A stretch of DNA of 64,000 nucleotides from positions 1 to 64,000 of the forward strand of contig NZ_BMEM01000003.1 in the NCBI RefSeq assembly GCF_014636495.1, given 5' to 3'. Positions within the stretch are counted from its first letter, which is position 1; every line of letters starts with the position of its first letter. Shown here piece after piece: positions 1 through 64,000 of this stretch. Under the pieces are notes generated by a model. That model did no database searches. It worked only from the letters and a program-made list of their open reading frames with translations, and had not been told where the DNA came from. The position numbers and the translations under genes were made by a program. This stretch comes from Ornithinimicrobium tianjinense. GTDB lineage: Bacteria > Actinomycetota > Actinomycetes > Actinomycetales > Dermatophilaceae.

Positions 1-42
1 AAACACGCCGGAGACGACGACCTCAGCTACCGCGCTACACCA

Positions 43-249
43 CTATGCGGGACTCAACTCTGAGCGGTCGTCCGCCTCTGCAGCGCGCTTGACCTCCTCG
101 AGCAGTTCCGCGGGGAAACGAACCGGCACGGGTGCGCTCATCGGACGCTTGCGACGACGCGCAGATCCCTGGGGCTCCTGGTTGCGCGGGTCGGCGTAGA
201 ACTCGTACTCCTCCTCCGGCGTCATCGGCCGGCTGTTGTCAGTGCTCAT
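43..249 (-). CDS. Short ribbon-helix-helix antitoxin-like protein, probably truncated
   Basis: A 68-residue protein. It begins MSTDNSRPMTPEEEYEFYAD, passes through a basic stretch (ARRRKRP) and has a segment VPVRFPAELLEEVKRAAEAD at about residues 41-60 that resembles the strand-helix start of CopG/BrnA-type ribbon-helix-helix antitoxins. I chose the ATG at 249 because a GGAGGG Shine-Dalgarno lies just upstream; an earlier in-frame ATG has none. In relatives as I recall them, the sequence after DDRS continues into a second helix (SWIRRAV-like). Here it becomes ELSPA and stops, so the fold may be incomplete. No toxin gene is adjacent inside the window. Function is inferred from pattern only. 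Confidence 0.5.
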   Translation of the reverse strand: MSTDNSRPMTPEEEYEFYADPRNQEPQGSARRRKRPMSAPVPVRFPAELLEEVKRAAEADDRSELSPA

Positions 250-535
250 CACGGTCCCTCCGGTACGTAGCGGCGAGGCCCGAAGACGCCTCGTAGCAAC
301 CGATCGGTCGGCACCTGCTCGCACCGTGATTGCCACCCCGGATGAGACGGTGGCGCTTGGAGACGCGGACGGGATGCTGGTGTTGCCCCTGCCTCAGGCA
401 CGAGAACCTGACTGGTCGTGACAACCGACGAAGTCGACCCCACCGGGTTGGAGAGGGTCTGGGTAGACCTGGTCGCGGTCGAAGACTGAGCACAGCTTGA
501 CTCGTGGCCGCACACTACTGCCGCGCGTCGGGCGG

Positions 536-883
536 TCACAGCTGCAGATGGATTCGCAACGCTTCATCGACCGCGGCCATGAGGCGGTGCGACACCCGGC
601 CTACCGCAGAACCGACCCTCTCAACTGCGACGGAGCGCACCTGCTCCGCCTGGGCCTTGGAGTCCACCCGCAGTCCTGTCTCGTCGGCTGGCAGCAACAC
701 CTGGAACGGGAAGATCCGCTCCACGTTGCTGGTCACGGGCACGACGGTGACTACTCCACGACCGAGTCGTTCAGCCATGGTGTTCGCCCGATCATTGCTG
801 ACGAGCACCGCGGGCCGCCGCTTGTTGGCCTCGCTGCCGCGCACCGGATCCAGATCGACGAGAAGGATCTCACCGCGCAGCAT
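536..883 (-). CDS. mazF: MazF/PemK-family mRNA interferase toxin
   Basis: A 115-residue protein with the MazF/PemK layout. The N-terminal [20 protein letters not shown] is the RGEI...L.P..G.E..K signature. It is followed by RPAVLVSND and by [10 protein letters not shown], the strand that carries the conserved Ser/Thr of these ribonucleases. Family members cleave single-stranded RNA at short sequences. The start codon lies inside the last codons of the upstream antitoxin gene (14-base overlap), the usual arrangement for translationally coupled toxin-antitoxin pairs. Length is normal and the core motifs look intact, so it is probably active when free of its partner. Confidence 0.9.
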
Positions 884-1100
884 CGGTCAGCCCGTCCGAG
901 GACGTTGACGCCCACGCGTCTTCGTCCCCTGCAACGGCCCACTCCTCCCAGGCGGCGGCATAGGCCGCCTCCAGCTGCGGGTCCTGCAGGCGGCGGATGG
1001 CCTGCTGGACGGCAGCCGACCTCGACTCGAGGCCAGCTTCTTCGACGTAACGGTCGAGGGCCGCGAGGTCTTGCTCGCTCAGACTTACGCTCACCTTCAT
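870..1100 (-). CDS. mazE: MazE-like ribbon-helix-helix antitoxin
   Basis: A 76-residue protein. The N-terminal [20 protein letters not shown] is a ribbon-helix-helix strand plus first helix, and [14 protein letters not shown] at about residues 27-40 is the second helix. The acidic C-terminal half ([20 protein letters not shown]) is the likely toxin-wrapping segment. This is the MazE form common in mycobacteria and relatives, not the AbrB-like form of Escherichia coli. It overlaps mazF. No Shine-Dalgarno is visible before the ATG, and a TAGTAT -10 box ends six bases upstream, so the message is probably leaderless. Two CTACCTGAGTAG boxes upstream suggest autorepression. Confidence 0.85.
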
Positions 1101-1106
1101 GCATCG

Positions 1107-1144
1107 ATACTACCTGAGTAGGACGATAATTGCTACCTGAGTAG
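1107..1144 (-). promoter_or_regulatory. mazEF promoter with two identical operator boxes
   Basis: The 12-mer CTACCTGAGTAG occurs at 1110-1121 and again at 1133-1144, a 23-base period (about two helical turns). Each box has inverted CTAC/GTAG ends. On the minus strand the first box abuts the TAGTAT -10 element (1107-1112) and the second covers the expected -35 position. Cooperative binding of two antitoxin dimers would block RNA polymerase. The sites are seen directly; binding is inferred. Confidence 0.7.
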
Positions 1145-1320
1145 CAGCATCCGGGTCTTGCCGCAGGTCGCTCGAGGCAGCCTGGAAGGCGGCGAACCCT
1201 CCCAGGCCGACGGCCACAGCACGACGTTCCGGGGAGCGCCGCGGACGCTCAGCTCCTGATGGCATGGGCCTCGGCTCAGTCACACGCACACGATGCCGCA
1301 TCCGACCATGCCGCGATCGG

Positions 1321-2064
1321 TCACCGGCCGGCCCTGGCGCAGGAGTAGAGGTGCGACTCCGCGAAGTCCTCGGCGGCGAGCGCGCGACCGACGAGGATGA
1401 CGGCCGCCTGGGTGAGGCCGTGCGCCTCGACCTGGTCGGCGATGTCGGCGAGCGTGCCCCGCAGGACGAGCTCGTCGGGCTGGCTGACCTGCGAGCCGAC
1501 GACGACGGGGCAGTCGGCGCCGTAGTGCTCGGTCAGCTCCTCCGCCAACCTACGGGTATGCCGGATGGCCAGGTGGAGCACGAGCGTCGCCCCGGTCGCT
1601 GCGAAGGCGGCGAGCTGCTCGCCCGGGGGCATCTTCGTGGAGTCCTTCTGCGCGCGGGTGAGCACGACGGACTGCGCCACCTCCGGCACGGTGAGCTCAC
1701 GACCGACGAGGGCGGCGGTCGCGGCATACGCGGGGACGCCGGGGGTCACGTCCCAGGGGACGCCGGCAGCGTCGAGACGGCGGGTCTGCTCGGCGATCGC
1801 GGAGTAGACGCTCGGGTCGCCGGAGCACAGGCGCGCGACGTCCTGGCCGGCGCGGTGGGCCTCGACGAGCCGCGCGGTGATCTCGTCGAGGGTCATCCGC
1901 TGCGTGTCGACCAGGCCGGCGCCCTCGGGGCAGTGCGAGAGGACCTCGGCGTCGAGGTAGGTGCCGGCGTAGAGGCAGACCGGGCTGGACTCCAGCAGGC
2001 GCACTGCGCGCAGGGTCAGCAGGTCGGCGGCGCCCGGGCCGGCGCCGATGAAGTGGACGGTCAT
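1321..2064 (-). CDS. cobM: Precorrin-4 C11-methyltransferase
   Basis: A 247-residue tetrapyrrole methylase that uses S-adenosylmethionine to methylate C-11 of precorrin-4 in corrin-ring synthesis. The N-terminus VHFIGAGPGAADLLTLRA carries the GxGPG loop of the family. YAGTYLDAEVL, DTQRMTLDEI, GDPSVYSAI and VTPGVPAYAA follow in the order typical of CobM/CbiF. Length is normal. The ATG overlaps the cobL stop by four bases, so the two genes are translationally coupled, with cobL first. No gene follows downstream before the mazEF promoter. Confidence 0.93.
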   Translation of the reverse strand: MTVHFIGAGPGAADLLTLRAVRLLESSPVCLYAGTYLDAEVLSHCPEGAGLVDTQRMTLDEITARLVEAHRAGQDVARLCSGDPSVYSAIAEQTRRLDAAGVPWDVTPGVPAYAATAALVGRELTVPEVAQSVVLTRAQKDSTKMPPGEQLAAFAATGATLVLHLAIRHTRRLAEELTEHYGADCPVVVGSQVSQPDELVLRGTLADIADQVEAHGLTQAAVILVGRALAAEDFAESHLYSCARAGR

Positions 2065-3293
2065 GGCTGGTCCTTCCGGAGGGCGGAGAGCTGGACGACG
2101 GGTCGGGCGGGCGTCCAGGACAGGTAGCGGCCGAGCGGGCGAGCGTGCTCGACGGTGAGGCGGGTCAGCTCGGCGTCCCAGCCGGCGCGGACGAGATCGG
2201 CCCGCGCCGCGACCAGGACCGCCTCGGTCTCGAGGGTGACGGCGTGCGCGACGAGACGACCGCCGACCGGCACGTGGGGCCGCACCGCGTCGAGCACGGC
2301 AGCGCTCAGGCCACCGCCGACGAAGACGGCGTCGGGGCTGGGGAGATCGGCGAAGGGCGCCTCCGACAGTCCTGCCGCGACCACCGACAGCCGCGCGCCC
2401 ACCCCCAGATCGTCTGCGTTGCAGCGGATCCGGTCGACACGTGCGGGGTCGCGCTCCACCGCAGTGCAGGTCGCCCGCGGCGCGGCCAGGCACCACTCGA
2501 GGCCGACCGACCCGGACCCGGCGCCCAGGTCCCAGAGGTGCGCGCCGGCGGTCGGCCGCAGGTGCGCCAGGGCGCTCGCCCGCACGTCACGCTTGGTGAT
2601 CTGCCCGTCGTGGTCGAACGCGTCCTCCGGCCTCCCCGGTGCCGGGCCCGCCGCTGCTGCACCCAGCGGCACCTCCACGCAGCACAGCACCAGGTCGGGC
2701 GTCAGCTCCCCCGCCGGCCAGGACGCCGCCGACCCCGTGCGCGAGCCCTCGTCGACCCCGCCGAGGCGCCAGAGGGTGGTGAGTGTCGCCATACCGAAGC
2801 CGCGGTCCGTGAGCAGCGCCGCGAGGCGCGCGGGATCGGCACCGTCTGAGCAGAGCACGACGACGCGGGCGCCCGGCGCCAGGAGGGGCAGGACGGCGCG
2901 CAGGTCGCGGCCGACCGCGGTGACGACGTCGGTGGTCTCCGCGGACCAGCCCATCCTCGCCCGCGCCAGGGTCTCGCTCGACAGCGCGGGGTGGATGCGC
3001 ACGGCTGCCGCGCCGAGCAGGTCGACGAGCGTGGTGCCCACCCCGGAGCGCAGCGGGTCGCCGCTGGCCAGGGCCACGACGCCGCCACGGTCGACCTCGA
3101 TCTCGGCGAGCAGGCCGGACAGGCCGGCACGCAACGGCGAGGGCCAGGTATGCCGTTCCTGCCCCGCCACCGCAGGGACCAGCCCCAGGTGGCGGCGGCC
3201 GCCGAGGAGCACGCGCGCACCCGTCACGAGCCCGCGGGCACGCCCGTCGAGCACCTCCCAGCCGGCCTCGCCCAGCCCCACCACGTCGATCAC
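2061..3293 (-). CDS. cobL: Precorrin-6Y C5,15-methyltransferase (decarboxylating), CbiE-CbiT fusion
   Basis: A 410-residue bifunctional enzyme that methylates C-5 and C-15 and decarboxylates the acetate side chain of precorrin-6B. The N-terminal half (MIDVVGLGEAGWEVL, LASGDPLRSGVG) is the CbiE methylase domain. The C-terminal half has the CbiT signature ITKRDVRA followed by LWDLGAGSGSVGLEW near residue 255, the S-adenosylmethionine site. The start is GTG. A TAGAGT -10-like box ends eight bases upstream with no clear Shine-Dalgarno, suggesting a very short or absent leader. It runs divergently from the riboswitch-controlled importer. Confidence 0.93.
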   Translation of the reverse strand: MIDVVGLGEAGWEVLDGRARGLVTGARVLLGGRRHLGLVPAVAGQERHTWPSPLRAGLSGLLAEIEVDRGGVVALASGDPLRSGVGTTLVDLLGAAAVRIHPALSSETLARARMGWSAETTDVVTAVGRDLRAVLPLLAPGARVVVLCSDGADPARLAALLTDRGFGMATLTTLWRLGGVDEGSRTGSAASWPAGELTPDLVLCCVEVPLGAAAAGPAPGRPEDAFDHDGQITKRDVRASALAHLRPTAGAHLWDLGAGSGSVGLEWCLAAPRATCTAVERDPARVDRIRCNADDLGVGARLSVVAAGLSEAPFADLPSPDAVFVGGGLSAAVLDAVRPHVPVGGRLVAHAVTLETEAVLVAARADLVRAGWDAELTRLTVEHARPLGRYLSWTPARPVVQLSALRKDQP

Positions 3294-3386
3294 GGAGGCT
3301 GACTCTAGCCAGGGCCGGATTGCTCGGCGGTCACCGAGCAGCCCGCGGCGCCGGTGCTACTGTGCACGCCGACCGGCCACCCCGGT

Positions 3387-3545
3387 CGACGTCGGCTGCA
3401 CCCCGAGTGCAGTGGGAATCCGGTCGAAGTCCGGAGCTGGCGCGCAGCGGTAGGGGTGACGGTCGGGACGAGCGACCACTGGGACGGTGAGCCCGGGAAG
3501 GTGTCCCGGCCGGATGATCCCGAGCCCGAAGACCTGCCGACGTCG
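3387..3545 (+). promoter_or_regulatory. Cobalamin riboswitch 1 (upstream of btuF)
   Basis: The closing helix is explicit: CGACGTCGG at 3387-3395 pairs perfectly with CCGACGTCG at 3537-3545. Between them are GTGGGAATCCGGTC and AGTCCGGAGCTGG (conserved core), CCCGGGAAGG, CCGGATGATCC and the B12 box GAGCCCGAAGACCTGCC at 3522-3538. This is the full-length class I layout. By family knowledge, binding of adenosylcobalamin lowers expression of the downstream importer. The gene starts 45 bases later behind a modest GAAGG ribosome site. Confidence 0.92.
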
Positions 3546-3590
3546 TTGGTCACGGCCTCGCGAACAGGCCTTGCACAGCGAAGGTTCACC

Positions 3591-4652
3591 ATGCCCCCTC
3601 GGCGTCCCCTGTCCTCACACCTGCTCGCGCCGCCTGCGGCGTGCTTGGTGCTGCTCGCCGTGCTGCTCGCGGGCTGCGCCGGCCCGCCCGGCCCGCCCGG
3701 CGCGTCCGTCCAAGACCCCGCGACCGGGAGCGCCCCGGGCAGCGACGCCTTCCCGGTCACGATCGACAACTGCGGCGTCGAGGTCACCGTCACCCAGGCC
3801 CCGACGAGCATCGTCACGCTCAACCAGGGCGCCACCGAGCAGGCCCTCGGCCTGGGGCTGGCGAACCGGATGGCGGGCACGGCATACCTCGACGACGAGG
3901 TGGCGGCGCGCTTCGCGGCCGACTACGCGCGGGTGCCCGTGCTCTCGCCGGAGTACCCGAGCCTCGAGCAGTTCCTCGCCGCAGGGCCGGACCTGGCGCT
4001 GACCTCCTACGAGAGCTCGTTCACCGACGAGGTCGTCGGCACGCGCGAGGAGCTCGCCTCTCGCGGCATCGCGACGTATGTCGACCCGCTCGACTGCCCC
4101 CGCACGCCCGGCGCCGCGGAGCCCGGCTTCGAGGACGTCTGGTCAGCGCTGCGCGAGATCGGGCGGCTCACCGGGGCGTCCGCGGCGGCCGAGGAGCTCG
4201 TGGCCGCGCAGGAGGCGCAGCTCGGCGCCGTCGACGTGGCTGCGGCCCCGGGGACGACCGTGCTCTGGTACGACTCCGGCGAGGACACCCCGTTCGTCGG
4301 CGTGGCCGACAGCGGACCGGCGATCATCCTGGACGCGCTCGGCGCCGACAACGTCTTCGGCCACCTCGACGGGGGCTGGGCGGACGGGTCGTGGGAGACG
4401 GTCCTGGAGGCCGACCCCGACGTCATCGTCCTCCCCGACGCGCTGTGGTCCACGGCCGAGGACAAGATCGACTACCTGGAGCAGGACCCGGTGCTGCGCG
4501 AGCTGACCGCCGTCCGGGAGGAGCGCTACGTCGTGGTGCCGTTCAGCGAGACCACGCCCGGGGTGCGGCTGGTCGACGGGGCGGTGCACGTGGCCGAGCA
4601 GCTGGCCGACCTGGACCTCGCCGACGTGGGCCGGGGGGTCGGGTCGCGGTGA
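3591..4652 (+). CDS. btuF: Corrinoid (B12-type) ABC importer substrate-binding lipoprotein, copy 1
   Basis: A 353-residue lipoprotein. The signal peptide ends at the lipobox LLAGC, with the lipidated Cys at residue 29, followed by a G/P-rich tether. The mature part is a periplasmic-binding fold of the BtuF/FhuD class: FPVTIDNCGVEVTV, SIVTLNQGATEQALGLGL and GPDLALTSYESSF. I start at the ATG 3591 because the riboswitch ends just before it; an upstream in-frame extension would run through the RNA element. The stop overlaps the permease start (TGATG). The B12 riboswitch is the main evidence that the ligand is a corrinoid and not a siderophore. Confidence 0.85.
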   Translation: MPPRRPLSSHLLAPPAACLVLLAVLLAGCAGPPGPPGASVQDPATGSAPGSDAFPVTIDNCGVEVTVTQAPTSIVTLNQGATEQALGLGLANRMAGTAYLDDEVAARFAADYARVPVLSPEYPSLEQFLAAGPDLALTSYESSFTDEVVGTREELASRGIATYVDPLDCPRTPGAAEPGFEDVWSALREIGRLTGASAAAEELVAAQEAQLGAVDVAAAPGTTVLWYDSGEDTPFVGVADSGPAIILDALGADNVFGHLDGGWADGSWETVLEADPDVIVLPDALWSTAEDKIDYLEQDPVLRELTAVREERYVVVPFSETTPGVRLVDGAVHVAEQLADLDLADVGRGVGSR

Positions 4653-5737
4653 TGACGATGCTGAGGGCCCCGGCCTGGCCGCTCGGGGTCGTCGGCTGCG
4701 TCGTGCTCGGGGTGAGCGCCGTGGTGGTGCTCGGCCTCGGCTCCGTGCAGGTCGCGCCCGTCGACGTGGTGGAGGTGGTCGCCCGGCGCCTGCGGCTCGT
4801 CGACGGTGCCGGCGTGACGGTCCTGGAGGACCAGATCGTCTGGCAGCTGCGGCTGCCTCGGGTGCTGGCGGCGATGGCCGTCGGGGCGGTGCTCGCGCAG
4901 TGCGGCGCGGTGATGCAGTCGCTGCTGGGCAACGAGCTGGCCGACCCGTTTCTGCTCGGCATCTCCGGCGGCGCGGCGCTCGGCGCGGTGGTCGCCCTCA
5001 CCGTCGGTATGCCGCTCCTCGGCCTCTCCCTCCTCGGCACGGCCGCGTCGGAGGTCGCGTCGGGTGTCGCGGCCGCCGTCGGTGTGGGCGGTGCCGCGAT
5101 GGCCGGTGCGGTGCTCACGCTGGTGCTCGTCCTCGCCCTGGCCACCGACCGCAGCGGCACCCTGCCTGCATCGCGGACGATCCTCGCCGGGGTGGCCATC
5201 GCTCAGCTGGCCTCCGCCGCGACGTCGATGCTCATCATCCTGCTGGGCAGTCGGGACACCGCCCGGCAGGTGCTGGCCTGGACGCTCGGCTCCTTCGCTG
5301 GCGTCCGGGCCGGGAGCGCCGTGCTGCTGGTGGTCCTCGGGCTGGGCGTCGTCGCGGGCCTCACGGCGACAGCCAAGACCCTCGACGCCTTCGCCTTCGG
5401 CGAGACGGCCGCCCGCTCGATGGGGGTCGACGTGCGCCGCGTCACCTGGCTGCTGCTCGTCGGCACCGCCCTGGCGACCGCCGCGACCGTGGGGGTCGTC
5501 GGGCCGATCGGCTTCGTCGGGCTCGTCGTGCCCCACCTGGTGCGCCTGGTGGTGGGACCGGGACACCGCGGGCTGCTGCCGCTGACGGCGCTGGCCGGCG
5601 CGCTGCTCATGCTGTGGGCCGACACCGCCGCCCGCTCGCTGGCACCGGGTCAGGAGATCCCGGTCGGCATCCTCACGGCCGCGGTCGGTGCACCCGTGCT
5701 GGTCGCGCTGCTGCGCCGGCAGGCGAGGCGGGCATGA
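4652..5737 (+). CDS. btuC: Corrinoid ABC importer permease, copy 1
   Basis: A 361-residue FecCD/BtuC-type integral membrane protein with about nine to ten hydrophobic segments. Diagnostic stretches are LRLPRVLAAMAVGAVLAQCG, LLGNELADPFLLGISGGAALGA and VGPIGFVGLVVPHLVRLVVG, the last forming the cytoplasmic loop that contacts the ATPase. The ATG overlaps the btuF stop and its own stop overlaps the ATPase start (ATGA), so the three proteins are made as one coupled unit. Length and motifs are normal; nothing suggests damage in this subunit. Confidence 0.9.
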   Translation: MTMLRAPAWPLGVVGCVVLGVSAVVVLGLGSVQVAPVDVVEVVARRLRLVDGAGVTVLEDQIVWQLRLPRVLAAMAVGAVLAQCGAVMQSLLGNELADPFLLGISGGAALGAVVALTVGMPLLGLSLLGTAASEVASGVAAAVGVGGAAMAGAVLTLVLVLALATDRSGTLPASRTILAGVAIAQLASAATSMLIILLGSRDTARQVLAWTLGSFAGVRAGSAVLLVVLGLGVVAGLTATAKTLDAFAFGETAARSMGVDVRRVTWLLLVGTALATAATVGVVGPIGFVGLVVPHLVRLVVGPGHRGLLPLTALAGALLMLWADTAARSLAPGQEIPVGILTAAVGAPVLVALLRRQARRA

Positions 5738-6792
5738 GCGCGCCACCTGGGTCGCTGCAGGTCCGCGCCCTGTCCTGGCAGGTCGCCGGCCGCCTGATCG
5801 TCGACGACGTCCGCCTCGACCTGACCGCCGGCGCCGTCACCGGGATCGTCGGGCCCAACGGCTCGGGCAAGACGAGCCTGCTGCACCTGCTCGCCGGTCT
5901 ACTCGTGCCGACCCGAGGGGAGGTGCTGCTCGACGGGCGGCAGGTCCGTCACCTGCGCCCCCGCGAGCGCGGCCGCCGCATCGCCCTGGTGGAGCAGAAA
6001 GCCACCACCGACCTCGAGCTACGCGGACGCGAGGTGGTGGCCCTCGGCCGCTACGCCCACGCCCACGGGCACCGTTGGCGTCCAGCCGTCCGGCGCTCGG
6101 CCACCGGGAGCCCGGCCACCTGGCCCCCGACCACCGGGCGTCCGACCACCTGGCCCTCGGGAACCGGGCGTCCGTCCCCGTGGCCCTCGAGAACCGGGCG
6201 TCCGACCACCTGGCCCTCGACCACCTGGCCCTCGAGAACCGGGCGTCCGTCCCCGTGGCCCTCGACCGAGGACGACGCCGTCGCCCGCGCCCTGGCGCTG
6301 GCCGACGTCACCCACCTCGCCGACCGCCGCTGGAGCACCCTCTCCGGCGGCGAGCAGCAACGCCTCCACCTGGCGAGGGCCCTCGCCCAGGAGCCGGACG
6401 TGCTGCTCCTCGACGAGCCGACCAACCACCTCGACCTGTCCCACCAGATCGACCTGCTGCAGCGCGTCCGTGAGCTCGGCCGGACGACGGTCGTCGTGCT
6501 CCACGACCTCGACCTGGCCGCCGCGACCTGCGACGACCTGGTCGTCATGGACGATGGCCGGGTCGTCAGGTCCGGACCGACCGCCGACGTCCTGCAACCC
6601 GGGCTGCTGGAGGACGTCTTCGCGGTCCGCACGTCGGTCCGCCACGAGGACCGGTTGCGCGTGCTGTGGCACGGCCTCGCGGCAAAACGTAGTGCCGGTC
6701 GCACGTGTTCCGTCGAGAGCGACGCGCCTGCCGGCCTGTGTGCCCATCTTCATGAGGAAAGCGGTTCTTCGCGTCGGTCGTCACCGTCATGA
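5734..6792 (+). CDS. btuD: Corrinoid ABC importer ATPase, copy 1, with a tandem-repeat insertion
   Basis: A 352-residue ABC ATPase. Walker A GPNGSGKT is at residues 40-47, a Q-loop Gln lies in LVEQK, the signature LSGGEQQR is near 203, Walker B LLLDEPTN near 225, and the switch His is in VLHDLDLA. Between HGHRWRP and EDDAVARAL, in the helical domain, sit about 50 extra residues made of TGRPTTWPS/RTGRPSPWPS-type repeats. In relatives these flanks are nearly contiguous. The C-terminal 13 or so codons and the stop come from a 66-bp dispersed hairpin (6748-6813). All catalytic motifs remain, so it may still work, but folding and coupling to the permease are doubtful. Confidence 0.85.
   Translation: MSAPPGSLQVRALSWQVAGRLIVDDVRLDLTAGAVTGIVGPNGSGKTSLLHLLAGLLVPTRGEVLLDGRQVRHLRPRERGRRIALVEQKATTDLELRGREVVALGRYAHAHGHRWRPAVRRSATGSPATWPPTTGRPTTWPSGTGRPSPWPSRTGRPTTWPSTTWPSRTGRPSPWPSTEDDAVARALALADVTHLADRRWSTLSGGEQQRLHLARALAQEPDVLLLDEPTNHLDLSHQIDLLQRVRELGRTTVVVLHDLDLAAATCDDLVVMDDGRVVRSGPTADVLQPGLLEDVFAVRTSVRHEDRLRVLWHGLAAKRSAGRTCSVESDAPAGLCAHLHEESGSSRRSSPS
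6133..6249 (+). repeat. In-frame 30-bp minisatellite inside btuD
   Basis: The 12-mer ACCGGGCGTCCG recurs at 6133-6144, 6163-6174, 6193-6204 and 6238-6249, that is at periods of 30, 30 and 45 bases, with TGGCCCTCG between the copies. All periods are multiples of three, so the reading frame is kept and the units encode ten-residue repeats rich in Thr, Pro, Trp, Arg and Ser. Degenerate copies extend back to about 6100. Confidence 0.9.
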
Positions 6793-6813
6793 AGAACCCC
6801 TTGCCTCATGAAG
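6748..6813 (+). repeat. 66-bp dispersed hairpin element, copy A
   Basis: Two 23-base arms (6748-6770 and 6791-6813) pair at 21 of 23 positions around a 20-base middle that begins GCGTCGGTCG. The arms contain TTCATGAGG and GGTTCTTC. The same element occurs at 8058-8123 (opposite orientation) and 14920-14985 (degenerate). This copy overlaps the end of the btuD gene and supplies its stop codon. Confidence 0.85.
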
Positions 6814-6867
6814 TGCGTGGGCTCGCGTGGGATGACGGTCCAGGAGCTCGCTGCCCAGCCGACGCCC

Positions 6868-6911
6868 CGGAGATGACGCGCAGGAGATGACGCCCAGGAG
6901 ATGACGCCCAG
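6868..6911 (+). repeat. Three short direct repeats (15 bp)
   Basis: The string GGAGATGACGC followed by G/C and CA occurs three times head-to-tail in the gap after btuD, just before the stop of the convergent regulator gene. It has no inverted symmetry and no recognisable regulatory role. The rest of the 120-base gap holds nothing else that I can name. Confidence 0.7.
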
Positions 6912-6912
6912 A

Positions 6913-7956
6913 TCACCGTGCCCAGTGCGGCGGGCAGGACGGCCGGTGGAGAGCCTGCGGCTGGGCCTGCCCCGCGGCGGTCCGGATGACCGCCTGGACC
7001 TTCTCCTCGGCCAACCCGGACCAGATCACCCGGCCCACGCCATACCCGAGAGCGCGGATGGCGTCCTCCCGCACCTTCTCCTCGACCACGGTCATCTCGC
7101 CGTCATGACCGCCCTCCTCCGGGCGGTTCCGGTCGCCGTACTTGACCTTCCCGTCGAACTCGAGCACCACGCCGAGGTCGGGCAGGTAGAAGTCGACGCG
7201 GTAGAAGCGGCCGTTCTCCGCGCGGATCCAGTGCTGGGCCTGGAAGCGGATCCCCAGCCCGACCAGGATGCGTCGGAGCAGGCTCTCCCCTGGGGAGTCC
7301 GCGCTGCCGTCCGCGAGCTCGACCACGGCTCGCGCCGTCGACAGACCCGGATGATGCCGCCAGCGGGTGAGCCATTCCTCGAGGTCAGACCTGGTCGTCA
7401 GCCGGGCACGCAGTGCGCCGTCGGCCGCCACGAGACCGGCGTCGACGCCATACCGGACCGCTGTCCCGAGGACCGCGACGTGCGGGAGGACGAGCCGGCG
7501 ACCCTGGTGCCGAGTGAACGCGTCCTCGTGCTCGCAACGGTGGGTGGTGAAGCGCTCGTGGCGCCGGCCCGTCGCGCCGATGCGGGTGTGCACCAGCCGG
7601 ACGCGGTCGAGCGTCGGGAGGAGCACCGGCATGCCCCACGCGAGCGCGGCCGTCTGGTGGCTGGCGGCCATCCCGGGGCCGTACGCGCGCAGGAGGGCGT
7701 CGAGCAGGAGGAGATGTCCTCGCTCCACGACCGCCGCGCGGCCGAGCGCCTTCACCTCCTCGGGAGGAGGGTCGAGGAGGGCTGCCAGCACGTAGAGCCC
7801 CCGCACGATCCGGACGATCACGCCCTCCCGCACGAGGGTGCGCAGGACCGCCGGGCCGACGTGCAGCGCCCTCAGGTCGGCCACGGTCAGGATGCCCTGG
7901 CCAGGGCCGTGAAGGAAGGCGGTCACACGGTCCTTGAGGCCGGGCGCTTCGGTCAT
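6913..7956 (-). CDS. AbiEi-like winged-helix antitoxin/regulator with DUF559-type nuclease-fold C-terminus
   Basis: A 347-residue protein. Residues 1-60 (LKDRVTAFLHGPGQGILTVADLRAL...VREGVIVRIVRGLYVL) resemble the AbiEi winged-helix antitoxin domain. The C-terminus (RVDFYLPDLGVVLEFDGKVKYG, near residues 275-300) matches the D-x(n)-ExDxK core of the DUF559/Vsr-like restriction-endonuclease fold. Such two-domain proteins are common in actinobacteria, usually without a partner toxin, and their role is unknown. I start at the ATG 7956; the upstream in-frame extension is translated from the hairpin repeat at 8058-8123 and is unlikely to be real. No AbiEii nucleotidyltransferase lies nearby. Confidence 0.75.
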   Translation of the reverse strand: MTEAPGLKDRVTAFLHGPGQGILTVADLRALHVGPAVLRTLVREGVIVRIVRGLYVLAALLDPPPEEVKALGRAAVVERGHLLLLDALLRAYGPGMAASHQTAALAWGMPVLLPTLDRVRLVHTRIGATGRRHERFTTHRCEHEDAFTRHQGRRLVLPHVAVLGTAVRYGVDAGLVAADGALRARLTTRSDLEEWLTRWRHHPGLSTARAVVELADGSADSPGESLLRRILVGLGIRFQAQHWIRAENGRFYRVDFYLPDLGVVLEFDGKVKYGDRNRPEEGGHDGEMTVVEEKVREDAIRALGYGVGRVIWSGLAEEKVQAVIRTAAGQAQPQALHRPSCPPHWAR

Positions 7957-8057
7957 GCCTGGCAGTGTGGGCCGGTCCGGGGCGTCCGCGTTGCGGGCCA
8001 GCGCGATCCTGTGGATAAGTCGATATGCCGGGCGCGGGCCGAGCGTGGAAGTCGCGA

Positions 8058-8123
8058 CCTCATGAGGGAAGCCGTTCTTCAAGACGGTTGTGACCGACGC
8101 GAAGAACCGCTTGCCTCATGAAG
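8058..8123 (-). repeat. 66-bp dispersed hairpin element, copy B
   Basis: The arms at 8058-8080 and 8101-8123 pair at 20 of 23 positions around the 20-base middle at 8081-8100. Read on the minus strand the middle is GCGTCGGTCACAACCGTCTT, matching copy C and close to copy A, so this copy is inverted relative to them. It sits in a 480-base gap between the divergent regulator and chelatase genes, upstream of riboswitch 2. Confidence 0.85.
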
Positions 8124-8159
8124 TCGGGGCGAGATGGGGAGGGCCAGGCGAGAGATGGC

Positions 8160-8262
8160 CGGGGTGAGAGCCGGGGCGAGAGCCGGGGGCCGGGGCAAGC
8201 GACGGGGGCCGGGGCGAGACGGGGGCCGGGGCGAGAGCCGGGGGCCGGGGACGCCGGCCGCT
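8160..8262 (+). repeat. G-rich tandem repeat
   Basis: A run of imperfect copies built on GGGGGCCGGGGCGAGA, giving at least eight tracts of four or five G on the plus strand. It lies directly before riboswitch 2, where the promoter or first part of the leader of the chelatase operon should be. Several G-tracts are close enough for a G-quadruplex in DNA or nascent RNA; that is a prediction from pattern only. Confidence 0.75.
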
Positions 8263-8279
8263 GTGGCATGCTGGCGCCC

Positions 8280-8376
8280 GACGCAGGGCGTGGAATTCCG
8301 GTGCGACTCCGGAGCGGTCCCGCCACTGTGAGCCAGCCCCCATCGGGGCCGCGAGCCAGGACTTCGCTCCTGCGTC
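8280..8376 (+). promoter_or_regulatory. Cobalamin riboswitch 2, compact form (upstream of chelatase operon)
   Basis: GACGCAGG at 8280-8287 pairs with CCTGCGTC at 8369-8376. Inside are TTCCGGTGCGACTCCGG, GCGGTCCCGCCACTGTGA and GAGCCAGGAC, which are conserved cobalamin-riboswitch blocks. The span is only about 97 bases, so the peripheral arm between the core and the B12 box is much reduced compared with riboswitch 1. It precedes the chelatase gene by about 60 bases; the ribosome site AGGAGG is at 8430-8435. It probably represses the ring-synthesis operon when adenosylcobalamin is plentiful. Confidence 0.88.
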
Positions 8377-8439
8377 CTCCCCCACGACCCGTGGCGGAGA
8401 GCCCCTTGACCGCGAGCGTGGACACTCGCAGGAGGCCAG

Positions 8440-10605
8440 ATGGCAGCGCCCACCTATCCCTTCACCGCGATCGTCGGCGCCCACGACCTCTCGACCGCGC
8501 TCCTCCTGACCGCGCTCTCCCCCGAGATCGGCGGCGTGCTGGTCCGCGGCGAGAAGGGCACCGCCAAGTCCACGATGGTGCGGGCGCTGGCCGGCGTGCT
8601 CCCCGAGCAGCAGGTCGTCGGCGGCTGCCGGTTCGGCTGCGACCCCGCCCGTGACGACGGCTGCCCCGACTCTCCGCACGACGGCGCCCGCACGACGACC
8701 CGCCCGGCCCGCCTCGTCGAGCTGCCGGTCGGAGCCACCGAGGACCGCGTCGTCGGCGCCCTCGACCTGCGGCGCGCGCTGGGCGAGGGCGACGCGGCAT
8801 ACCAGCCGGGGCTGCTCGCCGAGGCGCACCGCGGGATCCTCTACGTCGACGAGGTCAACCTCCTGCACGACCATCTGGTCGACGTGCTCCTCGACGCAGC
8901 CGCGATGGGCACCAACACGGTCGAGCGCGACGGCATCTCGCTGAGCCACCCGGCGCGGATCACCCTCGTCGGCACGATGAACCCCGAGGAGGGCGAGCTG
9001 CGACCGCAGCTGCTCGACCGGTTCGGGCTGACCGTCGAGGTGCGCGCGAGCCGCGACCCGCAGGAGCGCACCGAGGTGGTCCGTCGTCGGCTCGCCTTCG
9101 ACGCCGACCCGGTCGCCTTCCGGTCCGGGTATGCCGAGGCCGAGGCCGCCCTCACCGCGCGCCTGGCGCAGGCGCGGGTTCGTCTGGCGGAGGTCGAGCT
9201 GGGCGACACGGCGCTCCGGGCGATCGCGCGGGTGTGCGCGGGCTTCGACGTCGACGGGATGCGGGCGGACATCGTCACGGCCCGCACGGCCGTGGCGCAC
9301 GCGGCGTGGGAGGGCCGCGACCGGGTGACCCGGGCGGACATCCGCGCGGCGGCGCTGCTGGCGCTGCCGCACCGGCGGAGGCGCTCGCCGTTCGACGAGC
9401 CGGGTCTGGACGAGGCGCTCCTCGACGCGCTGCTCGACGAGGAGCTGCCCGAGGGCCCGGACGACGAGCCCGAGGGGCCGCAGGGTCCGGACGAGCCCGA
9501 CGGTCCCGATGATGGCCCCGACGGGCCGGACGGTCACGACGGTGACACCGACGGTGAGGGCCCCGACGACGGTCAGCACCACGGTGGGCCGAGCCAGAGC
9601 GGCCCCGACGACGCCCCGCACCACGACCGGCCGACGCCCGAGACCTCCTCGCAGACCCCGCCCGAGCGGCCCCAGGACGGGAGCGGCGCGGTGCCGACGC
9701 CCGTCGGTGTCGCCGCTCCGCGGGCGCCCTACCGGACCCGTCGACTGGCCGCCCGGGGCCTCGGCAGCGGACCCGTCGGGCGCCGCAGCCCGGCGCTGAC
9801 CACCCGTGGGCGGACCGTCGGTGTGCACCCCGCGGGCCGGGAGCCGCACGGCGCCGCGGTCCACCTGCCGGCCACAGTGCGTGCCGGCGCGACGCGGCGA
9901 GCGACGGAGCGCAGTGACCGCGCCACCACCCCGGTGACCATCGCGACGAGCGCGACCACCGGCGCCACCGGCGCTGCCGGACAGGGCAGGCGTGGCTGGA
10001 GCGCCGAGGACCTGCGCTTCGCCGTCACCCGGGGCAAGGAGGCCAACCTCGTCCTCCTCGTCGTCGACGCCTCCGGCTCGATGGCCGCACGACGCCGGAT
10101 GGAGGAGGTCAAGACGGCGGTGCTCTCGCTGCTGATGGACGCCTACCAGCGCCGGGACCGCGTCGGGCTGATCAGCTTCCGCGGCACCGACGCCGAGCTC
10201 GTCCTGCCGCCGACGTCGTCCGTCGAGGCCGCGGCGGCCCGGCTCCAGGAGCTGGGGCACGGCGGGCGCACCCCGCTCGCCGAGGGCCTCGTCGAGGCGC
10301 ACCGGGTGCTGGCCCGCGAGCGCGTGCGCGACCGCGACCAGCGTGCGCTCCTCGTCCTGGTCACCGACGGCCGCGCGACCGCCGGCGCGTCGGCCCTCGC
10401 CCGCGCGCAGCACGTCGCCGACCGCTGGGCGGGTCGCGAGCACGGCTGCGACACCGTGGTCGTCGACTGCGAGTCCGGGCGCTTCCGGATGGGCCTGGCC
10501 GCCGACCTCGCCAGCCGTATGGGCGCCGAGCACCTCCCCCTGGAGCACGTCGCGGCGGGCTCCCTCGTCGACATCGTCACCACCCGCAGCAGGAAGGCAG
10601 CCTGA
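8440..10605 (+). CDS. Cobaltochelatase-type ChlI/ChlD-like subunit (AAA+ plus VWA domains)
   Basis: A 721-residue protein with two parts. Residues 1-330 form an AAA+ module of the magnesium-chelatase ChlI/BchI type (Walker A GEKGTAKS at 37-44, Walker B ILYVDEVNLL, sensor region MNPEEGELRPQLLDRFGL). An acidic Asp/Gly/Pro-rich linker spans about 335-410. A VWA domain with the MIDAS motif DASGSM near residue 543 ends the protein. It would drive ATP-dependent cobalt insertion together with a large CobN-type subunit, which is not in this window. It leads the operon chelatase-cobO-cobB/C-cobA and matches Rv2850c in both order and architecture. Confidence 0.85.
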   Translation: MAAPTYPFTAIVGAHDLSTALLLTALSPEIGGVLVRGEKGTAKSTMVRALAGVLPEQQVVGGCRFGCDPARDDGCPDSPHDGARTTTRPARLVELPVGATEDRVVGALDLRRALGEGDAAYQPGLLAEAHRGILYVDEVNLLHDHLVDVLLDAAAMGTNTVERDGISLSHPARITLVGTMNPEEGELRPQLLDRFGLTVEVRASRDPQERTEVVRRRLAFDADPVAFRSGYAEAEAALTARLAQARVRLAEVELGDTALRAIARVCAGFDVDGMRADIVTARTAVAHAAWEGRDRVTRADIRAAALLALPHRRRRSPFDEPGLDEALLDALLDEELPEGPDDEPEGPQGPDEPDGPDDGPDGPDGHDGDTDGEGPDDGQHHGGPSQSGPDDAPHHDRPTPETSSQTPPERPQDGSGAVPTPVGVAAPRAPYRTRRLAARGLGSGPVGRRSPALTTRGRTVGVHPAGREPHGAAVHLPATVRAGATRRATERSDRATTPVTIATSATTGATGAAGQGRRGWSAEDLRFAVTRGKEANLVLLVVDASGSMAARRRMEEVKTAVLSLLMDAYQRRDRVGLISFRGTDAELVLPPTSSVEAAAARLQELGHGGRTPLAEGLVEAHRVLARERVRDRDQRALLVLVTDGRATAGASALARAQHVADRWAGREHGCDTVVVDCESGRFRMGLAADLASRMGAEHLPLEHVAAGSLVDIVTTRSRKAA

Positions 10606-10606
10606 G

Positions 10607-11221
10607 ATGGCCCAAGGACAGGTCACCGTCACCCCCGACGACGGACGCACGACGCGACAGCGACGGCATACCCCGCTGGTCGTGGTCCACAGCGGCGCCG
10701 GCAAGGGGAAGTCCACCGCCGCCTTCGGCCTCGCGCTGCGCGGCTGGAACCAGGGCTGGTCGATCGGGGTCTTCCAGTTCGTCAAGTCCGCGAAGTGGCG
10801 GATCGGCGAGGAGGAGGCGCTGCTGGCGCTCGACGAGGTGCACCGCACCACGGGCAAGGGCGGGCCGGTCGAGTGGCACAAGATGGGCTCGGGCTGGTCC
10901 TGGTCGCGCAAGGCCGGCACCGAGGAGGACCACGCCGCCGACGCGCAGGAGGGCTGGGCCGAGATCAAACGCCGCCTCGCCGAGGAGACCCACCAGCTCT
11001 ACGTGCTCGACGAGTTCACCTACCCGATCAAATGGGGCTGGATCGACCCCGAGGACGTCGTGACGACGCTGCGCGAGCGCCCCGGCTACCAGCACGTCGT
11101 CATCACCGGCCGCGACCCGCACCCCGCGCTGCTCGAGATCGCCGACGTGTCGACCGAGATGACCAAGCTCGCGCACCCCTTCGACAAGGGGCAGAAGGGC
11201 CAGAAGGGCATCGAGTGGTAG
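10607..11221 (+). CDS. cobO: Cob(I)yrinic acid a,c-diamide adenosyltransferase
   Basis: A 204-residue enzyme that transfers the 5'-deoxyadenosyl group of ATP to the cobalt of reduced corrinoids. The phosphate-binding loop VHSGAGKGKSTAAFGLALR, the stretch FVKSAKW and the C-terminal block VVITGRDPHPALLEIADVSTEM are all characteristic of CobO/BtuR. The start follows the chelatase stop by one base, and its end overlaps the GTG start of the next gene, so it is tightly coupled in the riboswitch-controlled operon. Length is normal. Confidence 0.95.
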   Translation: MAQGQVTVTPDDGRTTRQRRHTPLVVVHSGAGKGKSTAAFGLALRGWNQGWSIGVFQFVKSAKWRIGEEEALLALDEVHRTTGKGGPVEWHKMGSGWSWSRKAGTEEDHAADAQEGWAEIKRRLAEETHQLYVLDEFTYPIKWGWIDPEDVVTTLRERPGYQHVVITGRDPHPALLEIADVSTEMTKLAHPFDKGQKGQKGIEW

Positions 11222-13788
11222 GTCCCCTCCGGTCGCAGGCTCCTCCCGGGCCGCTCGACCTGCCCCGCCTCGTCATCGGCGCACCGGCCTCCGGGCAGGG
11301 CAAGACGACCGTCTCGGTCGGCATCATGGCGGCGCTCACCGCGCGCGGGCTCACGGTGTCCCCCGGCAAGGTGGGGCCGGACTACATCGACCCGGGCTAC
11401 CACGCGCTGGCGACCGGTCGCCCGGGTCGCAACCTCGACCCCTGGCTGGTCGGCGAGGAGCGCGTCGCGCCGATGCTCGCCCACGCTGCCCTCTCCGACG
11501 GCGGGTCTGACCTGTCGGTGGTCGAGGGTGTGATGGGGCTCTTCGACGGGCGGCTCGGGACCGACGGCGACTCCTCGACCGCGCACGTCGCGCGGCTGCT
11601 GGGGGCGCCGGTGCTGCTCGTGCTGGACGTCGCGAGCGCCTCCGGCACGATCGCCGCCGCCGTGCACGGGCTGCGCACCTTCGACCCGCGCGTGCACGTC
11701 GCCGGGGTCGTCCTCAACCGCACCGGCTCGCCCCGCCACGCCGAGGAGGTGACCCGCTGGGTGGAGCGGCTGGGCCTGCCCGTGCTCGGCGCGCTCCCCC
11801 GCGACGCGGGGATCTCGGTGCCCTCGCGCCACCTCGGGCTCGTCCCGGCCGCCGAGCGCGCCGAGGCGGCGGCGACCCTCGCGCGGCTCGCCGAGCAGAC
11901 GGCCGAGCATGTCGACCTCGACGCCGTGGTCGCGCTCGCCCGCACGGCTCCCTCGCTCACCGTGACGCCGTGGAAGCCGGGCCTGTCCCCCGTCTCCGGA
12001 CGGGAGGGGCGCCGTCCGGTCGTCGCCGTCGCCGGGGGCCGCGCCTTCACGTTCCGGTATGCCGAGACCGAGGACTTCCTGCGCTCCGCCGGTTGCGAGG
12101 TGGTCACGTTCGACCCCGCGCTCGACCGCGAGCTGCCGCCCGGCACCGCCGGGCTCTACCTGGGCGGCGGCTTCCCCGAGATGCATGCCGCCACGCTGTC
12201 GACCAACACCGCCTTGCTGGCGCAGGTGCGGGACGCGATCGCGGCTGGCCTGCCGACGGTCGCCGAGTGCGCCGGCCTGCTCTACCTGTGCGAGACCGTG
12301 GAGGGCCGCTCGTTCGTCGGCGCGGTCCCGGCGCAGGCGGCGATGGGGCCGCGGCTGACGCTGGGCTACCGCGAGGCGACGTCGACCGTGGACTCGGTGC
12401 TCGGGCCTGCGGGGACCACGGTCACCGGCCACGAGTTCCACCGGACGGCCACGGACCCGGTCGCCGGGAAGGTCGCTGCCTGGGACGGACCGCACGGGCC
12501 GACCGGCTTCGCGCTCGACCCGGCCGGGACCGGCCGTGCGACGGTGCACGCCTCCTACCTGCACGCGCACTGGGCCGGTCATCCGCAGCTGGCGCAGAGC
12601 TTCACCGACGCGGTGGCGGCGTGGGACAGGGCGTCGAGCCTGACCGCACCGGCCACCCGCACCACCCCCGCCACCCCGAGCGCACCCGCCGGCGCGAGCG
12701 CACCCGCGGGCGACACGGCATACCCCGAGGCGCCGCAGGCGAGGCCGGAGCCGGACCTGCTGCACCATGGCGACCGGGAGACCTCGCCGGACCTGGTGGA
12801 CCTCGCGGTCAACGTCCGGCAGGCCGCGCCGCCCGACTGGCTGGCCGCCACGGTCCGCGACACGGTCCGCGGGCTGGCGGCCTACCCCGACGCCAGGGAC
12901 GCGCGCGCCGCGCTGGCGCGGCGGCACGGCGTCAGCGAGGACATGGTGCTGCCGGCCTCGGGGGCGGCGGAGGCGTTCACGCTCGTCGCGCGCGCCGGGC
13001 TGGCCGGGCGGGCGCTGGTGGTGCACCCGCAGTTCACCGAGCCGGAGGCCGCGCTGCACCGCGCCGGGGTGCCCGTGCAGCGCCACCTGCTGCGCGCCGA
13101 CGACGACTTCACGCTGGTGGTCGACGACCTGCCCTCCGGCAGCGACGGGCCGCTCGTGGTCGTCGGCAACCCGACCAACCCGACGGGCGTCCTGCACCCG
13201 GCCGACCAGCTCCGCGAGCTGCACCGACGCACCCGTGGCGTGCTGGTCGTGGACGAGGCCTTCCTCGACGAGGTGGTCGGCGGCGAGGCGCAGAGCCTGA
13301 TCGCTGCCCGGATGCCGGGTCGGCTCGTCGTGCGCAGCCTGACCAAGACCTGGGGGCTGGCGGGGCTGCGGGCCGGGTATGTCGTGGGCGACCCCACCCT
13401 CGTCGCACGCCTCGCCGAGCAGCAGCCGCCGTGGTCGGTGAGCACGCCGGCCCTGGCGGTGATGGAGGCGACCTCGACGCCTGCGGCCGCCGCAGAGGAG
13501 GCTGGCCTGGCCGCCGAGCTGGCGCCATGGCGCGATCATCTCGTCGAGGGCCTGCGCGCGCTCGGGGTGCGGGTCGTGCCGTCGCAGGCGCCGTTCGTGC
13601 TGGTCGAGCTGGGCCGCGGGGTCCGGGAGCTGTTGCGCGGCAAGGGGTATGCCGTGCGTCGCGGCGACACCTTCCCCGGCCTCGGGCCGCAGTGGTGCCG
13701 GGTGGCCGTGCGGGACCCCCTGACGACGGACGGGCTGCTGCGGGCGCTGGGTGAGACCCTGCTGAAGGACGAGGAGAGGGACACATGA
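11215..13788 (+). CDS. cobB-cobC: Fusion of cobyrinic acid a,c-diamide synthase (CobB) and CobC-type aminotransferase/decarboxylase
   Basis: A single 857-residue reading frame. The N-terminal part has the P-loop APASGQGKTT and a type-1 glutamine amidotransferase domain (YLGGGFPEMHA, with the nucleophile Cys in AECAGLLY); it amidates the a and c side chains. A low-complexity Ala/Pro/Thr linker covers about residues 475-510. The C-terminal part is a fold-type I PLP enzyme (VVGNPTNPTGVL, with the pyridoxal Lys in SLTKTWGLAGLRAGY near residue 711). It resembles CobC/CobD threonine-phosphate decarboxylases, which make aminopropanol phosphate for the lower-loop linker. The GTG start has a GAAGGG site upstream. 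In M. tuberculosis these two functions are on separate genes. Confidence 0.9.
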   Translation: MVGPLRSQAPPGPLDLPRLVIGAPASGQGKTTVSVGIMAALTARGLTVSPGKVGPDYIDPGYHALATGRPGRNLDPWLVGEERVAPMLAHAALSDGGSDLSVVEGVMGLFDGRLGTDGDSSTAHVARLLGAPVLLVLDVASASGTIAAAVHGLRTFDPRVHVAGVVLNRTGSPRHAEEVTRWVERLGLPVLGALPRDAGISVPSRHLGLVPAAERAEAAATLARLAEQTAEHVDLDAVVALARTAPSLTVTPWKPGLSPVSGREGRRPVVAVAGGRAFTFRYAETEDFLRSAGCEVVTFDPALDRELPPGTAGLYLGGGFPEMHAATLSTNTALLAQVRDAIAAGLPTVAECAGLLYLCETVEGRSFVGAVPAQAAMGPRLTLGYREATSTVDSVLGPAGTTVTGHEFHRTATDPVAGKVAAWDGPHGPTGFALDPAGTGRATVHASYLHAHWAGHPQLAQSFTDAVAAWDRASSLTAPATRTTPATPSAPAGASAPAGDTAYPEAPQARPEPDLLHHGDRETSPDLVDLAVNVRQAAPPDWLAATVRDTVRGLAAYPDARDARAALARRHGVSEDMVLPASGAAEAFTLVARAGLAGRALVVHPQFTEPEAALHRAGVPVQRHLLRADDDFTLVVDDLPSGSDGPLVVVGNPTNPTGVLHPADQLRELHRRTRGVLVVDEAFLDEVVGGEAQSLIAARMPGRLVVRSLTKTWGLAGLRAGYVVGDPTLVARLAEQQPPWSVSTPALAVMEATSTPAAAAEEAGLAAELAPWRDHLVEGLRALGVRVVPSQAPFVLVELGRGVRELLRGKGYAVRRGDTFPGLGPQWCRVAVRDPLTTDGLLRALGETLLKDEERDT

Positions 13789-14858
13789 CACACGACGGCG
13801 CGCTGACCAGCGGCCCGGACGGACGATGGCTGCCGCTGCCCGGATGGCGCGGGGCCGATGGCCTGCGGGCCCTGGTGACGCACCCTGGTCCGCTCGTCAG
13901 CGAGACCGTCCACGCGCTGCTGGAGCGGGGTCTGGAGGTCTCGGTCGCGACCGACACGCCGGACGCAGAGGTGCGCGATCTGGCGGGCCGCGGGCTCGTG
14001 ACGGTGGTGCCGACGACCGGGGCCGAACTCGACCAGGTCGACCTGGTGGTGCGCGACCGCGCCGGGCTTGCCCCCGAGGAGACTGCGGCGTCCCTGACCA
14101 CGGCCTCGACCCCGCCGGGCGAGGTCGTGCTCGTCGGCGGCGGCCCGGGCAGCACCGGGCTGCTCACCCTCGACGGGGCGGAGGCGCTGCGGACCGCCGA
14201 CGTCGTCGTCTACGACCGGCTGGCGCCACTGGGCGCGCTCGACCTCGCGCCGGCGTCGGCGGAGCGGGTCCCTGTCGGCAAGATCCCCCGGGGCGAGTTC
14301 ACGCCCCAGGAGGTGATCAACGAGGTCCTCGTGAGCCGCTCGCTCCAGGGCCGCCGGGTCGTCCGGCTCAAGGGCGGGGACAGCTTCGTCTTCGGCCGCG
14401 GCGGCGAGGAGTGGCTGGCGTGCGCGGCGGCCGGCGTGCCCGTGCGCGTCGTGCCCGGCGTGACCTCTGCCGTCGCCGTTCCCGGCCTCGCCGGCATCCC
14501 CGTCACCCACCGCGACGTCACCCCGGGCTTCGTGGTGGTCTCGGGCCACGTCGGGCCCGACGACCCGCGGAACACCGTGGACTGGGCGGCCCTCGCGGCC
14601 AGCGGTCTCACCATCGTCGTGCTCATGGGCGTCTCCACGCTGGGCTCCATCGCCCGCCGCCTGGTCGAGCACGGCCTGCCCGGCACCACCCCGGCCGCCG
14701 TCGTCGCCGACGGAGCGATGCCCTCGCAGCGCAGCGTCCGCGGAGACCTGCTGACGATCGCGGCGGCCGCGGACGAGGCCGGGATCTGCGCCCCCGCCGT
14801 GGCGGTCATCGGCAGGACCGTGGGCGTGCTGGACCAGGTGGAGACCGGCCCGGCATGA
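13785..14858 (+). CDS. cobA: Uroporphyrinogen-III C-methyltransferase with N-terminal SirC/Met8-like region
   Basis: A 357-residue protein that makes precorrin-2 from uroporphyrinogen III. The methylase part starts near residue 108 with VVLVGGGPGSTGLLTLDGAE and contains RLKGGDSFVFGRGGEE, VVPGVTSAVAVPGLAGIPVT and a C-terminal VAVIGRTV. The first 105 residues look like a reduced sirohaem-synthase dehydrogenase domain, as in the mycobacterial CysG (Rv2847c) at the same operon position, but I see no clear NAD-binding glycine loop. The start overlaps the cobB-cobC stop (ATGA). It feeds both corrin and possibly sirohaem. Confidence 0.9.
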   Translation: MTHDGALTSGPDGRWLPLPGWRGADGLRALVTHPGPLVSETVHALLERGLEVSVATDTPDAEVRDLAGRGLVTVVPTTGAELDQVDLVVRDRAGLAPEETAASLTTASTPPGEVVLVGGGPGSTGLLTLDGAEALRTADVVVYDRLAPLGALDLAPASAERVPVGKIPRGEFTPQEVINEVLVSRSLQGRRVVRLKGGDSFVFGRGGEEWLACAAAGVPVRVVPGVTSAVAVPGLAGIPVTHRDVTPGFVVVSGHVGPDDPRNTVDWAALAASGLTIVVLMGVSTLGSIARRLVEHGLPGTTPAAVVADGAMPSQRSVRGDLLTIAAAADEAGICAPAVAVIGRTVGVLDQVETGPA

Positions 14859-14919
14859 CCGTGGGGTGCGGCACCACGATGCGGGCACCCACGACTGCAG
14901 GCACCCTCCTGACCGAGGA

Positions 14920-14985
14920 CCTCATGAGGGAAACCGTTCCTCGCGCGGGTCACAACCGTCTCTCAGAGCCGCTTCCCTCTCGAAG
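14920..14985 (+). repeat. 66-bp dispersed hairpin element, copy C (degenerate)
   Basis: The left arm at 14920-14942 and the 20-base middle at 14943-14962 (GCGCGGGTCACAACCGTCTC) match the other copies closely. The right arm at 14963-14985 has diverged: about 14 of 23 positions still pair. It occupies the gap between the convergent cobA and cobK genes. Confidence 0.75.
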
Positions 14986-15009
14986 TGAGGTGCCGCGGAC
15001 GGCTGAGTG

Positions 15010-15771
15010 CTACGCCCGACCGGTCACCCAGCCGACGACGTCGTCGAGGTCCTCGACAGCGGTGACACCGGGGACCGTCGCCGGCCGCCGCACCACCACG
15101 ACCCGTGCCCCGACCTCGCGGGCCGCGTCGAGCTTGGCGCTCGTGTAGTCGCCCCCGGAGTCCTTCGTGACCACGAGGTCCGTGCCGTGCTCCCGCATCA
15201 GCCGCATCTCGCCCTCCACGGTGTACGGACCGCGGTCCCGGACGACCGTCCAGCCCTCCGGCAGCTCCTCGTCGACCTCCTCGACCACCCTGACCAGCAC
15301 CGGTAGACCGGCCAGGCCGGCGCGCGCGGCATACCCGGAGAGGGTCTGCCGACCGGTGGTCAGGAACGGTCGGCTCCCCCCGGCCGCGAGCGCCGCCGCC
15401 TCCTCGTGGCTCTCGACCCACGTCCATCGCCCCGCGTCGGGGTGCTCGGCCCAGCCGGGCCGCGCGAACCGGACCAGCGGCACCCCGGTGCGCTCCGCCG
15501 CCCGCGCGGCGTGCTGACTCATGGTGGCCGCGAACGGGTGCGTCGCGTCGACCAGGTGCGTCGTCGCGGTCTCGCTCAGGTATGCCGCCAGGCCGGCCTC
15601 CCCGCCGAACCCACCGACGCGGACCGCCCCGACCGGCAGCCGGGGCTGCGAGACGCGGCCGGCGAGGGAGGAGGTCACGGCATACCCCTGGGCGTGCAAG
15701 CGCGCGGCCAGGTCCCGGGCCTCCGCGGTGCCGCCGAGGACGAGGACGTTCGGGAGGAAGGGGCTGGTCAC
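15010..15771 (-). CDS. cobK: Precorrin-6A reductase
   Basis: A 253-residue NADPH-dependent reductase that converts precorrin-6A to dihydroprecorrin-6A. Family marks are LVLGGTAEARDLAARL at the N-terminus, VDATHPFAATMS, RFARPGW, FLTTGRQTL and KDSGGDYTSAKLDAA. I prefer the GTG at 15771 because GAGG lies at good spacing upstream and the protein then begins a few residues before the nucleotide loop; another GTG at 15807 gives 12 more residues. It is convergent with cobA and separated from the cobM-cobL pair, so the ring genes are split over two transcripts. Confidence 0.92.
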   Translation of the reverse strand: MTSPFLPNVLVLGGTAEARDLAARLHAQGYAVTSSLAGRVSQPRLPVGAVRVGGFGGEAGLAAYLSETATTHLVDATHPFAATMSQHAARAAERTGVPLVRFARPGWAEHPDAGRWTWVESHEEAAALAAGGSRPFLTTGRQTLSGYAARAGLAGLPVLVRVVEEVDEELPEGWTVVRDRGPYTVEGEMRLMREHGTDLVVTKDSGGDYTSAKLDAAREVGARVVVVRRPATVPGVTAVEDLDDVVGWVTGRA

Positions 15772-15898
15772 CCGACGATCCTCGCAGAGGCCCGTCAAGA
15801 GACCCACGCCGTCGGTGCGTGCTGGCCATCCGGCGCACGCCGAGTGTTCACCTCCGCGACACCTGGTCGCAGAAGAGCCGACCTACGGTCGCGGCGGA

Positions 15899-15930
15899 CG
15901 GCCGGTACCTTGCAGGGGAGGTACCGGCCG
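15899..15930 (+). repeat. Perfect inverted repeat
   Basis: CGGCCGGTACC at 15899-15909 pairs with GGTACCGGCCG at 15920-15930 around a ten-base loop. It lies upstream of cobK (minus strand) and of the AAA ATPase gene (plus strand), so it is in a divergent promoter region and is not a terminator for either gene. It may be a regulator site or part of the adjacent repeat array. Confidence 0.75.
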
Positions 15931-15948
15931 GTCGTCGTCCCCACCCCG

Positions 15949-16058
15949 ACCGGACAGGCGTTCCTGCCGCACCGGACAGGCGTACCTGCCGCACCGGACA
16001 GGCGTTCCTGCCGCACCGGACAGGCGCTCCTGCCGCACCGGACAGGCGTTCGTGTCAG
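15949..16058 (+). repeat. 22-bp tandem repeat array 1 (five units)
   Basis: Five head-to-tail units of 22 bases, each beginning ACCGGACAGGCG and mostly continuing TTCCTGCCGC; the third variable block reads TTCC, TACC, TTCC, CTCC and TTCG. The units carry a short internal inverted repeat (CAGG...CCTG). There are no unique spacers, so it is not a CRISPR array. The same unit family occurs at 56212-56299 and 56468-56645. It fills most of the 310-base gap before the AAA ATPase gene and ends 23 bases before its ATG. Confidence 0.92.
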
Positions 16059-16081
16059 CGCGTCCGCCTAGCGTGGCTCCC

Positions 16082-17305
16082 ATGTACTCGACCGTGGCGA
16101 TCAGCGGCTACCGCTCCCTGCGCGACCTCCGCCTCCCCCTGGGCCGCCTGACCCTCGTCACCGGGGCCAACGGCACCGGCAAGTCGAGCGTCTACCGCGC
16201 GCTGCGCCTGCTCGCCGACTGCGGCGCGGGCCGCGTCGTCGGCTCGCTCGCCCGCGAGGGAGGGCTCGAGTCCGCGCTCTGGGCCGGTCCCGAGACCCTG
16301 GGCGGGGCCCGGCGCGGGTATGCCGTGGAGGGCACCGTGCGCAAGGGTCGGGTCAGTCTGCTGCTGGGTGTCGGGGGCGACGAGCTGTCCTACCTCGTCG
16401 ACCTCGGCATACCGGTGCAGTCCGAGATGACGGTCTTCAACCGCGACCCGGAGGTCAAGCGGGAGGCCGTCTGGTCCGGCCCGGTGATGAGGCCGGCGAC
16501 GCTCGTGGCGCGGCGCAAGCACCACAGCGTCGAGCTGCGCGACGACGGGGGCGCGTGGGCCAAGGCGCCGGTCAGCGTCCCGACGTGGGCGAGCATGCTG
16601 ACCGAGGTCGTCGACCCGGTCGCCGCCCCGGAGCTGTGGGCGGTGCGGGAGGCGCTGCGCTCGTGGCGGTTCTACGACGGCTTCCGGGTGGACGCGGGCA
16701 GCCCGGCGCGCCGGCCGCAGGTCGGGACGCGCACGTGGGTGCTCTCCGACGACGGGTCCGACCTGGCCGCCGCGCTGCAGACGATCCGGGAGGACTCCCG
16801 CAGCGCGCTGGACGACGCTGTGGCGGACGCCTTCGACGGGGCGCGGCTGGAGGTCGTCGCCACCGACGGGCTGTTCGACGTGCGGCTGCACCAGCCGGGC
16901 ATGCTGCGCCCGCTGCGCGCGGCGGAGCTGTCGGACGGCACGCTGCGCTACCTGCTGTGGCTGGCGGCGCTGCTGACGCCGGTGCCGCCGAGGCTGATGG
17001 CGCTCAACGAGCCCGAGACCAGCCTGCACCCGTCGCTGGTCGGACCGCTGGCACGGCTGGTCGTGGCGGCCTCGCGGCGCACCCAGATCGTCCTCGTCAC
17101 CCACTCCAAGCCGCTGCTGGACGCGATCGCCGGGGCGCTCGGCACCGACCTCGACGCCGTCCGCGACCAGGAGGAGGACGGCGGACCGCCCGCCGGTCAG
17201 GTGGCGGACCTGCGCCTGGTCGAGCTGGCGAAAGATCTCGGGGAGACCCAGGTCGTCGGCCAGGGGCTGCTGTCGACGCCCAGCTGGGAGTGGGGCTCGC
17301 GGTAG
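16082..17305 (+). CDS. AAA family ATPase (AAA_21 / OLD-like, SMC-type)
   Basis: A 407-residue single-domain ATPase. It starts MYSTVAISGYRSLRDLRLPL, followed by Walker A GANGTGKSS at about residues 29-37. An ABC-like signature LSDGTLRYL lies near 283, Walker B with D-loop is LMALNEPETSLHP, and the switch His is in LVTHSK. This is the layout of stand-alone RecF/SMC-like ATPases grouped as AAA_21. No TOPRIM nuclease domain or nuclease partner is present, so an OLD-type defence role is not supported. A TAGCGT -10 box ends seven bases before the ATG with no Shine-Dalgarno, suggesting a leaderless message. Its substrate is unknown. Confidence 0.82.
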   Translation: MYSTVAISGYRSLRDLRLPLGRLTLVTGANGTGKSSVYRALRLLADCGAGRVVGSLAREGGLESALWAGPETLGGARRGYAVEGTVRKGRVSLLLGVGGDELSYLVDLGIPVQSEMTVFNRDPEVKREAVWSGPVMRPATLVARRKHHSVELRDDGGAWAKAPVSVPTWASMLTEVVDPVAAPELWAVREALRSWRFYDGFRVDAGSPARRPQVGTRTWVLSDDGSDLAAALQTIREDSRSALDDAVADAFDGARLEVVATDGLFDVRLHQPGMLRPLRAAELSDGTLRYLLWLAALLTPVPPRLMALNEPETSLHPSLVGPLARLVVAASRRTQIVLVTHSKPLLDAIAGALGTDLDAVRDQEEDGGPPAGQVADLRLVELAKDLGETQVVGQGLLSTPSWEWGSR

Positions 17306-17338
17306 CCGGCTCCGTCCCGATGACACGCGCGTGAACGT

Positions 17339-17370
17339 CGGCTCCAGCGTGCACGTGAGCGCTGGAGCCG
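17339..17370 (+). terminator. Hairpin after the AAA ATPase gene
   Basis: CGGCTCCAGCG at 17339-17349 pairs perfectly with CGCTGGAGCCG at 17360-17370 around a ten-base loop, 34 bases past the stop. There is no U-tract, which is usual in this kind of genome. It could serve the plus-strand ATPase gene and, as a symmetric hairpin, also the convergent polymerase gene. Confidence 0.65.
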
Positions 17371-17380
17371 GTCGCGACCG

Positions 17381-17457
17381 GCGCGTCGTCGGCACGCTGG
17401 CGTCCAGGGTCGCGGGCTGGCGCGTCGTACGGCTGGCGCGTCGTCGGCACGCTGGCG
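17381..17457 (+). repeat. 22-bp direct repeat pair between convergent genes
   Basis: The block beginning GCGCGTCGTCGGCACGCTGG is present at 17381-17402 and again at 17436-17457, with a partial copy (CTGGCGCGTCGT) between them at about 17419-17430. It lies in the gap between the AAA ATPase and polymerase stops. I see no coding potential and assign no function. Confidence 0.75.
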
Positions 17458-17484
17458 CTGGGCTGGGGCTCGTCCGGCTGGGGC

Positions 17485-19197
17485 TCAGTCCGCCTGGTCG
17501 TAGGACTCGACCACGGCGACGTCGAGCGGGAACGCGACCGGGAAGCTGCCGAAGAGGAGCTCCCCGGCCAGCCGTCCCGCCTCGCGGACCGCGTCGGCGA
17601 CGTCGTCGGCATACGGCTCGGGTGCGTGCACCATGACCTCGTCGTGCAGGAAGTAGACGAGCTCGGGTCGCGGGCCGTCGTCCGGCTCGAAGGTCTCGTC
17701 GAGCAGGCGGCGCAGGAACCCCATCCAGCACAGCGCCCACTCGGCTGCGGTGCCCTGGACGACGAAGTTCCGCGTGAAACGTCCCCAGTCCCGGGCGACC
17801 TGCCGCGCGCGGCGCTCGGCCGCCGCCCCGGCGCCGGGCTGCTGCGCGGCCGCCTGGGCCTCCCGCCACCAGGCCGAGGGCGACGGCGAGGTGCGGCCCA
17901 GCCAGGTCGTGACCCTCTCGCCCCGCTCCCCCGCTCGGGCGGCCGACTCGACCAGGCCGATCGCCCGCGGGTAGGCGCGCTGCAGCCGCGGCATGAGCGC
18001 GCCCGCCTCGCCGGTGGTGGCGCCGTACATCGCCCCGAGCATGGCGATCTTGGCGTGCTGGCGCGTCTCGACGACCCCCTGGTCGACGAGCGCCTGATAG
18101 AGGTCGCCGCGACCTGCCGCCTGCGCCATCTGCTCGTCGCCCGACATCGCCGCCAGCACCCGCGGCTCCAGCTGGGCGGCATCGGCGACCACGAGCCGCC
18201 AGCCCGGGTCGGCCCGCACCGACCCGCGGATCTGCTTGGGCAGCTGCAGGGCGCCACCGCCCCGGCTCGCCCAGCGCCCCGTGACGACGCCGCCGGCGAC
18301 CCAGTCGGGCCGGAACCTCCCGTCGCGGACCCACGCGTGCAGCCACGCCCAGCCGTTCGCGGTGTGCAACCTGCTGAGCTTCTTGTAGGCCAGCAGCGGC
18401 TCGATCACGGGGTGGTCGAGCCCCTTGAGCTCCCACTGTCGCGTGCTGGAGACGTCGAGCCCGGCGCGGCGCAGCCCAGCGACCAGGTCGGGCGGCGAGT
18501 CCGGGTTGAGCGTCGGCGCGCCGAGGGCGGCGCGCACCTGCTCGCACAGCTCCGCCAGCCGCGCGGGCCGCCCGCCGTAGCGGTCCCGTTCCCCCAGCAG
18601 CTCGACGAGCAGCCGCTCGTGCTCCGCCGCGCTGAACGGCACCCCGACGTGGTTGAGCTCCTGCGCGATCAGCCCTCCGATCGACTCGGCGTGGCAGAGC
18701 ATCGCCAGCCGCCCGCCGTCGTCGACCTCACCCAGGCAGGCGCGCTGGGCCAGGTGCTCCTCCACGCACTCGTCCACGCCCACGCCGGCGCGCTGGACCT
18801 CGAACAGGACGTCCATCTCGCCCGCCCCCGCCCCCGCCTCCGCACCCGCGCGGCCCGGCCCACCCAGACCGTCGAGCTGACCCGCGCCCTCGTCCCAGGA
18901 GCCGCTCGGACCGCTCGCGTCCGCCAACCCCCTCGCGTATGCCGTGCCGCTCGCCGCCGCCGCCTGCCGCAGGATCCGCCGCACCAGTCGCAGGTCGACG
19001 GCCTGCCGGACCGTCACCCCGCGCGCCAGCAGCCGCGTGTAAAGCTCGGCGCTGTCGGCCCAGACCCACCGCACGCCCGGCCCCTCGCGCCCGGTGACCC
19101 ACGCGGGCAGCTCGGTGAGGGGCACGGTGCTGCGGGTGCGCGTCCCGAGCTCGACGATCTCGACGGCCTCACCCGCGGCCGCCATCACGAGATCCAT
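17485..19197 (-). CDS. Small family-A DNA polymerase (bifunctional 3'-5' exonuclease/DNA polymerase type)
   Basis: A 570-residue polymerase of the PolA family without a 5' nuclease domain. Motif A is VVADAAQLEPRVLAAMSGDE near residue 340 (canonical DYSQIELR). Motif B is RQHAKIAMLGAMYG near 377-390 with the expected Arg, Lys, Tyr and Gly. Motif C is HDEVMVH near 519. The N-terminal 220 residues take the place of the proofreading domain but show no clear ExD motif, and they contain a Gly/Ala-rich insert around 90-125. Actinobacteria often carry this shorter paralogue besides full PolA. It may act in repair synthesis; its true role is not established. Confidence 0.82.
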   Translation of the reverse strand: MDLVMAAAGEAVEIVELGTRTRSTVPLTELPAWVTGREGPGVRWVWADSAELYTRLLARGVTVRQAVDLRLVRRILRQAAAASGTAYARGLADASGPSGSWDEGAGQLDGLGGPGRAGAEAGAGAGEMDVLFEVQRAGVGVDECVEEHLAQRACLGEVDDGGRLAMLCHAESIGGLIAQELNHVGVPFSAAEHERLLVELLGERDRYGGRPARLAELCEQVRAALGAPTLNPDSPPDLVAGLRRAGLDVSSTRQWELKGLDHPVIEPLLAYKKLSRLHTANGWAWLHAWVRDGRFRPDWVAGGVVTGRWASRGGGALQLPKQIRGSVRADPGWRLVVADAAQLEPRVLAAMSGDEQMAQAAGRGDLYQALVDQGVVETRQHAKIAMLGAMYGATTGEAGALMPRLQRAYPRAIGLVESAARAGERGERVTTWLGRTSPSPSAWWREAQAAAQQPGAGAAAERRARQVARDWGRFTRNFVVQGTAAEWALCWMGFLRRLLDETFEPDDGPRPELVYFLHDEVMVHAPEPYADDVADAVREAGRLAGELLFGSFPVAFPLDVAVVESYDQAD

Positions 19198-19242
19198 GCA
19201 GGAGAGCGTAGGTCGCCCAGCCTGCAGTGGGACCGGAGAGGT

Positions 19243-19320
19243 GACACGTCATACAGAGTCATTCGGTCAAGGGCGTCCTCACCAGGTGGCATCTGACCGA
19301 ATAACTCTGTGTGACGTGAC
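19243..19320 (+). repeat. Long imperfect inverted repeat (27-base arms)
   Basis: Arms 19243-19269 and 19294-19320 pair at about 24 of 27 positions around a 24-base loop; each arm holds ACAGAGT or ACTCTGT and ATTCGGTCA or TGACCGAAT. It is AT-richer than its surroundings. It lies upstream of the polymerase gene and downstream of the SGNH gene, both on the minus strand, so it could end the SGNH transcript or control the polymerase. No U-tract follows on either strand. Confidence 0.85.
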
Positions 19321-19411
19321 AACCAGGTGGCTGTGGGCCGGCGTTGTCAACCAGGTGGTGACAACCGGGTGGCGGCGGGCAGATGGTGACAACCAGGTGG
19401 CTGTGGGCCGG
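19317..19411 (+). repeat. 25-bp direct repeat pair
   Basis: An identical 25-base block beginning TGACAACCAGGTGGCTGTGG is found at 19317-19341 and 19387-19411. A variant, TGTCAACCAGGTGGTGACAAC, lies between them, and ACCAGGTGG also appears in the loop of the preceding inverted repeat. Together these fill the 285-base gap between the polymerase and SGNH genes. No function is apparent. Confidence 0.8.
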
Positions 19412-19482
19412 TGGCGGGCAGGTGGGGGCGCGGCGGCACGCCCGGTGGCGAGGCCGGTTGCGGGCCCGTGCACCGTCGGCCC

Positions 19483-20319
19483 TCAGGCCTCGTCGTCGAC
19501 CTCGGACGCCAGCAGCACCGGCCGCACCTCTGGCCGCTTGGCGTGCCGCTCGTCGCCGGAGCTCTCGCCGCGCAGCCGCCGACGGATCCACGGCCGCAGG
19601 TGCGAGGCCACCCACTCGCGGTCGGCCTGCAGCGACTCGAAGCGCCCCAGCGGTTCCGCCTCCTCCAGCGGCTCCACCCAGTCGCGCACCTCGAAGGGGA
19701 GCCCGAGCGTCCACAGCGCCTGAGCGGCGATCCGGGCATGGCCCTCGGAGGAGAAGTGGATCCGGTCCTCGCCCCACATCCGCGGGTCACGGAGCGAGCG
19801 CATCGTGTAGATGTCGACGACGAACGCGCCCGTGCGCTGCCCGATGGCCCACAGCTCCGCGGTGTACTCGACCATCCGCGGGTGCACGCGGTTGACCAGC
19901 GGCGCCCAGGCCACGTTGGGGGCGGTGAAGAGCAGCACGTCGGCACCCGTGGCCCGGATCCGCTCGACCCCCGCCTCGAGCTTGTCCATGACCGCGTCCA
20001 TCGAGACCCGCGGGCGCAGCACGTCGTTGCCCCCGGCGGAGAAGCTCACCAGGTCGGGCCGCAGCGCGAGCGCCGCGTCGAGCTGCTCCTGCAGGATCGC
20101 GTCGATGAGCCGACCGCGGATCGCCAGGTTGGCGTAGCCGAACTCGGCGCCCTCCCGCTCGTTGCGCGCCGCGAGCGCGGCCGCGACCCGGTCGGCCCAG
20201 CCGAGGTACTCGTCGTCCTGCCGCGGGTCCGCGTCCACCATCCCCTCGGTGAACGAATCGCCGATGGCGACGAAGCGCTCCCAGACGCGGGGACGGGCAG
20301 GTTCGGGACGCACAGGCAC
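19483..20319 (-). CDS. SGNH/GDSL-family hydrolase, intact copy
   Basis: A 278-residue cytosolic esterase/lipase-like protein. It has all SGNH blocks: GDSFTEGMVD (block I, nucleophile Ser near residue 22), NLAIRGR (block II, Gly), SFSAGGNDVL (block III, Asn) and DRIHFSSEGHARIA (block V, Asp and His). No signal peptide is seen. The start is GTG. A decayed paralogue lies 0.6 kb upstream at 20878-21704, separated by a DinB-like gene on the other strand, so the pair arose by local duplication. Substrate unknown. Confidence 0.85.
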   Translation of the reverse strand: MPVRPEPARPRVWERFVAIGDSFTEGMVDADPRQDDEYLGWADRVAAALAARNEREGAEFGYANLAIRGRLIDAILQEQLDAALALRPDLVSFSAGGNDVLRPRVSMDAVMDKLEAGVERIRATGADVLLFTAPNVAWAPLVNRVHPRMVEYTAELWAIGQRTGAFVVDIYTMRSLRDPRMWGEDRIHFSSEGHARIAAQALWTLGLPFEVRDWVEPLEEAEPLGRFESLQADREWVASHLRPWIRRRLRGESSGDERHAKRPEVRPVLLASEVDDEA

Positions 20320-20357
20320 CCCGCCAGGGTATGCCGCTCCTGTGCCACGATCGGTCC

Positions 20358-20888
20358 ATGGACGAGCCCGAGCCGATCGAACCCGACACCAAGGACTGGA
20401 CGGTCGTCATCACCGAGGGCTGCGACGAGTGCGGCTTCGTCGCCGGCTACGACGTGCGGACCACCGGGGAGCGCCTCCGGGCCACCGTCCCGCTCTGGCG
20501 CGAGCGGCTGTCCGGCGAGGACGTGCGCGAGCGTCCGGAGCCGTCGACGTGGTCGCCCCTGGAGTATGGCGCGCACTGCCGGGACGTGCTGACCGTGATG
20601 CGCGGGCGCCTTGAGCTCATGCTGGCCGAGGACGGAGCACGCTTCGCCAGCTGGGACCAGGACGCCGCGGCGGTCGACGAGGCCTACTGGCAGCAGGACC
20701 CCGAGCAGGTGGCGGACGAGTATGCCGAGGAGGCGGCCCTCACGGCCGAGGCCTTCGACGCGGTCGGGGGTGAGCAGTGGGACCGGCGCGGGTCGCGCGC
20801 CGGCACCGCCTTCACGGTGGCCACCCTGGCGGTCTACCTGCTGCACGACCTGGAGCACCACCTCGTCGACGTGGGCGTCACCGGCTGA
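20358..20888 (+). CDS. DinB/MDMPI-like four-helix metal-binding protein
   Basis: A 176-residue protein of the DinB superfamily, which includes mycothiol-dependent enzymes. The expected metal-ligand histidines occur in LEYGAHCRDVL near residue 75 and in LLHDLEHHLVDV near the C-terminus. The start of the protein (DWTVVITEGCDECGF) contains two Cys three residues apart and is shared with many actinobacterial members as I recall them. It sits between an SGNH hydrolase gene and its decayed copy, both on the opposite strand, and its last codons overlap the end of the pseudogene. Confidence 0.75.
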   Translation: MDEPEPIEPDTKDWTVVITEGCDECGFVAGYDVRTTGERLRATVPLWRERLSGEDVRERPEPSTWSPLEYGAHCRDVLTVMRGRLELMLAEDGARFASWDQDAAAVDEAYWQQDPEQVADEYAEEAALTAEAFDAVGGEQWDRRGSRAGTAFTVATLAVYLLHDLEHHLVDVGVTG

Positions 20889-21704
20889 GGTCGAGGACGC
20901 CGTCCCAGGGGCTGAGCTCCGGACGCTTGGGCAGCAGGTCGTCGCGGCTGGTCTCGCCGCGGCGGCGGCGCCGCAGGTAGGGCCGCAGGTGCTCGGTCAC
21001 CCAGTGGCGGTCAGGCTCGATCGCCTCCAGCCGGCTCGGTGCGGGGAGGGGCTCGAGGGGCTCGCGCCAGCCGGCCATCGCCGGGGGCAGACCCAGGGTC
21101 CACAGCGCCTGCGAGGCCACCCGCTCGTGCCCGAGGGTGCTGAGGTGGATCCGGTCGGGGGCGTACATCCGCGGGTCCCGCAGCGAGGGCAGGGTGTAGA
21201 TGTCGGCGACGAGGCATCCCTAGCGCTGCGCGACGGCCCAGCAGCGGGCCGTGAACTCCACGAAGCGGTGGTGCATCCGGTTGACGATCGGCACCCACGC
21301 GAGGTCCGGCGCGGTGACGAGCAGCACGTCGGCCCCGGCGGCCCGGATGTGCGCCACCATGTCCTCGACCCGCTCGAGGACATGGTCGACGGACGTGCGG
21401 GACTGCATCAGGTCGTTGCCGCCGGCGCAGATGGACACCAGGTCCGGCCGGAGGGCCAGCCCCGGCCCCAGCTGCTCCACCACCACGTCGTCGATGAGCC
21501 GGCCCCGGACCGCCAGGTTGGCGTAGGCGAACGGACGGCCCCTGGCCTCGTTGTGGGGGCCAGCCCCGCCGCGGCCCGGTCGGCCCACCCGACGAACTCG
21601 TCGGGACGCTGCGGGTGCGGGTCCTCCAGCCCCTCGGTGAACGAGTCGCCCAGCGCGACGAAACGCTCCCACGTCCGACCCCGGTCTGCTCCTGGCACCG
21701 TCAC
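20878..21704 (-). pseudogene. Decayed SGNH hydrolase paralogue
   Basis: Translation in pieces matches the intact SGNH gene at 19483-20319 from end to end: TWERFVALGDSFTEGLEDPHP, then FAYANLAVRGRLIDDVV, SICAGGNDLM, then DIYTLPSLRDPRMYAPDRIH. Two lesions break it. There is a one-base loss in a run of G (plus strand) at 21555-21559, which moves the frame between LAP and HNEARGR. There is also a TAG stop at 21220-21222, just after WAVAQR. The GTG at about 21698 with an upstream GGGGA site would be the original start. The active-site blocks are otherwise conserved, so the decay looks recent. Confidence 0.85.
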
Positions 21705-21763
21705 TCCCCTTCCGGTGGCTCTGTGTCGACCATAGGGCTGAGCCCCGACAGAGCGCCGGACAG

Positions 21764-21802
21764 CAGGACGCCCCGCCCGTCGACGACGGGCGGGGCGTCC
21801 TG
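21764..21802 (-). terminator. Strong hairpin terminator of hup
   Basis: CAGGACGCCCCGCCCGTC and its exact complement GACGGGCGGGGCGTCCTG form an 18-bp stem with a GAC loop, 15 bases past the HU stop codon on the minus strand. There is no U-tract. The stem is also in position to stop transcripts of neighbouring genes. Confidence 0.85.
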
Positions 21803-21816
21803 ACGAGGCGTCGGCG

Positions 21817-22092
21817 TCAGCCGGAGACGCGCTCCTTCAGCTTGGAGCCGGCCTTGAACGCCGGGGCCTTGCTGGCCGCGATCTCGATGGTCGCGCCGGT
21901 CTGCGGGTTGCGGCCCGTGCGGGCGGCGCGCTCGCGCACCTCGAAGGTGCCGAAGCCCGGGAAGGAGACCTTCTCGCCCTTGGCGAGCTCGGCGCCGATC
22001 GCGTCGAGAACGGAGCTGACGACCTTGTCGGCAGCAGCCTGGGTCATGCCCGCCTCGCGGGCCACGGCCTCGACAATAACCTTCTTGCTCAT
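21817..22092 (-). CDS. hup: HU-family nucleoid DNA-binding protein
   Basis: A 91-residue HU protein: MSKKVIVEAVAREAGMTQAAADKVV, then GEKVSFPGFGTFEVRERAARTGRNPQTG with the DNA-inserting RNPQTG turn. It has no Lys/Ala-rich C-terminal tail, so it is the short bacterial form and not the mycobacterial HupB form. The ATG at 22092 has AAAGGG upstream; longer in-frame extensions would lack homology. It bends and compacts chromosomal DNA. A perfect hairpin ends the transcript. Confidence 0.95.
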   Translation of the reverse strand: MSKKVIVEAVAREAGMTQAAADKVVSSVLDAIGAELAKGEKVSFPGFGTFEVRERAARTGRNPQTGATIEIAASKAPAFKAGSKLKERVSG

Positions 22093-22246
22093 GTGTACAG
22101 CCCTTTCATCGGCCTGATTGGTCGCCCCACGGTAAGCATGTCTGCCGCGGTTTCGCCAACCGACGCGCCCGCAAAGCCGCGTCCTCATGCGGATCTCGGG
22201 CCGTTCGGGCCCCCTCGGCGGGCCCTCGGTGGCTATCGTCGCCCCC

Positions 22247-23248
22247 ATGGGTCATCCGGAGGTCGACCGAGCTGTCGCGGCATACACCGAGCAGCGACCT
22301 GCCCTGGAGACGGTGACGGAGGAGGCGATCGCCGCCCTCACTGCGCTCATCGACGACGCCGGCATCAACTACCTGACCGTGACGGGGCGGACCAAGAGCG
22401 TGCCCTCCTTCGCCGCCAAGGCCCAGCAGCGCATGCGTGCCCTCAAGGGGCAGGCGCTCGCCGCCGACCTGCTGCGCGGGATCACCGACCAGGTCGGCGC
22501 GCGGGTCGTGACCTACGTGCGGGGCGACGTCCTCGCCGTCGCCGACCTGCTGCACGAGGACTTCACCGTCCTCGAGGACCGCGACATGGGGGCGGAGACG
22601 GCCCGCGCCGGGCAGTGGGGCTACGCCAGCCGCCACCTGCTGCTCAGCCGGGACCCGGTGGGCCCGACGGGCGACCTGCCCGCCTATGACCCGACCCGGT
22701 GCGTCTCCGTCCAGCTGCGGACCGTCCTGCAGCACGCCTGGGCGGAGTTCGAGCACGACATCCGCTACAAGGGCACGGTCCCGCCCGAGCAGGTGCCCGA
22801 CCTGGACCGCCGCTTCACCCTGGCGGCCGGGCTGCTGGAACTCGCGGACTCCGAGTTCACCGCGATCCGCGACCGGCTGCAGGCGGGCCTCTCGGGCGGC
22901 GCCGTCGCCTCGGACGACGCCGACCCGCGGATCAGCGCGCAGGAGCTGGCGACCTTCCTCGCCGGGCGCTACGCCTCGGCGGGCTGGTCGCGCACCGAGC
23001 ACTACGAGTGGATCGCCCAGCTGCTGCTCGAGCTCGGCGTGGGCTCCCTGGACGAGCTGAGCGCCCTGCTCGTCGACGTCGACAGCGCCTCGGTCACCGC
23101 CGCGATGGGCTACAAGTACCCGCCCGGCGCGGTCCGGCGCCTCGACGACGACCTCCTCGTCGCGGCCGGGGAGAGGTATGCCGCGCTGCCCACCAACGAG
23201 CGCCGTCGCGACGCGCTCCTGGCCCGCCTGGAGAAGGTGCGCGGCTGA
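22247..23248 (+). CDS. RelA/SpoT-domain protein, probable small alarmone synthetase
   Basis: A 333-residue protein with a GTP pyrophosphokinase-type synthetase domain: GRTKSVPSFAAKAQQR (ATP side), DQVGARVVTYV, GYASRHLLL and VQLRTVLQHAWAEFEHDIRYK, where EIQIRT of relatives reads SVQLRT. No HD hydrolase, TGS or ACT domain is present, so it is not a full-length Rel. The C-terminal 110 residues after YKGTV are helical and may mediate oligomerisation. A TATCGT -10 box ends seven bases before the ATG without a Shine-Dalgarno, suggesting leaderless expression. It probably makes (p)ppGpp-like nucleotides; activity is inferred. Confidence 0.82.
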   Translation: MGHPEVDRAVAAYTEQRPALETVTEEAIAALTALIDDAGINYLTVTGRTKSVPSFAAKAQQRMRALKGQALAADLLRGITDQVGARVVTYVRGDVLAVADLLHEDFTVLEDRDMGAETARAGQWGYASRHLLLSRDPVGPTGDLPAYDPTRCVSVQLRTVLQHAWAEFEHDIRYKGTVPPEQVPDLDRRFTLAAGLLELADSEFTAIRDRLQAGLSGGAVASDDADPRISAQELATFLAGRYASAGWSRTEHYEWIAQLLLELGVGSLDELSALLVDVDSASVTAAMGYKYPPGAVRRLDDDLLVAAGERYAALPTNERRRDALLARLEKVRG

Positions 23249-23277
23249 GGGTCGCGCGACGCGCGTAGACTGAGCGC

Positions 23278-23383
23278 GTCGAGCAGACGAAGTCCGGTGC
23301 GAATCCGGCACTGTCCCGCAACGGTGGATCGGCTCGGGCACCCCCTGTGCGCCCGAGCCGTCAGTCCGGTCGAACTGCCCGAC
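23278..23383 (+). promoter_or_regulatory. Cobalamin riboswitch 3 (upstream of second btuFCD operon)
   Basis: GTCGAGCAG at 23278-23286 pairs with CTGCCCGAC at 23375-23383 with one mismatch. Between them are AGTCCGGTGCGAATCCGGC, CTGTCCCGCAACGGTG and GCCGTCAGTCCGGTCGAACTGCC, which are core and B12-box blocks of cobalamin riboswitches. An internal arm, GGCTCGGGCA/TGCGCCCGAGCC, is visible at about 23332-23360. It should control btuF-btuC-btuD and, by read-through, cobQ. Confidence 0.92.
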
Positions 23384-23448
23384 GATCCGTAACCACTCGC
23401 CCTCGAGGACCAGGGCAGGTTCGGACGGCGGACCACCGAACGCAGCGT

Positions 23449-23482
23449 CTGTCGCTCGAGCACCCCCCTCGAACGACAGGAG
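23449..23482 (+). promoter_or_regulatory. Hairpin next to the btuF2 ribosome site (likely expression platform)
   Basis: CTGTCGCTCGAG at 23449-23460 pairs with CTCGAACGACAG at 23468-23479 with one mismatch around a seven-base C-rich loop. The 3' arm runs into the AGGAG ribosome-binding site at 23478-23482. Folding would hinder ribosome access, so riboswitch 3 may act on translation. The coupling between aptamer and hairpin is inferred. Confidence 0.6.
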
Positions 23483-23489
23483 AACCGCC

Positions 23490-24485
23490 ATGCACCGCCC
23501 CGCCCGCACCCTGGCCGTCGCCGTGACCGCCGTCCTGACCGTGGCGCTGAGCGCCTGCGGTGGTGACGGCTCCGGCTCGACCTCCGGCGCCGACGCCACG
23601 ACCGCGAACGACGACGCCACCACCAGCTCCAGCCCTGCTCCCGCCGCCGGCGAGGCCACCTTCCCCGTCACGGTGGACGCCGAGAACGGCGAGGTCACGA
23701 TCGAGCAGCGCCCCGAGCGCATCGTCTCCCTCTCCCCCTCGGCCACCGAGATCCTCTTCGCGATCGGCGCCGGCGACCAGGTGATCGCGGCCGACCAGTT
23801 CTCCACCTACCCCGAGGAGGCTCCGGCCACCGACCTGTCCGGCTTCGACCCCAATGTCGAGGCCGTCGTCGGCTACGAGCCCGACCTCGTGGTCGTCTCC
23901 AACGACGCCAACGACCTCGTCGCCTCGCTCGGCGAGCTCGACATCCCGGTCCTGGTCCAGGGTGCGCCGATGGACGTCGAGTCCGGCTACGACCTGGTCG
24001 CGGGCCTGGGCCAGGCGACCGGCCACGTCGACGAGACCGCCGAGGTCGTCGCGACGATGCGCGCCGAGATGGAGGAGGCCTTCGCCGCCGCCCCCGACGC
24101 CGAGGGCATCCGCGTCTACCACGAGCTGGACGACACCTTCTTCTCCGCCGCGAGCAGCAGCTTCATCGGCTCGATCTACAAGGAGATGGGTGCGGTCAAC
24201 ATCGCCGACGAGGCGGACACCGAGGGCACCGGCTACCCGCAGCTGACCGAGGAGGCCGTCGTCGAGGCCAACCCGCAGCTCATCGTCATCACCGACCAGG
24301 TCGCCTACACGGCCGAGGACGTGGCCGCCCGTCCCGGCTGGGACGAGATCGACGCGGTGAAGAACGGCAACATCGTCACCGTCGACGCCGACATCGCCTC
24401 CCGCTGGGGGCCGCGCCTGCCCCAGCTCGTCGCGAGCATCGCGGACGCTCTCACCAAGGCCGCGGCCGTCCCGGCCGGTCGCTGA
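23490..24485 (+). CDS. btuF: Corrinoid ABC importer substrate-binding lipoprotein, copy 2
   Basis: A 331-residue lipoprotein. The signal peptide ends at LSAC with the lipidated Cys at residue 23, then a Ser/Thr/Ala/Asp-rich tether to about residue 58. The mature domain has the BtuF/FhuD pattern: RIVSLSPSATEILFAIGAGDQVIAAD, SGFDPNVEAVVGYEPDLVVVS and RPGWDEIDAVKNGNIV. It follows riboswitch 3 and an AGGAG ribosome site, and the permease gene begins eight bases after its stop. It is only distantly similar to the first BtuF in the window, so the two importers are not a recent duplication. Confidence 0.87.
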   Translation: MHRPARTLAVAVTAVLTVALSACGGDGSGSTSGADATTANDDATTSSSPAPAAGEATFPVTVDAENGEVTIEQRPERIVSLSPSATEILFAIGAGDQVIAADQFSTYPEEAPATDLSGFDPNVEAVVGYEPDLVVVSNDANDLVASLGELDIPVLVQGAPMDVESGYDLVAGLGQATGHVDETAEVVATMRAEMEEAFAAAPDAEGIRVYHELDDTFFSAASSSFIGSIYKEMGAVNIADEADTEGTGYPQLTEEAVVEANPQLIVITDQVAYTAEDVAARPGWDEIDAVKNGNIVTVDADIASRWGPRLPQLVASIADALTKAAAVPAGR

Positions 24486-24493
24486 GGCGGCAC

Positions 24494-25591
24494 GTGCGGC
24501 ATACCTCGACCGGCAGCGTGGCCGCAGGCCGCCCCGCGGACGCCCTCGACGCGTCCGCGGAGCGCGCCTTCCGGCTGCCCCTGCCCGCCCTGCTCGGCGC
24601 CCTCGCGCTGATCGTCGTCGCCGTGCTGCTCTCGGTGACGCAGGGCGCGGCGGGCCTGCCGGTCGAGGGTGTCGTGCGCTCGCTCGTCGACGCCCTCCCC
24701 GGTCTGCGCCTGGAGCAGACCCTCACCGACCAGCAGCAGGCGGTGCTGTGGCAGATCCGGCTGCCCCGCACGGTGCTGGCCGCGCTGGTGGGCGGCTCGC
24801 TGGCGATGGCCGGGGCGGGCTACCAGGGCGTCTTCCGCAACCCGCTGGCCGACCCCTACCTCCTCGGGGTCTCCGCCGGCGCCGGCCTGGGGGCCGTGCT
24901 CGCGCTCGGCTTCGGGCTCGACCTGTCGTGGGGCGTCGTCGGCGCGCTGCCGATGGCCGCCTTCCTCGGCGCGATCGTGGCCGTCACCGGCTCGGTGCTC
25001 GTCGCGCGCGGCTCGTTCCGCGACCCCGCGACGCTGCTGCTGGCCGGGGTCGCGATGGCCGCCTTCTTCTCCGCGGTGCAGACCTACGCGATCACCCGCC
25101 TCGACGAGACGCGCGCCCGCGAGGTCCTCTCCTGGCTCTTCGGCCGTCTCGCCACGCACGGCTGGGCGCCGATCACCCTCCTCCTTCCGTATGTCGTGCT
25201 CGCCGGCCTGGTCCTGCTCCTGCACGCGCGGCACCTCGACGTGCTGCGCCTCGGCGACGAGGAGGCCCGGGCGCTCGGCCTGCGCCCGGCACGCTCCCGG
25301 CTCGTCGTGGTCGCCGCAGCCACCCTCATCACGGCCGCCGCCGTCTCCGTCAGCGGCCTCATCGCCTTCGTCGGGCTGGTGACGCCGCACCTCGTCCGGC
25401 TGCTCGTCGGGCACTCCTACCGGATCCTCGTGCCGATGTCCTTCCTCGTCGGCGCGGCCTTCCTGGCCCTCGTCGACATCGGGGCCCGCACCGTCGTCGC
25501 CCCGGCCGAGCTGCCGGTCGGCGTCATCACCGCCTTCGTCGGCGCCCCCTTCTTCTGCTTCGTCCTTTGGCGCGGGAGGGCCGACTCGTGA
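24494..25591 (+). CDS. btuC: Corrinoid ABC importer permease, copy 2
   Basis: A 365-residue BtuC/FecCD permease with the usual series of transmembrane helices. Key blocks are IRLPRTVLAALVGGSLAMAGAG, YQGVFRNPLADPYLLGVSAGAGLGA and VSGLIAFVGLVTPHLVRLLVG, the ATPase-contact loop. The start is GTG at 24494. The stop overlaps the GTG of the ATPase gene. This copy is intact in all visible respects and, with its neighbours, forms a complete importer under riboswitch 3. Confidence 0.9.
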   Translation: MRHTSTGSVAAGRPADALDASAERAFRLPLPALLGALALIVVAVLLSVTQGAAGLPVEGVVRSLVDALPGLRLEQTLTDQQQAVLWQIRLPRTVLAALVGGSLAMAGAGYQGVFRNPLADPYLLGVSAGAGLGAVLALGFGLDLSWGVVGALPMAAFLGAIVAVTGSVLVARGSFRDPATLLLAGVAMAAFFSAVQTYAITRLDETRAREVLSWLFGRLATHGWAPITLLLPYVVLAGLVLLLHARHLDVLRLGDEEARALGLRPARSRLVVVAAATLITAAAVSVSGLIAFVGLVTPHLVRLLVGHSYRILVPMSFLVGAAFLALVDIGARTVVAPAELPVGVITAFVGAPFFCFVLWRGRADS

Positions 25592-26460
25592 CCGACCAGA
25601 CCCCCGTGGCTCCCATCCCGCTCCAGCCGCAGCACGTGGTCCGCGTGCACGACCTCCACGTCACCTACGACGGCAAGGAGGTGCTGCACGGCGTCGACCT
25701 CGAGCTGCGCGCCGGCGAGTGGCTCGGCCTCATCGGGCCCAACGGCTCGGGCAAGTCGACGCTCCTGCGCGCCCTCGTCGGGCTCGTCCCCAGCGCGGGG
25801 CGGGTCGAGCTCGGCGACGGACGCACCCCGGGGCCGACCGACCTGTCGCTCATGCCGCAGTCGCCCGAGCTGCCGACGGGGATGACCGTGGTCGAGTACG
25901 TCCTCCTCGGCCGCACGTCCCACCTGGGCTGGCTCTCCCGCGAGTCGCGCGCGGACCGGCAGGTGGCGACCGACGTGCTGCGCCGCCTGCACCTCGCCTC
26001 GTTCGCCGAGCGTCCCGTGCGCCAGCTCTCCGGCGGCGAGGCGCAGCGGGTCGTCATCGCGCGGGCGCTCGCGCAGCAGTCTCCCGTGCTGCTCCTCGAC
26101 GAGCCGACGTCCGCGCTCGATCTCGGCCACCAGGTCGAGGTCCTCGAGCTCGTCGACGAGCTGCGCCACGAGGACGGCCTCACCGTGGTCGCCGCCATGC
26201 ACGACCTCGGCGTCGCGGCCCGGTATGCCGATCGCCTCGCCCTCCTCGACCGCGGGTCGCTCGCCTCGGTCGGTGGTCCGGCCGAGGTCCTGGACCCCGC
26301 GCTCCTCTCCCGCGTCTACGGGCACCCCGTGCACGTCCACGAGCTCGACGGCCACCTCGTCGTGGTGCCGGCGCCCCGGGCTGACCGCCGGGGGACCGGG
26401 CGAGGGGCACGGCACACCCCGGTCGACCTGCAGTCCCGACGCGCCGGGGGCGGCGCGTGA
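25588..26460 (+). CDS. btuD: Corrinoid ABC importer ATPase, copy 2
   Basis: A 290-residue ABC ATPase with Walker [10 protein letters not shown] near residue 50, Q-loop SLMPQSPEL, signature [15 protein letters not shown], Walker [13 protein letters not shown] and switch His in [15 protein letters not shown]. Unlike copy 1 it has no repeat insertion, and the segment [20 protein letters not shown] is uninterrupted. A His/Val-rich C-terminal extension ([16 protein letters not shown]) follows. It overlaps both neighbours (GTGA junctions), so cobQ is translated as part of the same operon. Confidence 0.92.
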
Positions 26461-27989
26461 CCGAGACCGCGCCGCCAGACCTTCGTCCGCAGGAGGGGCG
26501 CGGACGAGGGCCTGGCGGCGCCCTGATGGTGGTCGGCACGACCAGCGGGGCGGGCAAGTCGACGCTGACCAGCGCCCTGTGCCGGGCCCTGGCGCGGCGG
26601 GGCGTCGACGTGGCGCCGTTCAAGGCGCAGAACATGTCCAACCACTCCGCCGTCACCCCCGACGGCGGCGAGATCGGGCGGGCGCAGGCGATGCAGGCGC
26701 TGGCGGCGCGCGTCGAGACCGACCGTCGGATGGGGCCGGTGCTGCTCAAGCCGTCCGGCACACGGACCTCGCACCTGGTGGTCCTGGGCGACGAGGTGGG
26801 CGTCGCCGACGCGGTCGGGTATGGCGAGCGCGCCCGGGTCCTGCGCCCGGTCGTCCTCGAGGCCCTGCAGTCGCTGCGCTCCGAGCACGAGGTGGTGGTG
26901 CTCGAGGGTGCCGGCGGTGCCGCGGAGATCAACCTTCTCGACCGCGACCTGGTCAACCTGCCGCTGGCGGCGGCGGCCGGGGTGCCGGCGGTGCTGGTCG
27001 TGGACATCGAGCGCGGCGGGGCCTTCGCCGCGGCGTACGGCACGTGGGCGCTGCTGCCGGAGCGGCTCCGGGCGTGCCTGCGGGGCTTCGTCGTCAATTC
27101 GTTCCGGGGCGACGTGACGCTGCTGGAGCCGGGGCTGCGCGACCTCGAGGAGCGGACCGGGGTGCCCGTGCTCGGCGTGCTCCCCCACCTGGGAGACCAC
27201 CTCATGCTCGGCGTCGAGGACTCGCTGGACCTCGGTGCCACGGTGGCGCCGCGCCGGGCGGATGCCCGGGCGGAGTCCGGACGTCCCGTGCGGGTCGCCG
27301 TGGTGCGGCTGCCCCACCTCGCCAACCCCTCCGACCTCGACCCCCTGGTGCTCGAGCCGGACGTCGAGCTGCGCTGGGCGACGGCGCCCGGCGACCTGGC
27401 GGACGCCGATCTCGTGATTCTCCCGGGGAGCCGAGCGACGGTCGCCGACCTGGCCTGGCTGCGCGGACGCGGGCTCGACCGCACGCTGGAGACGCTGGTC
27501 GCGGACCCCGACGGGCCGTTCGTGCTGGGCCTCTGCGCGGGCTACCAGATGCTCGGAGAGGTGATCGTGGACGAGCTCGAGTCGGGCGAGGGACGTGTCG
27601 AGGGGCTCGGTCTGCTGCCGGTGACGACGGTGTTCCGGGCCCCGAAGACGGTCCGCCGCACCAGCCTCACGCTCGACGGCCAGGCCGCGGCCGGCTACGA
27701 GATCCGGTGGGGCCGGCCCGACCCGGCGCTGTGGTGGCCGCCGGGGGCGCGGGTCCGCGGAACCTCGCTCCACGGCGTCCTCGACGCGGACGGGCTGCGG
27801 CACAGCGTGATCGCCGGCGTCGCAGCCGCCCGCGGACGCGAGTTCACGCCGTCGCCCGTCCCCTACGCCGACGCGCTGGACGCTCACCTGGAGCACCTGG
27901 CGGACTGGGTCGAGGCGAGCCTCGACATACCCTCCCTGCTCGCGCTCGCGCGCACCGCGGCGCCTGTCGACGCGACGCCGGGCTGGTGA
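26457..27989 (+). CDS. cobQ: Cobyric acid synthase
   Basis: A 510-residue amidotransferase that amidates the b, d, e and g side chains of adenosylcobyrinic acid diamide. The N-terminal synthetase-like domain has VVGTTSGAGKSTLTSALCR and VAPFKAQNMSNHS. The C-terminal glutamine amidotransferase domain has VILPGSRATVADLAWLR, LGLCAGYQMLGE (nucleophile Cys near residue 361) and SLHGVLDADGLR (catalytic His). Start is GTG, overlapping the btuD stop. The order importer then cobQ suggests that imported corrinoid intermediates may enter synthesis at this level. Confidence 0.94.
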   Translation: MTETAPPDLRPQEGRGRGPGGALMVVGTTSGAGKSTLTSALCRALARRGVDVAPFKAQNMSNHSAVTPDGGEIGRAQAMQALAARVETDRRMGPVLLKPSGTRTSHLVVLGDEVGVADAVGYGERARVLRPVVLEALQSLRSEHEVVVLEGAGGAAEINLLDRDLVNLPLAAAAGVPAVLVVDIERGGAFAAAYGTWALLPERLRACLRGFVVNSFRGDVTLLEPGLRDLEERTGVPVLGVLPHLGDHLMLGVEDSLDLGATVAPRRADARAESGRPVRVAVVRLPHLANPSDLDPLVLEPDVELRWATAPGDLADADLVILPGSRATVADLAWLRGRGLDRTLETLVADPDGPFVLGLCAGYQMLGEVIVDELESGEGRVEGLGLLPVTTVFRAPKTVRRTSLTLDGQAAAGYEIRWGRPDPALWWPPGARVRGTSLHGVLDADGLRHSVIAGVAAARGREFTPSPVPYADALDAHLEHLADWVEASLDIPSLLALARTAAPVDATPGW

Positions 27990-28027
27990 GGGCGAACCGC
28001 CTGAGGGCTGACTCCTACGATCGCGGC

Positions 28028-28687
28028 ATGCCCTCTCCCGAGCTCGCCGTCTCCCCGGGCGCCCTGACCTGGTCGGTGCAGGAGGGATGGGTGGCACTGA
28101 GCTCCGCGAGCGTCGGTGGCGGGCTGGTGCGGCCTCGCTGGGTCGCCAACCTGACGGTCGAGGACGGGTTCGCGCGGACGGACCTCGACGCCTACGTCGC
28201 CGAGCGGCTCGCGAGCACGCCCGTCGACGCCGCCCTGGCGGGCACCGCGCTGCTGACGGCGGCCGACGTGACCCGCGTCGAGCGCGCCGGCGAGCCCGGG
28301 CCGACCGGTGACGTCACCGCCTGGGCGACCGTGGGCGTCACCAAGCCGACCTGGGCGGCGAGGGAGCAGGCGGAGGTGCGCGACGGCATACCCGCTCCCG
28401 GGACCGTCAACATCGTGGTCGCGCTGCCGGCGGCGCTCACCGGCTCCGCGCTCGTCCAGGCGGTCGGCACCGTCACCGAGGCCAAGGCGCAGGCGCTGGT
28501 CGCGGCGGGCGTCCCCGGGACGGGGACCGCCAGCGACGCGGTCGTGGTGCTGTGCCCTGAGGGCGAGGAGGTGCCGTTCGCGGGGGTGCGCTCTCCGTGG
28601 GGGCAGGCGGTCGCGCGCGCGGTGCACCGGGCGGTGGCGGCCGGGCTGGAGGCCCACCCCTGGGTCGACGACGGGAGGGTGTGGTGA
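28028..28687 (+). CDS. cbiZ: Adenosylcobinamide amidohydrolase
   Basis: A 219-residue CbiZ-family protein: PRWVANLTVEDGFA, GTVNIVVALPAALTGSALVQA, VTEAKAQALVAAGVPGTGTASDAVVVLCP. CbiZ cleaves the aminopropanol tail of adenosylcobinamide to give adenosylcobyric acid, which lets cells salvage or remodel incomplete corrinoids. A TACGAT -10 box ends six bases before the ATG without a ribosome site, so the gene probably has its own leaderless promoter in the cobQ-cbiZ gap. Its stop overlaps the cobD start (GTGA), tying salvage to re-attachment of the tail by CobD. Confidence 0.88.
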   Translation: MPSPELAVSPGALTWSVQEGWVALSSASVGGGLVRPRWVANLTVEDGFARTDLDAYVAERLASTPVDAALAGTALLTAADVTRVERAGEPGPTGDVTAWATVGVTKPTWAAREQAEVRDGIPAPGTVNIVVALPAALTGSALVQAVGTVTEAKAQALVAAGVPGTGTASDAVVVLCPEGEEVPFAGVRSPWGQAVARAVHRAVAAGLEAHPWVDDGRVW

Positions 28688-29730
28688 GCCTCGCGGGGCG
28701 GGCGCTGGGTGTCGCGGCGGGGCTGCTGCTCGACCGCGCGCTCGGCGAACCGCCGGACGCGTGGCACCCCGTGGCGTGGTTCGGCACCGCGATGGGTCGC
28801 GTGGAGCGCGCCCTGTATGCCGATGCGCGCCTGCCTGGCGCCGGCTACGCCCTGGTGGGGGCCGGGCTGGGCGTGGGATCGGGGCTGGTGCTGCAGGGAG
28901 CGGGTCGGCTGCTGGACGGAGGACGGCGGGCGGGGGGCGGCGGTGCCGGGGCCACGGCGGCGGTCGCGACGGCCGTGGCGGTGGCGTGCGCGGGGCGGCT
29001 GCTGCGGCATACCTCGCGCAGGATCGAGGACCGGCTGCACGCCGGCGACCTCGAGGGGGCGCGGGAGCTGCTGCCCTGGCTCGTCGGCCGGGACCCGAGC
29101 GGGCTGGACGAGAGCGGGGTCGCCGCGGCGGTCGTGGAGTCGCTCGCCGAGAACACCGTCGACGCCGTGGTCGCCCCGGTGTTCTGGGGGCTCGTGGCGG
29201 GCGCTCCGGGCGTGCTGGTGCACCGGGCTGTCAACACCATGGACGCGATGGTGGGGCACCGTTCCGAGCGCTATGCGCGGTTCGGGACGGCCGCGGCGCG
29301 GCTGGACGACGCGATGGCGTGGGTGCCGGCGCGGGTCTTCGCGCTGGTCGTGGCGGCAGCGTGCTCCGCGGAGCATCGGTCCGTCGGGCGCGGGCTCGCG
29401 GTGCTGCGGGTCGTGAGGCGCGACGCCCCGGCGCACCCCTCGCCCAACGCAGGTGTCGCCGAGAGCGCGGCGGCCGCGGCGCTCGGCGTGGAGCTCGGCG
29501 GGCCGCTGCGCTACGGGTCACGGCTCGAGGAGCGCCCGCGGCTGGGCGACGGTCCTCGGCCGACCGCGGCCACCATCGCCGAGGCGCGCGGGCTGGTGGA
29601 CCGGGTCGAGAAGATTCTCGTCGTCGGGGCGCTGGCGATCGCCTGGGCAGGGAGCAACCAACCTGACGCGCTCGGTGGGGTGGGGGGATGGTTGACGAGT
29701 CACGGAATACGCTCGAGGGTGGGGCGTTGA
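28684..29730 (+). CDS. cobD: Adenosylcobinamide-phosphate synthase
   Basis: A 348-residue CobD/CbiB membrane enzyme that attaches aminopropanol (phosphate) to adenosylcobyric acid. Family marks are LLLDRALGEPPDAWHPVAWFG at the N-terminus, SLAENTVDAVVAPVFWGLVAGAPG, RAVNTMDAMVGHRSERYARFG, RDAPAHPSPNAGVAESAAAAALGVELGG (written here in its parts) and a C-terminal hydrophobic helix. Start is GTG at 28684 behind GGGAGG and overlapping cbiZ. The aminopropanol donor would be made by the CobC part of the fusion at 11215-13788. Confidence 0.92.
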   Translation: MSLAGRALGVAAGLLLDRALGEPPDAWHPVAWFGTAMGRVERALYADARLPGAGYALVGAGLGVGSGLVLQGAGRLLDGGRRAGGGGAGATAAVATAVAVACAGRLLRHTSRRIEDRLHAGDLEGARELLPWLVGRDPSGLDESGVAAAVVESLAENTVDAVVAPVFWGLVAGAPGVLVHRAVNTMDAMVGHRSERYARFGTAAARLDDAMAWVPARVFALVVAAACSAEHRSVGRGLAVLRVVRRDAPAHPSPNAGVAESAAAAALGVELGGPLRYGSRLEERPRLGDGPRPTAATIAEARGLVDRVEKILVVGALAIAWAGSNQPDALGGVGGWLTSHGIRSRVGR

Positions 29731-29737
29731 CCTTCCC

Positions 29738-30757
29738 ATGAAGAAGATCGGCTTCCTCTCCTTCGGCCACTGGACCCCGCACCCGCAGTCGGCGACGCAG
29801 TCGGCCGCCGACGTGCTGCTGCAGTCCATCGAGCTCGCCGTGGCCGCGGAGGAGGTCGGGGCCGACGGGGCGTACTTCCGCGTCCACCACTTCGCCCGCC
29901 AACTGGCCTCGCCGTTCCCGCTGCTGGCTGCCGCCGGCGCGCGGACGAGCCGCATCGAGCTGGGCACCGGCGTGATCGACATGAGGTACGAGAACCCCCT
30001 CTACATGGCCGAGGACGCCGGCGCGGCCGACCTCATCTCCGGCGGCCGGCTGCAGCTCGGCGTGAGCCGCGGCAGCCCCGAGCAGGTCGTCGACGGCTAC
30101 CGCTACTTCGGCCACGACCCCCGCGAGGGTGAGACGCACGCGGACATGGCGCGACGGCATACCGCGCGGTTCCTGGAGGTGCTCGAGGGTGAGGGCTTCG
30201 CCGAGCCCAACCCACGCCCGATGTTCCCCAACCCGCCGGGCCTGCTGCGCATCGAGCCGCACAGCGAGGGCCTGCGCCGCCGCATCTGGTGGGGCGCCGG
30301 GTCGCGCGACACCGCCGAGTGGGCCGCCCGCCAGGGCATGAACCTCATGAGCTCCACGCTGCTGACCGAGGACGCTGGTATCCCGTTCCACGCGCTGCAG
30401 GCGGAGCAGATCCGCCGCTTCCGCGAGGCATGGGCCGAGGCGGGGCACGGCTGGGAGCCGAGGGTCTCGGTGTCCCGCAGCATCTTCCCGCTCGTGACGG
30501 CGCAGGACCACGCCTACTTCGGGCTGGAGCGGCGGAGCACCGACCAGGTCGGCATCATCGACGGCGGTCGGGCGACGTTCGGCAAGGCGTATGCCGCGGA
30601 GCCGGACGAGCTGGTCCGCCAGCTCGCGCAGGACGAGGCGATCGCGGAGGCGGACACCCTGCTCATCACGGTGCCCAACCAGCTCGGCGTCGACTACAAC
30701 GCGCACGTGCTCCGGTCGATCGTGGAGGACGTCGCGCCCGCGCTCGGCTGGCGCTGA
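29738..30757 (+). CDS. LLM-class flavin-dependent oxidoreductase
   Basis: A 339-residue protein of the bacterial luciferase-like fold. The N-terminal KKIGFLSFGHW, AAEEVGADGAYFRVHHFA, ELGTGVIDMRYENPLYMAEDA and SGGRLQLGVSRGSPEQVVDGY are the usual flavin and barrel elements. It follows cobD by seven bases and may be co-transcribed. No link to corrinoid chemistry is evident from sequence; such enzymes oxidise diverse substrates with FMN or F420, and I cannot tell which cofactor is used. Confidence 0.8.
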   Translation: MKKIGFLSFGHWTPHPQSATQSAADVLLQSIELAVAAEEVGADGAYFRVHHFARQLASPFPLLAAAGARTSRIELGTGVIDMRYENPLYMAEDAGAADLISGGRLQLGVSRGSPEQVVDGYRYFGHDPREGETHADMARRHTARFLEVLEGEGFAEPNPRPMFPNPPGLLRIEPHSEGLRRRIWWGAGSRDTAEWAARQGMNLMSSTLLTEDAGIPFHALQAEQIRRFREAWAEAGHGWEPRVSVSRSIFPLVTAQDHAYFGLERRSTDQVGIIDGGRATFGKAYAAEPDELVRQLAQDEAIAEADTLLITVPNQLGVDYNAHVLRSIVEDVAPALGWR

Positions 30758-30787
30758 GCGCGACCGCTCGTCGGCACCCGCGGCTCG

Positions 30788-33700
30788 TCAGGCCCCGGGA
30801 CAGACCGGCTCCCGGTCGTCCTCGGGCAGCTGGAGCTGACGGGCCTCGTCGGGCGTGAGGTCGCGCCCGGCGGCTGAGCACGCTGCGTCGACCCACTCCT
30901 GGCGGTCGACCGACAGGTCGACGACCTGCCCGTCCTCGAAGAACACGCTGAGCCGTCGGGAGTCGGCCGAAAAGGTGAGCCAGCCCCACAGGCCGGTGTC
31001 CGTGACCGGCAGGCCGAACGGCCGCCAGGTCGCGGGGTCCCACAGGATGGTGTCACCGTCAGAGCCGAGGGTGGCGACCGTGCGCCCGTCGGGGCTGACC
31101 TCCACGTCGACGACGAAGCCGCCGACCACCTCCCGCTGAGGCGCGACCTGCTCCCCGGTGGTCGTGGACCAGAAGCCCACGCGTCCCTTGCTGGTGCCGA
31201 CGACGAGCACCGAGCCGTCGGCGGAGAAGCCCAGACCCTGGACCGAGCCCTGGTCGGCACGCTCCTCGGCGGGCGGCTCGACCGCGATCGTCAGCGTCAC
31301 GTCTCCCGTGGACAGGTCGACGACGACCACCTGGGCTCCCCGGCCGAACGCCCCGCGGCTGCCGTCGCGGGAGAAGACCGCGTCGGCAGCGGGCATCGGC
31401 TGCCACGACGCGAGCGGCAGCTCGCGCGGGCCGCCCAGCGCCGCGCCGGTGGTCAGGTCCACGACGGCGTAACCACCGGACCCGCTCACGACGGCCCGGT
31501 CCCCCCAGGCTGCGACAGCGTCGGCGGGCCAGGGCAGCGGCACCAGCGCGGCCTGCTCGCGCGTCCGGGCGTCGAAGACGGCGAGCAGCCCGGTGTCCGT
31601 GAGGATCCCGACATCCTCGCGGAACCAGCCGACCGCGGCGAGCGCGTACCGTCCGACCGGGTCGATACCGATCGCGGTGACGTGTCGCGCCTCGGCCCGG
31701 TCCAGGGGCGGCTCCACCCCGGACACGTCCGGCGTCAGCTCGCCGAGGTCGCGCCCGGAGGGCAGCTCGGCGACATGGGCGGTGTCCGGCGCGTTCGTCC
31801 CCATCCGGAGCCACACTCCGAGACCGGCGGCCGGGGCCGCACGGCCGAGCAGAGGTCCGATCTGCGCCATCCTGGTGCTCACGGGCGTCCGGGTCGACGA
31901 GAGGTCGAGACCCAGGGCCGTGCCGTCCCGGCCGGCGGTCCACAACAGGTCCTCGCCCTCCCCCGCGACCCCCACCCCGAGGACGGCACCGCTGTGACCG
32001 GTGAGCCGGTCGATGATCCTCAGTCGCGGGGTCTCCAGCACGAGGATCTCGTCGATCCCCCCGACGAAGAGCCGCGTGCCGTCGGGGTGCCAGGTCGCCG
32101 AGTAGCCCGGGCCGCCCTGCACGCCGGGAGACGCGTCCTGGAGCGTCGTCGCGTCCACGAGCCGCAGCACCTCGTCCTGATCGGAGACAAGCACGAGAGT
32201 CCCGTCGGGCGAGACGTCCAGGGGCGTCCCCTCGAGCGTGCGGACCGATCGCGAGGCGGGGTCGAAGACGACGCTCTCCGCCGAGCCGTCCCACCACGAC
32301 ACGCGCCCGTCCGGCCACACCCGCTCCAGGTCGGCCGGTCCGGCGACCTCGGCAGGCCACCTCACCGCCTCGAGGACCGTCCCGTCCGCAGGATCCACGC
32401 GGAGCACGTGCGACGCCGTCAGCACCACCCACGCGCCGTCGACGAAGGCTCCGGCCAGGGCCTCGGGCCGCAGCCCCCGCGCCGCGCCGGAGAGGTCGGA
32501 GCCGGTCGAGGACCACACCACCGACCCGTCCCGCGCCGACAGGGCGGCGAGACCTCCGACGTCCTCGTCGTAGGGCCGCAGCGTGACGAGCAGCAGCTCC
32601 CCGTCCGGCGTCGCCGTCAGGCTGGAGGCCATGGTCCCTCGAGCGGCCCGGCCCTCCCAGACCGTGCGCCCGGACTCGGCGTCGAGCGCGCGGACGCGGT
32701 CGGTGTTCTCGCTGACGAAGACGGTGCGCCCGTCGGCGCTGACCCCCATCCTCAGGAACCGCTCATGGGCCCGGACCCGGTGCACGACCGCTGGCTGCCG
32801 AGACAGCAGGGTCAGCAGCGCGCCGTAGGTGTCGGTGTCCGGGTCCAGGCGCGTGGCCTGCACCGCGGAGAGCAGCGCGAGGTCGGACTGCTCGACGTTG
32901 AGGGCAGCCGCCGCGAGGGACCTGGCCCGGGCCGTCTGGCCAGCGGCAGCCGCCTGCCGCTGCGCGCCCCAGGCCAGGGCGCCCGCCACGAGGGCCAGCA
33001 CGAGCAGGAGCGAGGTACCGAGGATCCATCTGCGCAGCCGGCGGTTCTGGCGCACCGTCGCCGCCGCCCGCTCCTCGGCGGCCCGGCGTTCCGAGTCCAC
33101 CGCGGCGCGTCCCGCGTCCAGGAAGTCGCGCTCGACCCCCGTCAGCTCCTCGGGCCGCGTGGAGGCGATCTCGAGCGCGGACGCCAGCCTGGCTCCCGTC
33201 CACAGCTGCGACGGCTCACGACCCTCGGCCTCCCACTCCGCGGCGGCCACGGCGAGCCGCCGCTGCACTGCCCGTCCCGCCGCGTCCTCCGCCAGCCAGC
33301 CCCTCAGCCTCGGCCACTCCCGGAAGAGTGCCTCGTGCGCGACCTCCACCGCGTCGCCACCGCGCGTCAGCAGCCGCGCCGCCACCAGCTCCTCCACCAC
33401 AGCGGGCACCTCGGCGTCCGGCAGCGCCTCCAGCTCGGCGATCGGGACCCGTCGCCGGGTGACCCCGCCTCCCTCGCCCGGTCCCGCGAGGCGCAGCAGC
33501 ACCGACCTGGCCGCGTGCCGCTGCGCGGCGGACAGCTCTGCGAAGACCTCCTCCGCCCGGGTCGCGATGGCACCGTCGAGCCCGCCCAGGGCGACGTACT
33601 CGGCATACCCCAGGCGGTTGCCGTCCCGGCGCGACCACAGCTCGGCCATGGCGGTGGACAGCAGCGGGAGCAGCCCCGGTTCCTGCCCCGCGTCGCTCAC

Positions 33701-35830
33701 GACCGTCTCGGCGAGCCCGTCGTCGAGGACCAGGCCAGCCGCTGCGGCAGGGCGCTCCACCGCGCGACGCACCTCGGCCGGCGTCAGGGGGCCGACGAGC
33801 ACGGCGCCGTCACCGACGAGGGCGCGCAGCCGGGGGTGCTCGGCCAGCGACGGGGCGTAGTCGGCCCGGACCGCGAGGATCACCGTGACGGCCGAGAGCG
33901 GGTCGGTCGCGAGGTCCCCGAGCAGGTCGAGGAAGCGGGTCCGCTCCTCCGCGTCCGCGCAGACGGTCCACACCTCCTCGAACTGGTCGACGGCGACGAC
34001 CACACGCTCCGGCTCGTCGCCGACGCGCAGCCCGTGCTCGCGCTCGCGGCCCAGCGCGTGCCGTGCCAGCTCGGCCAGCGGGTGGAGACCCGGCCGAAGC
34101 ACCACCGTGCGCCAGCCCCCGCTGCCCGGCAGCACGTCGTCGCCCAGCGCGGCGATCACGCCGGCGCGCAGGGCCGAGGACTTGCCCGAGCCGGAGGCCC
34201 CGACGAGCGCCACGAGGCGGTTGCCGGCCAGCCGGGCCAGGATCTCGGCGACGAGGCGGTCGCGGCCGGCGTACCAGCGGGCGTCCTCGACGTCATACGC
34301 CTCCAGTCCGCGCCACGGGCACTCGGTGGGCGGCGCGGGCTCGTCCGCGAGGTGGTCGCCGCGCAGCGCCTCGATGCCGTCCTCCAGCTCCCCGCGGGTG
34401 GCCGCGAGGTCGGTGCTGGTGGCGAGGGCCGCGGCTGCGGCGACCCGCACACGACGGGCCGCCCGGTCGTGCGCAACGTCACGGGCCAGCTCGTGCAGCG
34501 CCCCGGGCCATCCGCCGCTCGTCCCCAGCACGCGGTCCCTCACCTCCTCCGCACCCTCGTCGTGGAGGTATGCCGTGACGAGCCGCAGCGCGTCCGCGCG
34601 CCCGAGCGGGGTGAGGTCGAGGGCAGGGACGCCGGCCGGCACGGGCGCCAGGTGGGAGGCGAGGCGCACGGTCAGGGTCACCCCTGGGACTGAGGCCACC
34701 TCCGGCTCCACATGGTCGGCCACCAGCAGTGTCGGGGCGTCGCCCGTGGACGGGTGGGTGCCTGCGGCGCCGGCGCGGGTCGTGCCTTCTGCGGTGACGA
34801 GCAGCACCTGACCACCGGCACGGAGGACCACCTGCGCGAGGGCCGCGGCGAGCGCGGTGCCACCACCGCCCCGCGGGCCGCGCACGACGACGGCCCCCCG
34901 GCGTCCGCGCACGGCGCCGTGCCAGATCTCGAGCAGCCGGCCCAGCTCGACGTCGCGGCCCAGCAGGCCGGGGGGCTCGGGCGCCGGGCGCAGCCCCGTC
35001 GGCAGCCGCGGCGGGCCGGGCTCACGGCGCAGCGCCGGGTCGTGCGCCAGCACCCGAGCGTGGACAGCCCGCAGGGCGGGCCCGGGGTCGACGCCCAGCT
35101 CCTCCGCGAGGTGGACCCGCGCGCGGTCGAAGGCGGCGAGCGCCTCACCCGGTCGCCCCGCCCGGTAGAGCGCGGTCACGAGCAGCTCCCACGCCCGCTC
35201 GCGCAGCGGGTGCTCCCGCACCAGCGCCTCCAGTTGCGGGACCGCCTCGGCGTGCCGACCCAGGTGGAGGAGCGCGGCCTGCAGGTCCTCGGTGGCGACC
35301 AGCCGCAGCTCCTCGAGGCGCAGCGCCTCGGCTGCGGCGAAGTCGGCCTCCTCGAAGCCGGCGTAGGCCGGTCCGCGCCACAGCGCGAGGGCCTCGTCGA
35401 GGCTGCGGGCGGCACCGGCCGGCTCGCCCTGGTCGAGCGCTCCCCTGCCGAGCTCGGTCAGCCGGACGAACCGGCCGGCGTCCACCTGCCCCTGGTCCAC
35501 CGCCAGGCGGTAGCCCGGCCCCTCGGTGACGATGAGCGCCGGGTCGCCCTCCTGGTGGGGTGCCAGCGCGTTGCGCAGCCGGGCCACGAAGACCTGGAGC
35601 GACTTGGTCGCGCTGCGCGGGGGCTCCTCGCCCCACAGCGTCTCCACGAGGACACCGGTCGGCACCACGCGCCCCCCGGCCGCGACGAGCCTGGCCAGGA
35701 GCAGCCGCTCCTTGGCGCCCCTGATCTCGACGCGGCCGGCGATGCTCTCCACCCGCAGCGGTCCGAGGACCCCGAAGTCCACGCCGTCAGCGTAGGGGTT
35801 GCGCGGTGCCGGCGTGGGCGGATCAGGCAC
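30788..35830 (-). CDS. Giant BTAD / STAND NTPase / WD40 transcriptional regulator
   Basis: A 1680-residue AfsR/SARP-like protein. Residues 18-105 are an OmpR-type winged helix (FGVLGPLRVE, SATKSLQVFVARLRNAL) and about 110-265 the bacterial transcriptional activation domain of TPR-like helices. A first NTPase region near 315 has a degenerate P-loop (GPRGGGGT, no Lys). A second, nSTAND1-like NTPase starts at ECPWRGLEAYDVEDARWYAGR with an intact P-loop GASGSGKSS near 545. A transmembrane helix (WILGTSLLLVLALVAGALAW) lies near 940, and the rest is a WD40-like propeller. Start is uncertain: GTG 35830 directly abuts GGAGG, while GTG 35782 would begin exactly at the winged helix. Target genes unknown. 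Confidence 0.85.
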   Translation of the reverse strand: MPDPPTPAPRNPYADGVDFGVLGPLRVESIAGRVEIRGAKERLLLARLVAAGGRVVPTGVLVETLWGEEPPRSATKSLQVFVARLRNALAPHQEGDPALIVTEGPGYRLAVDQGQVDAGRFVRLTELGRGALDQGEPAGAARSLDEALALWRGPAYAGFEEADFAAAEALRLEELRLVATEDLQAALLHLGRHAEAVPQLEALVREHPLRERAWELLVTALYRAGRPGEALAAFDRARVHLAEELGVDPGPALRAVHARVLAHDPALRREPGPPRLPTGLRPAPEPPGLLGRDVELGRLLEIWHGAVRGRRGAVVVRGPRGGGGTALAAALAQVVLRAGGQVLLVTAEGTTRAGAAGTHPSTGDAPTLLVADHVEPEVASVPGVTLTVRLASHLAPVPAGVPALDLTPLGRADALRLVTAYLHDEGAEEVRDRVLGTSGGWPGALHELARDVAHDRAARRVRVAAAAALATSTDLAATRGELEDGIEALRGDHLADEPAPPTECPWRGLEAYDVEDARWYAGRDRLVAEILARLAGNRLVALVGASGSGKSSALRAGVIAALGDDVLPGSGGWRTVVLRPGLHPLAELARHALGREREHGLRVGDEPERVVVAVDQFEEVWTVCADAEERTRFLDLLGDLATDPLSAVTVILAVRADYAPSLAEHPRLRALVGDGAVLVGPLTPAEVRRAVERPAAAAGLVLDDGLAETVVSDAGQEPGLLPLLSTAMAELWSRRDGNRLGYAEYVALGGLDGAIATRAEEVFAELSAAQRHAARSVLLRLAGPGEGGGVTRRRVPIAELEALPDAEVPAVVEELVAARLLTRGGDAVEVAHEALFREWPRLRGWLAEDAAGRAVQRRLAVAAAEWEAEGREPSQLWTGARLASALEIASTRPEELTGVERDFLDAGRAAVDSERRAAEERAAATVRQNRRLRRWILGTSLLLVLALVAGALAWGAQRQAAAAGQTARARSLAAAALNVEQSDLALLSAVQATRLDPDTDTYGALLTLLSRQPAVVHRVRAHERFLRMGVSADGRTVFVSENTDRVRALDAESGRTVWEGRAARGTMASSLTATPDGELLLVTLRPYDEDVGGLAALSARDGSVVWSSTGSDLSGAARGLRPEALAGAFVDGAWVVLTASHVLRVDPADGTVLEAVRWPAEVAGPADLERVWPDGRVSWWDGSAESVVFDPASRSVRTLEGTPLDVSPDGTLVLVSDQDEVLRLVDATTLQDASPGVQGGPGYSATWHPDGTRLFVGGIDEILVLETPRLRIIDRLTGHSGAVLGVGVAGEGEDLLWTAGRDGTALGLDLSSTRTPVSTRMAQIGPLLGRAAPAAGLGVWLRMGTNAPDTAHVAELPSGRDLGELTPDVSGVEPPLDRAEARHVTAIGIDPVGRYALAAVGWFREDVGILTDTGLLAVFDARTREQAALVPLPWPADAVAAWGDRAVVSGSGGYAVVDLTTGAALGGPRELPLASWQPMPAADAVFSRDGSRGAFGRGAQVVVVDLSTGDVTLTIAVEPPAEERADQGSVQGLGFSADGSVLVVGTSKGRVGFWSTTTGEQVAPQREVVGGFVVDVEVSPDGRTVATLGSDGDTILWDPATWRPFGLPVTDTGLWGWLTFSADSRRLSVFFEDGQVVDLSVDRQEWVDAACSAAGRDLTPDEARQLQLPEDDREPVCPGA

Positions 35831-36359
35831 CCTCCTGCCCGAACAGGCCGCAGACGAGGTCGTTGTCGTAGTCGGGGTCCCCGATGTCCGCGAGGTCGGG
35901 GCCGGCCTTGCTGATCAGCTCGAACGTCCCGAGGTCGCGCACCTCGTGCCCGGCGTACTTCAGGACGGCGCCCTCGCCCGCCACGGTGAGCGCGCGGATC
36001 GTCCCGGACTCGGTGAAGGTGCCGTCGACGTAGTCGAAGACCAGGTGGCGGGTGCCGTGCGGGTAGAGCGACTCCCCCGTCGTCGACAGCGTCCACGTCA
36101 TCTTGTACTCCATGGTCAGCCGGAGCATGAGGAGGTTGCCCGCGTCGTCGAGGGTCTCGATCATCGTCACGTAGCCCTCCATCGGGCCGGTCACCACGCC
36201 GCCGTCGGCACAGGTGGCCACGATGAAGCCATCGTGGCCGGTGATCGCCACCCGGCGACCCTGGCCGTGGTCGCCCGGTGCCGCGAGCGCCGGGGCGGCG
36301 ACGAGGCTGGCCGCGGTCGCGAGGGTCGCGGCGGCCGTCATGGCGGTCTTCCTGAGCAT
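35823..36359 (-). CDS. Secreted protein of unknown function
   Basis: A 178-residue protein with a clear signal peptide (MLRKTAMTAAATLATAASLV followed by AAPALA, cleavage near residue 27). The mature part is rich in beta-prone segments (GYVTMIETLDDAGNLLMLRL, EYKMTWTLSTTGE, HLVFDYVDGTFTESG) and has two Cys. I do not recognise a family; it may be a small beta-barrel or lipocalin-like fold. The ATG at 36359 has AAGGAG upstream. Its end overlaps the probable start of the giant regulator by eight bases, so the two genes are likely co-transcribed, which links the secreted protein to that regulator. Confidence 0.7.
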   Translation of the reverse strand: MLRKTAMTAAATLATAASLVAAPALAAPGDHGQGRRVAITGHDGFIVATCADGGVVTGPMEGYVTMIETLDDAGNLLMLRLTMEYKMTWTLSTTGESLYPHGTRHLVFDYVDGTFTESGTIRALTVAGEGAVLKYAGHEVRDLGTFELISKAGPDLADIGDPDYDNDLVCGLFGQEGA

Positions 36360-36477
36360 GAGCCTTCTCCTTGCGGTCTGCGGTCCCCGGTCGGGAACCG
36401 GCTGGTCAGCACCGTGGCACCGGCCGGCTGCCCCCTGGTTGCGGTCCGGTTGCGGCCCGTCGGATAGCGTCGCGGTC

Positions 36478-37002
36478 ATGCCCCTGACCTTCCTCACCGG
36501 CGGCGCGCGCAGCGGCAAGTCGTCGGTGGCGGTGCGCCGCGCCGAGCGGGCCGGCGCACCGGTCGTCTTTGTGGCGACCGGGCAGGCCGGCGACGCCGAG
36601 ATGGCCGAGCGGATCGCCCTGCACCAGGCCGAGCGCCCCCCGCACTGGAGCACCGTGGAGGCGCCCCTCGACCTGGCCGACGCGGTCGCCGGCATCGGGC
36701 CCGGGCACGCCGTCATCGTCGACTGCCTGTCCCTGTGGGTCTCCAACCTCATGGGCCGCGGGGACGACCAGGCCAGCACCCTCGACCAGGCGCACGCGCT
36801 GGGGAGGTGGGCGGCGGCATACCCCGGGCAGGTCCTCGTCGTCACCAACGAGGTCGGCTCCGGCATCGTCCCGATGCACCCCGTCTCCCGCGACTACCGC
36901 GACCGCCTCGGGCGCGTCAACGCCACCGTCGCCCGGTATGCCGATCTCGCGCAGCTCGTCGTCGCGGGCCGCACCCTGACTCTCGACCCCCTGGAGGACT
37001 GA
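36478..37002 (+). CDS. cobU: Adenosylcobinamide kinase / adenosylcobinamide-phosphate guanylyltransferase
   Basis: A 174-residue CobU/CobP enzyme that phosphorylates adenosylcobinamide and attaches GMP. The P-loop FLTGGARSGKSS is at residues 5-16; VVFVATGQAGDAEMAERI, RPPHWSTVEAPLDL, VIVDCLSLWVSNLM and VVTNEVGSGIVP complete the signature. A TAGCGT -10 box ends seven bases before the ATG and there is no ribosome site, so the cobUTS operon appears to start with a leaderless message. No riboswitch precedes it. cobT follows after four bases. Confidence 0.94.
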   Translation: MPLTFLTGGARSGKSSVAVRRAERAGAPVVFVATGQAGDAEMAERIALHQAERPPHWSTVEAPLDLADAVAGIGPGHAVIVDCLSLWVSNLMGRGDDQASTLDQAHALGRWAAAYPGQVLVVTNEVGSGIVPMHPVSRDYRDRLGRVNATVARYADLAQLVVAGRTLTLDPLED

Positions 37003-37006
37003 CCGC

Positions 37007-38101
37007 ATGACCGAGCACCACACTGACGCCGTCGCGCTGATCGAGCGGACGATCGCCGCACTGCGCCCCCTGGACGCCGAGGCCGCCGCAGCCGCAGCCG
37101 CGGCGATGGACGGCAAGGTCAAGCCGCTGCGCAGCCTGGGCGACCTGGAGAGCCTGGCGGTCCGCGTCGCCGGGATCCAGGGGACCGCCAGCCCGACTGT
37201 CGCCAGCCCGGCCGTCGTCGTGTGCGCCGCGGACCACGGGATCGCGCGGGACGGGGTGAGCGCCTACCCGCAGGAGGTCACCGGGCTGATGCTGCAGGGC
37301 TTCGCCGCCGGCACGGCCGCCGTGGGGGTGCTCACGGCGCAGGCGGGGGCACGCCTGGTCGTGGCGGACCTCGGCGTCGTCGAGCCGCCGCAGATCGCCC
37401 CCGGCCAGAACGAGGTGCTCGACCGCCGCGTGCGCCCCGGCACCGCGAGCAGCCTGACCGGCGAGGCCATGACGCGCGCCGAGGCCGAGCAGGCCGTCGC
37501 GCACGGCATCGGGCTGGCCCACCTCCTGGTCGACGACGGCGCCGACCTCGTCGGGCTGGGCGAGATGGGGATCGGCAACACGACCACCGCGAGCGCGCTG
37601 ACCGCGGCCCTGCTGGAGCGCGACCCGGCGCGGGTCACCGGTCCCGGCACCGGGGTCTCGGGTGACGCGCTGGCCGCCAAGGTGGCCGCCGTCGACGCGA
37701 TCCTGCGGCGCCACGAGGACGCCCGCGGGACCTGGGACGTGCTGGCGCGGATGGGCGGACTGGAGGTCGCGGCCCTCGCCGGCGTCATCCTCGGCTGCGC
37801 GGAGCGCCGGGTGCCGGTGCTGCTCGACGGCTTCATCACGACGGCCGCGGCGCTGGTCGCCTGGCGCCTGGCCCCGGTGTCCGTGGACGCGATGATCGCC
37901 GCCACCCTGTCCCCCGAGCCCGGCCACGCCGTGCAGCTGGAGGCGCTCGGGCTGGAGCCGGTGCTGCGGCTGTCGATGCGCCTGGGCGAGGGCAGCGGCG
38001 CCTCGCTGGCCATCCCGGTCGTGCGCTCGGCCGTCGCCGTCCTGGCCGAGATGGGCAGCTTCGCCGACCTCGGTCTGGCGGAGGCGTCCCCGCACGCCTG
38101 A
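37007..38101 (+). CDS. cobT: Nicotinate-nucleotide-dimethylbenzimidazole phosphoribosyltransferase
   Basis: A 364-residue CobT that activates the lower-ligand base as its alpha-ribazole phosphate. Landmarks are KPLRSLGDLESLAVRVAGIQ, VVVCAADHGIARDGVSAYPQ, LGEMGIGNTTTASALTAALL and the C-terminal LRLGEGSGAS-type loop (RLGEGSGASLAIPVV, with the catalytic Glu of relatives). Length is normal. It lies between cobU and cobS with gaps of four bases and one base, an arrangement conserved in many bacteria. Confidence 0.95.
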   Translation: MTEHHTDAVALIERTIAALRPLDAEAAAAAAAAMDGKVKPLRSLGDLESLAVRVAGIQGTASPTVASPAVVVCAADHGIARDGVSAYPQEVTGLMLQGFAAGTAAVGVLTAQAGARLVVADLGVVEPPQIAPGQNEVLDRRVRPGTASSLTGEAMTRAEAEQAVAHGIGLAHLLVDDGADLVGLGEMGIGNTTTASALTAALLERDPARVTGPGTGVSGDALAAKVAAVDAILRRHEDARGTWDVLARMGGLEVAALAGVILGCAERRVPVLLDGFITTAAALVAWRLAPVSVDAMIAATLSPEPGHAVQLEALGLEPVLRLSMRLGEGSGASLAIPVVRSAVAVLAEMGSFADLGLAEASPHA

Positions 38102-38102
38102 C

Positions 38103-38894
38103 ATGCGCCACCTGCTCGACGCCGTCACCTTCCTGACCCGGGTCCCGCTGCCCGTGGACCACCGGCGGGCGCCCGACCTGGCGCGCGCGGCGGTGTGGTT
38201 CCCGACGGTGGGTGCGGTCCTCGGGGCGGGCCTGCTCCTCGTCGGGTCGCTGCTGGCCGAGCTCACCCCCACGCTCGTCGCCGTGGTGCTGGTGGTGGTG
38301 CTCGAGGTGCTGCTCACCGGCGCGCTCCACCTGGACGGCCTCGCCGACCTGGCCGACGGCACGGGCGGGCACGACCGCGAGTCGCGGCTGCGCATCATGA
38401 AGGACCACGCGGTCGGCGTCTACGGCACGGCCGCCGTCGTCCTCGCGCTCCTCCTCGAGGTGGCCCTCCTCGTCGGGCTGGTCGGTCCCGTCCTTCCCGG
38501 TATGCCGTGGGCCGGCCCGACCTGGCTGCTCCCCTCGAGCCCGGGCTGGCTCACGGTCGCGCTGACGGGGGCGGCCGCCTGGTCGCTCTCCCGGGCGGCG
38601 ATGCTGCCGGTGGCGCTGCTCCTTCCCTACGCGCGAACGGGTGGAGGCACCGGGCGGAGCGTCGTCGAGGGGCTGGCCGCGCGGCATACCGTCCTGGCGT
38701 GGGCGCTGCCGGTGCTGCTGTGCATGCTGCTGGGGGGCGTGGGGCTGGGGATGCTCGTCGGGGCCGCGCTCGGTGCGCTGCTGGTCGGCGGGCTGGCGCA
38801 CCGGCTGCTCGGAGGAGCGACGGGAGACGTGCTCGGCGCCACGGCGCAGGTCGCGCTGCTGGGGGCGCTGCTCGGGGCCGCCGTCGCGCTGTGA
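38103..38894 (+). CDS. cobS: Adenosylcobinamide-GDP ribazoletransferase (cobalamin synthase)
   Basis: A 263-residue polytopic membrane protein that joins adenosylcobinamide-GDP and alpha-ribazole (phosphate). The N-terminus HLLDAVTFLTRVPLPV and the segment LTGALHLDGLADLADGTGGH (a Mg-binding D-G-x-A-D-x-x-D-G motif) are diagnostic, followed by RLRIMKDHAVGVYG. Several Leu/Val-rich helices follow. It ends the cobUTS operon; a nested hairpin lies 28 bases downstream, between it and the convergent arsR-type gene. Confidence 0.94.
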   Translation: MRHLLDAVTFLTRVPLPVDHRRAPDLARAAVWFPTVGAVLGAGLLLVGSLLAELTPTLVAVVLVVVLEVLLTGALHLDGLADLADGTGGHDRESRLRIMKDHAVGVYGTAAVVLALLLEVALLVGLVGPVLPGMPWAGPTWLLPSSPGWLTVALTGAAAWSLSRAAMLPVALLLPYARTGGGTGRSVVEGLAARHTVLAWALPVLLCMLLGGVGLGMLVGAALGALLVGGLAHRLLGGATGDVLGATAQVALLGALLGAAVAL

Positions 38895-38921
38895 GGCGCC
38901 GATGGGCGACCCGCCGCCGAA

Positions 38922-38991
38922 GGTGCGGTCACCATGGTCGGACCTTCATCGCGCTCTGAGGTGATGCAGGTCCCCACAACCTGACCGCACC
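38922..38991 (+). terminator. Nested hairpin between convergent cobS and arsR-type gene
   Basis: The outer arms GGTGCGGTCA (38922-38931) and TGACCGCACC (38982-38991) are perfectly complementary. Inside, GACCTTCATC (38941-38950) pairs with GATGCAGGTC (38963-38972) with one mismatch. The structure is symmetric enough to act as a bidirectional terminator. There is no U-tract. Confidence 0.65.
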
Positions 38992-39028
38992 CCGCGCCGG
39001 CGCCGGTGGTGGTGACGGTGGCGCGTGG

Positions 39029-39397
39029 TCAGTCGAGGTAGCGGTGCGTGTGCGCGGCACCCTCCGCGCGCTCGTCCGCGGTGCCGGTCGCGTGCTCGGC
39101 GTGCGAGAGCGCCTCCGTGAGCAGCCGGCGGACGTGGGCGTCGTGGGCGGAGTAGTGCACGAAGGTCCCCTCGCGGCGGGTCTGGACCAGCCCGGCCAGA
39201 CGCAGCTTGGACAGGTGCTGGCTGACCGTCGTGGGGTTGGCGTCCACGAGCTCGGCGAGCGTGCCCACGGTGAGCTCGTGATGGAGCAGTGACCACAGGA
39301 TCTTGACCCGGGTGGGGTCGGCGAGCAGCCGGAAGGTGTCGGCCACCTCGCGGGCGTGGACGTCGTCCGGAACGACCTGGACGGGGGTCTCGTGCAC
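39029..39397 (-). CDS. ArsR/SmtB-family metal sensor with an alpha-5 type site
   Basis: A 122-residue winged-helix repressor: EVADTFRLLADPTRVKILWSL, then the recognition helix ANPTTVSQHLSKLRLAGLV and a beta-wing TRREGTFVHYS. The C-terminal helix reads HDAHVRRLLTEALSHAEH. Its Asp-x-His and, 13 and 16 residues after the Asp, His and His have the same spacing as the Zn/Co site of CzrA and SmtB. I start at GTG 39397 because a TACAGT -10 box ends six bases upstream; an ATG at 39433 would place the start codon inside the operator. It is divergent from a metal exporter gene that it very likely represses. Confidence 0.85.
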   Translation of the reverse strand: MHETPVQVVPDDVHAREVADTFRLLADPTRVKILWSLLHHELTVGTLAELVDANPTTVSQHLSKLRLAGLVQTRREGTFVHYSAHDAHVRRLLTEALSHAEHATGTADERAEGAAHTHRYLD

Positions 39398-39430
39398 GGA
39401 GCCACTGTACGTCGCTCCGACCCCAGGCTT

Positions 39431-39456
39431 CATACCTTCATAGATGCGAAGGTATG
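39431..39456 (+). promoter_or_regulatory. Palindromic operator between arsR-type and CDF genes
   Basis: CATACCTTC (39431-39439) and GAAGGTATG (39448-39456) are exact inverted repeats with an eight-base spacer. The plus-strand -10 box TATGCT overlaps the right arm (39453-39458) and ends seven bases before the GTG of the exporter gene. The position suits repression of the exporter and autoregulation of the sensor. Confidence 0.8.
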
Positions 39457-39465
39457 CTGGCGTGC

Positions 39466-40599
39466 GTGACGGAGACCAGGGAGCACGAGCACCACCACGA
39501 CCACGGGGCCGGCGCGCACGACCACGGGCACGACCACGGGCATGACCATGACCATGACCACGACCACGACCACGGGCACGACCATGACCACGCGCACGAC
39601 CACGACCACGGGCACGACCACGACCACGGGCACGACCACGACCACGGCACCTCCCTGCTCGCCCGGGTGCGCCACGCGCTGACGCCGCACAGCCACGACC
39701 ACGCCGAAGCCATCCAGAGCGCCGAGGAGTCCAGCGCCGAGGGGATCCGTGCCGCGTGGATCAGCCTCGCGGGCATGGGCGCGACCGCGCTGATGCAGAT
39801 CGTCATCGTCTGGCTCTCCGGCTCGATCGGCCTGCTCGCCGACACGCTGCACAACCTCGGCCACCTCGTCACCACGATCCCGCTGATCATCGCCTTCCGG
39901 CTCGGGCTGCGACCCGCGACGAAGCGGTTCGCCTACGGGTTCCGCCGCGCCGAGGACCTTGTCGGGCTCTTCATCGGCCTGGTCATCGCCCTGTCCGCCG
40001 CGCTCATCATCTGGGAGTCGGTGCGGGCGCTGACCCACCCGCGCGACCTCTCCCACCTGGGCTGGGTCCTCGCCGCCGCCGTCGTGGGGGCCGCGGGCAA
40101 CGAGCTGGTCGCCCGCTACCGCATCCGGGTCGGCCGCCGCATCGGCTCCGCCGCGCTCGTCGCCGAAGGCCAGCACGCCCGCACCGACGCGCTCACCTCG
40201 ATCGCCGTGCTGCTCGGCGCGGGTGGCGCCTGGCTCGGCTTCCCGCAGGCCGACGCGATCGTCGGCCTGCTCATCGCCGGGGTCATCCTGATGGTCCTCG
40301 TGCAGTCGATGCGCACCACGGTCACCCGCCTCATGGACGGCGTGGACGCCGGCACCGTCGACCGGGTCGAGCAGCTGGCCGTGGCCGTCCCGGGCGTCGT
40401 GGCCGTGCCCCGGGCGCGCGCCCGCTGGGTCGGGCACCGGATGGACGCCGACGTCCTGATCCACGTCGACCGCGCGCTGAGCGTGGTCGAGGCCGACGCG
40501 ATCGGGCACCGGGTGAGCGACGCCCTGACCACCGGCATCCCCAACCTCGACCACGTCACCGTGCACGCCTGCCCCGCCCCGGTCGTCGCGGAGGCCTGA
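39466..40599 (+). CDS. His-rich cation diffusion facilitator (CDF) metal exporter
   Basis: A 377-residue CDF protein. Residues 7-63 are almost entirely His/Asp/Gly repeats (HDHGHDHDHDHDHGHDHD-like). Six transmembrane helices and a C-terminal cytoplasmic domain follow. The transport site reads LADTLHNLGH in helix II, giving His-x3-His where ZnT proteins have His-x3-Asp, and HARTD in helix V (His-x3-Asp). I use GTG 39466, with no leader after the -10 box; ATG 39454 overlaps the operator. It would export Zn, Co or Ni in exchange for protons, under the divergent ArsR-type sensor. The location next to cobUTS makes cobalt worth testing. Confidence 0.88.
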   Translation: MTETREHEHHHDHGAGAHDHGHDHGHDHDHDHDHDHGHDHDHAHDHDHGHDHDHGHDHDHGTSLLARVRHALTPHSHDHAEAIQSAEESSAEGIRAAWISLAGMGATALMQIVIVWLSGSIGLLADTLHNLGHLVTTIPLIIAFRLGLRPATKRFAYGFRRAEDLVGLFIGLVIALSAALIIWESVRALTHPRDLSHLGWVLAAAVVGAAGNELVARYRIRVGRRIGSAALVAEGQHARTDALTSIAVLLGAGGAWLGFPQADAIVGLLIAGVILMVLVQSMRTTVTRLMDGVDAGTVDRVEQLAVAVPGVVAVPRARARWVGHRMDADVLIHVDRALSVVEADAIGHRVSDALTTGIPNLDHVTVHACPAPVVAEA

Positions 40600-40637
40600 G
40601 GCAGCGGGCTGTCAGACCGCGGTGGCAGGCTGACGTC

Positions 40638-41282
40638 ATGGCCACCCCGACCACGCGCCCGCCGAGCCGGCCCGCCTGGCTGCATCGCGTCATACCCGTC
40701 CTCGTCCTGCTCGCGCTGATGTGGGCGAGCGAGCTGCTCGACCTGCTCACCCCCCTGCGCCTCGACGGGCTGGGGATCCGGCCCCGCGACCCCGACGGCC
40801 TGGTCGGCATCGTGCTGAGCCCGTTCCTGCACCTGGGCCTGGGGCACCTGCTCGCCAACACCTCCGGCCTGCTCGTGCTCGGCGCCCTTCTTGCCTGGAC
40901 GACGCGCCACCTGTGGCTGGTGACCATCGGCGTGGTGCTGCTCGGCGGGGCGGCGGTCTGGCTGCTCGGCGACGCGCGGACCGTCGTCATCGGCGCGAGC
41001 GGCATCGTCTACGGGTATGCCGCGTTCCTCGCGATCTACGGGTTCGCCGCCCGGCGGGTGCTCCCCGTCGTGGTGAGCCTGGGGGTGATCGCGCTCTACG
41101 GCGGGCTGGTGTGGGGCGTGCTGCCGCTGCGCCCGGGGGTGTCGTGGCAGGGCCACCTGTTCGGTGCGCTGGTGGGGGCCGTGCTCGCCCTGTGGCTCGG
41201 GCGCCGTGAGCGGGCGGCGGGGCTGCAGGCCGGCCGCCCGGCCCGGGTCAGTGCCCGAGCGCCGGGAGCACGTGATCGGTGA
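40638..41282 (+). CDS. Rhomboid-family intramembrane serine protease
   Basis: A 214-residue membrane protein with about six hydrophobic helices. LSPFLHLGLGHLLANTSGLLVLGALL is the loop-1/helix-2 region, ATVIGASGIVYGYAAF-like sequence (VVIGASGIVYGY) carries the nucleophile Ser in GxSG, and SWQGHLFGALVGA carries the catalytic His. The ATG is 38 bases after the CDF stop and has no strong ribosome site. The last 35 bases overlap the convergent M14-Nudix gene. Substrate unknown. Confidence 0.85.
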   Translation: MATPTTRPPSRPAWLHRVIPVLVLLALMWASELLDLLTPLRLDGLGIRPRDPDGLVGIVLSPFLHLGLGHLLANTSGLLVLGALLAWTTRHLWLVTIGVVLLGGAAVWLLGDARTVVIGASGIVYGYAAFLAIYGFAARRVLPVVVSLGVIALYGGLVWGVLPLRPGVSWQGHLFGALVGAVLALWLGRRERAAGLQAGRPARVSARAPGARDR

Positions 41283-42654
41283 GCAGCGGGGCCAGGTCGT
41301 CGGCGTCCACCGCCGAGACCCGGGCCATCTCCTCCGGCGTCAGCCAGCGCAGCTCGGCGATCTCGCCGGTGGGCTGCGGCTCGCCGGTCAGGGGTGCCAC
41401 CAGGACGGTGCTCAGCAGGCGGGCCCCCGGCTCGTTGGCGGCCCGGCCGTCGTACTCCCCCAGCACGTAAACGTCCGAGGCGTCCAGCCGGAGGCCGACC
41501 TCCTCCCAGACCTCGCGCACCCCTGCCTCGACGGCGTTCTCGCCCGGCTCGAGCTTGCCGCCGGGCAGCATGAAGCGCGAGGTCCCGTGCTTGCGGACGG
41601 TGAGCAGCCGACCCGCCTCGTCTCGCAGGACCACGCCCGCGACCACGATCGGGTCGGGCTCGGGCACCGGCTCGATCTCGGCGATGTGGACGACCGCGTC
41701 CCCGCTGTTGACCAGCGGGGCCTCGGTCCGTCCGATGACCACGCCGTCACGGTCGGCCTTGACGATGGCCAGGCGTCGGCCGTAGGAGTCGTAGAGGGTG
41801 CCGAGCCGCTGGCCGAGCGTGACCTGCTGGCCCAGCACGGCCTCCATGTGGAGCATCCCGGTCCGTCGCGCCCGGACCCACGCGCTGCGCCGGCAGACCA
41901 CGCTCGGGCCGACCGGGCGGGAGGTCAGGGAGGCGTCGAGCTCCTCCTGGGTGATCATCCCCAGGGCACCGAGGACGCGCAGCACACCGTCGACGCCGGG
42001 GCCGACGGCATACTCGTCGAGCCGCCAGGCCTCCCCGGCCTCGTAGAGCAGCACCCGCGCCCCGGCCTCCCGGGCGGCCGAGCGCAGCGAGCCGTCGCGG
42101 AGCTTGGCGTGGTAGATCACCGGAGCGCCGAAGGCCTCGGCCAGCGTCCTGGTGCGCTCGTCGTCGAGGTCGCAGCGCACCTGCGGAAGGTTGGAGCGGC
42201 GGTCGGACCCGGTGTGCAGGTCGATGCCGACCTCGCACTTGGCGACCACCTCGGTCATGAGCAGGTGGGCGATCCGGCTGGCCAGCGAGCCGCGCGGCGA
42301 GCCGGGAAAGCTGCGGTTGAGGTCGCGCCGGTCCGGGAGGTAGCGGTCACCGGTCATCACGCCGAGGACGTTGACGATCGGCACCGCGAGCACCGTCCCG
42401 CGCAGCGTGCGGGGCGACAGCCTGGCCAGCGCCCGCCGGATCACCTCGATGCCGACGACCTCGTCGCCGTGGATGGCCGCGTCGAGCCAGACGACCGGGC
42501 CGTCCTCGCGCCCGTGGACGACATGGACCGGCAGCGTCACCTCTGCCCCGGTGACCAGGCGGGAGACGTCGAGCTTGACCTCGCGCCGCTGTCCTACGCG
42601 GACCTTGACCCCGCCGATCGGGAAGGACGCGCGCACCGCGCGCGAGCGGCTCAC
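41248..42654 (-). CDS. Fusion of M14-type aspartoacylase/succinylglutamate desuccinylase-like domain and Nudix hydrolase
   Basis: A 468-residue protein. Residues 1-335 are a zinc carboxypeptidase-like deacylase of the AstE/AspA group: DAAIHGDEVVG gives the His-x-x-Glu zinc ligands, and GIDLHTGSDRRSNLPQVR the third ligand and substrate Arg. A beta-rich C-lobe follows (MLHMEAVLGQQVTLGQRLG). Residues 340-460 are a Nudix domain with the full box GGKLEPGENAVEAGVREVWE plus EVGL. The GTG start overlaps the stop of the retropepsin-like gene. It belongs to a module with that gene and divergent rimK; the M14 part may remove residues that RimK adds. Confidence 0.88.
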   Translation of the reverse strand: MSRSRAVRASFPIGGVKVRVGQRREVKLDVSRLVTGAEVTLPVHVVHGREDGPVVWLDAAIHGDEVVGIEVIRRALARLSPRTLRGTVLAVPIVNVLGVMTGDRYLPDRRDLNRSFPGSPRGSLASRIAHLLMTEVVAKCEVGIDLHTGSDRRSNLPQVRCDLDDERTRTLAEAFGAPVIYHAKLRDGSLRSAAREAGARVLLYEAGEAWRLDEYAVGPGVDGVLRVLGALGMITQEELDASLTSRPVGPSVVCRRSAWVRARRTGMLHMEAVLGQQVTLGQRLGTLYDSYGRRLAIVKADRDGVVIGRTEAPLVNSGDAVVHIAEIEPVPEPDPIVVAGVVLRDEAGRLLTVRKHGTSRFMLPGGKLEPGENAVEAGVREVWEEVGLRLDASDVYVLGEYDGRAANEPGARLLSTVLVAPLTGEPQPTGEIAELRWLTPEEMARVSAVDADDLAPLLTDHVLPALGH

Positions 42655-43139
42655 CCGCGGCCCCAGTTGCGGCGGCGGACCGCGCGCGGGGGACGGCCGC
42701 CGACATACGACCGGGCGGGGTCGACGACGAAGCCCTGGACCAGCGCCTCGCGCCCGACCAGCATCCGGAAGCCCATCTCGTCGCGGTCGGTGAGCGTCAC
42801 CTCGCAGGTGACCTCGCGTCCGGCGAGGGAGAGGGGAAGGAGCACGACATACCTCGTCTCGGCGTGGCCCGAGCTGCTGCGCACGGCGCGCTCGTCGTGG
42901 ACCGGGAGCTCGACCTGAGTGGCGTCGGCGGCGGTCGCCTGCCAGGGCTGGATGGTGAAGCGGACCCACGGTGCGCCGTCGCGCTCGAAGGCCGTCAGCC
43001 CGAACGCGTGCAGCGAGGAGGTCTTGGCGCCGGTGTCGATCTTGGCCTTGATCCACGGGACGCCCACGGCGTCGATGCGGACCCACTCCCGCCACCCGAC
43101 CACGGCCGGGGAGGTGGTTTCATAGGTCTGCTCAGGCAC
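42651..43139 (-). CDS. RimB-like retropepsin-fold putative zinc/aspartic protease
   Basis: A 162-residue protein of the ATP-dependent zinc protease/COG4067 group. The signature VPWIKAKIDTGAKTSSLHA gives the Asp-Thr-Gly of retropepsin folds, and DRDEMGFRMLVGREALVQGF is the conserved C-terminal block. RimB-like proteins are found next to rimK in many genomes. Start is GTG. Only 25 bases separate it from the divergent rimK, and it is translationally coupled to the M14-Nudix gene. Confidence 0.82.
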   Translation of the reverse strand: MPEQTYETTSPAVVGWREWVRIDAVGVPWIKAKIDTGAKTSSLHAFGLTAFERDGAPWVRFTIQPWQATAADATQVELPVHDERAVRSSSGHAETRYVVLLPLSLAGREVTCEVTLTDRDEMGFRMLVGREALVQGFVVDPARSYVGGRPPRAVRRRNWGRG

Positions 43140-43164
43140 GCCCTTATCTTGTCAGGACCGCCTC

Positions 43165-44385
43165 ATGAAACTCGCCATCCTCTCCAGGTCTCTGCGTGCC
43201 TACTCCACGCAGCGCCTGCGCACGGCCGCGCTCGACCGGGGTCACGAGGTCAAGGTGCTGGACACGCTGCGCTTCGGGATCGACCTCACCGGCGACGAGC
43301 CCGACCTGCAGTTCCGCGGCCGGCCGCTGTCGGCCTACGACGCGGTGCTGCCCCGGATCGGGGCGTCGGTGACCTACTTCGGCACCGCCGTCGTGCGGCA
43401 GTTCGAGCAGATGGACGTCTACACCCCGAACACCGCCAACGGCATCATGAACAGCCGCGACAAGCTGCGCGCGAGCCAGATCCTGTCCCGGCACGGGGTC
43501 GCGATGCCGGCGACGGCGTTCGTCCGCAACCGCGACGAGGTGCGCGGCGCGATCCAGCTCGTCGGCGGCGCGCCGGTCGTCATCAAGCTGCTCGAGGGGA
43601 CCCAGGGCATCGGCGTCATCCTCGCCCCGACCACCAAGGTCGCCGAGGCCATCATCGAGACCCTGCACGGCACCAACCAGCAGGTCCTCATCCAGCGCTT
43701 CGTCAAGGAGAGCAAGGGGCGCGACGTGCGCGCCCTCGTCGTCGGCGACCGGGTGGTCGCGGCCATGCGGCGACGGGCGCAGGGCGATGAGTTCCGCTCC
43801 AACGTGCACCGCGGCGGCACCGTCGAGAGGGTCGACCTCGACCCGGAGTTCGCCGAGGTCGCGGTGCGCTCGGCGCACATCATGGGCCTGCGGGTCGCCG
43901 GCGTCGACATGCTCGAGGGCGACGACGGGCCGCTGGTGATGGAGGTCAACTCCTCCCCCGGCCTGCAGGGCATCGAGGCCGCCACCAACCTGGACGTCGC
44001 CGGCGCCATCGTCGACTACATCGCCGACCAGGCCGGCTTCCCGGACATCGACGTCCGGCAGCGCCTCGCCGTCTCCACCGGGTATGGCGTGGCCGAGATC
44101 GCGGTCCTGTCCGGCTCGGACATGATCGGCCAGAGCATCGACGGGGCCGGCCTGCTCGAGAAGGACATCCAGGTCCTCACCCTGCACCGCGGCACCCGCG
44201 TGGTCCCCAACCCCGGCGCCCGCAAGGTGCTGGAGGAGGGCGACCGGCTGCTGTGCTTCGGCAAGCTCGAGCACATGAGGTCGATGATCCCGGCGCGCAG
44301 CAAGCGGCCCAAGCGGGTCCGCAAGCTGCCGAAGGACCCCATCCACGGGCTGCCGGACGCCGTGGAGCCGGCGAACGCCGGCTGA
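43165..44385 (+). CDS. rimK: RimK-type ATP-grasp ligase with C-terminal RCK_C/TrkA-C domain
   Basis: A 406-residue protein. Residues 1-300 are an alpha-L-glutamate ligase of the RimK family: NGIMNSRDKLRASQILSRHG, VIKLLEGTQGIGVILA, ESKGRDVRALVVGDRVVAAM and VMEVNSSPGLQGIE (metal ligands Glu and Asn). Residues 305-375 (YGVAEIAVLSGSDMIGQSI, RGTRVVPNPGARKVLEEGDR) match the ligand-binding RCK_C domain of potassium-channel regulators. A basic tail ends the protein. It probably adds glutamate or a similar residue to a protein or metabolite, with the RCK_C part sensing a small ligand or metal. AGGA lies at good spacing before the ATG. Confidence 0.9.
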   Translation: MKLAILSRSLRAYSTQRLRTAALDRGHEVKVLDTLRFGIDLTGDEPDLQFRGRPLSAYDAVLPRIGASVTYFGTAVVRQFEQMDVYTPNTANGIMNSRDKLRASQILSRHGVAMPATAFVRNRDEVRGAIQLVGGAPVVIKLLEGTQGIGVILAPTTKVAEAIIETLHGTNQQVLIQRFVKESKGRDVRALVVGDRVVAAMRRRAQGDEFRSNVHRGGTVERVDLDPEFAEVAVRSAHIMGLRVAGVDMLEGDDGPLVMEVNSSPGLQGIEAATNLDVAGAIVDYIADQAGFPDIDVRQRLAVSTGYGVAEIAVLSGSDMIGQSIDGAGLLEKDIQVLTLHRGTRVVPNPGARKVLEEGDRLLCFGKLEHMRSMIPARSKRPKRVRKLPKDPIHGLPDAVEPANAG

Positions 44386-44398
44386 GGTCCTCGCCCCC

Positions 44399-45039
44399 TC
44401 AGAAGTCCGGGGCGGCCTGTGCGGCGCGCCGGCTGGCCGACTCCAGGAGCGGCGCGCTGACCTCCGCCGGGTATGACGTGCACTCCACCGTGATCGAGCG
44501 GACGTCGGTGAGCCCGATGAAGCCGAGGATGCCCCGCAGGGGTAGGACTCCTGGTGCTCCAGCGCGCCGAAGGCCTCATCGGGCCCGTAGGCGGTGCTCC
44601 CGCGCGCGAGGACCAGGAGCACAGGACGGTCCGGCGGGCACAGCCCGACGTAGCCCCCCGAGGCCGGGTCGAAGCCGAACGTCAGCCCGGGCTGCACCAG
44701 CGCGTCGATGTAGTGCTTGAGCCGGTAGGGGATGGAGAAGTTCCACATCGGCACCGAGAAGAGGTAGTGGTCGGCGGCGAGGAAGCGCTGGCACAGCGCC
44801 GTCACCTCTCCCACCGCCGCCACCTCCTCAGGACTGGGCGTCTGCCCGGTCATGACCTTGGTCTTCCAGGCCGCGCCGAGGGCGTCGAACAGCGGCAGCT
44901 CCTCGGCCCAGACGTTGAGCGTGTCGACGAGCGAGTCGGGGTGGGCCAGGCGCCAGGCGTCCACGAAGGAGGCAGCGACGCGGCCGGAGTAGGAGCCGGA
45001 GCTGAGCGGGCTCGCGGAGACGTGCAGCAGACGGGACAC
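44399..45039 (-). pseudogene. azoR: FMN-dependent NADH-azoreductase gene with a frameshift
   Basis: The N-terminal two thirds are a normal AzoR: LLHVSASPLSSGSYSGRVA, LPLFDALGAAWKTKVM, YLFSVPMWNFSIPYRLKHYI and ARGSTAYGPDEAFGALEHQE. After HQESY the frame is broken at about 44537-44542 by a gain or loss in a short C/G run. In another frame the expected end continues as LRGILGFIGLTDVRSITVEC and on to PDF and stop. GTG 45039 has GGAGGG upstream. One indel separates it from an intact gene of normal length, so it is either a young pseudogene or a sequencing error. Confidence 0.8.
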
Positions 45040-45148
45040 GGGACCCTCCAGACGCAGCGGTAGATGATCGCTCAACGGTAGGCGCGTCCCAGAGCTGCCG
45101 GTATGGGCAGAACTGCCCATGGCGCGAACGAGAGGTGCGTGCTGGCCT

Positions 45149-45646
45149 CTAGGAGTGGTGGCGCATCCAGCGGGGCAACGCCCACCAGACCGCACCGAAC
45201 AGCACGACGGTGGCGGCCCCCGCGAGGTAGCCGGCGCGGTGGTCGAGGACGACGCCGAAGATCAGGGTGATCACCGTCGCCATCGTCAGCCCCAGGGTGA
45301 GCAGCCCGAGGCGCGCCATGAGGTGCGAGACACGCACGAGGTCGTCCTTGCGGTGCTGGCGGAACAACGCCCGGTGGACGCTCACCGGGCCGACGAGCAG
45401 CACCGTGGTGACGAAGGCCAGGCAGATGGCGAGGAGGAACACGGTCCGCTGCTCCTGGCTCAGCTCGGTGAACCGTGACTGGAACGGCAGCGTCATCAGG
45501 AAGCCCGCGAGGATCTGGGTGCCGGTCTGGAGGACGCGCAGCTCCTGGAGCAGCTCGACGAAGTTGCGGTCCATCCGCTCGTCGTAGGACTCGTCGCGAT
45601 CGTCCCCGCGGTCGCGGTGCCCGTCGTCCCGCCGCTTGTCGTCCAC
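45149..45646 (-). CDS. DUF6328-family four-helix membrane protein
   Basis: A protein of about 165 residues with a charged Asp/Arg-rich N-terminus and then RNFVELLQELRVLQTGTQIL, a conserved opening of this family as I recall it. Four hydrophobic segments follow (ILAGFLMTLPF, FLLAICLAFVTTVLLVGPV, LLTLGLTMATVITLIFGVVL, GAATVVLFGAVWWAL). I use GTG 45646; a longer form from GTG 45682 is possible. No function is known to me. Confidence 0.7.
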   Translation of the reverse strand: MDDKRRDDGHRDRGDDRDESYDERMDRNFVELLQELRVLQTGTQILAGFLMTLPFQSRFTELSQEQRTVFLLAICLAFVTTVLLVGPVSVHRALFRQHRKDDLVRVSHLMARLGLLTLGLTMATVITLIFGVVLDHRAGYLAGAATVVLFGAVWWALPRWMRHHS

Positions 45647-45703
45647 GGGCCTACTGTCCCCGACCGACGGCGCACCGTCCACCGCAGTCCGCCGCCTCGC
45701 CCG

Positions 45704-46708
45704 TCAGCGCCCGTCGTCGAGGAGCCCGCGGACCTCCTTCTCGATCGCGGCCTGCCGCGCGGCGGGGCTGCGCCCGGTGCCGGCGGGGAGCGCGATGGTC
45801 TCGCCGTCCTCGTAGCGCTCGATGACGCGGGGGTCGATGTAGGACCCCTTGGCGATCGTCGGGGTGTTGCCGAGGTAGTCCGAGACCTCCTCGACCGCCT
45901 CCTTGACCGCCCGCCGTCGCGACGCCCGGGTGTCACCCGGCTCCGGCGAGCTCGCGAGCGACACGGCGGCGTGCACGGTCGCGTGCCAGGTGCGGAAGTC
46001 CTTGGCCGTCAGGTCGGCGTCGACGAGGTCGGCGAGGTAGGCGTTGACCACCTGGGCGTCCAGGTCCCGCCAGCGTCCGCCGTCCTTGTAGACCAGGAGC
46101 CGGTCCGAGCCGCCGCGGCGGCGTCGCATGACCCGCAGCGCGGCCACGACGTCCTCGTCCTCGATCGTCACCTGCTGCTCGATCCCGCTCTTGCCGGTGA
46201 AGGAGAAGCGCAGCCCACCGCTCACCGCGCGCACGTGGCGCCGCTCCAGCGTGGTCAGCCCGAAGCTGCCGTTGGCGTCGGTGTAGACGTCGTGGCCGAT
46301 GCGGAAGTAGCCCAGGTCGAGCATGCGCACGGCCGCGGCGCACGCCCGCTCGAGCGGCATACCCTCCAGGCGCAGGTCGCGGGACACCCGTCGACGGGCG
46401 GCGGGGAGCTGGGCGGCGGCCTCCACGATCCGCTCGAACTTCAGCTCGTCCTGCTTCTCCCGCCACGCCGGGTGGTAGAGGTACTGACGGCGACCGGCGT
46501 CGTCGGTCCCGACCGCCTGGATGTGGCCGTTGGGCCAGGGGCAGATCCACACCTCCTCCCAGGCGGGCGGGATCGCGAGGCTCCGGATGCGCTCCACGTC
46601 CTCGCCGCCCAGCCGTCTGCCCTGCTGGTCCAGGTAGGTGAAGCCGCGCCCCTGGCGGCGACGGGTCCAGCCCGCGGAGCCGGGCCGGGACGTGCGCAGG
46701 CGGGTCAT
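45704..46708 (-). CDS. DNA topoisomerase IB (poxvirus-like)
   Basis: A 334-residue type IB topoisomerase. The N-terminal beta domain has AIPPAWEEVWICPWPNGHIQ, QAVGTDDAGRRQYLYHPAW and RRRVSRDL. The catalytic domain has RIGHDVYTDANGSFGLTTLE, KSGIEQQVTIED, FRTWHATVHAA and YLGNTPTIAKGSYIDPRVIE, in which the Tyr of GSYIDP is the expected nucleophile. The ATG at 46708 is clear. It relaxes supercoils by nicking one strand. Convergence and neighbours give no further clue; it lies just after the IclR gene of the purine cluster. Confidence 0.92.
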   Translation of the reverse strand: MTRLRTSRPGSAGWTRRRQGRGFTYLDQQGRRLGGEDVERIRSLAIPPAWEEVWICPWPNGHIQAVGTDDAGRRQYLYHPAWREKQDELKFERIVEAAAQLPAARRRVSRDLRLEGMPLERACAAAVRMLDLGYFRIGHDVYTDANGSFGLTTLERRHVRAVSGGLRFSFTGKSGIEQQVTIEDEDVVAALRVMRRRRGGSDRLLVYKDGGRWRDLDAQVVNAYLADLVDADLTAKDFRTWHATVHAAVSLASSPEPGDTRASRRRAVKEAVEEVSDYLGNTPTIAKGSYIDPRVIERYEDGETIALPAGTGRSPAARQAAIEKEVRGLLDDGR

Positions 46709-46764
46709 GGGGACATCACAGACCCCCGCCGTCCGCCCGTCCACCCCAACCGCCGGGGCGGGGC

Positions 46765-47586
46765 TCAGCGCAGGCCGACCTCGGCCGGCGCGCCGGAGAG
46801 CGCGGCCCCCAGGCGTCCGGCCACCTCGCCCAGGACCGCCGCCGCGCGCTCGACGGTGGCGTCGTCCATCCGGCCCGTGGGTCCCGACAGCGACATCGCC
46901 ATGGGGCGCGGGGCGTCCGGCACGGCGACCGCCACGCACCGCACGCCGATCTCCTGCTCGCCGTCGTCGGTGGCGTAGCCGCGCTCGCGCGCCTGGGCCA
47001 GCCGCCGGAGGAACTCCTCGGGCTCGGTGATCGTGCTCGGGGTGCGCCGCGGCATACCGGTCCGGCGCAGCAGGGCCCGCACCTCTTCGTCGGTCGCGGC
47101 CGCGAGGATCGCCTTGCCGACGGCGGTCGTGTGCGGGAGGGTGCGCCGGCCCACCTCGGTGAACATCCGCATCAGCGTCGTCGAGGGCTGCACCTGCGCG
47201 ACGTAGACGACCTCGTCGCCGTCGAGGATCGCCAGGTTGACCGACTCGCCCAGCTCCTGGACGGCCTCCGACAGCAGCGGCCGCGCCCACACGCCGAGCC
47301 GGCTGGTCGCCTCGCCGGCGAGCCGCATGAGGCGCGGTCCCAGGGAGTACTGGCGGTTGGGCTCCTGGCGCACGTAGCCGAGATCGACGAGGCTGCGCAG
47401 CAGCCGGTGGATCGTCGCGAGCGGCAGCCCCACCTCCTCGGCCAGCCGGCTCAGTCCCATGATGCCCCCGGCGTCGGCGATCGCCTCCAGGATCGAGAAG
47501 GCGCGTCCCAGCGACTGCACGCCGCCGCTTCCGCGGGCCGGCGTCTCTGGGCGCGCCACGTCGTCGGGAGAGTCTTTCCGCTGCAC
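46765..47586 (-). CDS. IclR-family regulator of the purine-catabolic cluster
   Basis: A 273-residue IclR protein. The helix-turn-helix is LSRLAEEVGLPLATIHRLLR near residues 35-54. The effector domain has LGPRLMRLAGEA, ESVNLAILDGDEVVYVAQVQ, GRRTLPHTTAVGKAILA and ARERGYATDDGEQEIGVRCV. It lies at the downstream end of guaD-xdhCBA on the same strand, with its own promoter: TACACT ends seven bases before GTG 47586 and there is no ribosome site. By analogy with AllR it may respond to glyoxylate or another purine breakdown product; ligand and sites are inferred. Confidence 0.85.
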   Translation of the reverse strand: MQRKDSPDDVARPETPARGSGGVQSLGRAFSILEAIADAGGIMGLSRLAEEVGLPLATIHRLLRSLVDLGYVRQEPNRQYSLGPRLMRLAGEATSRLGVWARPLLSEAVQELGESVNLAILDGDEVVYVAQVQPSTTLMRMFTEVGRRTLPHTTAVGKAILAAATDEEVRALLRRTGMPRRTPSTITEPEEFLRRLAQARERGYATDDGEQEIGVRCVAVAVPDAPRPMAMSLSGPTGRMDDATVERAAAVLGEVAGRLGAALSGAPAEVGLR

Positions 47587-47624
47587 GGAAACGAGTGTAG
47601 GCCCGGTGTCGCCCGGGAGGCGCC

Positions 47625-48932
47625 TCACGCCGGCGTCAGCCGGTCGCCCCCGACCCACACCCCCGCCACGTCCGCCGGGCCGGCGAGCGCGAACACCTTC
47701 GCCAGCGCGTCCTCCGGCGAGGCGGCGTGCCGCAGCGCCACGTCCAGCGTCGAGCCGTCGGGGGGTCGCACCCACACGGCGTCCAGCTGGTGACCGACGG
47801 AGAGCTGACCGACCTCGTCCTCCAGACCGAGCGCGGCCGCCCCGGCCGTCGTGGCGAGGTGGAGCAGGTGGGGCGCGGCGAGCGGCATACCCGCACCGCC
47901 GGGACCGGTGCCGAGGAGCTGCTGCACGAAGTAGGCCTGCAGCCCCTCCTTGAGCAGCGAGAAGCCGGTCCCGGCCCCGACGTCCGACCCCAGGGCCACC
48001 CGCACCCCGTGGTCGAGGTGCGCGCGCAGCGGGAAGAGCCCGCTGCCCAGGGCGGCGTTGCTCGTCGGGCAGTGCGCCACGCTCGCGCCGGCGGCGGCGA
48101 GCGCCCACAGCTCGGGACCGGTGGCGTGCACGTTGTGGGCGAAGACGCTGCGCGGCCCGACCAGCCCGTGGGCGGCGTAGGTGTCGAGGTAGTGCTCCGC
48201 GTCCACGAACAGGGTCCGGACGGTGTCGATCTCGACGACGTTCTCGTTGAGGTGCGAGGTGAACCACGCCCCCGGCACCTGCGCCATCAGGTCGGCGCAC
48301 GCGGCGAGGAGGGCGTCGGAGCAGGAGAGGGAGAAGCGCGGGATCACGGCATACCGGGAGCGGCGCAGCCCGTGCCAGCGGCCCGCGAGCGCGAGCCCCT
48401 CCTCCAGCGCCCGACCCGGGGTGGTGCGCAGGTCCTCACGCACGGTCCGGTCGCTGACGACGAGCCCGCTCGTGACGCGCAGGCCCACCCGGTCGGCCTC
48501 GGCGAAGAACGCGTCGACGGCGCCGGCGAAGTGCGAGCCGAAGACCAGCGCGGTCGTCGTGCCGGCGGCCACCAGCCCCGACACGACGTCCCGCGCGACG
48601 CCCTCGGCGTAGGTCGTGTCGACGAGCCGCGCCTCCTCGGGCAGCGCGCAGTGCTCGAGCCAGTCGAGCAGCGGCATCCCGAGGGCGCCGATCACCCGGA
48701 CCTGCGGGAAGTGGACGTGGGTGTCGACCAGGCCGGGCAGCACGACCCCGCCGCGCAGGTCCACCACCTCGGCGTCCGGGTGGGCCGCGCGCAGCCTCGC
48801 CCAGTCGCCCCGGTCCGCGACCGTGCCGTCGTCGGCGGCCAGCAGCGCGCCGTCGCTCTCCACGCGCAGACCGCCACCGGTGAACGGGTCGGTCGGGGTG
48901 TCGAGGAACGTGCCGCGGAAGAGCCGGCTCAC
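47625..48932 (-). CDS. guaD: Guanine deaminase
   Basis: A 435-residue amidohydrolase that converts guanine to xanthine. The zinc motif is LVDTHVHFPQVRVIGALGMP, followed by CALPEEARL and TTTALVFGSHFA. The further metal and substrate blocks are FTSHLNENVVEI, HCPTSNAALGSGLFPL and VALGSDVGAGTGFSLL. GTG 48932 overlaps the xdhC stop. It supplies xanthine to the xanthine dehydrogenase encoded just upstream. Confidence 0.93.
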   Translation of the reverse strand: MSRLFRGTFLDTPTDPFTGGGLRVESDGALLAADDGTVADRGDWARLRAAHPDAEVVDLRGGVVLPGLVDTHVHFPQVRVIGALGMPLLDWLEHCALPEEARLVDTTYAEGVARDVVSGLVAAGTTTALVFGSHFAGAVDAFFAEADRVGLRVTSGLVVSDRTVREDLRTTPGRALEEGLALAGRWHGLRRSRYAVIPRFSLSCSDALLAACADLMAQVPGAWFTSHLNENVVEIDTVRTLFVDAEHYLDTYAAHGLVGPRSVFAHNVHATGPELWALAAAGASVAHCPTSNAALGSGLFPLRAHLDHGVRVALGSDVGAGTGFSLLKEGLQAYFVQQLLGTGPGGAGMPLAAPHLLHLATTAGAAALGLEDEVGQLSVGHQLDAVWVRPPDGSTLDVALRHAASPEDALAKVFALAGPADVAGVWVGGDRLTPA

Positions 48933-49759
48933 CGCGCCACCCGGGCGGTCGAGGCGGCGAACCGCAGGAGCAGGTCGGCCGCCACGCTCACCGCGATGGT
49001 GGCGGGGTCCTTGGTGCCCTCGCCCGTGAGGCCGGGCAGGCCGATCGGCGTGACCACGCGCGCCAGGTCGTCCTCGGCCAGGCCGGCGGCGAGCAGGCGG
49101 CGGCGCAGGCGGGCCCACTTGGCGCTGGAGCCGATGAGGCCGACGGTCGCCAGCCCGGGCGTGCGCAGGGCTGCGTCCACGATCGCCGCGTCCTCGGCGT
49201 GGTCGTGGGTCATGACGAGCACGTGGGTGCCGCGTGGCAGGGTCGCGAGGACGAGCTCCGGCAGGACCGGTATGGCGTGGGCGTGCACCCGGGCGCCCGC
49301 GTCGGCCAGCGGGGCGAGCGCCTCCTCGGTGAGAGTGCCTTCGCGGGTGTCGACGAGGTGCAGGTCGAGGTCGTGGCGGGCCAGGATCCGCGCGAGCTCG
49401 TGGCCGACGTGGCCCATCCCGAAGATCGCGACCGCCGGCACGACCGGCAGCGGCTCCAGCAGCAGGGTGACCTCGCCGCCGCAGCACTGCACCCCGTGGG
49501 CGGCCGGCGCGTGCTCGGACAGCGAGGAGGTCAGCGTCTCGGGCGGCGGGACCGTGGGGTCGGCCAGCATCGCGCGGGCGCGCTCCACGGCGGTCGCCTC
49601 GAGGTTGCCGCCGCCGATGGTGTCCCAGACCTCGTCCCGGGAGACGACCATCTTGGCGCCGGCGTCGCGGGGGGCGTGTCCGCGGACGGAGACGACGGTG
49701 ACGAGCACGCCATACTCACGGCGGTCGCGGAGGTGCTCCACGGCGGCGAGCCAGCGCAT
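48929..49759 (-). CDS. xdhC: Xanthine dehydrogenase accessory protein XdhC
   Basis: A 276-residue protein with the XdhC/CoxI N-terminal domain (EYGVLVTVVSVRGHAPRDAG, WDTIGGGNLEATAVERARAM, HGVQCCGGEVTLLLEPL) and a Rossmann-like C-terminal domain (VAIFGMGHVGHELARILAR). XdhC binds molybdenum cofactor and delivers it, with sulfuration, to xanthine dehydrogenase. The ATG overlaps the xdhB stop and its own stop overlaps the guaD start, so the four genes are one coupled unit. Confidence 0.93.
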   Translation of the reverse strand: MRWLAAVEHLRDRREYGVLVTVVSVRGHAPRDAGAKMVVSRDEVWDTIGGGNLEATAVERARAMLADPTVPPPETLTSSLSEHAPAAHGVQCCGGEVTLLLEPLPVVPAVAIFGMGHVGHELARILARHDLDLHLVDTREGTLTEEALAPLADAGARVHAHAIPVLPELVLATLPRGTHVLVMTHDHAEDAAIVDAALRTPGLATVGLIGSSAKWARLRRRLLAAGLAEDDLARVVTPIGLPGLTGEGTKDPATIAVSVAADLLLRFAASTARVAR

Positions 49760-52076
49760 CACGCCTCCGAGAGCTCGACGAGGGCGGCCCCGGGCTCCGG
49801 GCTGCCCGACCTCTCCGGCGCCGCGCTCCGCGCCGCGTCGAGGGCCCAGTAGACCGCCTCCGGGGTGGCCGGGCTGGCCAGGTCGACGCTCGTGCCCGCG
49901 GGACCGAAGGCCGCGCACGCCTGGCGCAGCGCCTCGCGCATCGAGAAGGCCAGCATCAGCGGCGGCTCGCCCACGGCCTTGGAGCCGTAGACCGCACCCT
50001 CCTCGTGCGCCCGCTCCAGCAGCGCGACGTGCAGCTCCTCGGGCAGCTCCGAGAGGCTCGGCAGCTTGTAGGTGCTGGCGCTCCGGGTGAGCAGGCGACC
50101 TCGGTGCTCGCCGTCCGACTCGTCCCAGCGCAGGTCCTCCAGCGTGAGCCAGCCGCACCCCTGGACGAAGCCGCCCTCGATCTGGCCGAGGTCGACGAGC
50201 GGCGAGAGGCTGTCCCCCACGTCGTGGACGATGTCGACGCGGCGTGTCCGGTAGGCGCCGGTGAAGCCGTCGACCTCGACCTCGGTGGCGGCGACGCCGT
50301 GGGCGAAGTACTTGAACGGGCTGCCCCGCATGACCGACGGGTCCCAGTCCAGGCCCTCGGTCCGGTAGTAGCCGGCCGCGAACAGCTGGACCCGCTCGAG
50401 GTAGGCGGTGCGCACCAGCTCCTCCCACGGCAGACCGCGGCCGGCGTCGACGGCGTCGAGCCGTTGCCTGATCTGCTCGCAGGCGTGCTTGACGGCACCG
50501 CCGTTGAGGTCCGCCCCGGAGGACGCCGCGGTGGCGGAGGTGTTGGGCACCTTGTCGGTGCGGGTCGGCGCCAGCCGGACCCTCTCGAGCGGGACGCCGA
50601 GGCTGGTGGCCGCGACCTGCAGCATCTTGGTGTGCAGGCCCTGACCCATCTCGGTCCCGCCGTGGTTGACCAGGACCGAGCCGTCCTTGTAGACGTGCAC
50701 GAGCGCACCGGCCTGGTTGAACGCCGTGAAGTTGAACGAGATCCCGAACTTCACCGGCGTGATCGCCAGCCCGCGCCGCACGTGCTCGTGGGTGGAGTTG
50801 AACCGCGCCACCTCCGCGCGCCGCCGCTCCAGCTCGGCACTCTCCGTCACCTGGTCCCAGGCGCGGACGAGCCGGTCGGCCTGGGTGATGACCTGGCCGT
50901 ATGGCGTGTGCTGGCCGTTCTCGTAGAGGTTGCGTCGGCGCAGCTCGTGCGGCTCGATCCCGAGCAGCGGGGCGCACCGGCCGAGGATGTCCTCGAGGAC
51001 GAGCATCCCCTGCGGCCCGCCGAAGCCGCGGAACGCCGTCTGCGAGGTCTTGTGGGTGCGCGAGACCCGACCCGTGAGGCGCACGTCAGGGATCCAGTAG
51101 GCGTTGTCCACGTGGCACAGGGCCCGAGCCAGCACCGGCTCGGACAGGTCGAGGCCCCAGCCGCCGTCCGAGGTCAGCGTCGCCTCCAGGGCCTCGAGCC
51201 GGCCGTCCTCGGCGAAGCCGACCCGCCAGGTGGCGTGGAAGCCGTGCCGCTTGCCGGACATCGTCAGGTCCTGCGTGCGGTTGAGCCGGAGCCTCACCGG
51301 CCGGCCGGTGAGGCGCGCGCCCAGGGCGGCGATCGCGGCATACCCGTGGGGCTGCATCTCCTTGCCGCCGAACCCGCCACCCATGCGCAGGCACTGGACG
51401 GTGACCTCGTGGCTGTGCAGGCCGAGCACGTGGGCAACGATCTCCTGGGTCTCGGAGGGGTGCTGGGTGCTGCACTGCACGAAGATCCGGCCGTCGTCCT
51501 CGACGGTGGCGAGCGAGGCGTGGGTCTCGAGGTAGAAGTGCTCCTGGCCGGCCATCTCGGTGGTCCCCGAGAAGGTGTGCGCCGCGCGCGCCAGGCCCGC
51601 CTCGACGTCGCCGCGCGCGACGGTCGGCCGCGCCCCCTGGAAGCTGTCCGCGGCGATCGCGTCGGCGACGGAGACGAGGGCGGGGAGCGGCTCGTAGTCG
51701 ACCTCGACCGCCGCGGCGCCGAGGCGGGTGGCCTCGAGGGTCTCGCCCAGGACCCAGGCCACCGCGTGGCCGTAGAAGCAGACCTCCGAGGGGAAGAGCG
51801 GCTCGTCGCCCTTGGTGCCCGCATCGTTGACGCCCGGGACGTCGTCCGCGGTGAGCACCCGGACGACCCCGGGCACGTCGTGCGCCGGGCCGGTGCGCAG
51901 CGCGAGGACGCTGGCGTGCGCGTGCGGGGCCTGGACGGGCCAGGCGTGGAGCACGTCCTTGGTGCGGGGCGTCAGGTCGTCGGTGTAGAGCGCCCGGCCG
52001 GTGACGTGGAGCGCGGCCGACTCGTGACGCAGGGCCTGGCCGACCACCGCGTGCTCGGGGCGCCGGGACAGCTGGC

Positions 52077-52080
<4 letters not shown>
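49759..52080 (-). CDS. xdhB: Xanthine dehydrogenase molybdenum-binding subunit
   Basis: A 773-residue large subunit. It has the aldehyde-oxidase/xanthine-dehydrogenase hammerhead start (TGRALYTDDL), CLRMGGGFGGKEMQPHGYAA, SQTAFRGFGGPQGMLVLEDI, LVNHGGTEMGQGLHTKM, PNTSATAASSGADLNGGAV and the C-terminal YGSKAVGEPPLMLAFSMREA, whose Glu is the catalytic base. Length is normal for split bacterial enzymes. It oxidises hypoxanthine and xanthine to urate with the XdhA subunit. Confidence 0.94.
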
Positions 52081-53525
<1,445 letters not shown>

Positions 53526-53541
53526 GCCTGGCCTCCTGCCG

Positions 53542-53581
53542 GGTCCCCGGCGGGACCACCCCGTCCGGCGGGCCGGACGGG
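53542..53581 (-). promoter_or_regulatory. Two small hairpins in the xdhA leader
   Basis: GGTCCC/GGGACC (53542-53557, loop of four) and CCCGTCCGG/CCGGACGGG (53560-53581, loop of four) lie in tandem 17-56 bases before the xdhA ATG. They could form a leader structure or protect the message. The rest of this 180-base gap holds GTTCGGCATGGACAAC (minus strand, about 53617-53632), with weak dyad symmetry, a possible regulator site. Confidence 0.45.
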
Positions 53582-53702
53582 CGCATGGTTGGGGTGCCGC
53601 AGGGACGCCGGTTGTCCATGCCGAACGACGCCCTTGCCCTCTGTGCCTCAGGTCACAGTACCTCTGGCGGGTGCGGGCGGGAAGAGGCCGGGGCGCGACC
53701 GG

Positions 53703-53924
53703 TCAGAGACGCTCGAGCTTGGGGAACGGGCTGGGGATGCGCAGCGTGCGGGTGCCGAAGTTGACGGTCACGGCCGCGGGCTCCTTGTTCACGACGCGGC
53801 CCAGGCCGTAGGACTGGTGCGAGACGCGGTCGTCGACCTCGAAGGTCTCGATCGTCGGCTCGACCCGCGGGGCGAAGGGGCTGGAGGCGAAGTGTCGCCG
53901 CTGGGGTCCTGGGCGGGTAGTCAT
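53703..53924 (-). CDS. Small conserved-looking protein with CarD/KOW-like barrel segment
   Basis: A 73-residue protein. After a basic N-terminus it reads EVDDRVSHQSYGLGRVVNKE, then PAAVTVNFGTRTLRIPSPFPKLERL. The pattern D-R-V-x-H-x-x-Y-G-L-G-R-V-V with following beta strands resembles the barrel of CarD/TRCF RNA-polymerase-interaction or KOW-type proteins, but it is too short for CarD. ATG 53924 has GAAGG upstream. Function unknown; it sits between allE and xdhA in the purine cluster on the same strand. Confidence 0.65.
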   Translation of the reverse strand: MTTRPGPQRRHFASSPFAPRVEPTIETFEVDDRVSHQSYGLGRVVNKEPAAVTVNFGTRTLRIPSPFPKLERL

Positions 53925-53955
53925 CACCTTCAGTATGCGCCCACCGCGGCCGTCG

Positions 53956-54776
53956 TCAGAACGCCAGCGTGGCGTGCCGGTTGACGTCCTTGTAGAGCAG
54001 GTAGCGGAACCGCCCGGGTCCGCCGGCGTAGCAGGCCTGGGGGCAGAACGCCCGCAGCCACATGAAGTCGCCGGCCCCCACCTCGACCCAGTCCTCGTTG
54101 AGCAGGTAGACCGCCTTGCCCTCGAGCACGTAGAGCCCGTGCTCCATGACGTGGGTCTCGGGGAAGGGGATCGCCCCGCCCGGCTCGAAGGTGACGATGT
54201 GACGTGCATGTCGTGGCGCACGTCGGCGGGGTCCGCGAACCGCTGGGTGCGCCACGCGCCGTCGGTGTCCGGCATCGCCACGGCCTCGACGGCGCGCTCG
54301 TGGGTCACGAACGCCTCGGGCACCTCGATCCCGTCGACGCGCTGGTAGGCCTTGCGGATCCAGTGGAAGGTCGCGACCTCGGTGCCGTGGTTGCGCAGGA
54401 CCCAGTCCGCACCCGGGGGCAGGTAGGCGTAACCGCCGGCGTCGAGCTCGTGCGCCTGCCCGTCGAGGGTGAGCGTCACCACGCCGTCCACGACGAAGAT
54501 CACCGCCTCGGCACGCTCGTCGGTCTCCGGCCGGTCCGAGCCACCGCCCGGGGCGACCTCCACGACATACTGCGAGAACGTCTCCGCGAAACCGGACAGG
54601 GGCCGCGCGATCACCCACAGCCTCGTGCCGTCCCAGTGCGGGAGCGCGCTGGTGACGATGTCGGTCATCGTGCCGTGCGGGAGGACCGCGTAGGCCGTGG
54701 TGAAGCGTGCAGAACCATGGTTGGTCGTGAGCCGGGTCTGCGGGGGCAGTCCCCCGGGCGGGGTGGCGTAGCTCAT
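53956..54776 (-). pseudogene. allE: (S)-ureidoglycine aminohydrolase gene with a one-base deletion
   Basis: Two frames together give a full bicupin AllE. The first part has SYATPPGGLPPQTRLTTNHG, MTDIVTSALPHWDGTRLWVI, YAYLPPGADWVLRNHG and DPADVRHDMHV. The second part, in another frame, has IVTFEPGGAIPFPETHVMEH, LNEDWVEVGAGDFMWLRAFC and GRFRYLLYKDVNRHATL. The break is at 54200-54201, where CACGTCAACATC is expected on the minus strand but CACGTCACATC is found. AllE releases ammonia from ureidoglycine after allantoate breakdown. As written only the first cupin is made, without the C-terminal active-site cupin. A single-base sequencing error cannot be excluded. The start overlaps the allB stop. 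Confidence 0.87.
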
Positions 54777-56173
54777 GCGAGTCCTCTCTCGAGCAGGCGC
54801 CCGCGGGGCGGGGCGTCGTCGGTGACGGGTATGCCGCGCAGCCAGGTCCGCCGGACCGCACCGGTCAGGTGGCGGTCGGCGTAGGCGGAGACAGGGTTCT
54901 TGTGCCTCAGCCGCGCCACGTCGACGTCCCACTCCGCCTCGGGGGCGAACGCGACGAGGTCCGCGTCGGCGCCGACCTCGATCCGTCCCTTGGTGGTCAG
55001 GCCGACGAGGTCGGCGGGGGCGGTCGCCATCCAGCGGACGACGTCGGCGAGGGGTATGCCGCGTCGGCGCGCCTCGGTCCAGACCAGCGGCAGGCCGAGC
55101 TGCAGGGAGGCGATGCCACCCCAGGCGGTGCCGAAGTCGCCGGTGTCGAGGTGCTTGAGGTCGGCGGTCGACGGCGAGTGGTCGGAGACGACGAGGTCGA
55201 CGTCGCCGGCGGTCAGGGCCTCCCAGAGGCGGTCCTGGTTGGCGTGGTCGCGGATGGGCGGGCAGCACTTGTACTGCGTGCCGCCGGTCGGGACGTCCTC
55301 GGCGGCGATCGTCAGGTAGTGCGGGCAGGTCTCGACGGTGACGGGGACGCCGTCGGCGCGGGCGTCGTGCAGGGCCGGGACGGCGTCGGCGGCCGAGAGG
55401 TGGAGGACGTGCGCGCGACCGCCGGTGCGGCGGGCCTCGGAGATGACGCGCTCGACGGCCGTGGTCTCGGCCGAGGTCGGGCGGGAGGCGAGGAAAGCGT
55501 CATACGAGAGGGGGGAGGCGGGGGCGTGCCGCGCGAGGTCGGCGGCGTCCTCGGCGTGGACGATCATGAGGGCGCCGATGCGGGCCGTCTCGTCCATCGC
55601 CGCGGCGAAGACCCCCGGCTCCAGGTGCGGGAACTCCTCCACGCCGGAGTCGGCGAGGAAGCACTTGAAGCCGAAGACGCCGGCCTCGTGCAGCGCCTCG
55701 AGGTCGCCGAGGTGGTCGGGCACCGCGCCGCCCCAGAAGCCCACGTCGACGACGACCTGGTCGCGGGCGACGTCCTGCTTGAGACGGAGGGCCTCGACGG
55801 TGACCGTGGACGGGATGCTGTTGAGCGGCATGTCGACGATGGTCGTGACGCCGCCTGCCGCCGCGGCGCGGGTCGCGCTGGCGAAGCCCTCCCACTCGGT
55901 GCGGCCGGGCTCGTTGACGTGGACGTGGGTGTCGACGAGGCCGGGCAGGAGCACCTCGTCGTCGGCGAGCTCGACGACGTCGGCGGCAAGCGCGTCGGAG
56001 CCCCTGCCGCTGGCGGGGCCCTGCGGGTCCCACTCCTCGACCCAGACGATGCGGCCCTCGTGCACGCCGAGCACCGCCGGCCGCTCGGTGCCCTCGACGA
56101 CCGCACGGCGGGCCCGGACCACGAGGTCCAGGGGGGCGGGGTCCAGGGGGGCGGGCTCACCAGCGATGCTCAT
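54773..56173 (-). CDS. allB: Allantoinase
   Basis: A 466-residue cyclic amidohydrolase that opens allantoin to allantoate. The metal site is GLVDTHVHVNEPGRTEWEGF, the carboxylated Lys lies in GVFGFKCFLADSG, further ligands are MIVHAEDAAD and AHVLHLSAADAVP, and the Asp motif is DLVVSDHSPSTADLK. The start ATG 56173 is chosen over a longer frame that runs into the intergenic repeats. It overlaps the allE start at its 3' end. Confidence 0.94.
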   Translation of the reverse strand: MSIAGEPAPLDPAPLDLVVRARRAVVEGTERPAVLGVHEGRIVWVEEWDPQGPASGRGSDALAADVVELADDEVLLPGLVDTHVHVNEPGRTEWEGFASATRAAAAGGVTTIVDMPLNSIPSTVTVEALRLKQDVARDQVVVDVGFWGGAVPDHLGDLEALHEAGVFGFKCFLADSGVEEFPHLEPGVFAAAMDETARIGALMIVHAEDAADLARHAPASPLSYDAFLASRPTSAETTAVERVISEARRTGGRAHVLHLSAADAVPALHDARADGVPVTVETCPHYLTIAAEDVPTGGTQYKCCPPIRDHANQDRLWEALTAGDVDLVVSDHSPSTADLKHLDTGDFGTAWGGIASLQLGLPLVWTEARRRGIPLADVVRWMATAPADLVGLTTKGRIEVGADADLVAFAPEAEWDVDVARLRHKNPVSAYADRHLTGAVRRTWLRGIPVTDDAPPRGRLLERGLA

Positions 56174-56185
56174 GGAGCCATCTTC

Positions 56186-56299
56186 ACCCACCCACCCACC
56201 CACCCACCCCGACCGGACAGGCGTTAGTGCCAGACCGGACAGGCGTTCCTGCCACACCAGACAGGCGCTAGTGCAACACCGGACAGGCAGTAGTGACAG
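56186..56299 (+). repeat. CCCA microsatellite and 22-bp tandem repeat array 2 (four units)
   Basis: Six CCCA-type units at 56186-56210 lead into four 22-base units at 56212-56299, each beginning ACCGGACAGGCG or a one-base variant and ending TTAGTGCCAG, TTCCTGCCAC, CTAGTGCAAC or GTAGTGACAG. The unit is the same family as the array at 15949-16058. It lies immediately upstream of allB. The following 170 bases (56300-56467) hold no recognisable feature. Confidence 0.9.
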
Positions 56300-56467
56300 A
56301 CGGTCCGCAGCACCTGGCCTTGGCTCACCCGGAAGATGGGTTGGGGGACCGAATGCTTCACGCGCGTGAGAGGGAAGCTGCTGCTGCCATGAGCGGCAAT
56401 GATCCCCCCGCTGACGTTGACGTCAAGCGCCTCGTCCTGCACAGCCGCGTGCCCGAGTCAGGTCTGG

Positions 56468-56645
56468 CACGAACGGCTGTCCGGTTGGGCCAGGTGTGGC
56501 ACTAACGCCTGTCCGGTCCGGCAGGAACGCCTGTCCGGTTGGGCCAGGTGTGGCACTAACGCCTGTCCGGTGTGGCAGGAACGCCTGTCCGGTGTGGCAG
56601 GAACGCCTGTCCGGTCGGGTCGGGTGTGGCACTAACGCCTGTCCG
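56468..56645 (-). repeat. 22/32-bp tandem repeat array 3 (about seven units, opposite orientation)
   Basis: Units ending AACGCCTGTCCGGT repeat seven times on the plus strand, that is the reverse complement of arrays 1 and 2. Spacing alternates between 22 bases (GTGGCAGGAACGCCTGTCCG) and 32 bases (with TGGGCCAGGTGTGGCACTAA inserted). Array 3 ends seven bases before the glxK stop. With array 2 it forms a large inverted pair across the allB-glxK gap. Confidence 0.9.
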
Positions 56646-56651
56646 GTGGGG

Positions 56652-57767
56652 TCAGGGCAGGAGGGCGGCGAGCTGCCGGCCGACCTCCTCCAGCAGCGGG
56701 CCGGGGCGCTCGAAGGACTCCCGCGGGGTCGTGGCGAGGTCCGCGATGGCCCAGGCGCGCACGATGCCGGCCTCGGCCAGCCGCTCGGGGGTGAGCAGGA
56801 TCGCCCCGGCCACGGCGACGACCGGGATCCCGGCCTCCCGCGCCTCGGCGGCCACCCCGGCCGGGGCCTTCCCGTGCAGCGTCTGCTCGTCCAGCGCACC
56901 CTCCCCGGTCACGACCAGGTCGGAGCCCGGCAGCGCGTCGTGGAAACCGGTCAGCTCCAGCACGACGTCCACCCCGGGCCGCAGCGCGGCACCGAGGAGG
57001 GCGAGCGCGGCATACCCGACACCGCCGGCCGCACCGGCGCCTGCCGCGTCGCGCTGGTCCTGGCCGGTGGTGCGGGCGACGACGTCGGCGAGGTGGGCGA
57101 GGTTGGCGTCGAGCTGCTCGACGTGGTCGGGGGTCGCCCCCTTCTGCGGGCCGTAGACCGCGGCCGCGCCCTTGGTGCCGGTGAGCGGGTTGTCGACGTC
57201 GCACGCCACGACGAGCTCGACCTCCGCGAGCCGCGGGTGCAGGCCGGACAGGTCGACGGTCTCCAGGCTCGCCAGCCCGCCACCGCCGGGGCCGACCGGC
57301 GCCCCGTCCGCGTCGAGCAACCGCGCGCCGAGCGCCACGAGCATCCCGGCGCCGCCGTCGGTCGACGCGCTCCCGCCGATCCCGACGAGCACCTCCTCGG
57401 CACCGCGGTCGAGCGCGTGGGCGATCGCCTCCCCGAGCCCTGCACTGGTCGCCTCCAGCGGGGCACGGTCGTCGCCCAGTCGGGCCAGCCCGCACACCTC
57501 GGCCATCTCGACGACGGCTCGGGTGCCGTGCACGACATACCGGGTCGGGGCGGGCACGCCCAGCGCGTCCGAGGCGGTGAGCTGCACGTCGGTGTAGCCG
57601 ACCTCGGTCGCGGCGTCGAGCAGGCCGTCGCCGCCGTCGGCGACCGGCGCGGTCGCGACCTCCACGTCGGGGCGGGCCTGCAGGATCCCGGCCCGCAGGT
57701 GCTCGCAGACCTGGGCGGCGGTGAGGGTGCCCTTGAACTTGTCGGGGGCGAGGAGGATGCGCGTCAT
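56652..57767 (-). CDS. glxK: Glycerate kinase
   Basis: A 371-residue GckA/GlxK-type kinase: ILLAPDKFKGTLTAAQVCEH, VADGGDGLLDAA, GIGGSASTDGGAGMLVALGA, ACDVDNPLTGTKGAAAVYGP and VVTGEGALDEQTLHGKAPAG. It phosphorylates glycerate derived from glyoxylate by the tartronate-semialdehyde route, linking purine breakdown to glycolysis. It lies nine bases after uraH in the pucL-uraD-uraH-glxK unit. The ligase and reductase that make glycerate are not in this window. Confidence 0.92.
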   Translation of the reverse strand: MTRILLAPDKFKGTLTAAQVCEHLRAGILQARPDVEVATAPVADGGDGLLDAATEVGYTDVQLTASDALGVPAPTRYVVHGTRAVVEMAEVCGLARLGDDRAPLEATSAGLGEAIAHALDRGAEEVLVGIGGSASTDGGAGMLVALGARLLDADGAPVGPGGGGLASLETVDLSGLHPRLAEVELVVACDVDNPLTGTKGAAAVYGPQKGATPDHVEQLDANLAHLADVVARTTGQDQRDAAGAGAAGGVGYAALALLGAALRPGVDVVLELTGFHDALPGSDLVVTGEGALDEQTLHGKAPAGVAAEAREAGIPVVAVAGAILLTPERLAEAGIVRAWAIADLATTPRESFERPGPLLEEVGRQLAALLP

Positions 57768-57776
57768 GGTCCTGTT

Positions 57777-58097
57777 CTAGCTGCCGCGGTAGGTCGAGTA
57801 GCCATAGGGGTTGAGCAGCAGCGGCACGTGGTAGTGCGCCGCGTCGCCGACGGTGAAGGTGATCCCGACGCTCGGGTAGAAGCTCTCCTGGCCGGTGGCC
57901 GCATGGTAGGCCCCAGTGGCGAAGCTCAGGACGTAGACACCGGGGTGCAGCTCCGGGCCGAGGGGGCGGACGCGGCCGTCGGCGTCGGTCCTCGCCTCGC
58001 CGAGGCGCTCCCCGGTCGCGCTGGTCAGCGTGACCGCGACGCCCTCCGCCGGCCGCCCGAGCGCGGTGTCGAGCACGTGCGTCGACAGGGTCGCCAC
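57777..58097 (-). CDS. uraH: 5-hydroxyisourate hydrolase
   Basis: A 106-residue transthyretin-related enzyme. LSTHVLDTALGRPAEGVAVT carries the active-site His, HYHVPLLLNPYGYSTYRGS the remaining His and the C-terminal Y-R-G-S signature that separates these hydrolases from transthyretin. It opens 5-hydroxyisourate to OHCU. GTG 58097 directly abuts the uraD stop region. Confidence 0.95.
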   Translation of the reverse strand: MATLSTHVLDTALGRPAEGVAVTLTSATGERLGEARTDADGRVRPLGPELHPGVYVLSFATGAYHAATGQESFYPSVGITFTVGDAAHYHVPLLLNPYGYSTYRGS

Positions 58098-58098
58098 G

Positions 58099-58602
58099 TC
58101 AGACCGCCTCCTCGAGCCGCAGCAGCGCGATCTGCCGCAGGTTGTCGACGACCTCGGCACGCTCGGCGTCGTCGTCGTTGCCGAGCCGTCGCTGCAGCTC
58201 GGCCAGGATCTCCTCGCCGTCGCGGCCGGCCGCGCGGATGAGGAAGACCCGGTCGAACCTCTGCTCGTATGCCGCGTTGCCGCTGGCCAGGCGCGTCGCC
58301 AGGTCCGTGTCGGCGCTGTCCACGCCCGCCTGCTCGCGGCCGGAGGCCTGCTGGTTGTGGCCCGCGCCGGCCCGCTCCCCGATGCGGGGGTGCCCCGCGA
58401 GCGCCGCGTCCAGCTCGGCCGCGGTGAGGCTGCGGGCGGCGAGGTCGGCGGTGCGGACCAGGGCCACGCGATCGCCGTACGGACGGCCGGCCAGCACCTC
58501 CTCCACCCAGCGGTCGACGTCGAGGCAGCCGCGCAGCAGGGCCCGCGCCTCCTCGTCGGGCATCGTGTCGAAGGGCAGCGCGCCCGTCGCCCCCGGCCTC
58601 AC
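58099..58602 (-). CDS. uraD: OHCU decarboxylase
   Basis: A 167-residue enzyme that decarboxylates 2-oxo-4-hydroxy-4-carboxy-5-ureidoimidazoline to S-allantoin. LPFDTMPDEEARALLRGCLD opens the protein; the catalytic His is in LAGHPRIGERAGAG; YEQRFDRVFLIRAAGRDGEE and ELQRRLGNDDDAE complete the family pattern. GTG 58602 overlaps the uricase stop, so the two are translationally coupled. Confidence 0.94.
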   Translation of the reverse strand: MRPGATGALPFDTMPDEEARALLRGCLDVDRWVEEVLAGRPYGDRVALVRTADLAARSLTAAELDAALAGHPRIGERAGAGHNQQASGREQAGVDSADTDLATRLASGNAAYEQRFDRVFLIRAAGRDGEEILAELQRRLGNDDDAERAEVVDNLRQIALLRLEEAV

Positions 58603-59519
58603 ACGAACCCCGGGACGGCGGTCCACGCCTCGCCCGCGTCGCCCGCGTCCTCGCGCGCGACGGTGGCCTCGATCAGGCCGTAGGGACGGTCGGCGGCGAT
58701 GAACACCTCACCGTTGTTCTCGACACCGAAGCGCCCGAGGTCGTAGAGGAAGTGGTGCTTGTTGGGCGCCGAGAAGCGGATCTCCGCGACCTGCGGCTGG
58801 GTCTCCAGCACCGCGCGGCCCATCGCGTAGAGCGTCTCCTGCAGGGCCCGGCTGTAGGTCGTCGCGAAGGTCGACAGCAGGGTCGCCCGCACCTCCGCGT
58901 AGGCCGCGTCGAGGTCGACACCCTCCGTGCCGGACCACCGCCACCGGGCGGTGAGCGAGGTGGCCATGATGCGGTCGTCGGTCTCCTCGAGCGTGGTGTA
59001 GGCGTCCTTGAGGAAGCCGCGGAACTCCGAGCCGGTGGACTTGAGCACCACGAGGTCCTGCAGCCCCGACAGCACCCAGGTGCGCTGCTCCGCCCCGCGC
59101 CCCGCCACCGTCACCACGCAGGTGCGGGTCTCGGTGCCCCGCCTCACGAAGCTGTGGTCGTGGCCGTCCGGGCTGCCCTCCACCGCGATCCGGTCCCAGG
59201 CCTGCTCCTCGACCCGCACCTGCGCGGCGGTCGCGGCCGGGGCGGCGTCGAGGAAGTGCGAGGCGAGGGCGACGGCATACTCCTCCGGGGAGGAGACCCC
59301 GACCTCCTTGGCGTAGGCGAAGGCGGTGTTCTTCTGCGTGTCGGTGGGCAGCACGTCGGCCTGGTCGCCGTCGGTGTGCGCGCGGGAGAAGTCGCCGCGC
59401 AGCGAGGTGGAGACGTTGAGGTCGCGGATCTCGTGGCGGGGGGTGTCGCGCACGATCCGCACGACGCGGTTCTCCGCCTTGCCGTACTGGTTGGCGCCGA
59501 GCACGATCCCGTCGGTCAT
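58599..59519 (-). CDS. pucL: Urate oxidase (uricase)
   Basis: A 306-residue cofactor-free uricase. GANQYGKAENRVVRIVRD contains the catalytic Lys, TDTQKNTAFAYAKEVGVSSP the catalytic Thr, and VLKSTGSEFRGFLKDAYTTL and FSAPNKHHFLYDLGRFG the other family blocks. A TAGGTT -10 box ends six bases before the ATG without a ribosome site, suggesting leaderless start of the pucL-uraD-uraH-glxK transcript. It oxidises urate to 5-hydroxyisourate. Confidence 0.95.
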   Translation of the reverse strand: MTDGIVLGANQYGKAENRVVRIVRDTPRHEIRDLNVSTSLRGDFSRAHTDGDQADVLPTDTQKNTAFAYAKEVGVSSPEEYAVALASHFLDAAPAATAAQVRVEEQAWDRIAVEGSPDGHDHSFVRRGTETRTCVVTVAGRGAEQRTWVLSGLQDLVVLKSTGSEFRGFLKDAYTTLEETDDRIMATSLTARWRWSGTEGVDLDAAYAEVRATLLSTFATTYSRALQETLYAMGRAVLETQPQVAEIRFSAPNKHHFLYDLGRFGVENNGEVFIAADRPYGLIEATVAREDAGDAGEAWTAVPGFV

Positions 59520-59572
59520 GGGCCGAACCTAGGTGCGGGGCGGGAGCCCGTCAAGGTATGCCGTGGGCCGGG

Positions 59573-60829
59573 TCAGGCGCGGCGGGGCCGCGCCAGCGCC
59601 TCGAGCTCGGCGGCGGGGAGACCGACCGCGCGCTCCACCTCCTCGGGGCCCAGAGCACCGCAGTCGAGGCCTCTCACGACGAGGTCGGCGAGGGTCCGGG
59701 CGGTCGCCGGCTCGTCCATGACGGTGCCGCCGACCTGGTCGAGGTAGTCGCGCAGGCGCCGGGCGGCCGCCGGGAGGTGCTCGCGGTAGAAGGCGTAGGT
59801 GGCGGCGAACCGGCTCGGCAGCTGGGCGGGGTGGAGGTCCCAGCCCTGGTAGTAGCCGCGCTCGAGGGAACGTCGGACCAGCCGCAGGTGCCGCGCCCAG
59901 CCGTCGCGGACCTGGCTGTCGGTGCCGACGGGCAGGATGTTGGTCGAGCCGTCGGAGAGGCGGACGCCGGTGCCGGCCGCGGCCGCCTGCATGACGAGCT
60001 TGGCGTGGTCGGCGACGGGGTGCTCCATGGACTGGAAGGGGGCGGGTATGCCGCAGAAGGCGGAGTAGTCGTAGGTGCCGTAGTGCAGGCCGCTGGCCCG
60101 GCGGTCGCTCGCGTGGATCATCCGGGCGACGAGGGCCGTGCCGTCGGGGCCGAGGACCGACTGCGGGGTCTCGACCTGGATCTCGAAGCGCAGCGTGCGG
60201 TCGGGCAGGCCGACCGCGCCCTCGAGCCGCTCGCACACGCGCACCATCGCCGCGACCTGGGCCACGCTGGTGACCTTGGGCAGCGTGACCGCGACCCGGT
60301 CGAACGAGCCGCCGGCGGCGTGCAGGCCCTGGACGAAGCGGGTCAGCGTGCGCACGCCCCGGGCTCGCGTCGGGCCCTCGAAGGACCGGAACCGGATGCC
60401 CGCGAAGGGTGGGGCCGTGCCGTCGCGCTGGGTCTGCGCCAGGGCGGCGGCGGCCGCGTCGACGTGCGCGTCCTCCTCCACGTCGGGGTGGCGGCCGTAG
60501 CCGTCCTCGAGGTCGATGCGCAGGTCCTCGACCGGCTCGCGGTCGAGCTTGGCGGCGACGAGCCCGAGGAGCTGGTCGGCCGGCACGGTCGTGTGGCTGG
60601 CGAGCAGCTCGGCGAGGGTGGCCTCGTGCTCGGTCAGGGCCGCCCGGGCCTGCGCGCCCCAGCGCTGCACGAGGTGGGCGTCGTAGACATGTGCGGGGAC
60701 GTAGACCGTGTGGACCGGTTGACGGGAGGCGGTGTCGCCGGGGAACCGCGAGACCAGGGCCGCGTCGTCCTCCCGGAGCAGCTCGTCGAGCTCGGCGGTG
60801 AGGTGGTCTGCGAGCTGGTCGGAGGACAT
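59573..60829 (-). CDS. DUF6986 / HpcH-HpaI aldolase-like protein
   Basis: A 418-residue protein with an aldolase/citrate-lyase-like barrel: EDLRIDLEDGYGRHPDVEED (metal-binding Glu/Asp segment), IRFRSFEGPTRARGVRTLTR, VAVTLPKVTSVAQVAAMV, LRFEIQVETPQSVLGPDG and SDRRASGLHYGTYDYSAFCG. It is likely a lyase acting on a small keto acid. As I recall, relatives are often near uricase genes in actinobacteria, which suits a role at the glyoxylate end of the pathway. TACAGT ends seven bases before ATG 60829, so I use that start; GTG 60847 is possible. Confidence 0.75.
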   Translation of the reverse strand: MSSDQLADHLTAELDELLREDDAALVSRFPGDTASRQPVHTVYVPAHVYDAHLVQRWGAQARAALTEHEATLAELLASHTTVPADQLLGLVAAKLDREPVEDLRIDLEDGYGRHPDVEEDAHVDAAAAALAQTQRDGTAPPFAGIRFRSFEGPTRARGVRTLTRFVQGLHAAGGSFDRVAVTLPKVTSVAQVAAMVRVCERLEGAVGLPDRTLRFEIQVETPQSVLGPDGTALVARMIHASDRRASGLHYGTYDYSAFCGIPAPFQSMEHPVADHAKLVMQAAAAGTGVRLSDGSTNILPVGTDSQVRDGWARHLRLVRRSLERGYYQGWDLHPAQLPSRFAATYAFYREHLPAAARRLRDYLDQVGGTVMDEPATARTLADLVVRGLDCGALGPEEVERAVGLPAAELEALARPRRA

Positions 60830-60918
60830 GCCGGGAACTGTAGCCACGAGGCCGCCCCCGCCAGCAGACTGTCCAGGGTCGGACCCCGCCGGGGTCCCCC
60901 GGGGACCAGGAGGGTCTC

Positions 60919-61281
60919 ATGAGCAAGGCAGCCATCTCCCTGACGACCGGTCTCGAGGACGCCGAGAAGGTGACGGTCGCCTTCCTGGTCGCCGTCGGTG
61001 CCGCCGAGGCCGGCCGCGAGACGTTGATGTTCCTCACCAAGGAGGCCGTCCGCCTGGCGGTCGAGGGCTTCCCGCGAGCGGTCGCCTGCGACGGCTGCCC
61101 GCCGCTGTCCGACCTCATGGACCGTTACGCCGCGGCCGGCGGTCGCTACATCGCCTGCGGCGTCTGCGTGAAGGCCAAGGCGATCGACGCGGCGACGCTC
61201 CTGCCGAACGCCGAGGTCGCGGGCACCGTGCAGCTGTGGGAGTGGATCGGCGACGAGGGCGCGACGACCTTCTCGTTCTGA
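60919..61281 (+). CDS. DsrE-family protein
   Basis: A 120-residue DsrE/DsrF-like protein: KVTVAFLVAVGAAEAGRETL, FLTKEAVRLAVEGF, ACDGCPPLSDLMDRYAAAGG and YIACGVCVKAKAI. Three or four Cys lie at the expected active-site loops, suggesting sulfur or redox chemistry. AGGAGG is well placed before the ATG. It is divergent from the DUF6986 gene and convergent with the HTH-citrate synthase; no sulfur-relay partner is nearby, so the role is open. Confidence 0.82.
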   Translation: MSKAAISLTTGLEDAEKVTVAFLVAVGAAEAGRETLMFLTKEAVRLAVEGFPRAVACDGCPPLSDLMDRYAAAGGRYIACGVCVKAKAIDAATLLPNAEVAGTVQLWEWIGDEGATTFSF

Positions 61282-61290
61282 GGGCCGCCC

Positions 61291-62475
61291 TCAGCCGCGC
61301 GCGCCGCTGTAGACACCGCGCAGCCGGAAGCGCATGCCCGGCTCCGCGAGCTCCTCGATGGCGTGGGCCGTCCAGCCGGAGGTCCGGGCGCACGCGAAGA
61401 TCACCGCGCCGGCCCACCGCGGCAGGTCGTAGGCCATGACGAGCAGCGCGAGGGCGGCATCGATATTGACCAGCCAGCCACGGCGCTCGAGGAGCTCGGC
61501 CTCGATGTGGCGCAGCGCCCTCAGGGCGTCGCCCGTCGCCTGCTCCTCCAGGAGCGCGATCAGCACCTGGGCGCGCGGGTCCTGCTCGGTGTAGACGACG
61601 TGCCCGAAACCGGGCGGTCGGTCCCCGGCCAACGCGGCGTCCAGGGCAGCCTGGGGCGCCTCGGTGGCCCCGCGCAGCCAGTCGACCGCCCGCAGCGAGG
61701 CGGTCATGTGCTGCGGGCTGTCGGCGGCGGCGAGCCCGGCGAGCAGCGCGCTGTAGGGATCCGCCCCCGACGACACCGCCACGCGCACGGCGGTCGTCGA
61801 CACCGCGAGGTCGTGGTCGGCCAGCAGCACGAGCGCGGCGTCGATCAGGGTGGGCGGGCACGGCGCCAGGGGTATGGCGAGCAGCTCGGCCAGGGTGCCC
61901 GGCCCGCCCGCCGCCGCCCCTGGCACGGCGAGGGCCATCGCGGTCGCCGCCCGGGCGCCTGCTCGCGCGAACGCCTCGGGACGCCGGTCCTGCCGGCCGA
62001 CGTCGGTGGCTCCCGCGACCAGCACTGCGTGCTTCATCCGGTCCAGCGGCCCGGTGGCGTCGGGGAGCGCGGCGAGAAGGGGAGCGAGGGCATCGCGGAG
62101 CGGGTCGAACGACTCTCGCGACGGCATACCGGGCACGAGGTCCCCGGTGAGGAGGGCACGGACCTCCTCGGCGGAGGCGTGCCCGGCGAGGTCGGTGACG
62201 TCCCGCCCCCGGTAGGCCAGCCGTCCCGGGCCGATCTCGGTGATCGCCGTGCGCACGTCATCGCTCGCGGCAGGCCGGCGGCGACGCCCCGAGCGCGCAC
62301 CCCCGGCGAGCGCCTGCACGTCGGCGAGGGCGAAGAGGCTGCCCGCCGACGGGTCGCGCCGCAGCGGGGTCAGGACGCCCCGGCTGACGTAGGCGTAGAC
62401 GGTCTGCACCTTCACGCCGAGGTAGTCCGCGACCTGCGCGGACGTGAGCTCGCCCTCCGGCCGGAGACGGCTCAT
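61291..62475 (-). CDS. Citrate synthase-like protein with N-terminal MerR-type helix-turn-helix
   Basis: A 394-residue protein. Residues 8-50 (ELTSAQVADYLGVKVQTVYA, YVSRGVLTP) are a MerR/excisionase-like DNA-binding domain. The rest is citrate-synthase-like: AYRGRDVTDLAGHASAEEV, GFGHVVYTEQDPRAQ (second His motif) and WLVNIDAALALLV (Asp motif). The first His motif, usually LHGG, is not recognisable; SPQHMTASL stands at about that place. It may be an enzyme that controls its own gene or a regulator sensing a citrate-related ligand. It is divergent from a second citrate synthase across a 53-base gap with paired palindromes. Confidence 0.8.
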   Translation of the reverse strand: MSRLRPEGELTSAQVADYLGVKVQTVYAYVSRGVLTPLRRDPSAGSLFALADVQALAGGARSGRRRRPAASDDVRTAITEIGPGRLAYRGRDVTDLAGHASAEEVRALLTGDLVPGMPSRESFDPLRDALAPLLAALPDATGPLDRMKHAVLVAGATDVGRQDRRPEAFARAGARAATAMALAVPGAAAGGPGTLAELLAIPLAPCPPTLIDAALVLLADHDLAVSTTAVRVAVSSGADPYSALLAGLAAADSPQHMTASLRAVDWLRGATEAPQAALDAALAGDRPPGFGHVVYTEQDPRAQVLIALLEEQATGDALRALRHIEAELLERRGWLVNIDAALALLVMAYDLPRWAGAVIFACARTSGWTAHAIEELAEPGMRFRLRGVYSGARG

Positions 62476-62508
62476 GTTGACTCGATCAACGTTGACACGG
62501 TGATCAAC
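62476..62508 (+). promoter_or_regulatory. Paired palindromic operator between two citrate synthase genes
   Basis: GTTGACTCGATCAAC (62476-62490) is followed directly by GTTGACACGGTGATCAAC (62491-62508). Both have GTTGA/TCAAC ends, with 5- and 8-base spacers. The first abuts the ATG of the minus-strand HTH-citrate synthase; TTGACA at 62492-62497 could be a -35 element for the plus-strand gene. This is a plausible site for the HTH domain of the minus-strand protein. Confidence 0.75.
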
Positions 62509-62528
62509 CCTAGGTCACGCTCGCTGAC

Positions 62529-63674
62529 ATGACCAGCACCCAGATCGTCGCCCCCGCCGGGCTCAAGGACGTCGTCGTCGCGGACACCACCACCGGGGAC
62601 GTGAGGGGGCGGGAGGGCTTCTACCACTTCCGGCAGTACCCCGCGGTCGAGCTCGCGCGGACACGGTCCTTCGAGGACGTCTGCCACCTCATGCTCGAGG
62701 GGACCCTGCCCACGCCGGCGCAGTCGGCGGCGCTGCGGGAGCGCCTCGCCGCCGCGGCCGTGCTCCCGCCCGAGCTGCTGCGGCTGCTCCCCGACGTCGC
62801 CCGGTCGGGGCCGGACCGCGCCTCGCTCTCGCGGCTGCGCACCGCGGTCTCGCACCTCGGCGCGCTGGACGGCTTCGCCCCGACGTATGGCGCGCCCGCC
62901 GAGCAGGTGCGCGCCGACGTGCTCCGGCTGGTGGCGACCGTGCCTGTGCTCCAGGCCGCGATCCACCGGCTGCGCGCCGGGCTCGATCCGCTGCCGGCGC
63001 GACCGGAGCTGGGGGCGGCCGGCAGCTGGCTGTGGATGCTCGGCGGGGAGGAACCGGGCGAGAGGGAAAGGCGGGCGATCACGGCATACCTGACCTCGAC
63101 GGTGGACCACGGCTTCAGCGCGTCGACCTTCGCCGCGCGGGTGGTGACCTCGGCGGGCTCGGACGTCGCCTCCGCGATCTGCGCGGCGATCGGCACGTTC
63201 GCCGGGCCGCTGCACGGCGGCGCCCCCGACCGCGCGCTGGATGCGCTCGACGAGATCGGGTCGGCGGACCGGGCGCGGGAGTGGGTGCGCGAGAAGGTCG
63301 CGGCCGGCGAGCGGATCATGGGCTTCGGGCACGCGGTCTACCGGACCATGGACCCCCGTGCGGCGCTGCTGCGGGAGATCGCGGTCGGGATGGGTGGGCC
63401 GCTCGTGGACCTCGCGGTCCGGGTCGAGGAGGAGGTCGTGAGCGCGCTGGCCGAGCTCAAGCCCGGGCGGGAGCTGCACACCAACGTCGAGTACTACGCG
63501 GGCGTGGTCATGGAGCTGTGCGGGATCCCGCGCGAGATGTTCACGCCGACCTTCGCGACGGCGCGGGTCGTCGGCTGGGGCGCGCACGTCATCGAGCAGA
63601 CGCAGAGCCCGAAGATCTTCCGGCCGTCCGCACGCTACGTCGGCCCCGAGGCCCCCGCACCCCTGCCGTCCTGA
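62529..63674 (+). CDS. Citrate synthase (CitA/citrate synthase 2 type)
   Basis: A 381-residue single-domain citrate synthase-like enzyme: LKDVVVADTTTGDVRGREGF, FAGPLHGGAPDRALDALDEI (first catalytic His), IMGFGHAVYRTMDPRAALL (second His) and LHTNVEYYAGVVMELCGIPR, where the usual catalytic Asp position is Glu, as I recall it in the actinobacterial CitA group. It condenses acetyl-CoA with oxaloacetate or a related acyl-CoA/keto-acid pair. It shares its upstream region with the HTH-bearing paralogue, which may regulate it. Confidence 0.88.
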   Translation: MTSTQIVAPAGLKDVVVADTTTGDVRGREGFYHFRQYPAVELARTRSFEDVCHLMLEGTLPTPAQSAALRERLAAAAVLPPELLRLLPDVARSGPDRASLSRLRTAVSHLGALDGFAPTYGAPAEQVRADVLRLVATVPVLQAAIHRLRAGLDPLPARPELGAAGSWLWMLGGEEPGERERRAITAYLTSTVDHGFSASTFAARVVTSAGSDVASAICAAIGTFAGPLHGGAPDRALDALDEIGSADRAREWVREKVAAGERIMGFGHAVYRTMDPRAALLREIAVGMGGPLVDLAVRVEEEVVSALAELKPGRELHTNVEYYAGVVMELCGIPREMFTPTFATARVVGWGAHVIEQTQSPKIFRPSARYVGPEAPAPLPS

Positions 63675-63675
63675 C

Positions 63676-64000
63676 CTACTCCCCCGCCAGCGCGCTGCGC
63701 AGCGCCCTCTCTTCCTCGTCCGTGAGCCCGCAGGCCCGCGGCCGGGCCTCGTCCCGGGTCTCTTCGTAGGCCAGCGCCCGCGCCAGGGTCTCCTCCAACG
63801 GCCGGGTGACCAGGCCCTCCCGCCGGGCTGCGGAGGTGTCCAGCGTCGAGAACCACCGCATCGTCGGCTCGGCGATCCACAGCGGCAACGACCTCGGACC
63901 CATCCACTGGTTGACGCCCTCGCGAGCCAGCACGTCCAACGCCACCGGACGCGCCTCGGCACCGCTGCCGGCGACGCGCCGGGCGGCGTCGACCACCGCG
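63676..64000 (-). CDS. C-terminal part of an NAD-dependent epimerase/reductase-like protein (partial)
   Basis: The last 107 or so residues of a gene that enters from beyond the right edge. ALDVLAREGVNQWMGPRSLP followed by LWIAEPTMRWFSTLDTSAAR and EGLVTRPLEETLARALAYEE resembles the C-terminus of actinobacterial NAD-dependent epimerase/dehydratase proteins, in which a return of the sugar or flavonoid-reductase-like domain packs on the Rossmann fold. Without the N-terminal nucleotide loop the assignment is tentative. It is convergent with the citrate synthase, two bases apart. Confidence 0.55.
   Translation of the reverse strand, partial: AVVDAARRVAGSGAEARPVALDVLAREGVNQWMGPRSLPLWIAEPTMRWFSTLDTSAARREGLVTRPLEETLARALAYEETRDEARPRACGLTDEEERALRSALAGE

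Follow-up and report, generated by a model that had tools for sequence, protein, structure and literature searches.

An over-represented octamer with uptake-sequence-like features in Ornithinimicrobium tianjinense and its family

Why should one short word recur so often on both strands of an actinobacterial chromosome? The window examined here is a stretch of 64,000 nt from Ornithinimicrobium tianjinense (GCF_014636495.1, contig NZ_BMEM01000003.1, positions 1 to 64,000, forward strand). An exact search of it found GTATGCCG 25 times and CGGCATAC 28 times (Table 1), where 1.9 copies are expected from independent bases, 0.76 from an order-1 Markov model and 1.25 from an order-2 model. By order-1 over-representation score, this pair is the top 8-mer of the window. 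The first-pass annotation, made from the sequence alone, had put the number at about 50, near-equally divided between the strands and with about two expected, and the 53 copies counted agree with that estimate; each of the ten coordinates it listed first is no more than 3 bases from a site. The excess it saw in its octamer is real, but the exact core is GTATGCCG, led by G at 43 of the 53 window sites; GGTATGCC/GGCATACC has 20+23 copies.

A word in excess over composition and codon usage

Across the whole 3.31-Mb genome there are 872 and 886 copies of GTATGCCG and CGGCATAC, or about 1 per 1.9 kb, while the reversed word has 15 and 14 (reversed-word control: 17 vs 1283 for the octamer, 29 vs 1758 for the core). 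The consensus is GTATGNCG, with C preferred; G usually precedes it and rarely follows. Position 6 is relaxed, with GTATGACG found 45 times vs 5.0, GTATGGCG 59 vs 8.1, and GTATGTCG 37 vs 4.0 (464 kb, both strands). The flanks outside -1 to +2 hold little information, and membership of a longer dispersed repeat was therefore rejected. By inspection, the motif is non-palindromic and has no internal palindrome of at least 4 bases. Drive acting on a protein's binding preference would be expected to give just such a graded, strand-balanced and non-palindromic word.

Codon usage does not account for the excess. Synonymous-codon shuffling over 464 kb (421 predicted genes, codons pooled, 20 shuffles) left 6.25 copies of GTATGCCG in genes where 128 are observed, and 2.95 of CGGCATAC where 90 are observed. 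The remaining 20- to 30-fold excess is present in every codon phase (10 shuffles; 4/24/100 vs 0.2/1.8/3.9 for GTATGCCG, 16/55/19 vs 0.3/2.1/0.3 for CGGCATAC). Intergenic density exceeds coding density except between convergent genes, where it is lowest (2 sites in 9.9 kb, 0.20/kb vs 0.53 coding). A role in terminator hairpins was rejected on this low density and on the scarcity of close convergent pairs. Within genes there is no bias towards the ends (position quintiles 22/30/26/27/23 and 16/17/18/20/19). Although the sense word in genes lies mostly in the phase G-TAT-GCC (100/128), an artefact of composition or codon choice is already refuted by the codon-preserving shuffle, is opposed as well by the intergenic density and the reversed-word control, and retains next to no probability.

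The earlier claim that this is not a codon effect thus stands: the count is not within two-fold of the null and the enrichment is not confined to a single frame, the two outcomes that the first-pass annotation had named as refuting it. Its "all reading frames" is accurate for 5 of 6 coding phases in the window, the sixth appearing only in the 464-kb sample (4 sites). Its statement that most TAT, ATA and GCA codons lie inside the motif is half right for TAT (21/42) and ATA (5/10) and wrong for GCA (9/94 overlap), and the site at 10664, read as a CAT-ACC codon pair, is intergenic by our gene calls. DNA-level selection, as it proposed, is upheld by the codon-preserving null in all phases and by the orthologous-site conservation and family-wide recurrence described below.

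Table 1. Sites of GTATGCCG in the window, all located by word search.
Position	Strand	Remark
1556..1563	+	
1722..1729	-	
3148..3155	+	
3880..3887	-	
5007..5014	+	
8795..8802	-	
9129..9136	+	
10664..10671	-	intergenic by our gene calls
12057..12064	+	
12716..12723	-	
13647..13654	+	
15327..15334	-	
15580..15587	+	
15678..15685	-	
16318..16325	+	
16405..16412	-	
17607..17614	-	
18937..18944	+	
20329..20336	+	
20720..20727	+	
22278..22285	-	
23176..23183	+	
24497..24504	-	
26223..26230	+	
28384..28391	-	
28815..28822	+	
29005..29012	-	
30155..30162	-	
30589..30596	+	
33601..33608	-	
34568..34575	+	
36815..36822	-	
36936..36943	+	
38500..38507	+	
38682..38689	-	
41015..41022	+	
42006..42013	-	
46355..46362	-	
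47050..47057	-	
47883..47890	-	
48347..48354	-	
51336..51343	-	
52230..52237	-	
52936..52943	+	
54829..54836	+	
55054..55061	+	
57008..57015	-	
58267..58274	+	
59273..59280	-	
59556..59563	+	
60046..60053	+	
62122..62129	-	
63082..63089	-	

Spacing, recurrence and variant words

Taken together, the sites are spaced in a near-Poisson manner (CV 1.00 over 400 kb), and the strands are near-equal in 10 of 10 chunks of 40 kb, with no strand polarity at that scale. Pairs on the same strand are depleted at short range, from 0.38 of expectation below 250 bp up to 1.04 in the 1.5-2 kb range; no short-distance depletion is seen for pairs on opposite strands. The 400 kb next to the first showed the avoidance again, with counts of 102 (opposite) and 56 (same) and a permutation p of 0.0005. 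It did not reach significance in two relatives (G158, 76 vs 64; G034, 38 vs 36), nor did simple alternation of neighbours (G188 69/126, G158 57/108, G034 25/57). Since same-strand copies keep apart within 1.5 kb while opposite-strand copies are free, the function looks strand-specific, and we regard this exclusion as a new signature.

The motif is widespread in the family. Among 186 genomes, 112 are motif-rich (at least 85 copies/Mb) and 62 motif-poor (<35 copies/Mb). Losses occurred within otherwise motif-rich genera (G022, G065, G140), that in G022 being near-complete (50 copies), and a ComEC tree of 39 rows has 6 changes of motif state. Orthologous instances are 61% identical vs a background of 15-19%, at 65-75% nucleotide identity. 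Mobile DNA is present in two of the four longest motif-free stretches of C1:1-400 kb, one an island with an integrase and metal-transport genes, the other with a TrwC relaxase; PADLOC returned nothing bearing on the motif for seven island proteins, and a viral_contigs search with one window protein gave no result.

Some relatives carry related words, namely GTACGNCG, GGATGCCG and GAATGCCG. Against the codon-preserving null, G145 has GTACGCCG 118 vs 20.6 and GTACGACG 61 vs 15.5, G201 has GGATGCCG 79 vs 14.4, and L086 has GAATGCCG 9 vs 0.5; in G034, GTATGGCG (17 vs 1.6) and GTATGACG (16 vs 2.1) stand beside GTATGCCG (37 vs 2.6). GC-rich words with no relation to the motif are likewise in excess of the null in variant-word genomes, by up to ~4.5-fold, so the case for dialects is weaker than that for the main motif. 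GTACG-type words were also seen in Kribbella and Nocardioides loci. A literature text search with the motif letters returned, among the matches listed, no title on a bacterial genome motif, and the available portions of PMC3497702, PMC2843746 and PMC5217627 do not mention the word.

Possible rival roles: recombination, chromosome organisation and methylation

Chi sites are strand-specific, over-represented recombination signals that in known species are usually skewed along the direction of replication. The main rival to an uptake role is a signal of this kind for a helicase-nuclease other than RecBCD (e.g., AdnAB), read on one strand during resection to promote recombination; both strands would then need a copy every few kb, because breaks have two ends. 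Strand-specific action with a reach of ~1.5 kb, conservation at orthologous places, mobile islands forming two of the longest motif gaps, and a word that differs between lineages are all consistent with it. The local strand balance is not, as forward and reverse copies are near-equal in each of the ten 40-kb chunks, and neither is the distribution of RecC, which is missing from 52/87 strongly enriched genomes and present in 49/112 motif-rich and 36/62 motif-poor ones. G065 has RecC without the motif, its four motif-rich congeners have the motif without RecC, and in g58, with RecC in 3/3, only G140 lacks the motif. RecBCD does not accompany the word wherever it is abundant and is therefore not the general reader. 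The recombination or repair role raised by the first-pass annotation keeps some standing despite these RecC absences, but as a Chi-like signal we consider it unlikely.

A motif for chromosome organisation or segregation, bound by a nucleoid protein, would fit a genome-wide distribution over coding and non-coding DNA with near-Poisson spacing. It is disfavoured by the lack of 40-kb strand polarity, which speaks against a replication-polarised form of the chromosome-organising role suggested earlier, by the near-complete loss in a single species of a motif-rich genus, and by the variant words of relatives; so ready a loss would not be expected of an essential organising motif, and this explanation appears improbable.

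Still less probable is an epigenetic (methylation) motif of the HIP1 class; methylation was also among the initial suggestions. HIP1 octamers of cyanobacteria, described, as Chi is, among over-represented oligomers in the available part of PMC4390886, are abundant and kept genome-wide; some lineages have lost them or carry other words instead, and they are associated with orphan methyltransferases. In those respects of abundance and replacement the present motif is similar; HIP1, however, is palindromic and methyltransferase-tied (PMC4390886), and the motif is neither, as judged for two methylase families. The O. tianjinense genome (100% complete) has no PF01555 or PF02384 match at E<=1e-5, and these were found in 10/42 and 26/42 motif-rich genomes tested, being absent from 32/42 and 16/42. 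N6/N4 methylases of the two families do not track the motif and were rejected.

An uptake-sequence-like reading

The closest known kind of element, not named in the first-pass annotation, is the DNA uptake sequence. Copies of the octamer have been retained through long evolutionary times and keep a separate spacing on either strand, and the word is thus probably a self-recognition tag, either for DNA from outside or for DNA repair. More specifically, a tag for natural transformation that resembles an uptake sequence and comes in dialects, in a Gram-positive family, is our best reading, and we hold it at even odds. The origin and reading of uptake words are themselves still debated.

Several features recall such systems: hundreds to thousands of copies on both strands, far above codon and Markov nulls; related words in related lineages, weaker than the main motif; and competence machinery in the genome. 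PMC1939737 (in part) describes sequence-specific uptake in Pasteurellaceae and Neisseriaceae. As excerpted, PMC3630211 describes a neisserial DUS that is likewise non-palindromic, of ~10 bases, with >1000 copies per genome on both strands and with relatives whose dialects retain part of the positions. GTATGCCGT and the neisserial 12-mer quoted in an excerpt of PMC2346458 share ATGCCGT, probably by chance. Unlike the neisserial case, the host here is a high-GC actinobacterium without type IVa PilM, the neisserial core CTG is missing, a 1.5-kb same-strand exclusion is present, and the uptake role is a candidate one. The Pasteurellacean USS, at ~1 per kb in the sections available of PMC7811141 and PMC1939737, is of the same order of density; it too has graded near-matches, and uptake bias is the explanation given there for its build-up. 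For the USS receptor, the prediction is a minor pilin (PMC12616744, in part). Inverted USS pairs are often terminators (passages of PMC7811141 and PMC5217627), whereas hairpin-like pairs are few here, and the bias towards gene ends reported for Pasteurellaceae (PMC2346458, in part) has no counterpart. According to a passage of PMC1939737, orientation does not affect uptake, which sets a strand-specific site apart from the classical case; the same-strand exclusion with a free opposite strand, an indirect test, departs from that behaviour. Orientation-independence is perhaps not a defining feature of uptake sequences.

The proposed mechanism begins with a competence DNA receptor that would prefer DNA carrying GGTATGCCG, most plausibly as part of a Tad/Flp pilus and ComEA/ComEC system, from which this genome encodes genes. 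Kin fragments would then be imported and recombined more often, and the word would slowly be fixed and kept genome-wide by molecular drive. One site would act one way over ~1-1.5 kb of one strand, so a nearby second copy would be redundant on the same strand and not on the other; lineages could swap the word, as dialects, or drop it. Three elements of this scheme are inferred: the uptake machinery as the reader, the occurrence of transformation in this group of species, and the direction in which a site works.

The genome's own Tad locus has T2SSE (TadA), two T2SSF, DUF4244 and TadE-like genes, and ComEC was found in 31/31 genomes tested. Tad/Flp and ComEC genes are common to motif-rich and motif-poor genomes, with T2SSE ATPases in 183/186 and the pilin-like DUF4244 protein in 172/186, motif-poor ones included. 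Genomes at least 95% complete and without DUF4244 comprise motif-poor G137, G138 and G139 and also motif-rich G063 (100% complete); neither the Tad ATPase nor the DUF4244 pilin follows the motif, and both were rejected as its trackers. Type IVa PilM was above cut-off in 0/17 family genomes tested, which speaks against a ComP-type pilin of a type IVa system as the receptor. No gene limited to motif-rich species was seen around 20 Tad and 21 comEC loci, where the gene calls were imperfect, and candidate-directed searches (none unbiased) identified no reader or receptor protein. A truncated ComEC in G022 was rejected as a lesion because the contig stops there. Among the matches listed, literature searches gave no report of transformation in this family.

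A fuller version of the uptake reading, which we hold only tentatively, is that this may be the first uptake-sequence system of Gram-positives: a Tad/Flp-type competence machine, strand-specific, each copy licensing ~1-1.5 kb of a single strand, to one side of it, for import or recombination, with dialects GTATGNCG, GTACGNCG, GGATGCCG and GAATGCCG. Such licensing would account for the same-strand spacing and the independent lattices on each strand.

A Gram-positive family with a comparable word, within-genus gain and loss, variants, and Tad rather than type IVa machinery would offer an independent evolutionary replicate of the known systems. For the mechanism, the same-strand exclusion zone is a measurable lead, open to immediate checking in genomes of Neisseria and Haemophilus. 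Should the word be a recombination signal, it would represent a Chi-like system in actinobacteria without RecBCD. Under either an uptake or a recombination reading, these organisms may become amenable to genetics through donor DNA that bears the word, and, if the tentative uptake system is true, gene exchange between species may be restricted by the word throughout the family and perhaps beyond.

Abundance and shape of the word

The window holds 25 copies of GTATGCCG and 28 of its complement CGGCATAC, against 1.9 expected from independent bases and 0.76 or 1.25 under Markov models of order 1 or 2, and no other 8-mer in it deviates as far from the order-1 model. Five of these sites are intergenic. 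A leading G is present at 43 of the 53 sites, so that the octamer GGTATGCC, singled out by the first-pass annotation as strongly over-represented, is a subset of the core sites; over 864 kb of the same genome, G stands before the core at 343 of 477 sites and after it at only 25. The window corresponds to C3:1-64000 in a genome of 3.31 Mb and 12 contigs, which as a whole carries 872+886 copies of the core, as against 15+14 of the reversed word.

When synonymous codons, pooled over genes, were shuffled in 421 predicted genes of the window and 400 kb of contig C1 (home-made, approximate gene calls), the sense word, observed 128 times, averaged 6.25 (20 shuffles, maximum 11) and the antisense word, observed 90 times, averaged 2.95 (20 shuffles, maximum 6), which rules out a codon effect. 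All six codon phases exceeded their own expectation in these genes, and the annotation was thus borne out in placing the excess in every reading frame and outside codon usage. Across 464 kb, density was 1.25/kb between tandem genes (29 sites), 0.84/kb between divergent genes (12 sites), 0.20/kb between convergent genes (2 sites), and 0.53/kb in the remainder.

Over 464 kb, counting both strands, forms with a single mismatch occurred at 0 to about 2 times the order-2 expectation, except at position 6 (A 9-, G 7-, and T 9-fold over expectation; C 33-fold) and position 7 (A nearly 4-fold). The resulting consensus, G-GTATGNCG-[T/C/A], is graded as a binding preference would be. A separate 22-base repeat forms arrays in the window (see the table); its parts CCTGTCCG and AGGCGTTC reach 4.5 and 5.8 times expectation over 464 kb, arrays included, so the repeat may be dispersed in the genome.

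Features of the window and of contig C1 of the same genome (gap contents come from 9 of 30 genes scanned over the first, second, and fourth gaps)
Feature	Coordinates	Description
Two cobalamin riboswitches	window 3376-3555 and 8280-8376	Rfam RF00174, RF01482; genes with chelatase-type and CobQ/CbiA-type domains nearby
Arrays of 22-base repeat	window 15949-16051 and 56211-56656	around ACCGGACAGGCGTT
1664-aa protein	window 30788-35782	BTAD, STAND NTPase, and WD40-type repeats
Tandem CACGAC array	window 39517-39647	histidine/aspartate-rich stretch within predicted gene 39454-40599
Ordered Tad locus	C1:134,648-137,656	TadA, two T2SSF, DUF4244, TadE-like (just above cut-off)
Longest motif gap, 12.7 kb	C1:223986-236657	GC 0.696; phage-type integrase, P-type ATPase, cation efflux, redox enzyme
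Second gap, 10.1 kb	within C1:1-400 kb	ordinary genes; 2 of 12 scanned, a HemD fusion and a deacetylase-family protein
Third gap, 8.7 kb	within C1:1-400 kb	most of the Tad locus
Fourth gap, 8.6 kb	C1:259030-267609	GC 0.691; TrwC relaxase

Conservation and strand-specific spacing

Maintenance was assessed in pairwise alignments that took in 19 orthologous 20-kb regions from the genus together with the final 24 kb of the window; a pair had to align over 2 kb or more, and pieces shorter than 200 bases were dropped. At 65-75% nucleotide identity (105 pairs), the exact motif stood at the aligned place in 144 of 235 instances (61%), against a background of 15% for all 8-mers and 18.5% for 8-mers of the same GC content; at 80-85% identity it was kept in 448 of 594 (75%), against 30-37%. 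In these figures each conserved site enters once from either member of a pair, and the species pairs are not independent. Counts per 20 kb were not over-dispersed overall (mean 10.5, variance 9.6), and the four longest gaps are listed in the table; the first and fourth of them carry mobile genes.

Neighboring copies alternate in orientation too often: in C1:1-400 kb 143 of 209 neighbors did so (p 5e-8), the window gave 37 of 52, a second genome, G011, gave 35 of 55, and 22 further loci from genomes with the motif gave 127 of 203. When sites from 800 kb, the window, and 140 kb of G011 were pooled, pairs of the same orientation in successive bins up to 1.5 kb fell to 0.38, 0.52, 0.58, 0.71, and 0.71 of expectation, returning to 1.04 in the next bin, while opposite pairs ran at 1.06-1.40 over the same range. 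The 1.5-kb limit had been set from an earlier pool of sites, to which the adjoining 400 kb of this genome did not belong. In that new stretch 121 of 213 neighbors alternated (p 0.027), and the pairs lying within 1.5 kb comprised 102 opposite and 56 same, 86 of each being expected (permutation p 0.0005, the floor of 2,000 shuffles). We know of no trivial cause of this spacing; gene direction should instead make successive copies point the same way. The pattern was weaker in genomes outside the genus, with pooled same-orientation ratios of 1.04, 0.83, 0.56, 0.86, and 0.74: genome G188, which partly set the 1.5-kb limit, gave 103 opposite and 61 same pairs (p 0.0005), and the differences in G158 (76 and 64) and G034 (38 and 36) were not significant. 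In Ornithinimicrobium, then, where same-strand copies are depleted at short range and opposite-strand copies are not, a further copy within about 1.5 kb is redundant or disfavored if it lies on the same strand, and not if it lies on the other.

Distribution and variant words

Among 186 genomes of family group f1, which we take to be the Dermatophilaceae of GTDB, 112 were motif-rich (at least 85 copies/Mb; median 438, maximum 1,356), 62 motif-poor (<35 copies/Mb; median 10), and 12 intermediate, by thresholds chosen after the table was seen. Strands were nearly equal in motif-rich genomes. The core outnumbered the reversed word by a median factor of 11.2 in motif-rich genomes and 2.1 in motif-poor ones. 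The control itself runs high in certain motif-rich genera: in g30 and g43 the core is only about 2.5-6.5 times as frequent. Single genomes have lost the motif within motif-rich genera (G022 in the window's own genus of 31 genomes, G065 in g30, G140 in g58), and whole genera lack it, e.g., g52 (16 genomes) and g2 (12). ComEC neighborhoods of 13-22 kb held 6 to 22 copies in Ornithinimicrobium cavernae, Ornithinimicrobium sp. F0845, Arsenicicoccus bolidensis, Humibacillus xanthopallidus, Intrasporangium oryzae, Knoellia remsis, a Terrabacter, Phycicoccus elongatus, and a Tetrasphaera MAG, and those of Phycicoccus jejuensis, Intrasporangium flavum, and Janibacter indicus (12 kb) held none. No clear enrichment was found in 22 genomes of the same order outside the family, and, as read from the table, no outsider reached 85 copies/Mb among 344 genomes drawn from across the class (8 being family members), where the clearest partial exception was G474 (94+76 vs. 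9+18). On a ComEC tree of 39 rows, which places the window's genome among Ornithinimicrobium and G003 at zero branch length from Ornithinimicrobium sp. CNJ-824, the motif label needs six changes, compatible with one gain and repeated loss, the deep forks being weak.

Several relatives show words of their own. Against codon-preserving nulls, genome G145 had GTACGCCG (118 vs. 20.6), GTACGACG (61 vs. 15.5), and CGTACGCC (95 vs. 16.5), G201 had GGATGCCG (79 vs. 14.4), the top word of G206 was CGAACGAT (10 vs. 0.9), and a Phycicoccus MAG carried GAATGCCG (9 vs. 0.5) alongside GTATGCCG (7 vs. 0.9); G034 uses GTATGNCG. Kribbella and Nocardioides loci carry GTACG-type words, e.g., GTACGTCG, which reached 17 vs. 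3.0 in locus L102 and 13 vs. 1.2 in L134 (about 13-20 kb of coding DNA each). Other GC-rich words in these genomes are also 2- to 4.5-fold over the null, so the variants are less conspicuous than the main motif with its 20- to 30-fold excess. The four words listed for G031 are only 2- to 2.4-fold over. The unrelated CGAAGGGG occurred 50 times vs. 9.0 in G149 and, less distinctly, 37 vs. 9.6 in G112.

Over-represented words also include CGAAGGG[G/A], unrelated to the motif, in genomes of g52 and g61 (G149, G112, L186, L190, L195); GTACG-type words above the codon null in L102, L116, L130, L134, L123, and L151 (Kribbella, a Frankiaceae MAG, a Marmoricola MAG, Nocardioides); CCCCTTCG in Janibacter indicus (L093; 6 vs. 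1.0); and GGACGCCG (40 vs. 14.4) and GGCGTCCG (37 vs. 12.2) in a Propionibacterium MAG (L155).

Uptake and recombination genes and the role of the word

ComEC was found in 31 of 31 genomes tested (17 from the family), T2SSE-type ATPases in 183 of 186 family genomes, and a DUF4244 protein, Flp-pilin-like to judge from its place in the Tad locus, in 172 of 186. PilM of type IVa pili was above cut-off in none of 17 family genomes, with one sub-threshold match in G006. Since ComEC and the Tad/Flp genes are found in motif-poor genomes too, having them can at most be a necessary condition. Two TadA-type ATPase matches, both in motif-poor genomes (G147:C2, G111:C59), contain one in-frame TGA each. 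The actinobacterium Micrococcus luteus is described as transforming with ComEA/ComEC and Flp pili (PMC4322843, PMC6370729). In an author-chosen set of 66 of the 186 genomes (42 motif-rich and 24 motif-poor or, in the case of G078, intermediate), PF01555 methylases were present in 10 and PF02384 in 26 of the 42 motif-rich genomes; the window's own genome has neither.

The word is non-palindromic, strand-balanced, present in all phases, graded, repeated in more than 1,000 copies, paralleled by variant words in relatives, and repeatedly lost, and on these grounds we favor reading it as an uptake-sequence-like tag. The uptake sequences of Neisseriaceae and Pasteurellaceae have the same set of features (PMC3630211, PMC2346458, PMC1939737, PMC7811141). 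None of the matches listed from open-licence PMC papers reports an uptake sequence, or this word, in actinobacteria. The serious rival is a Chi-like signal read by some nuclease that is not RecBCD, from which the strand-specific spacing would follow; RecC was found in 49 of the 112 motif-rich genomes and 36 of the 62 motif-poor ones, and is absent from 52 of the 87 with at least 300 copies/Mb. The classical picture of uptake, in which sequence orientation had no effect on uptake, does not predict such spacing (PMC1939737). If the word is an uptake-sequence-like tag, the strand-specific spacing would arise if recognition determined which way a single strand is taken in or recombined.
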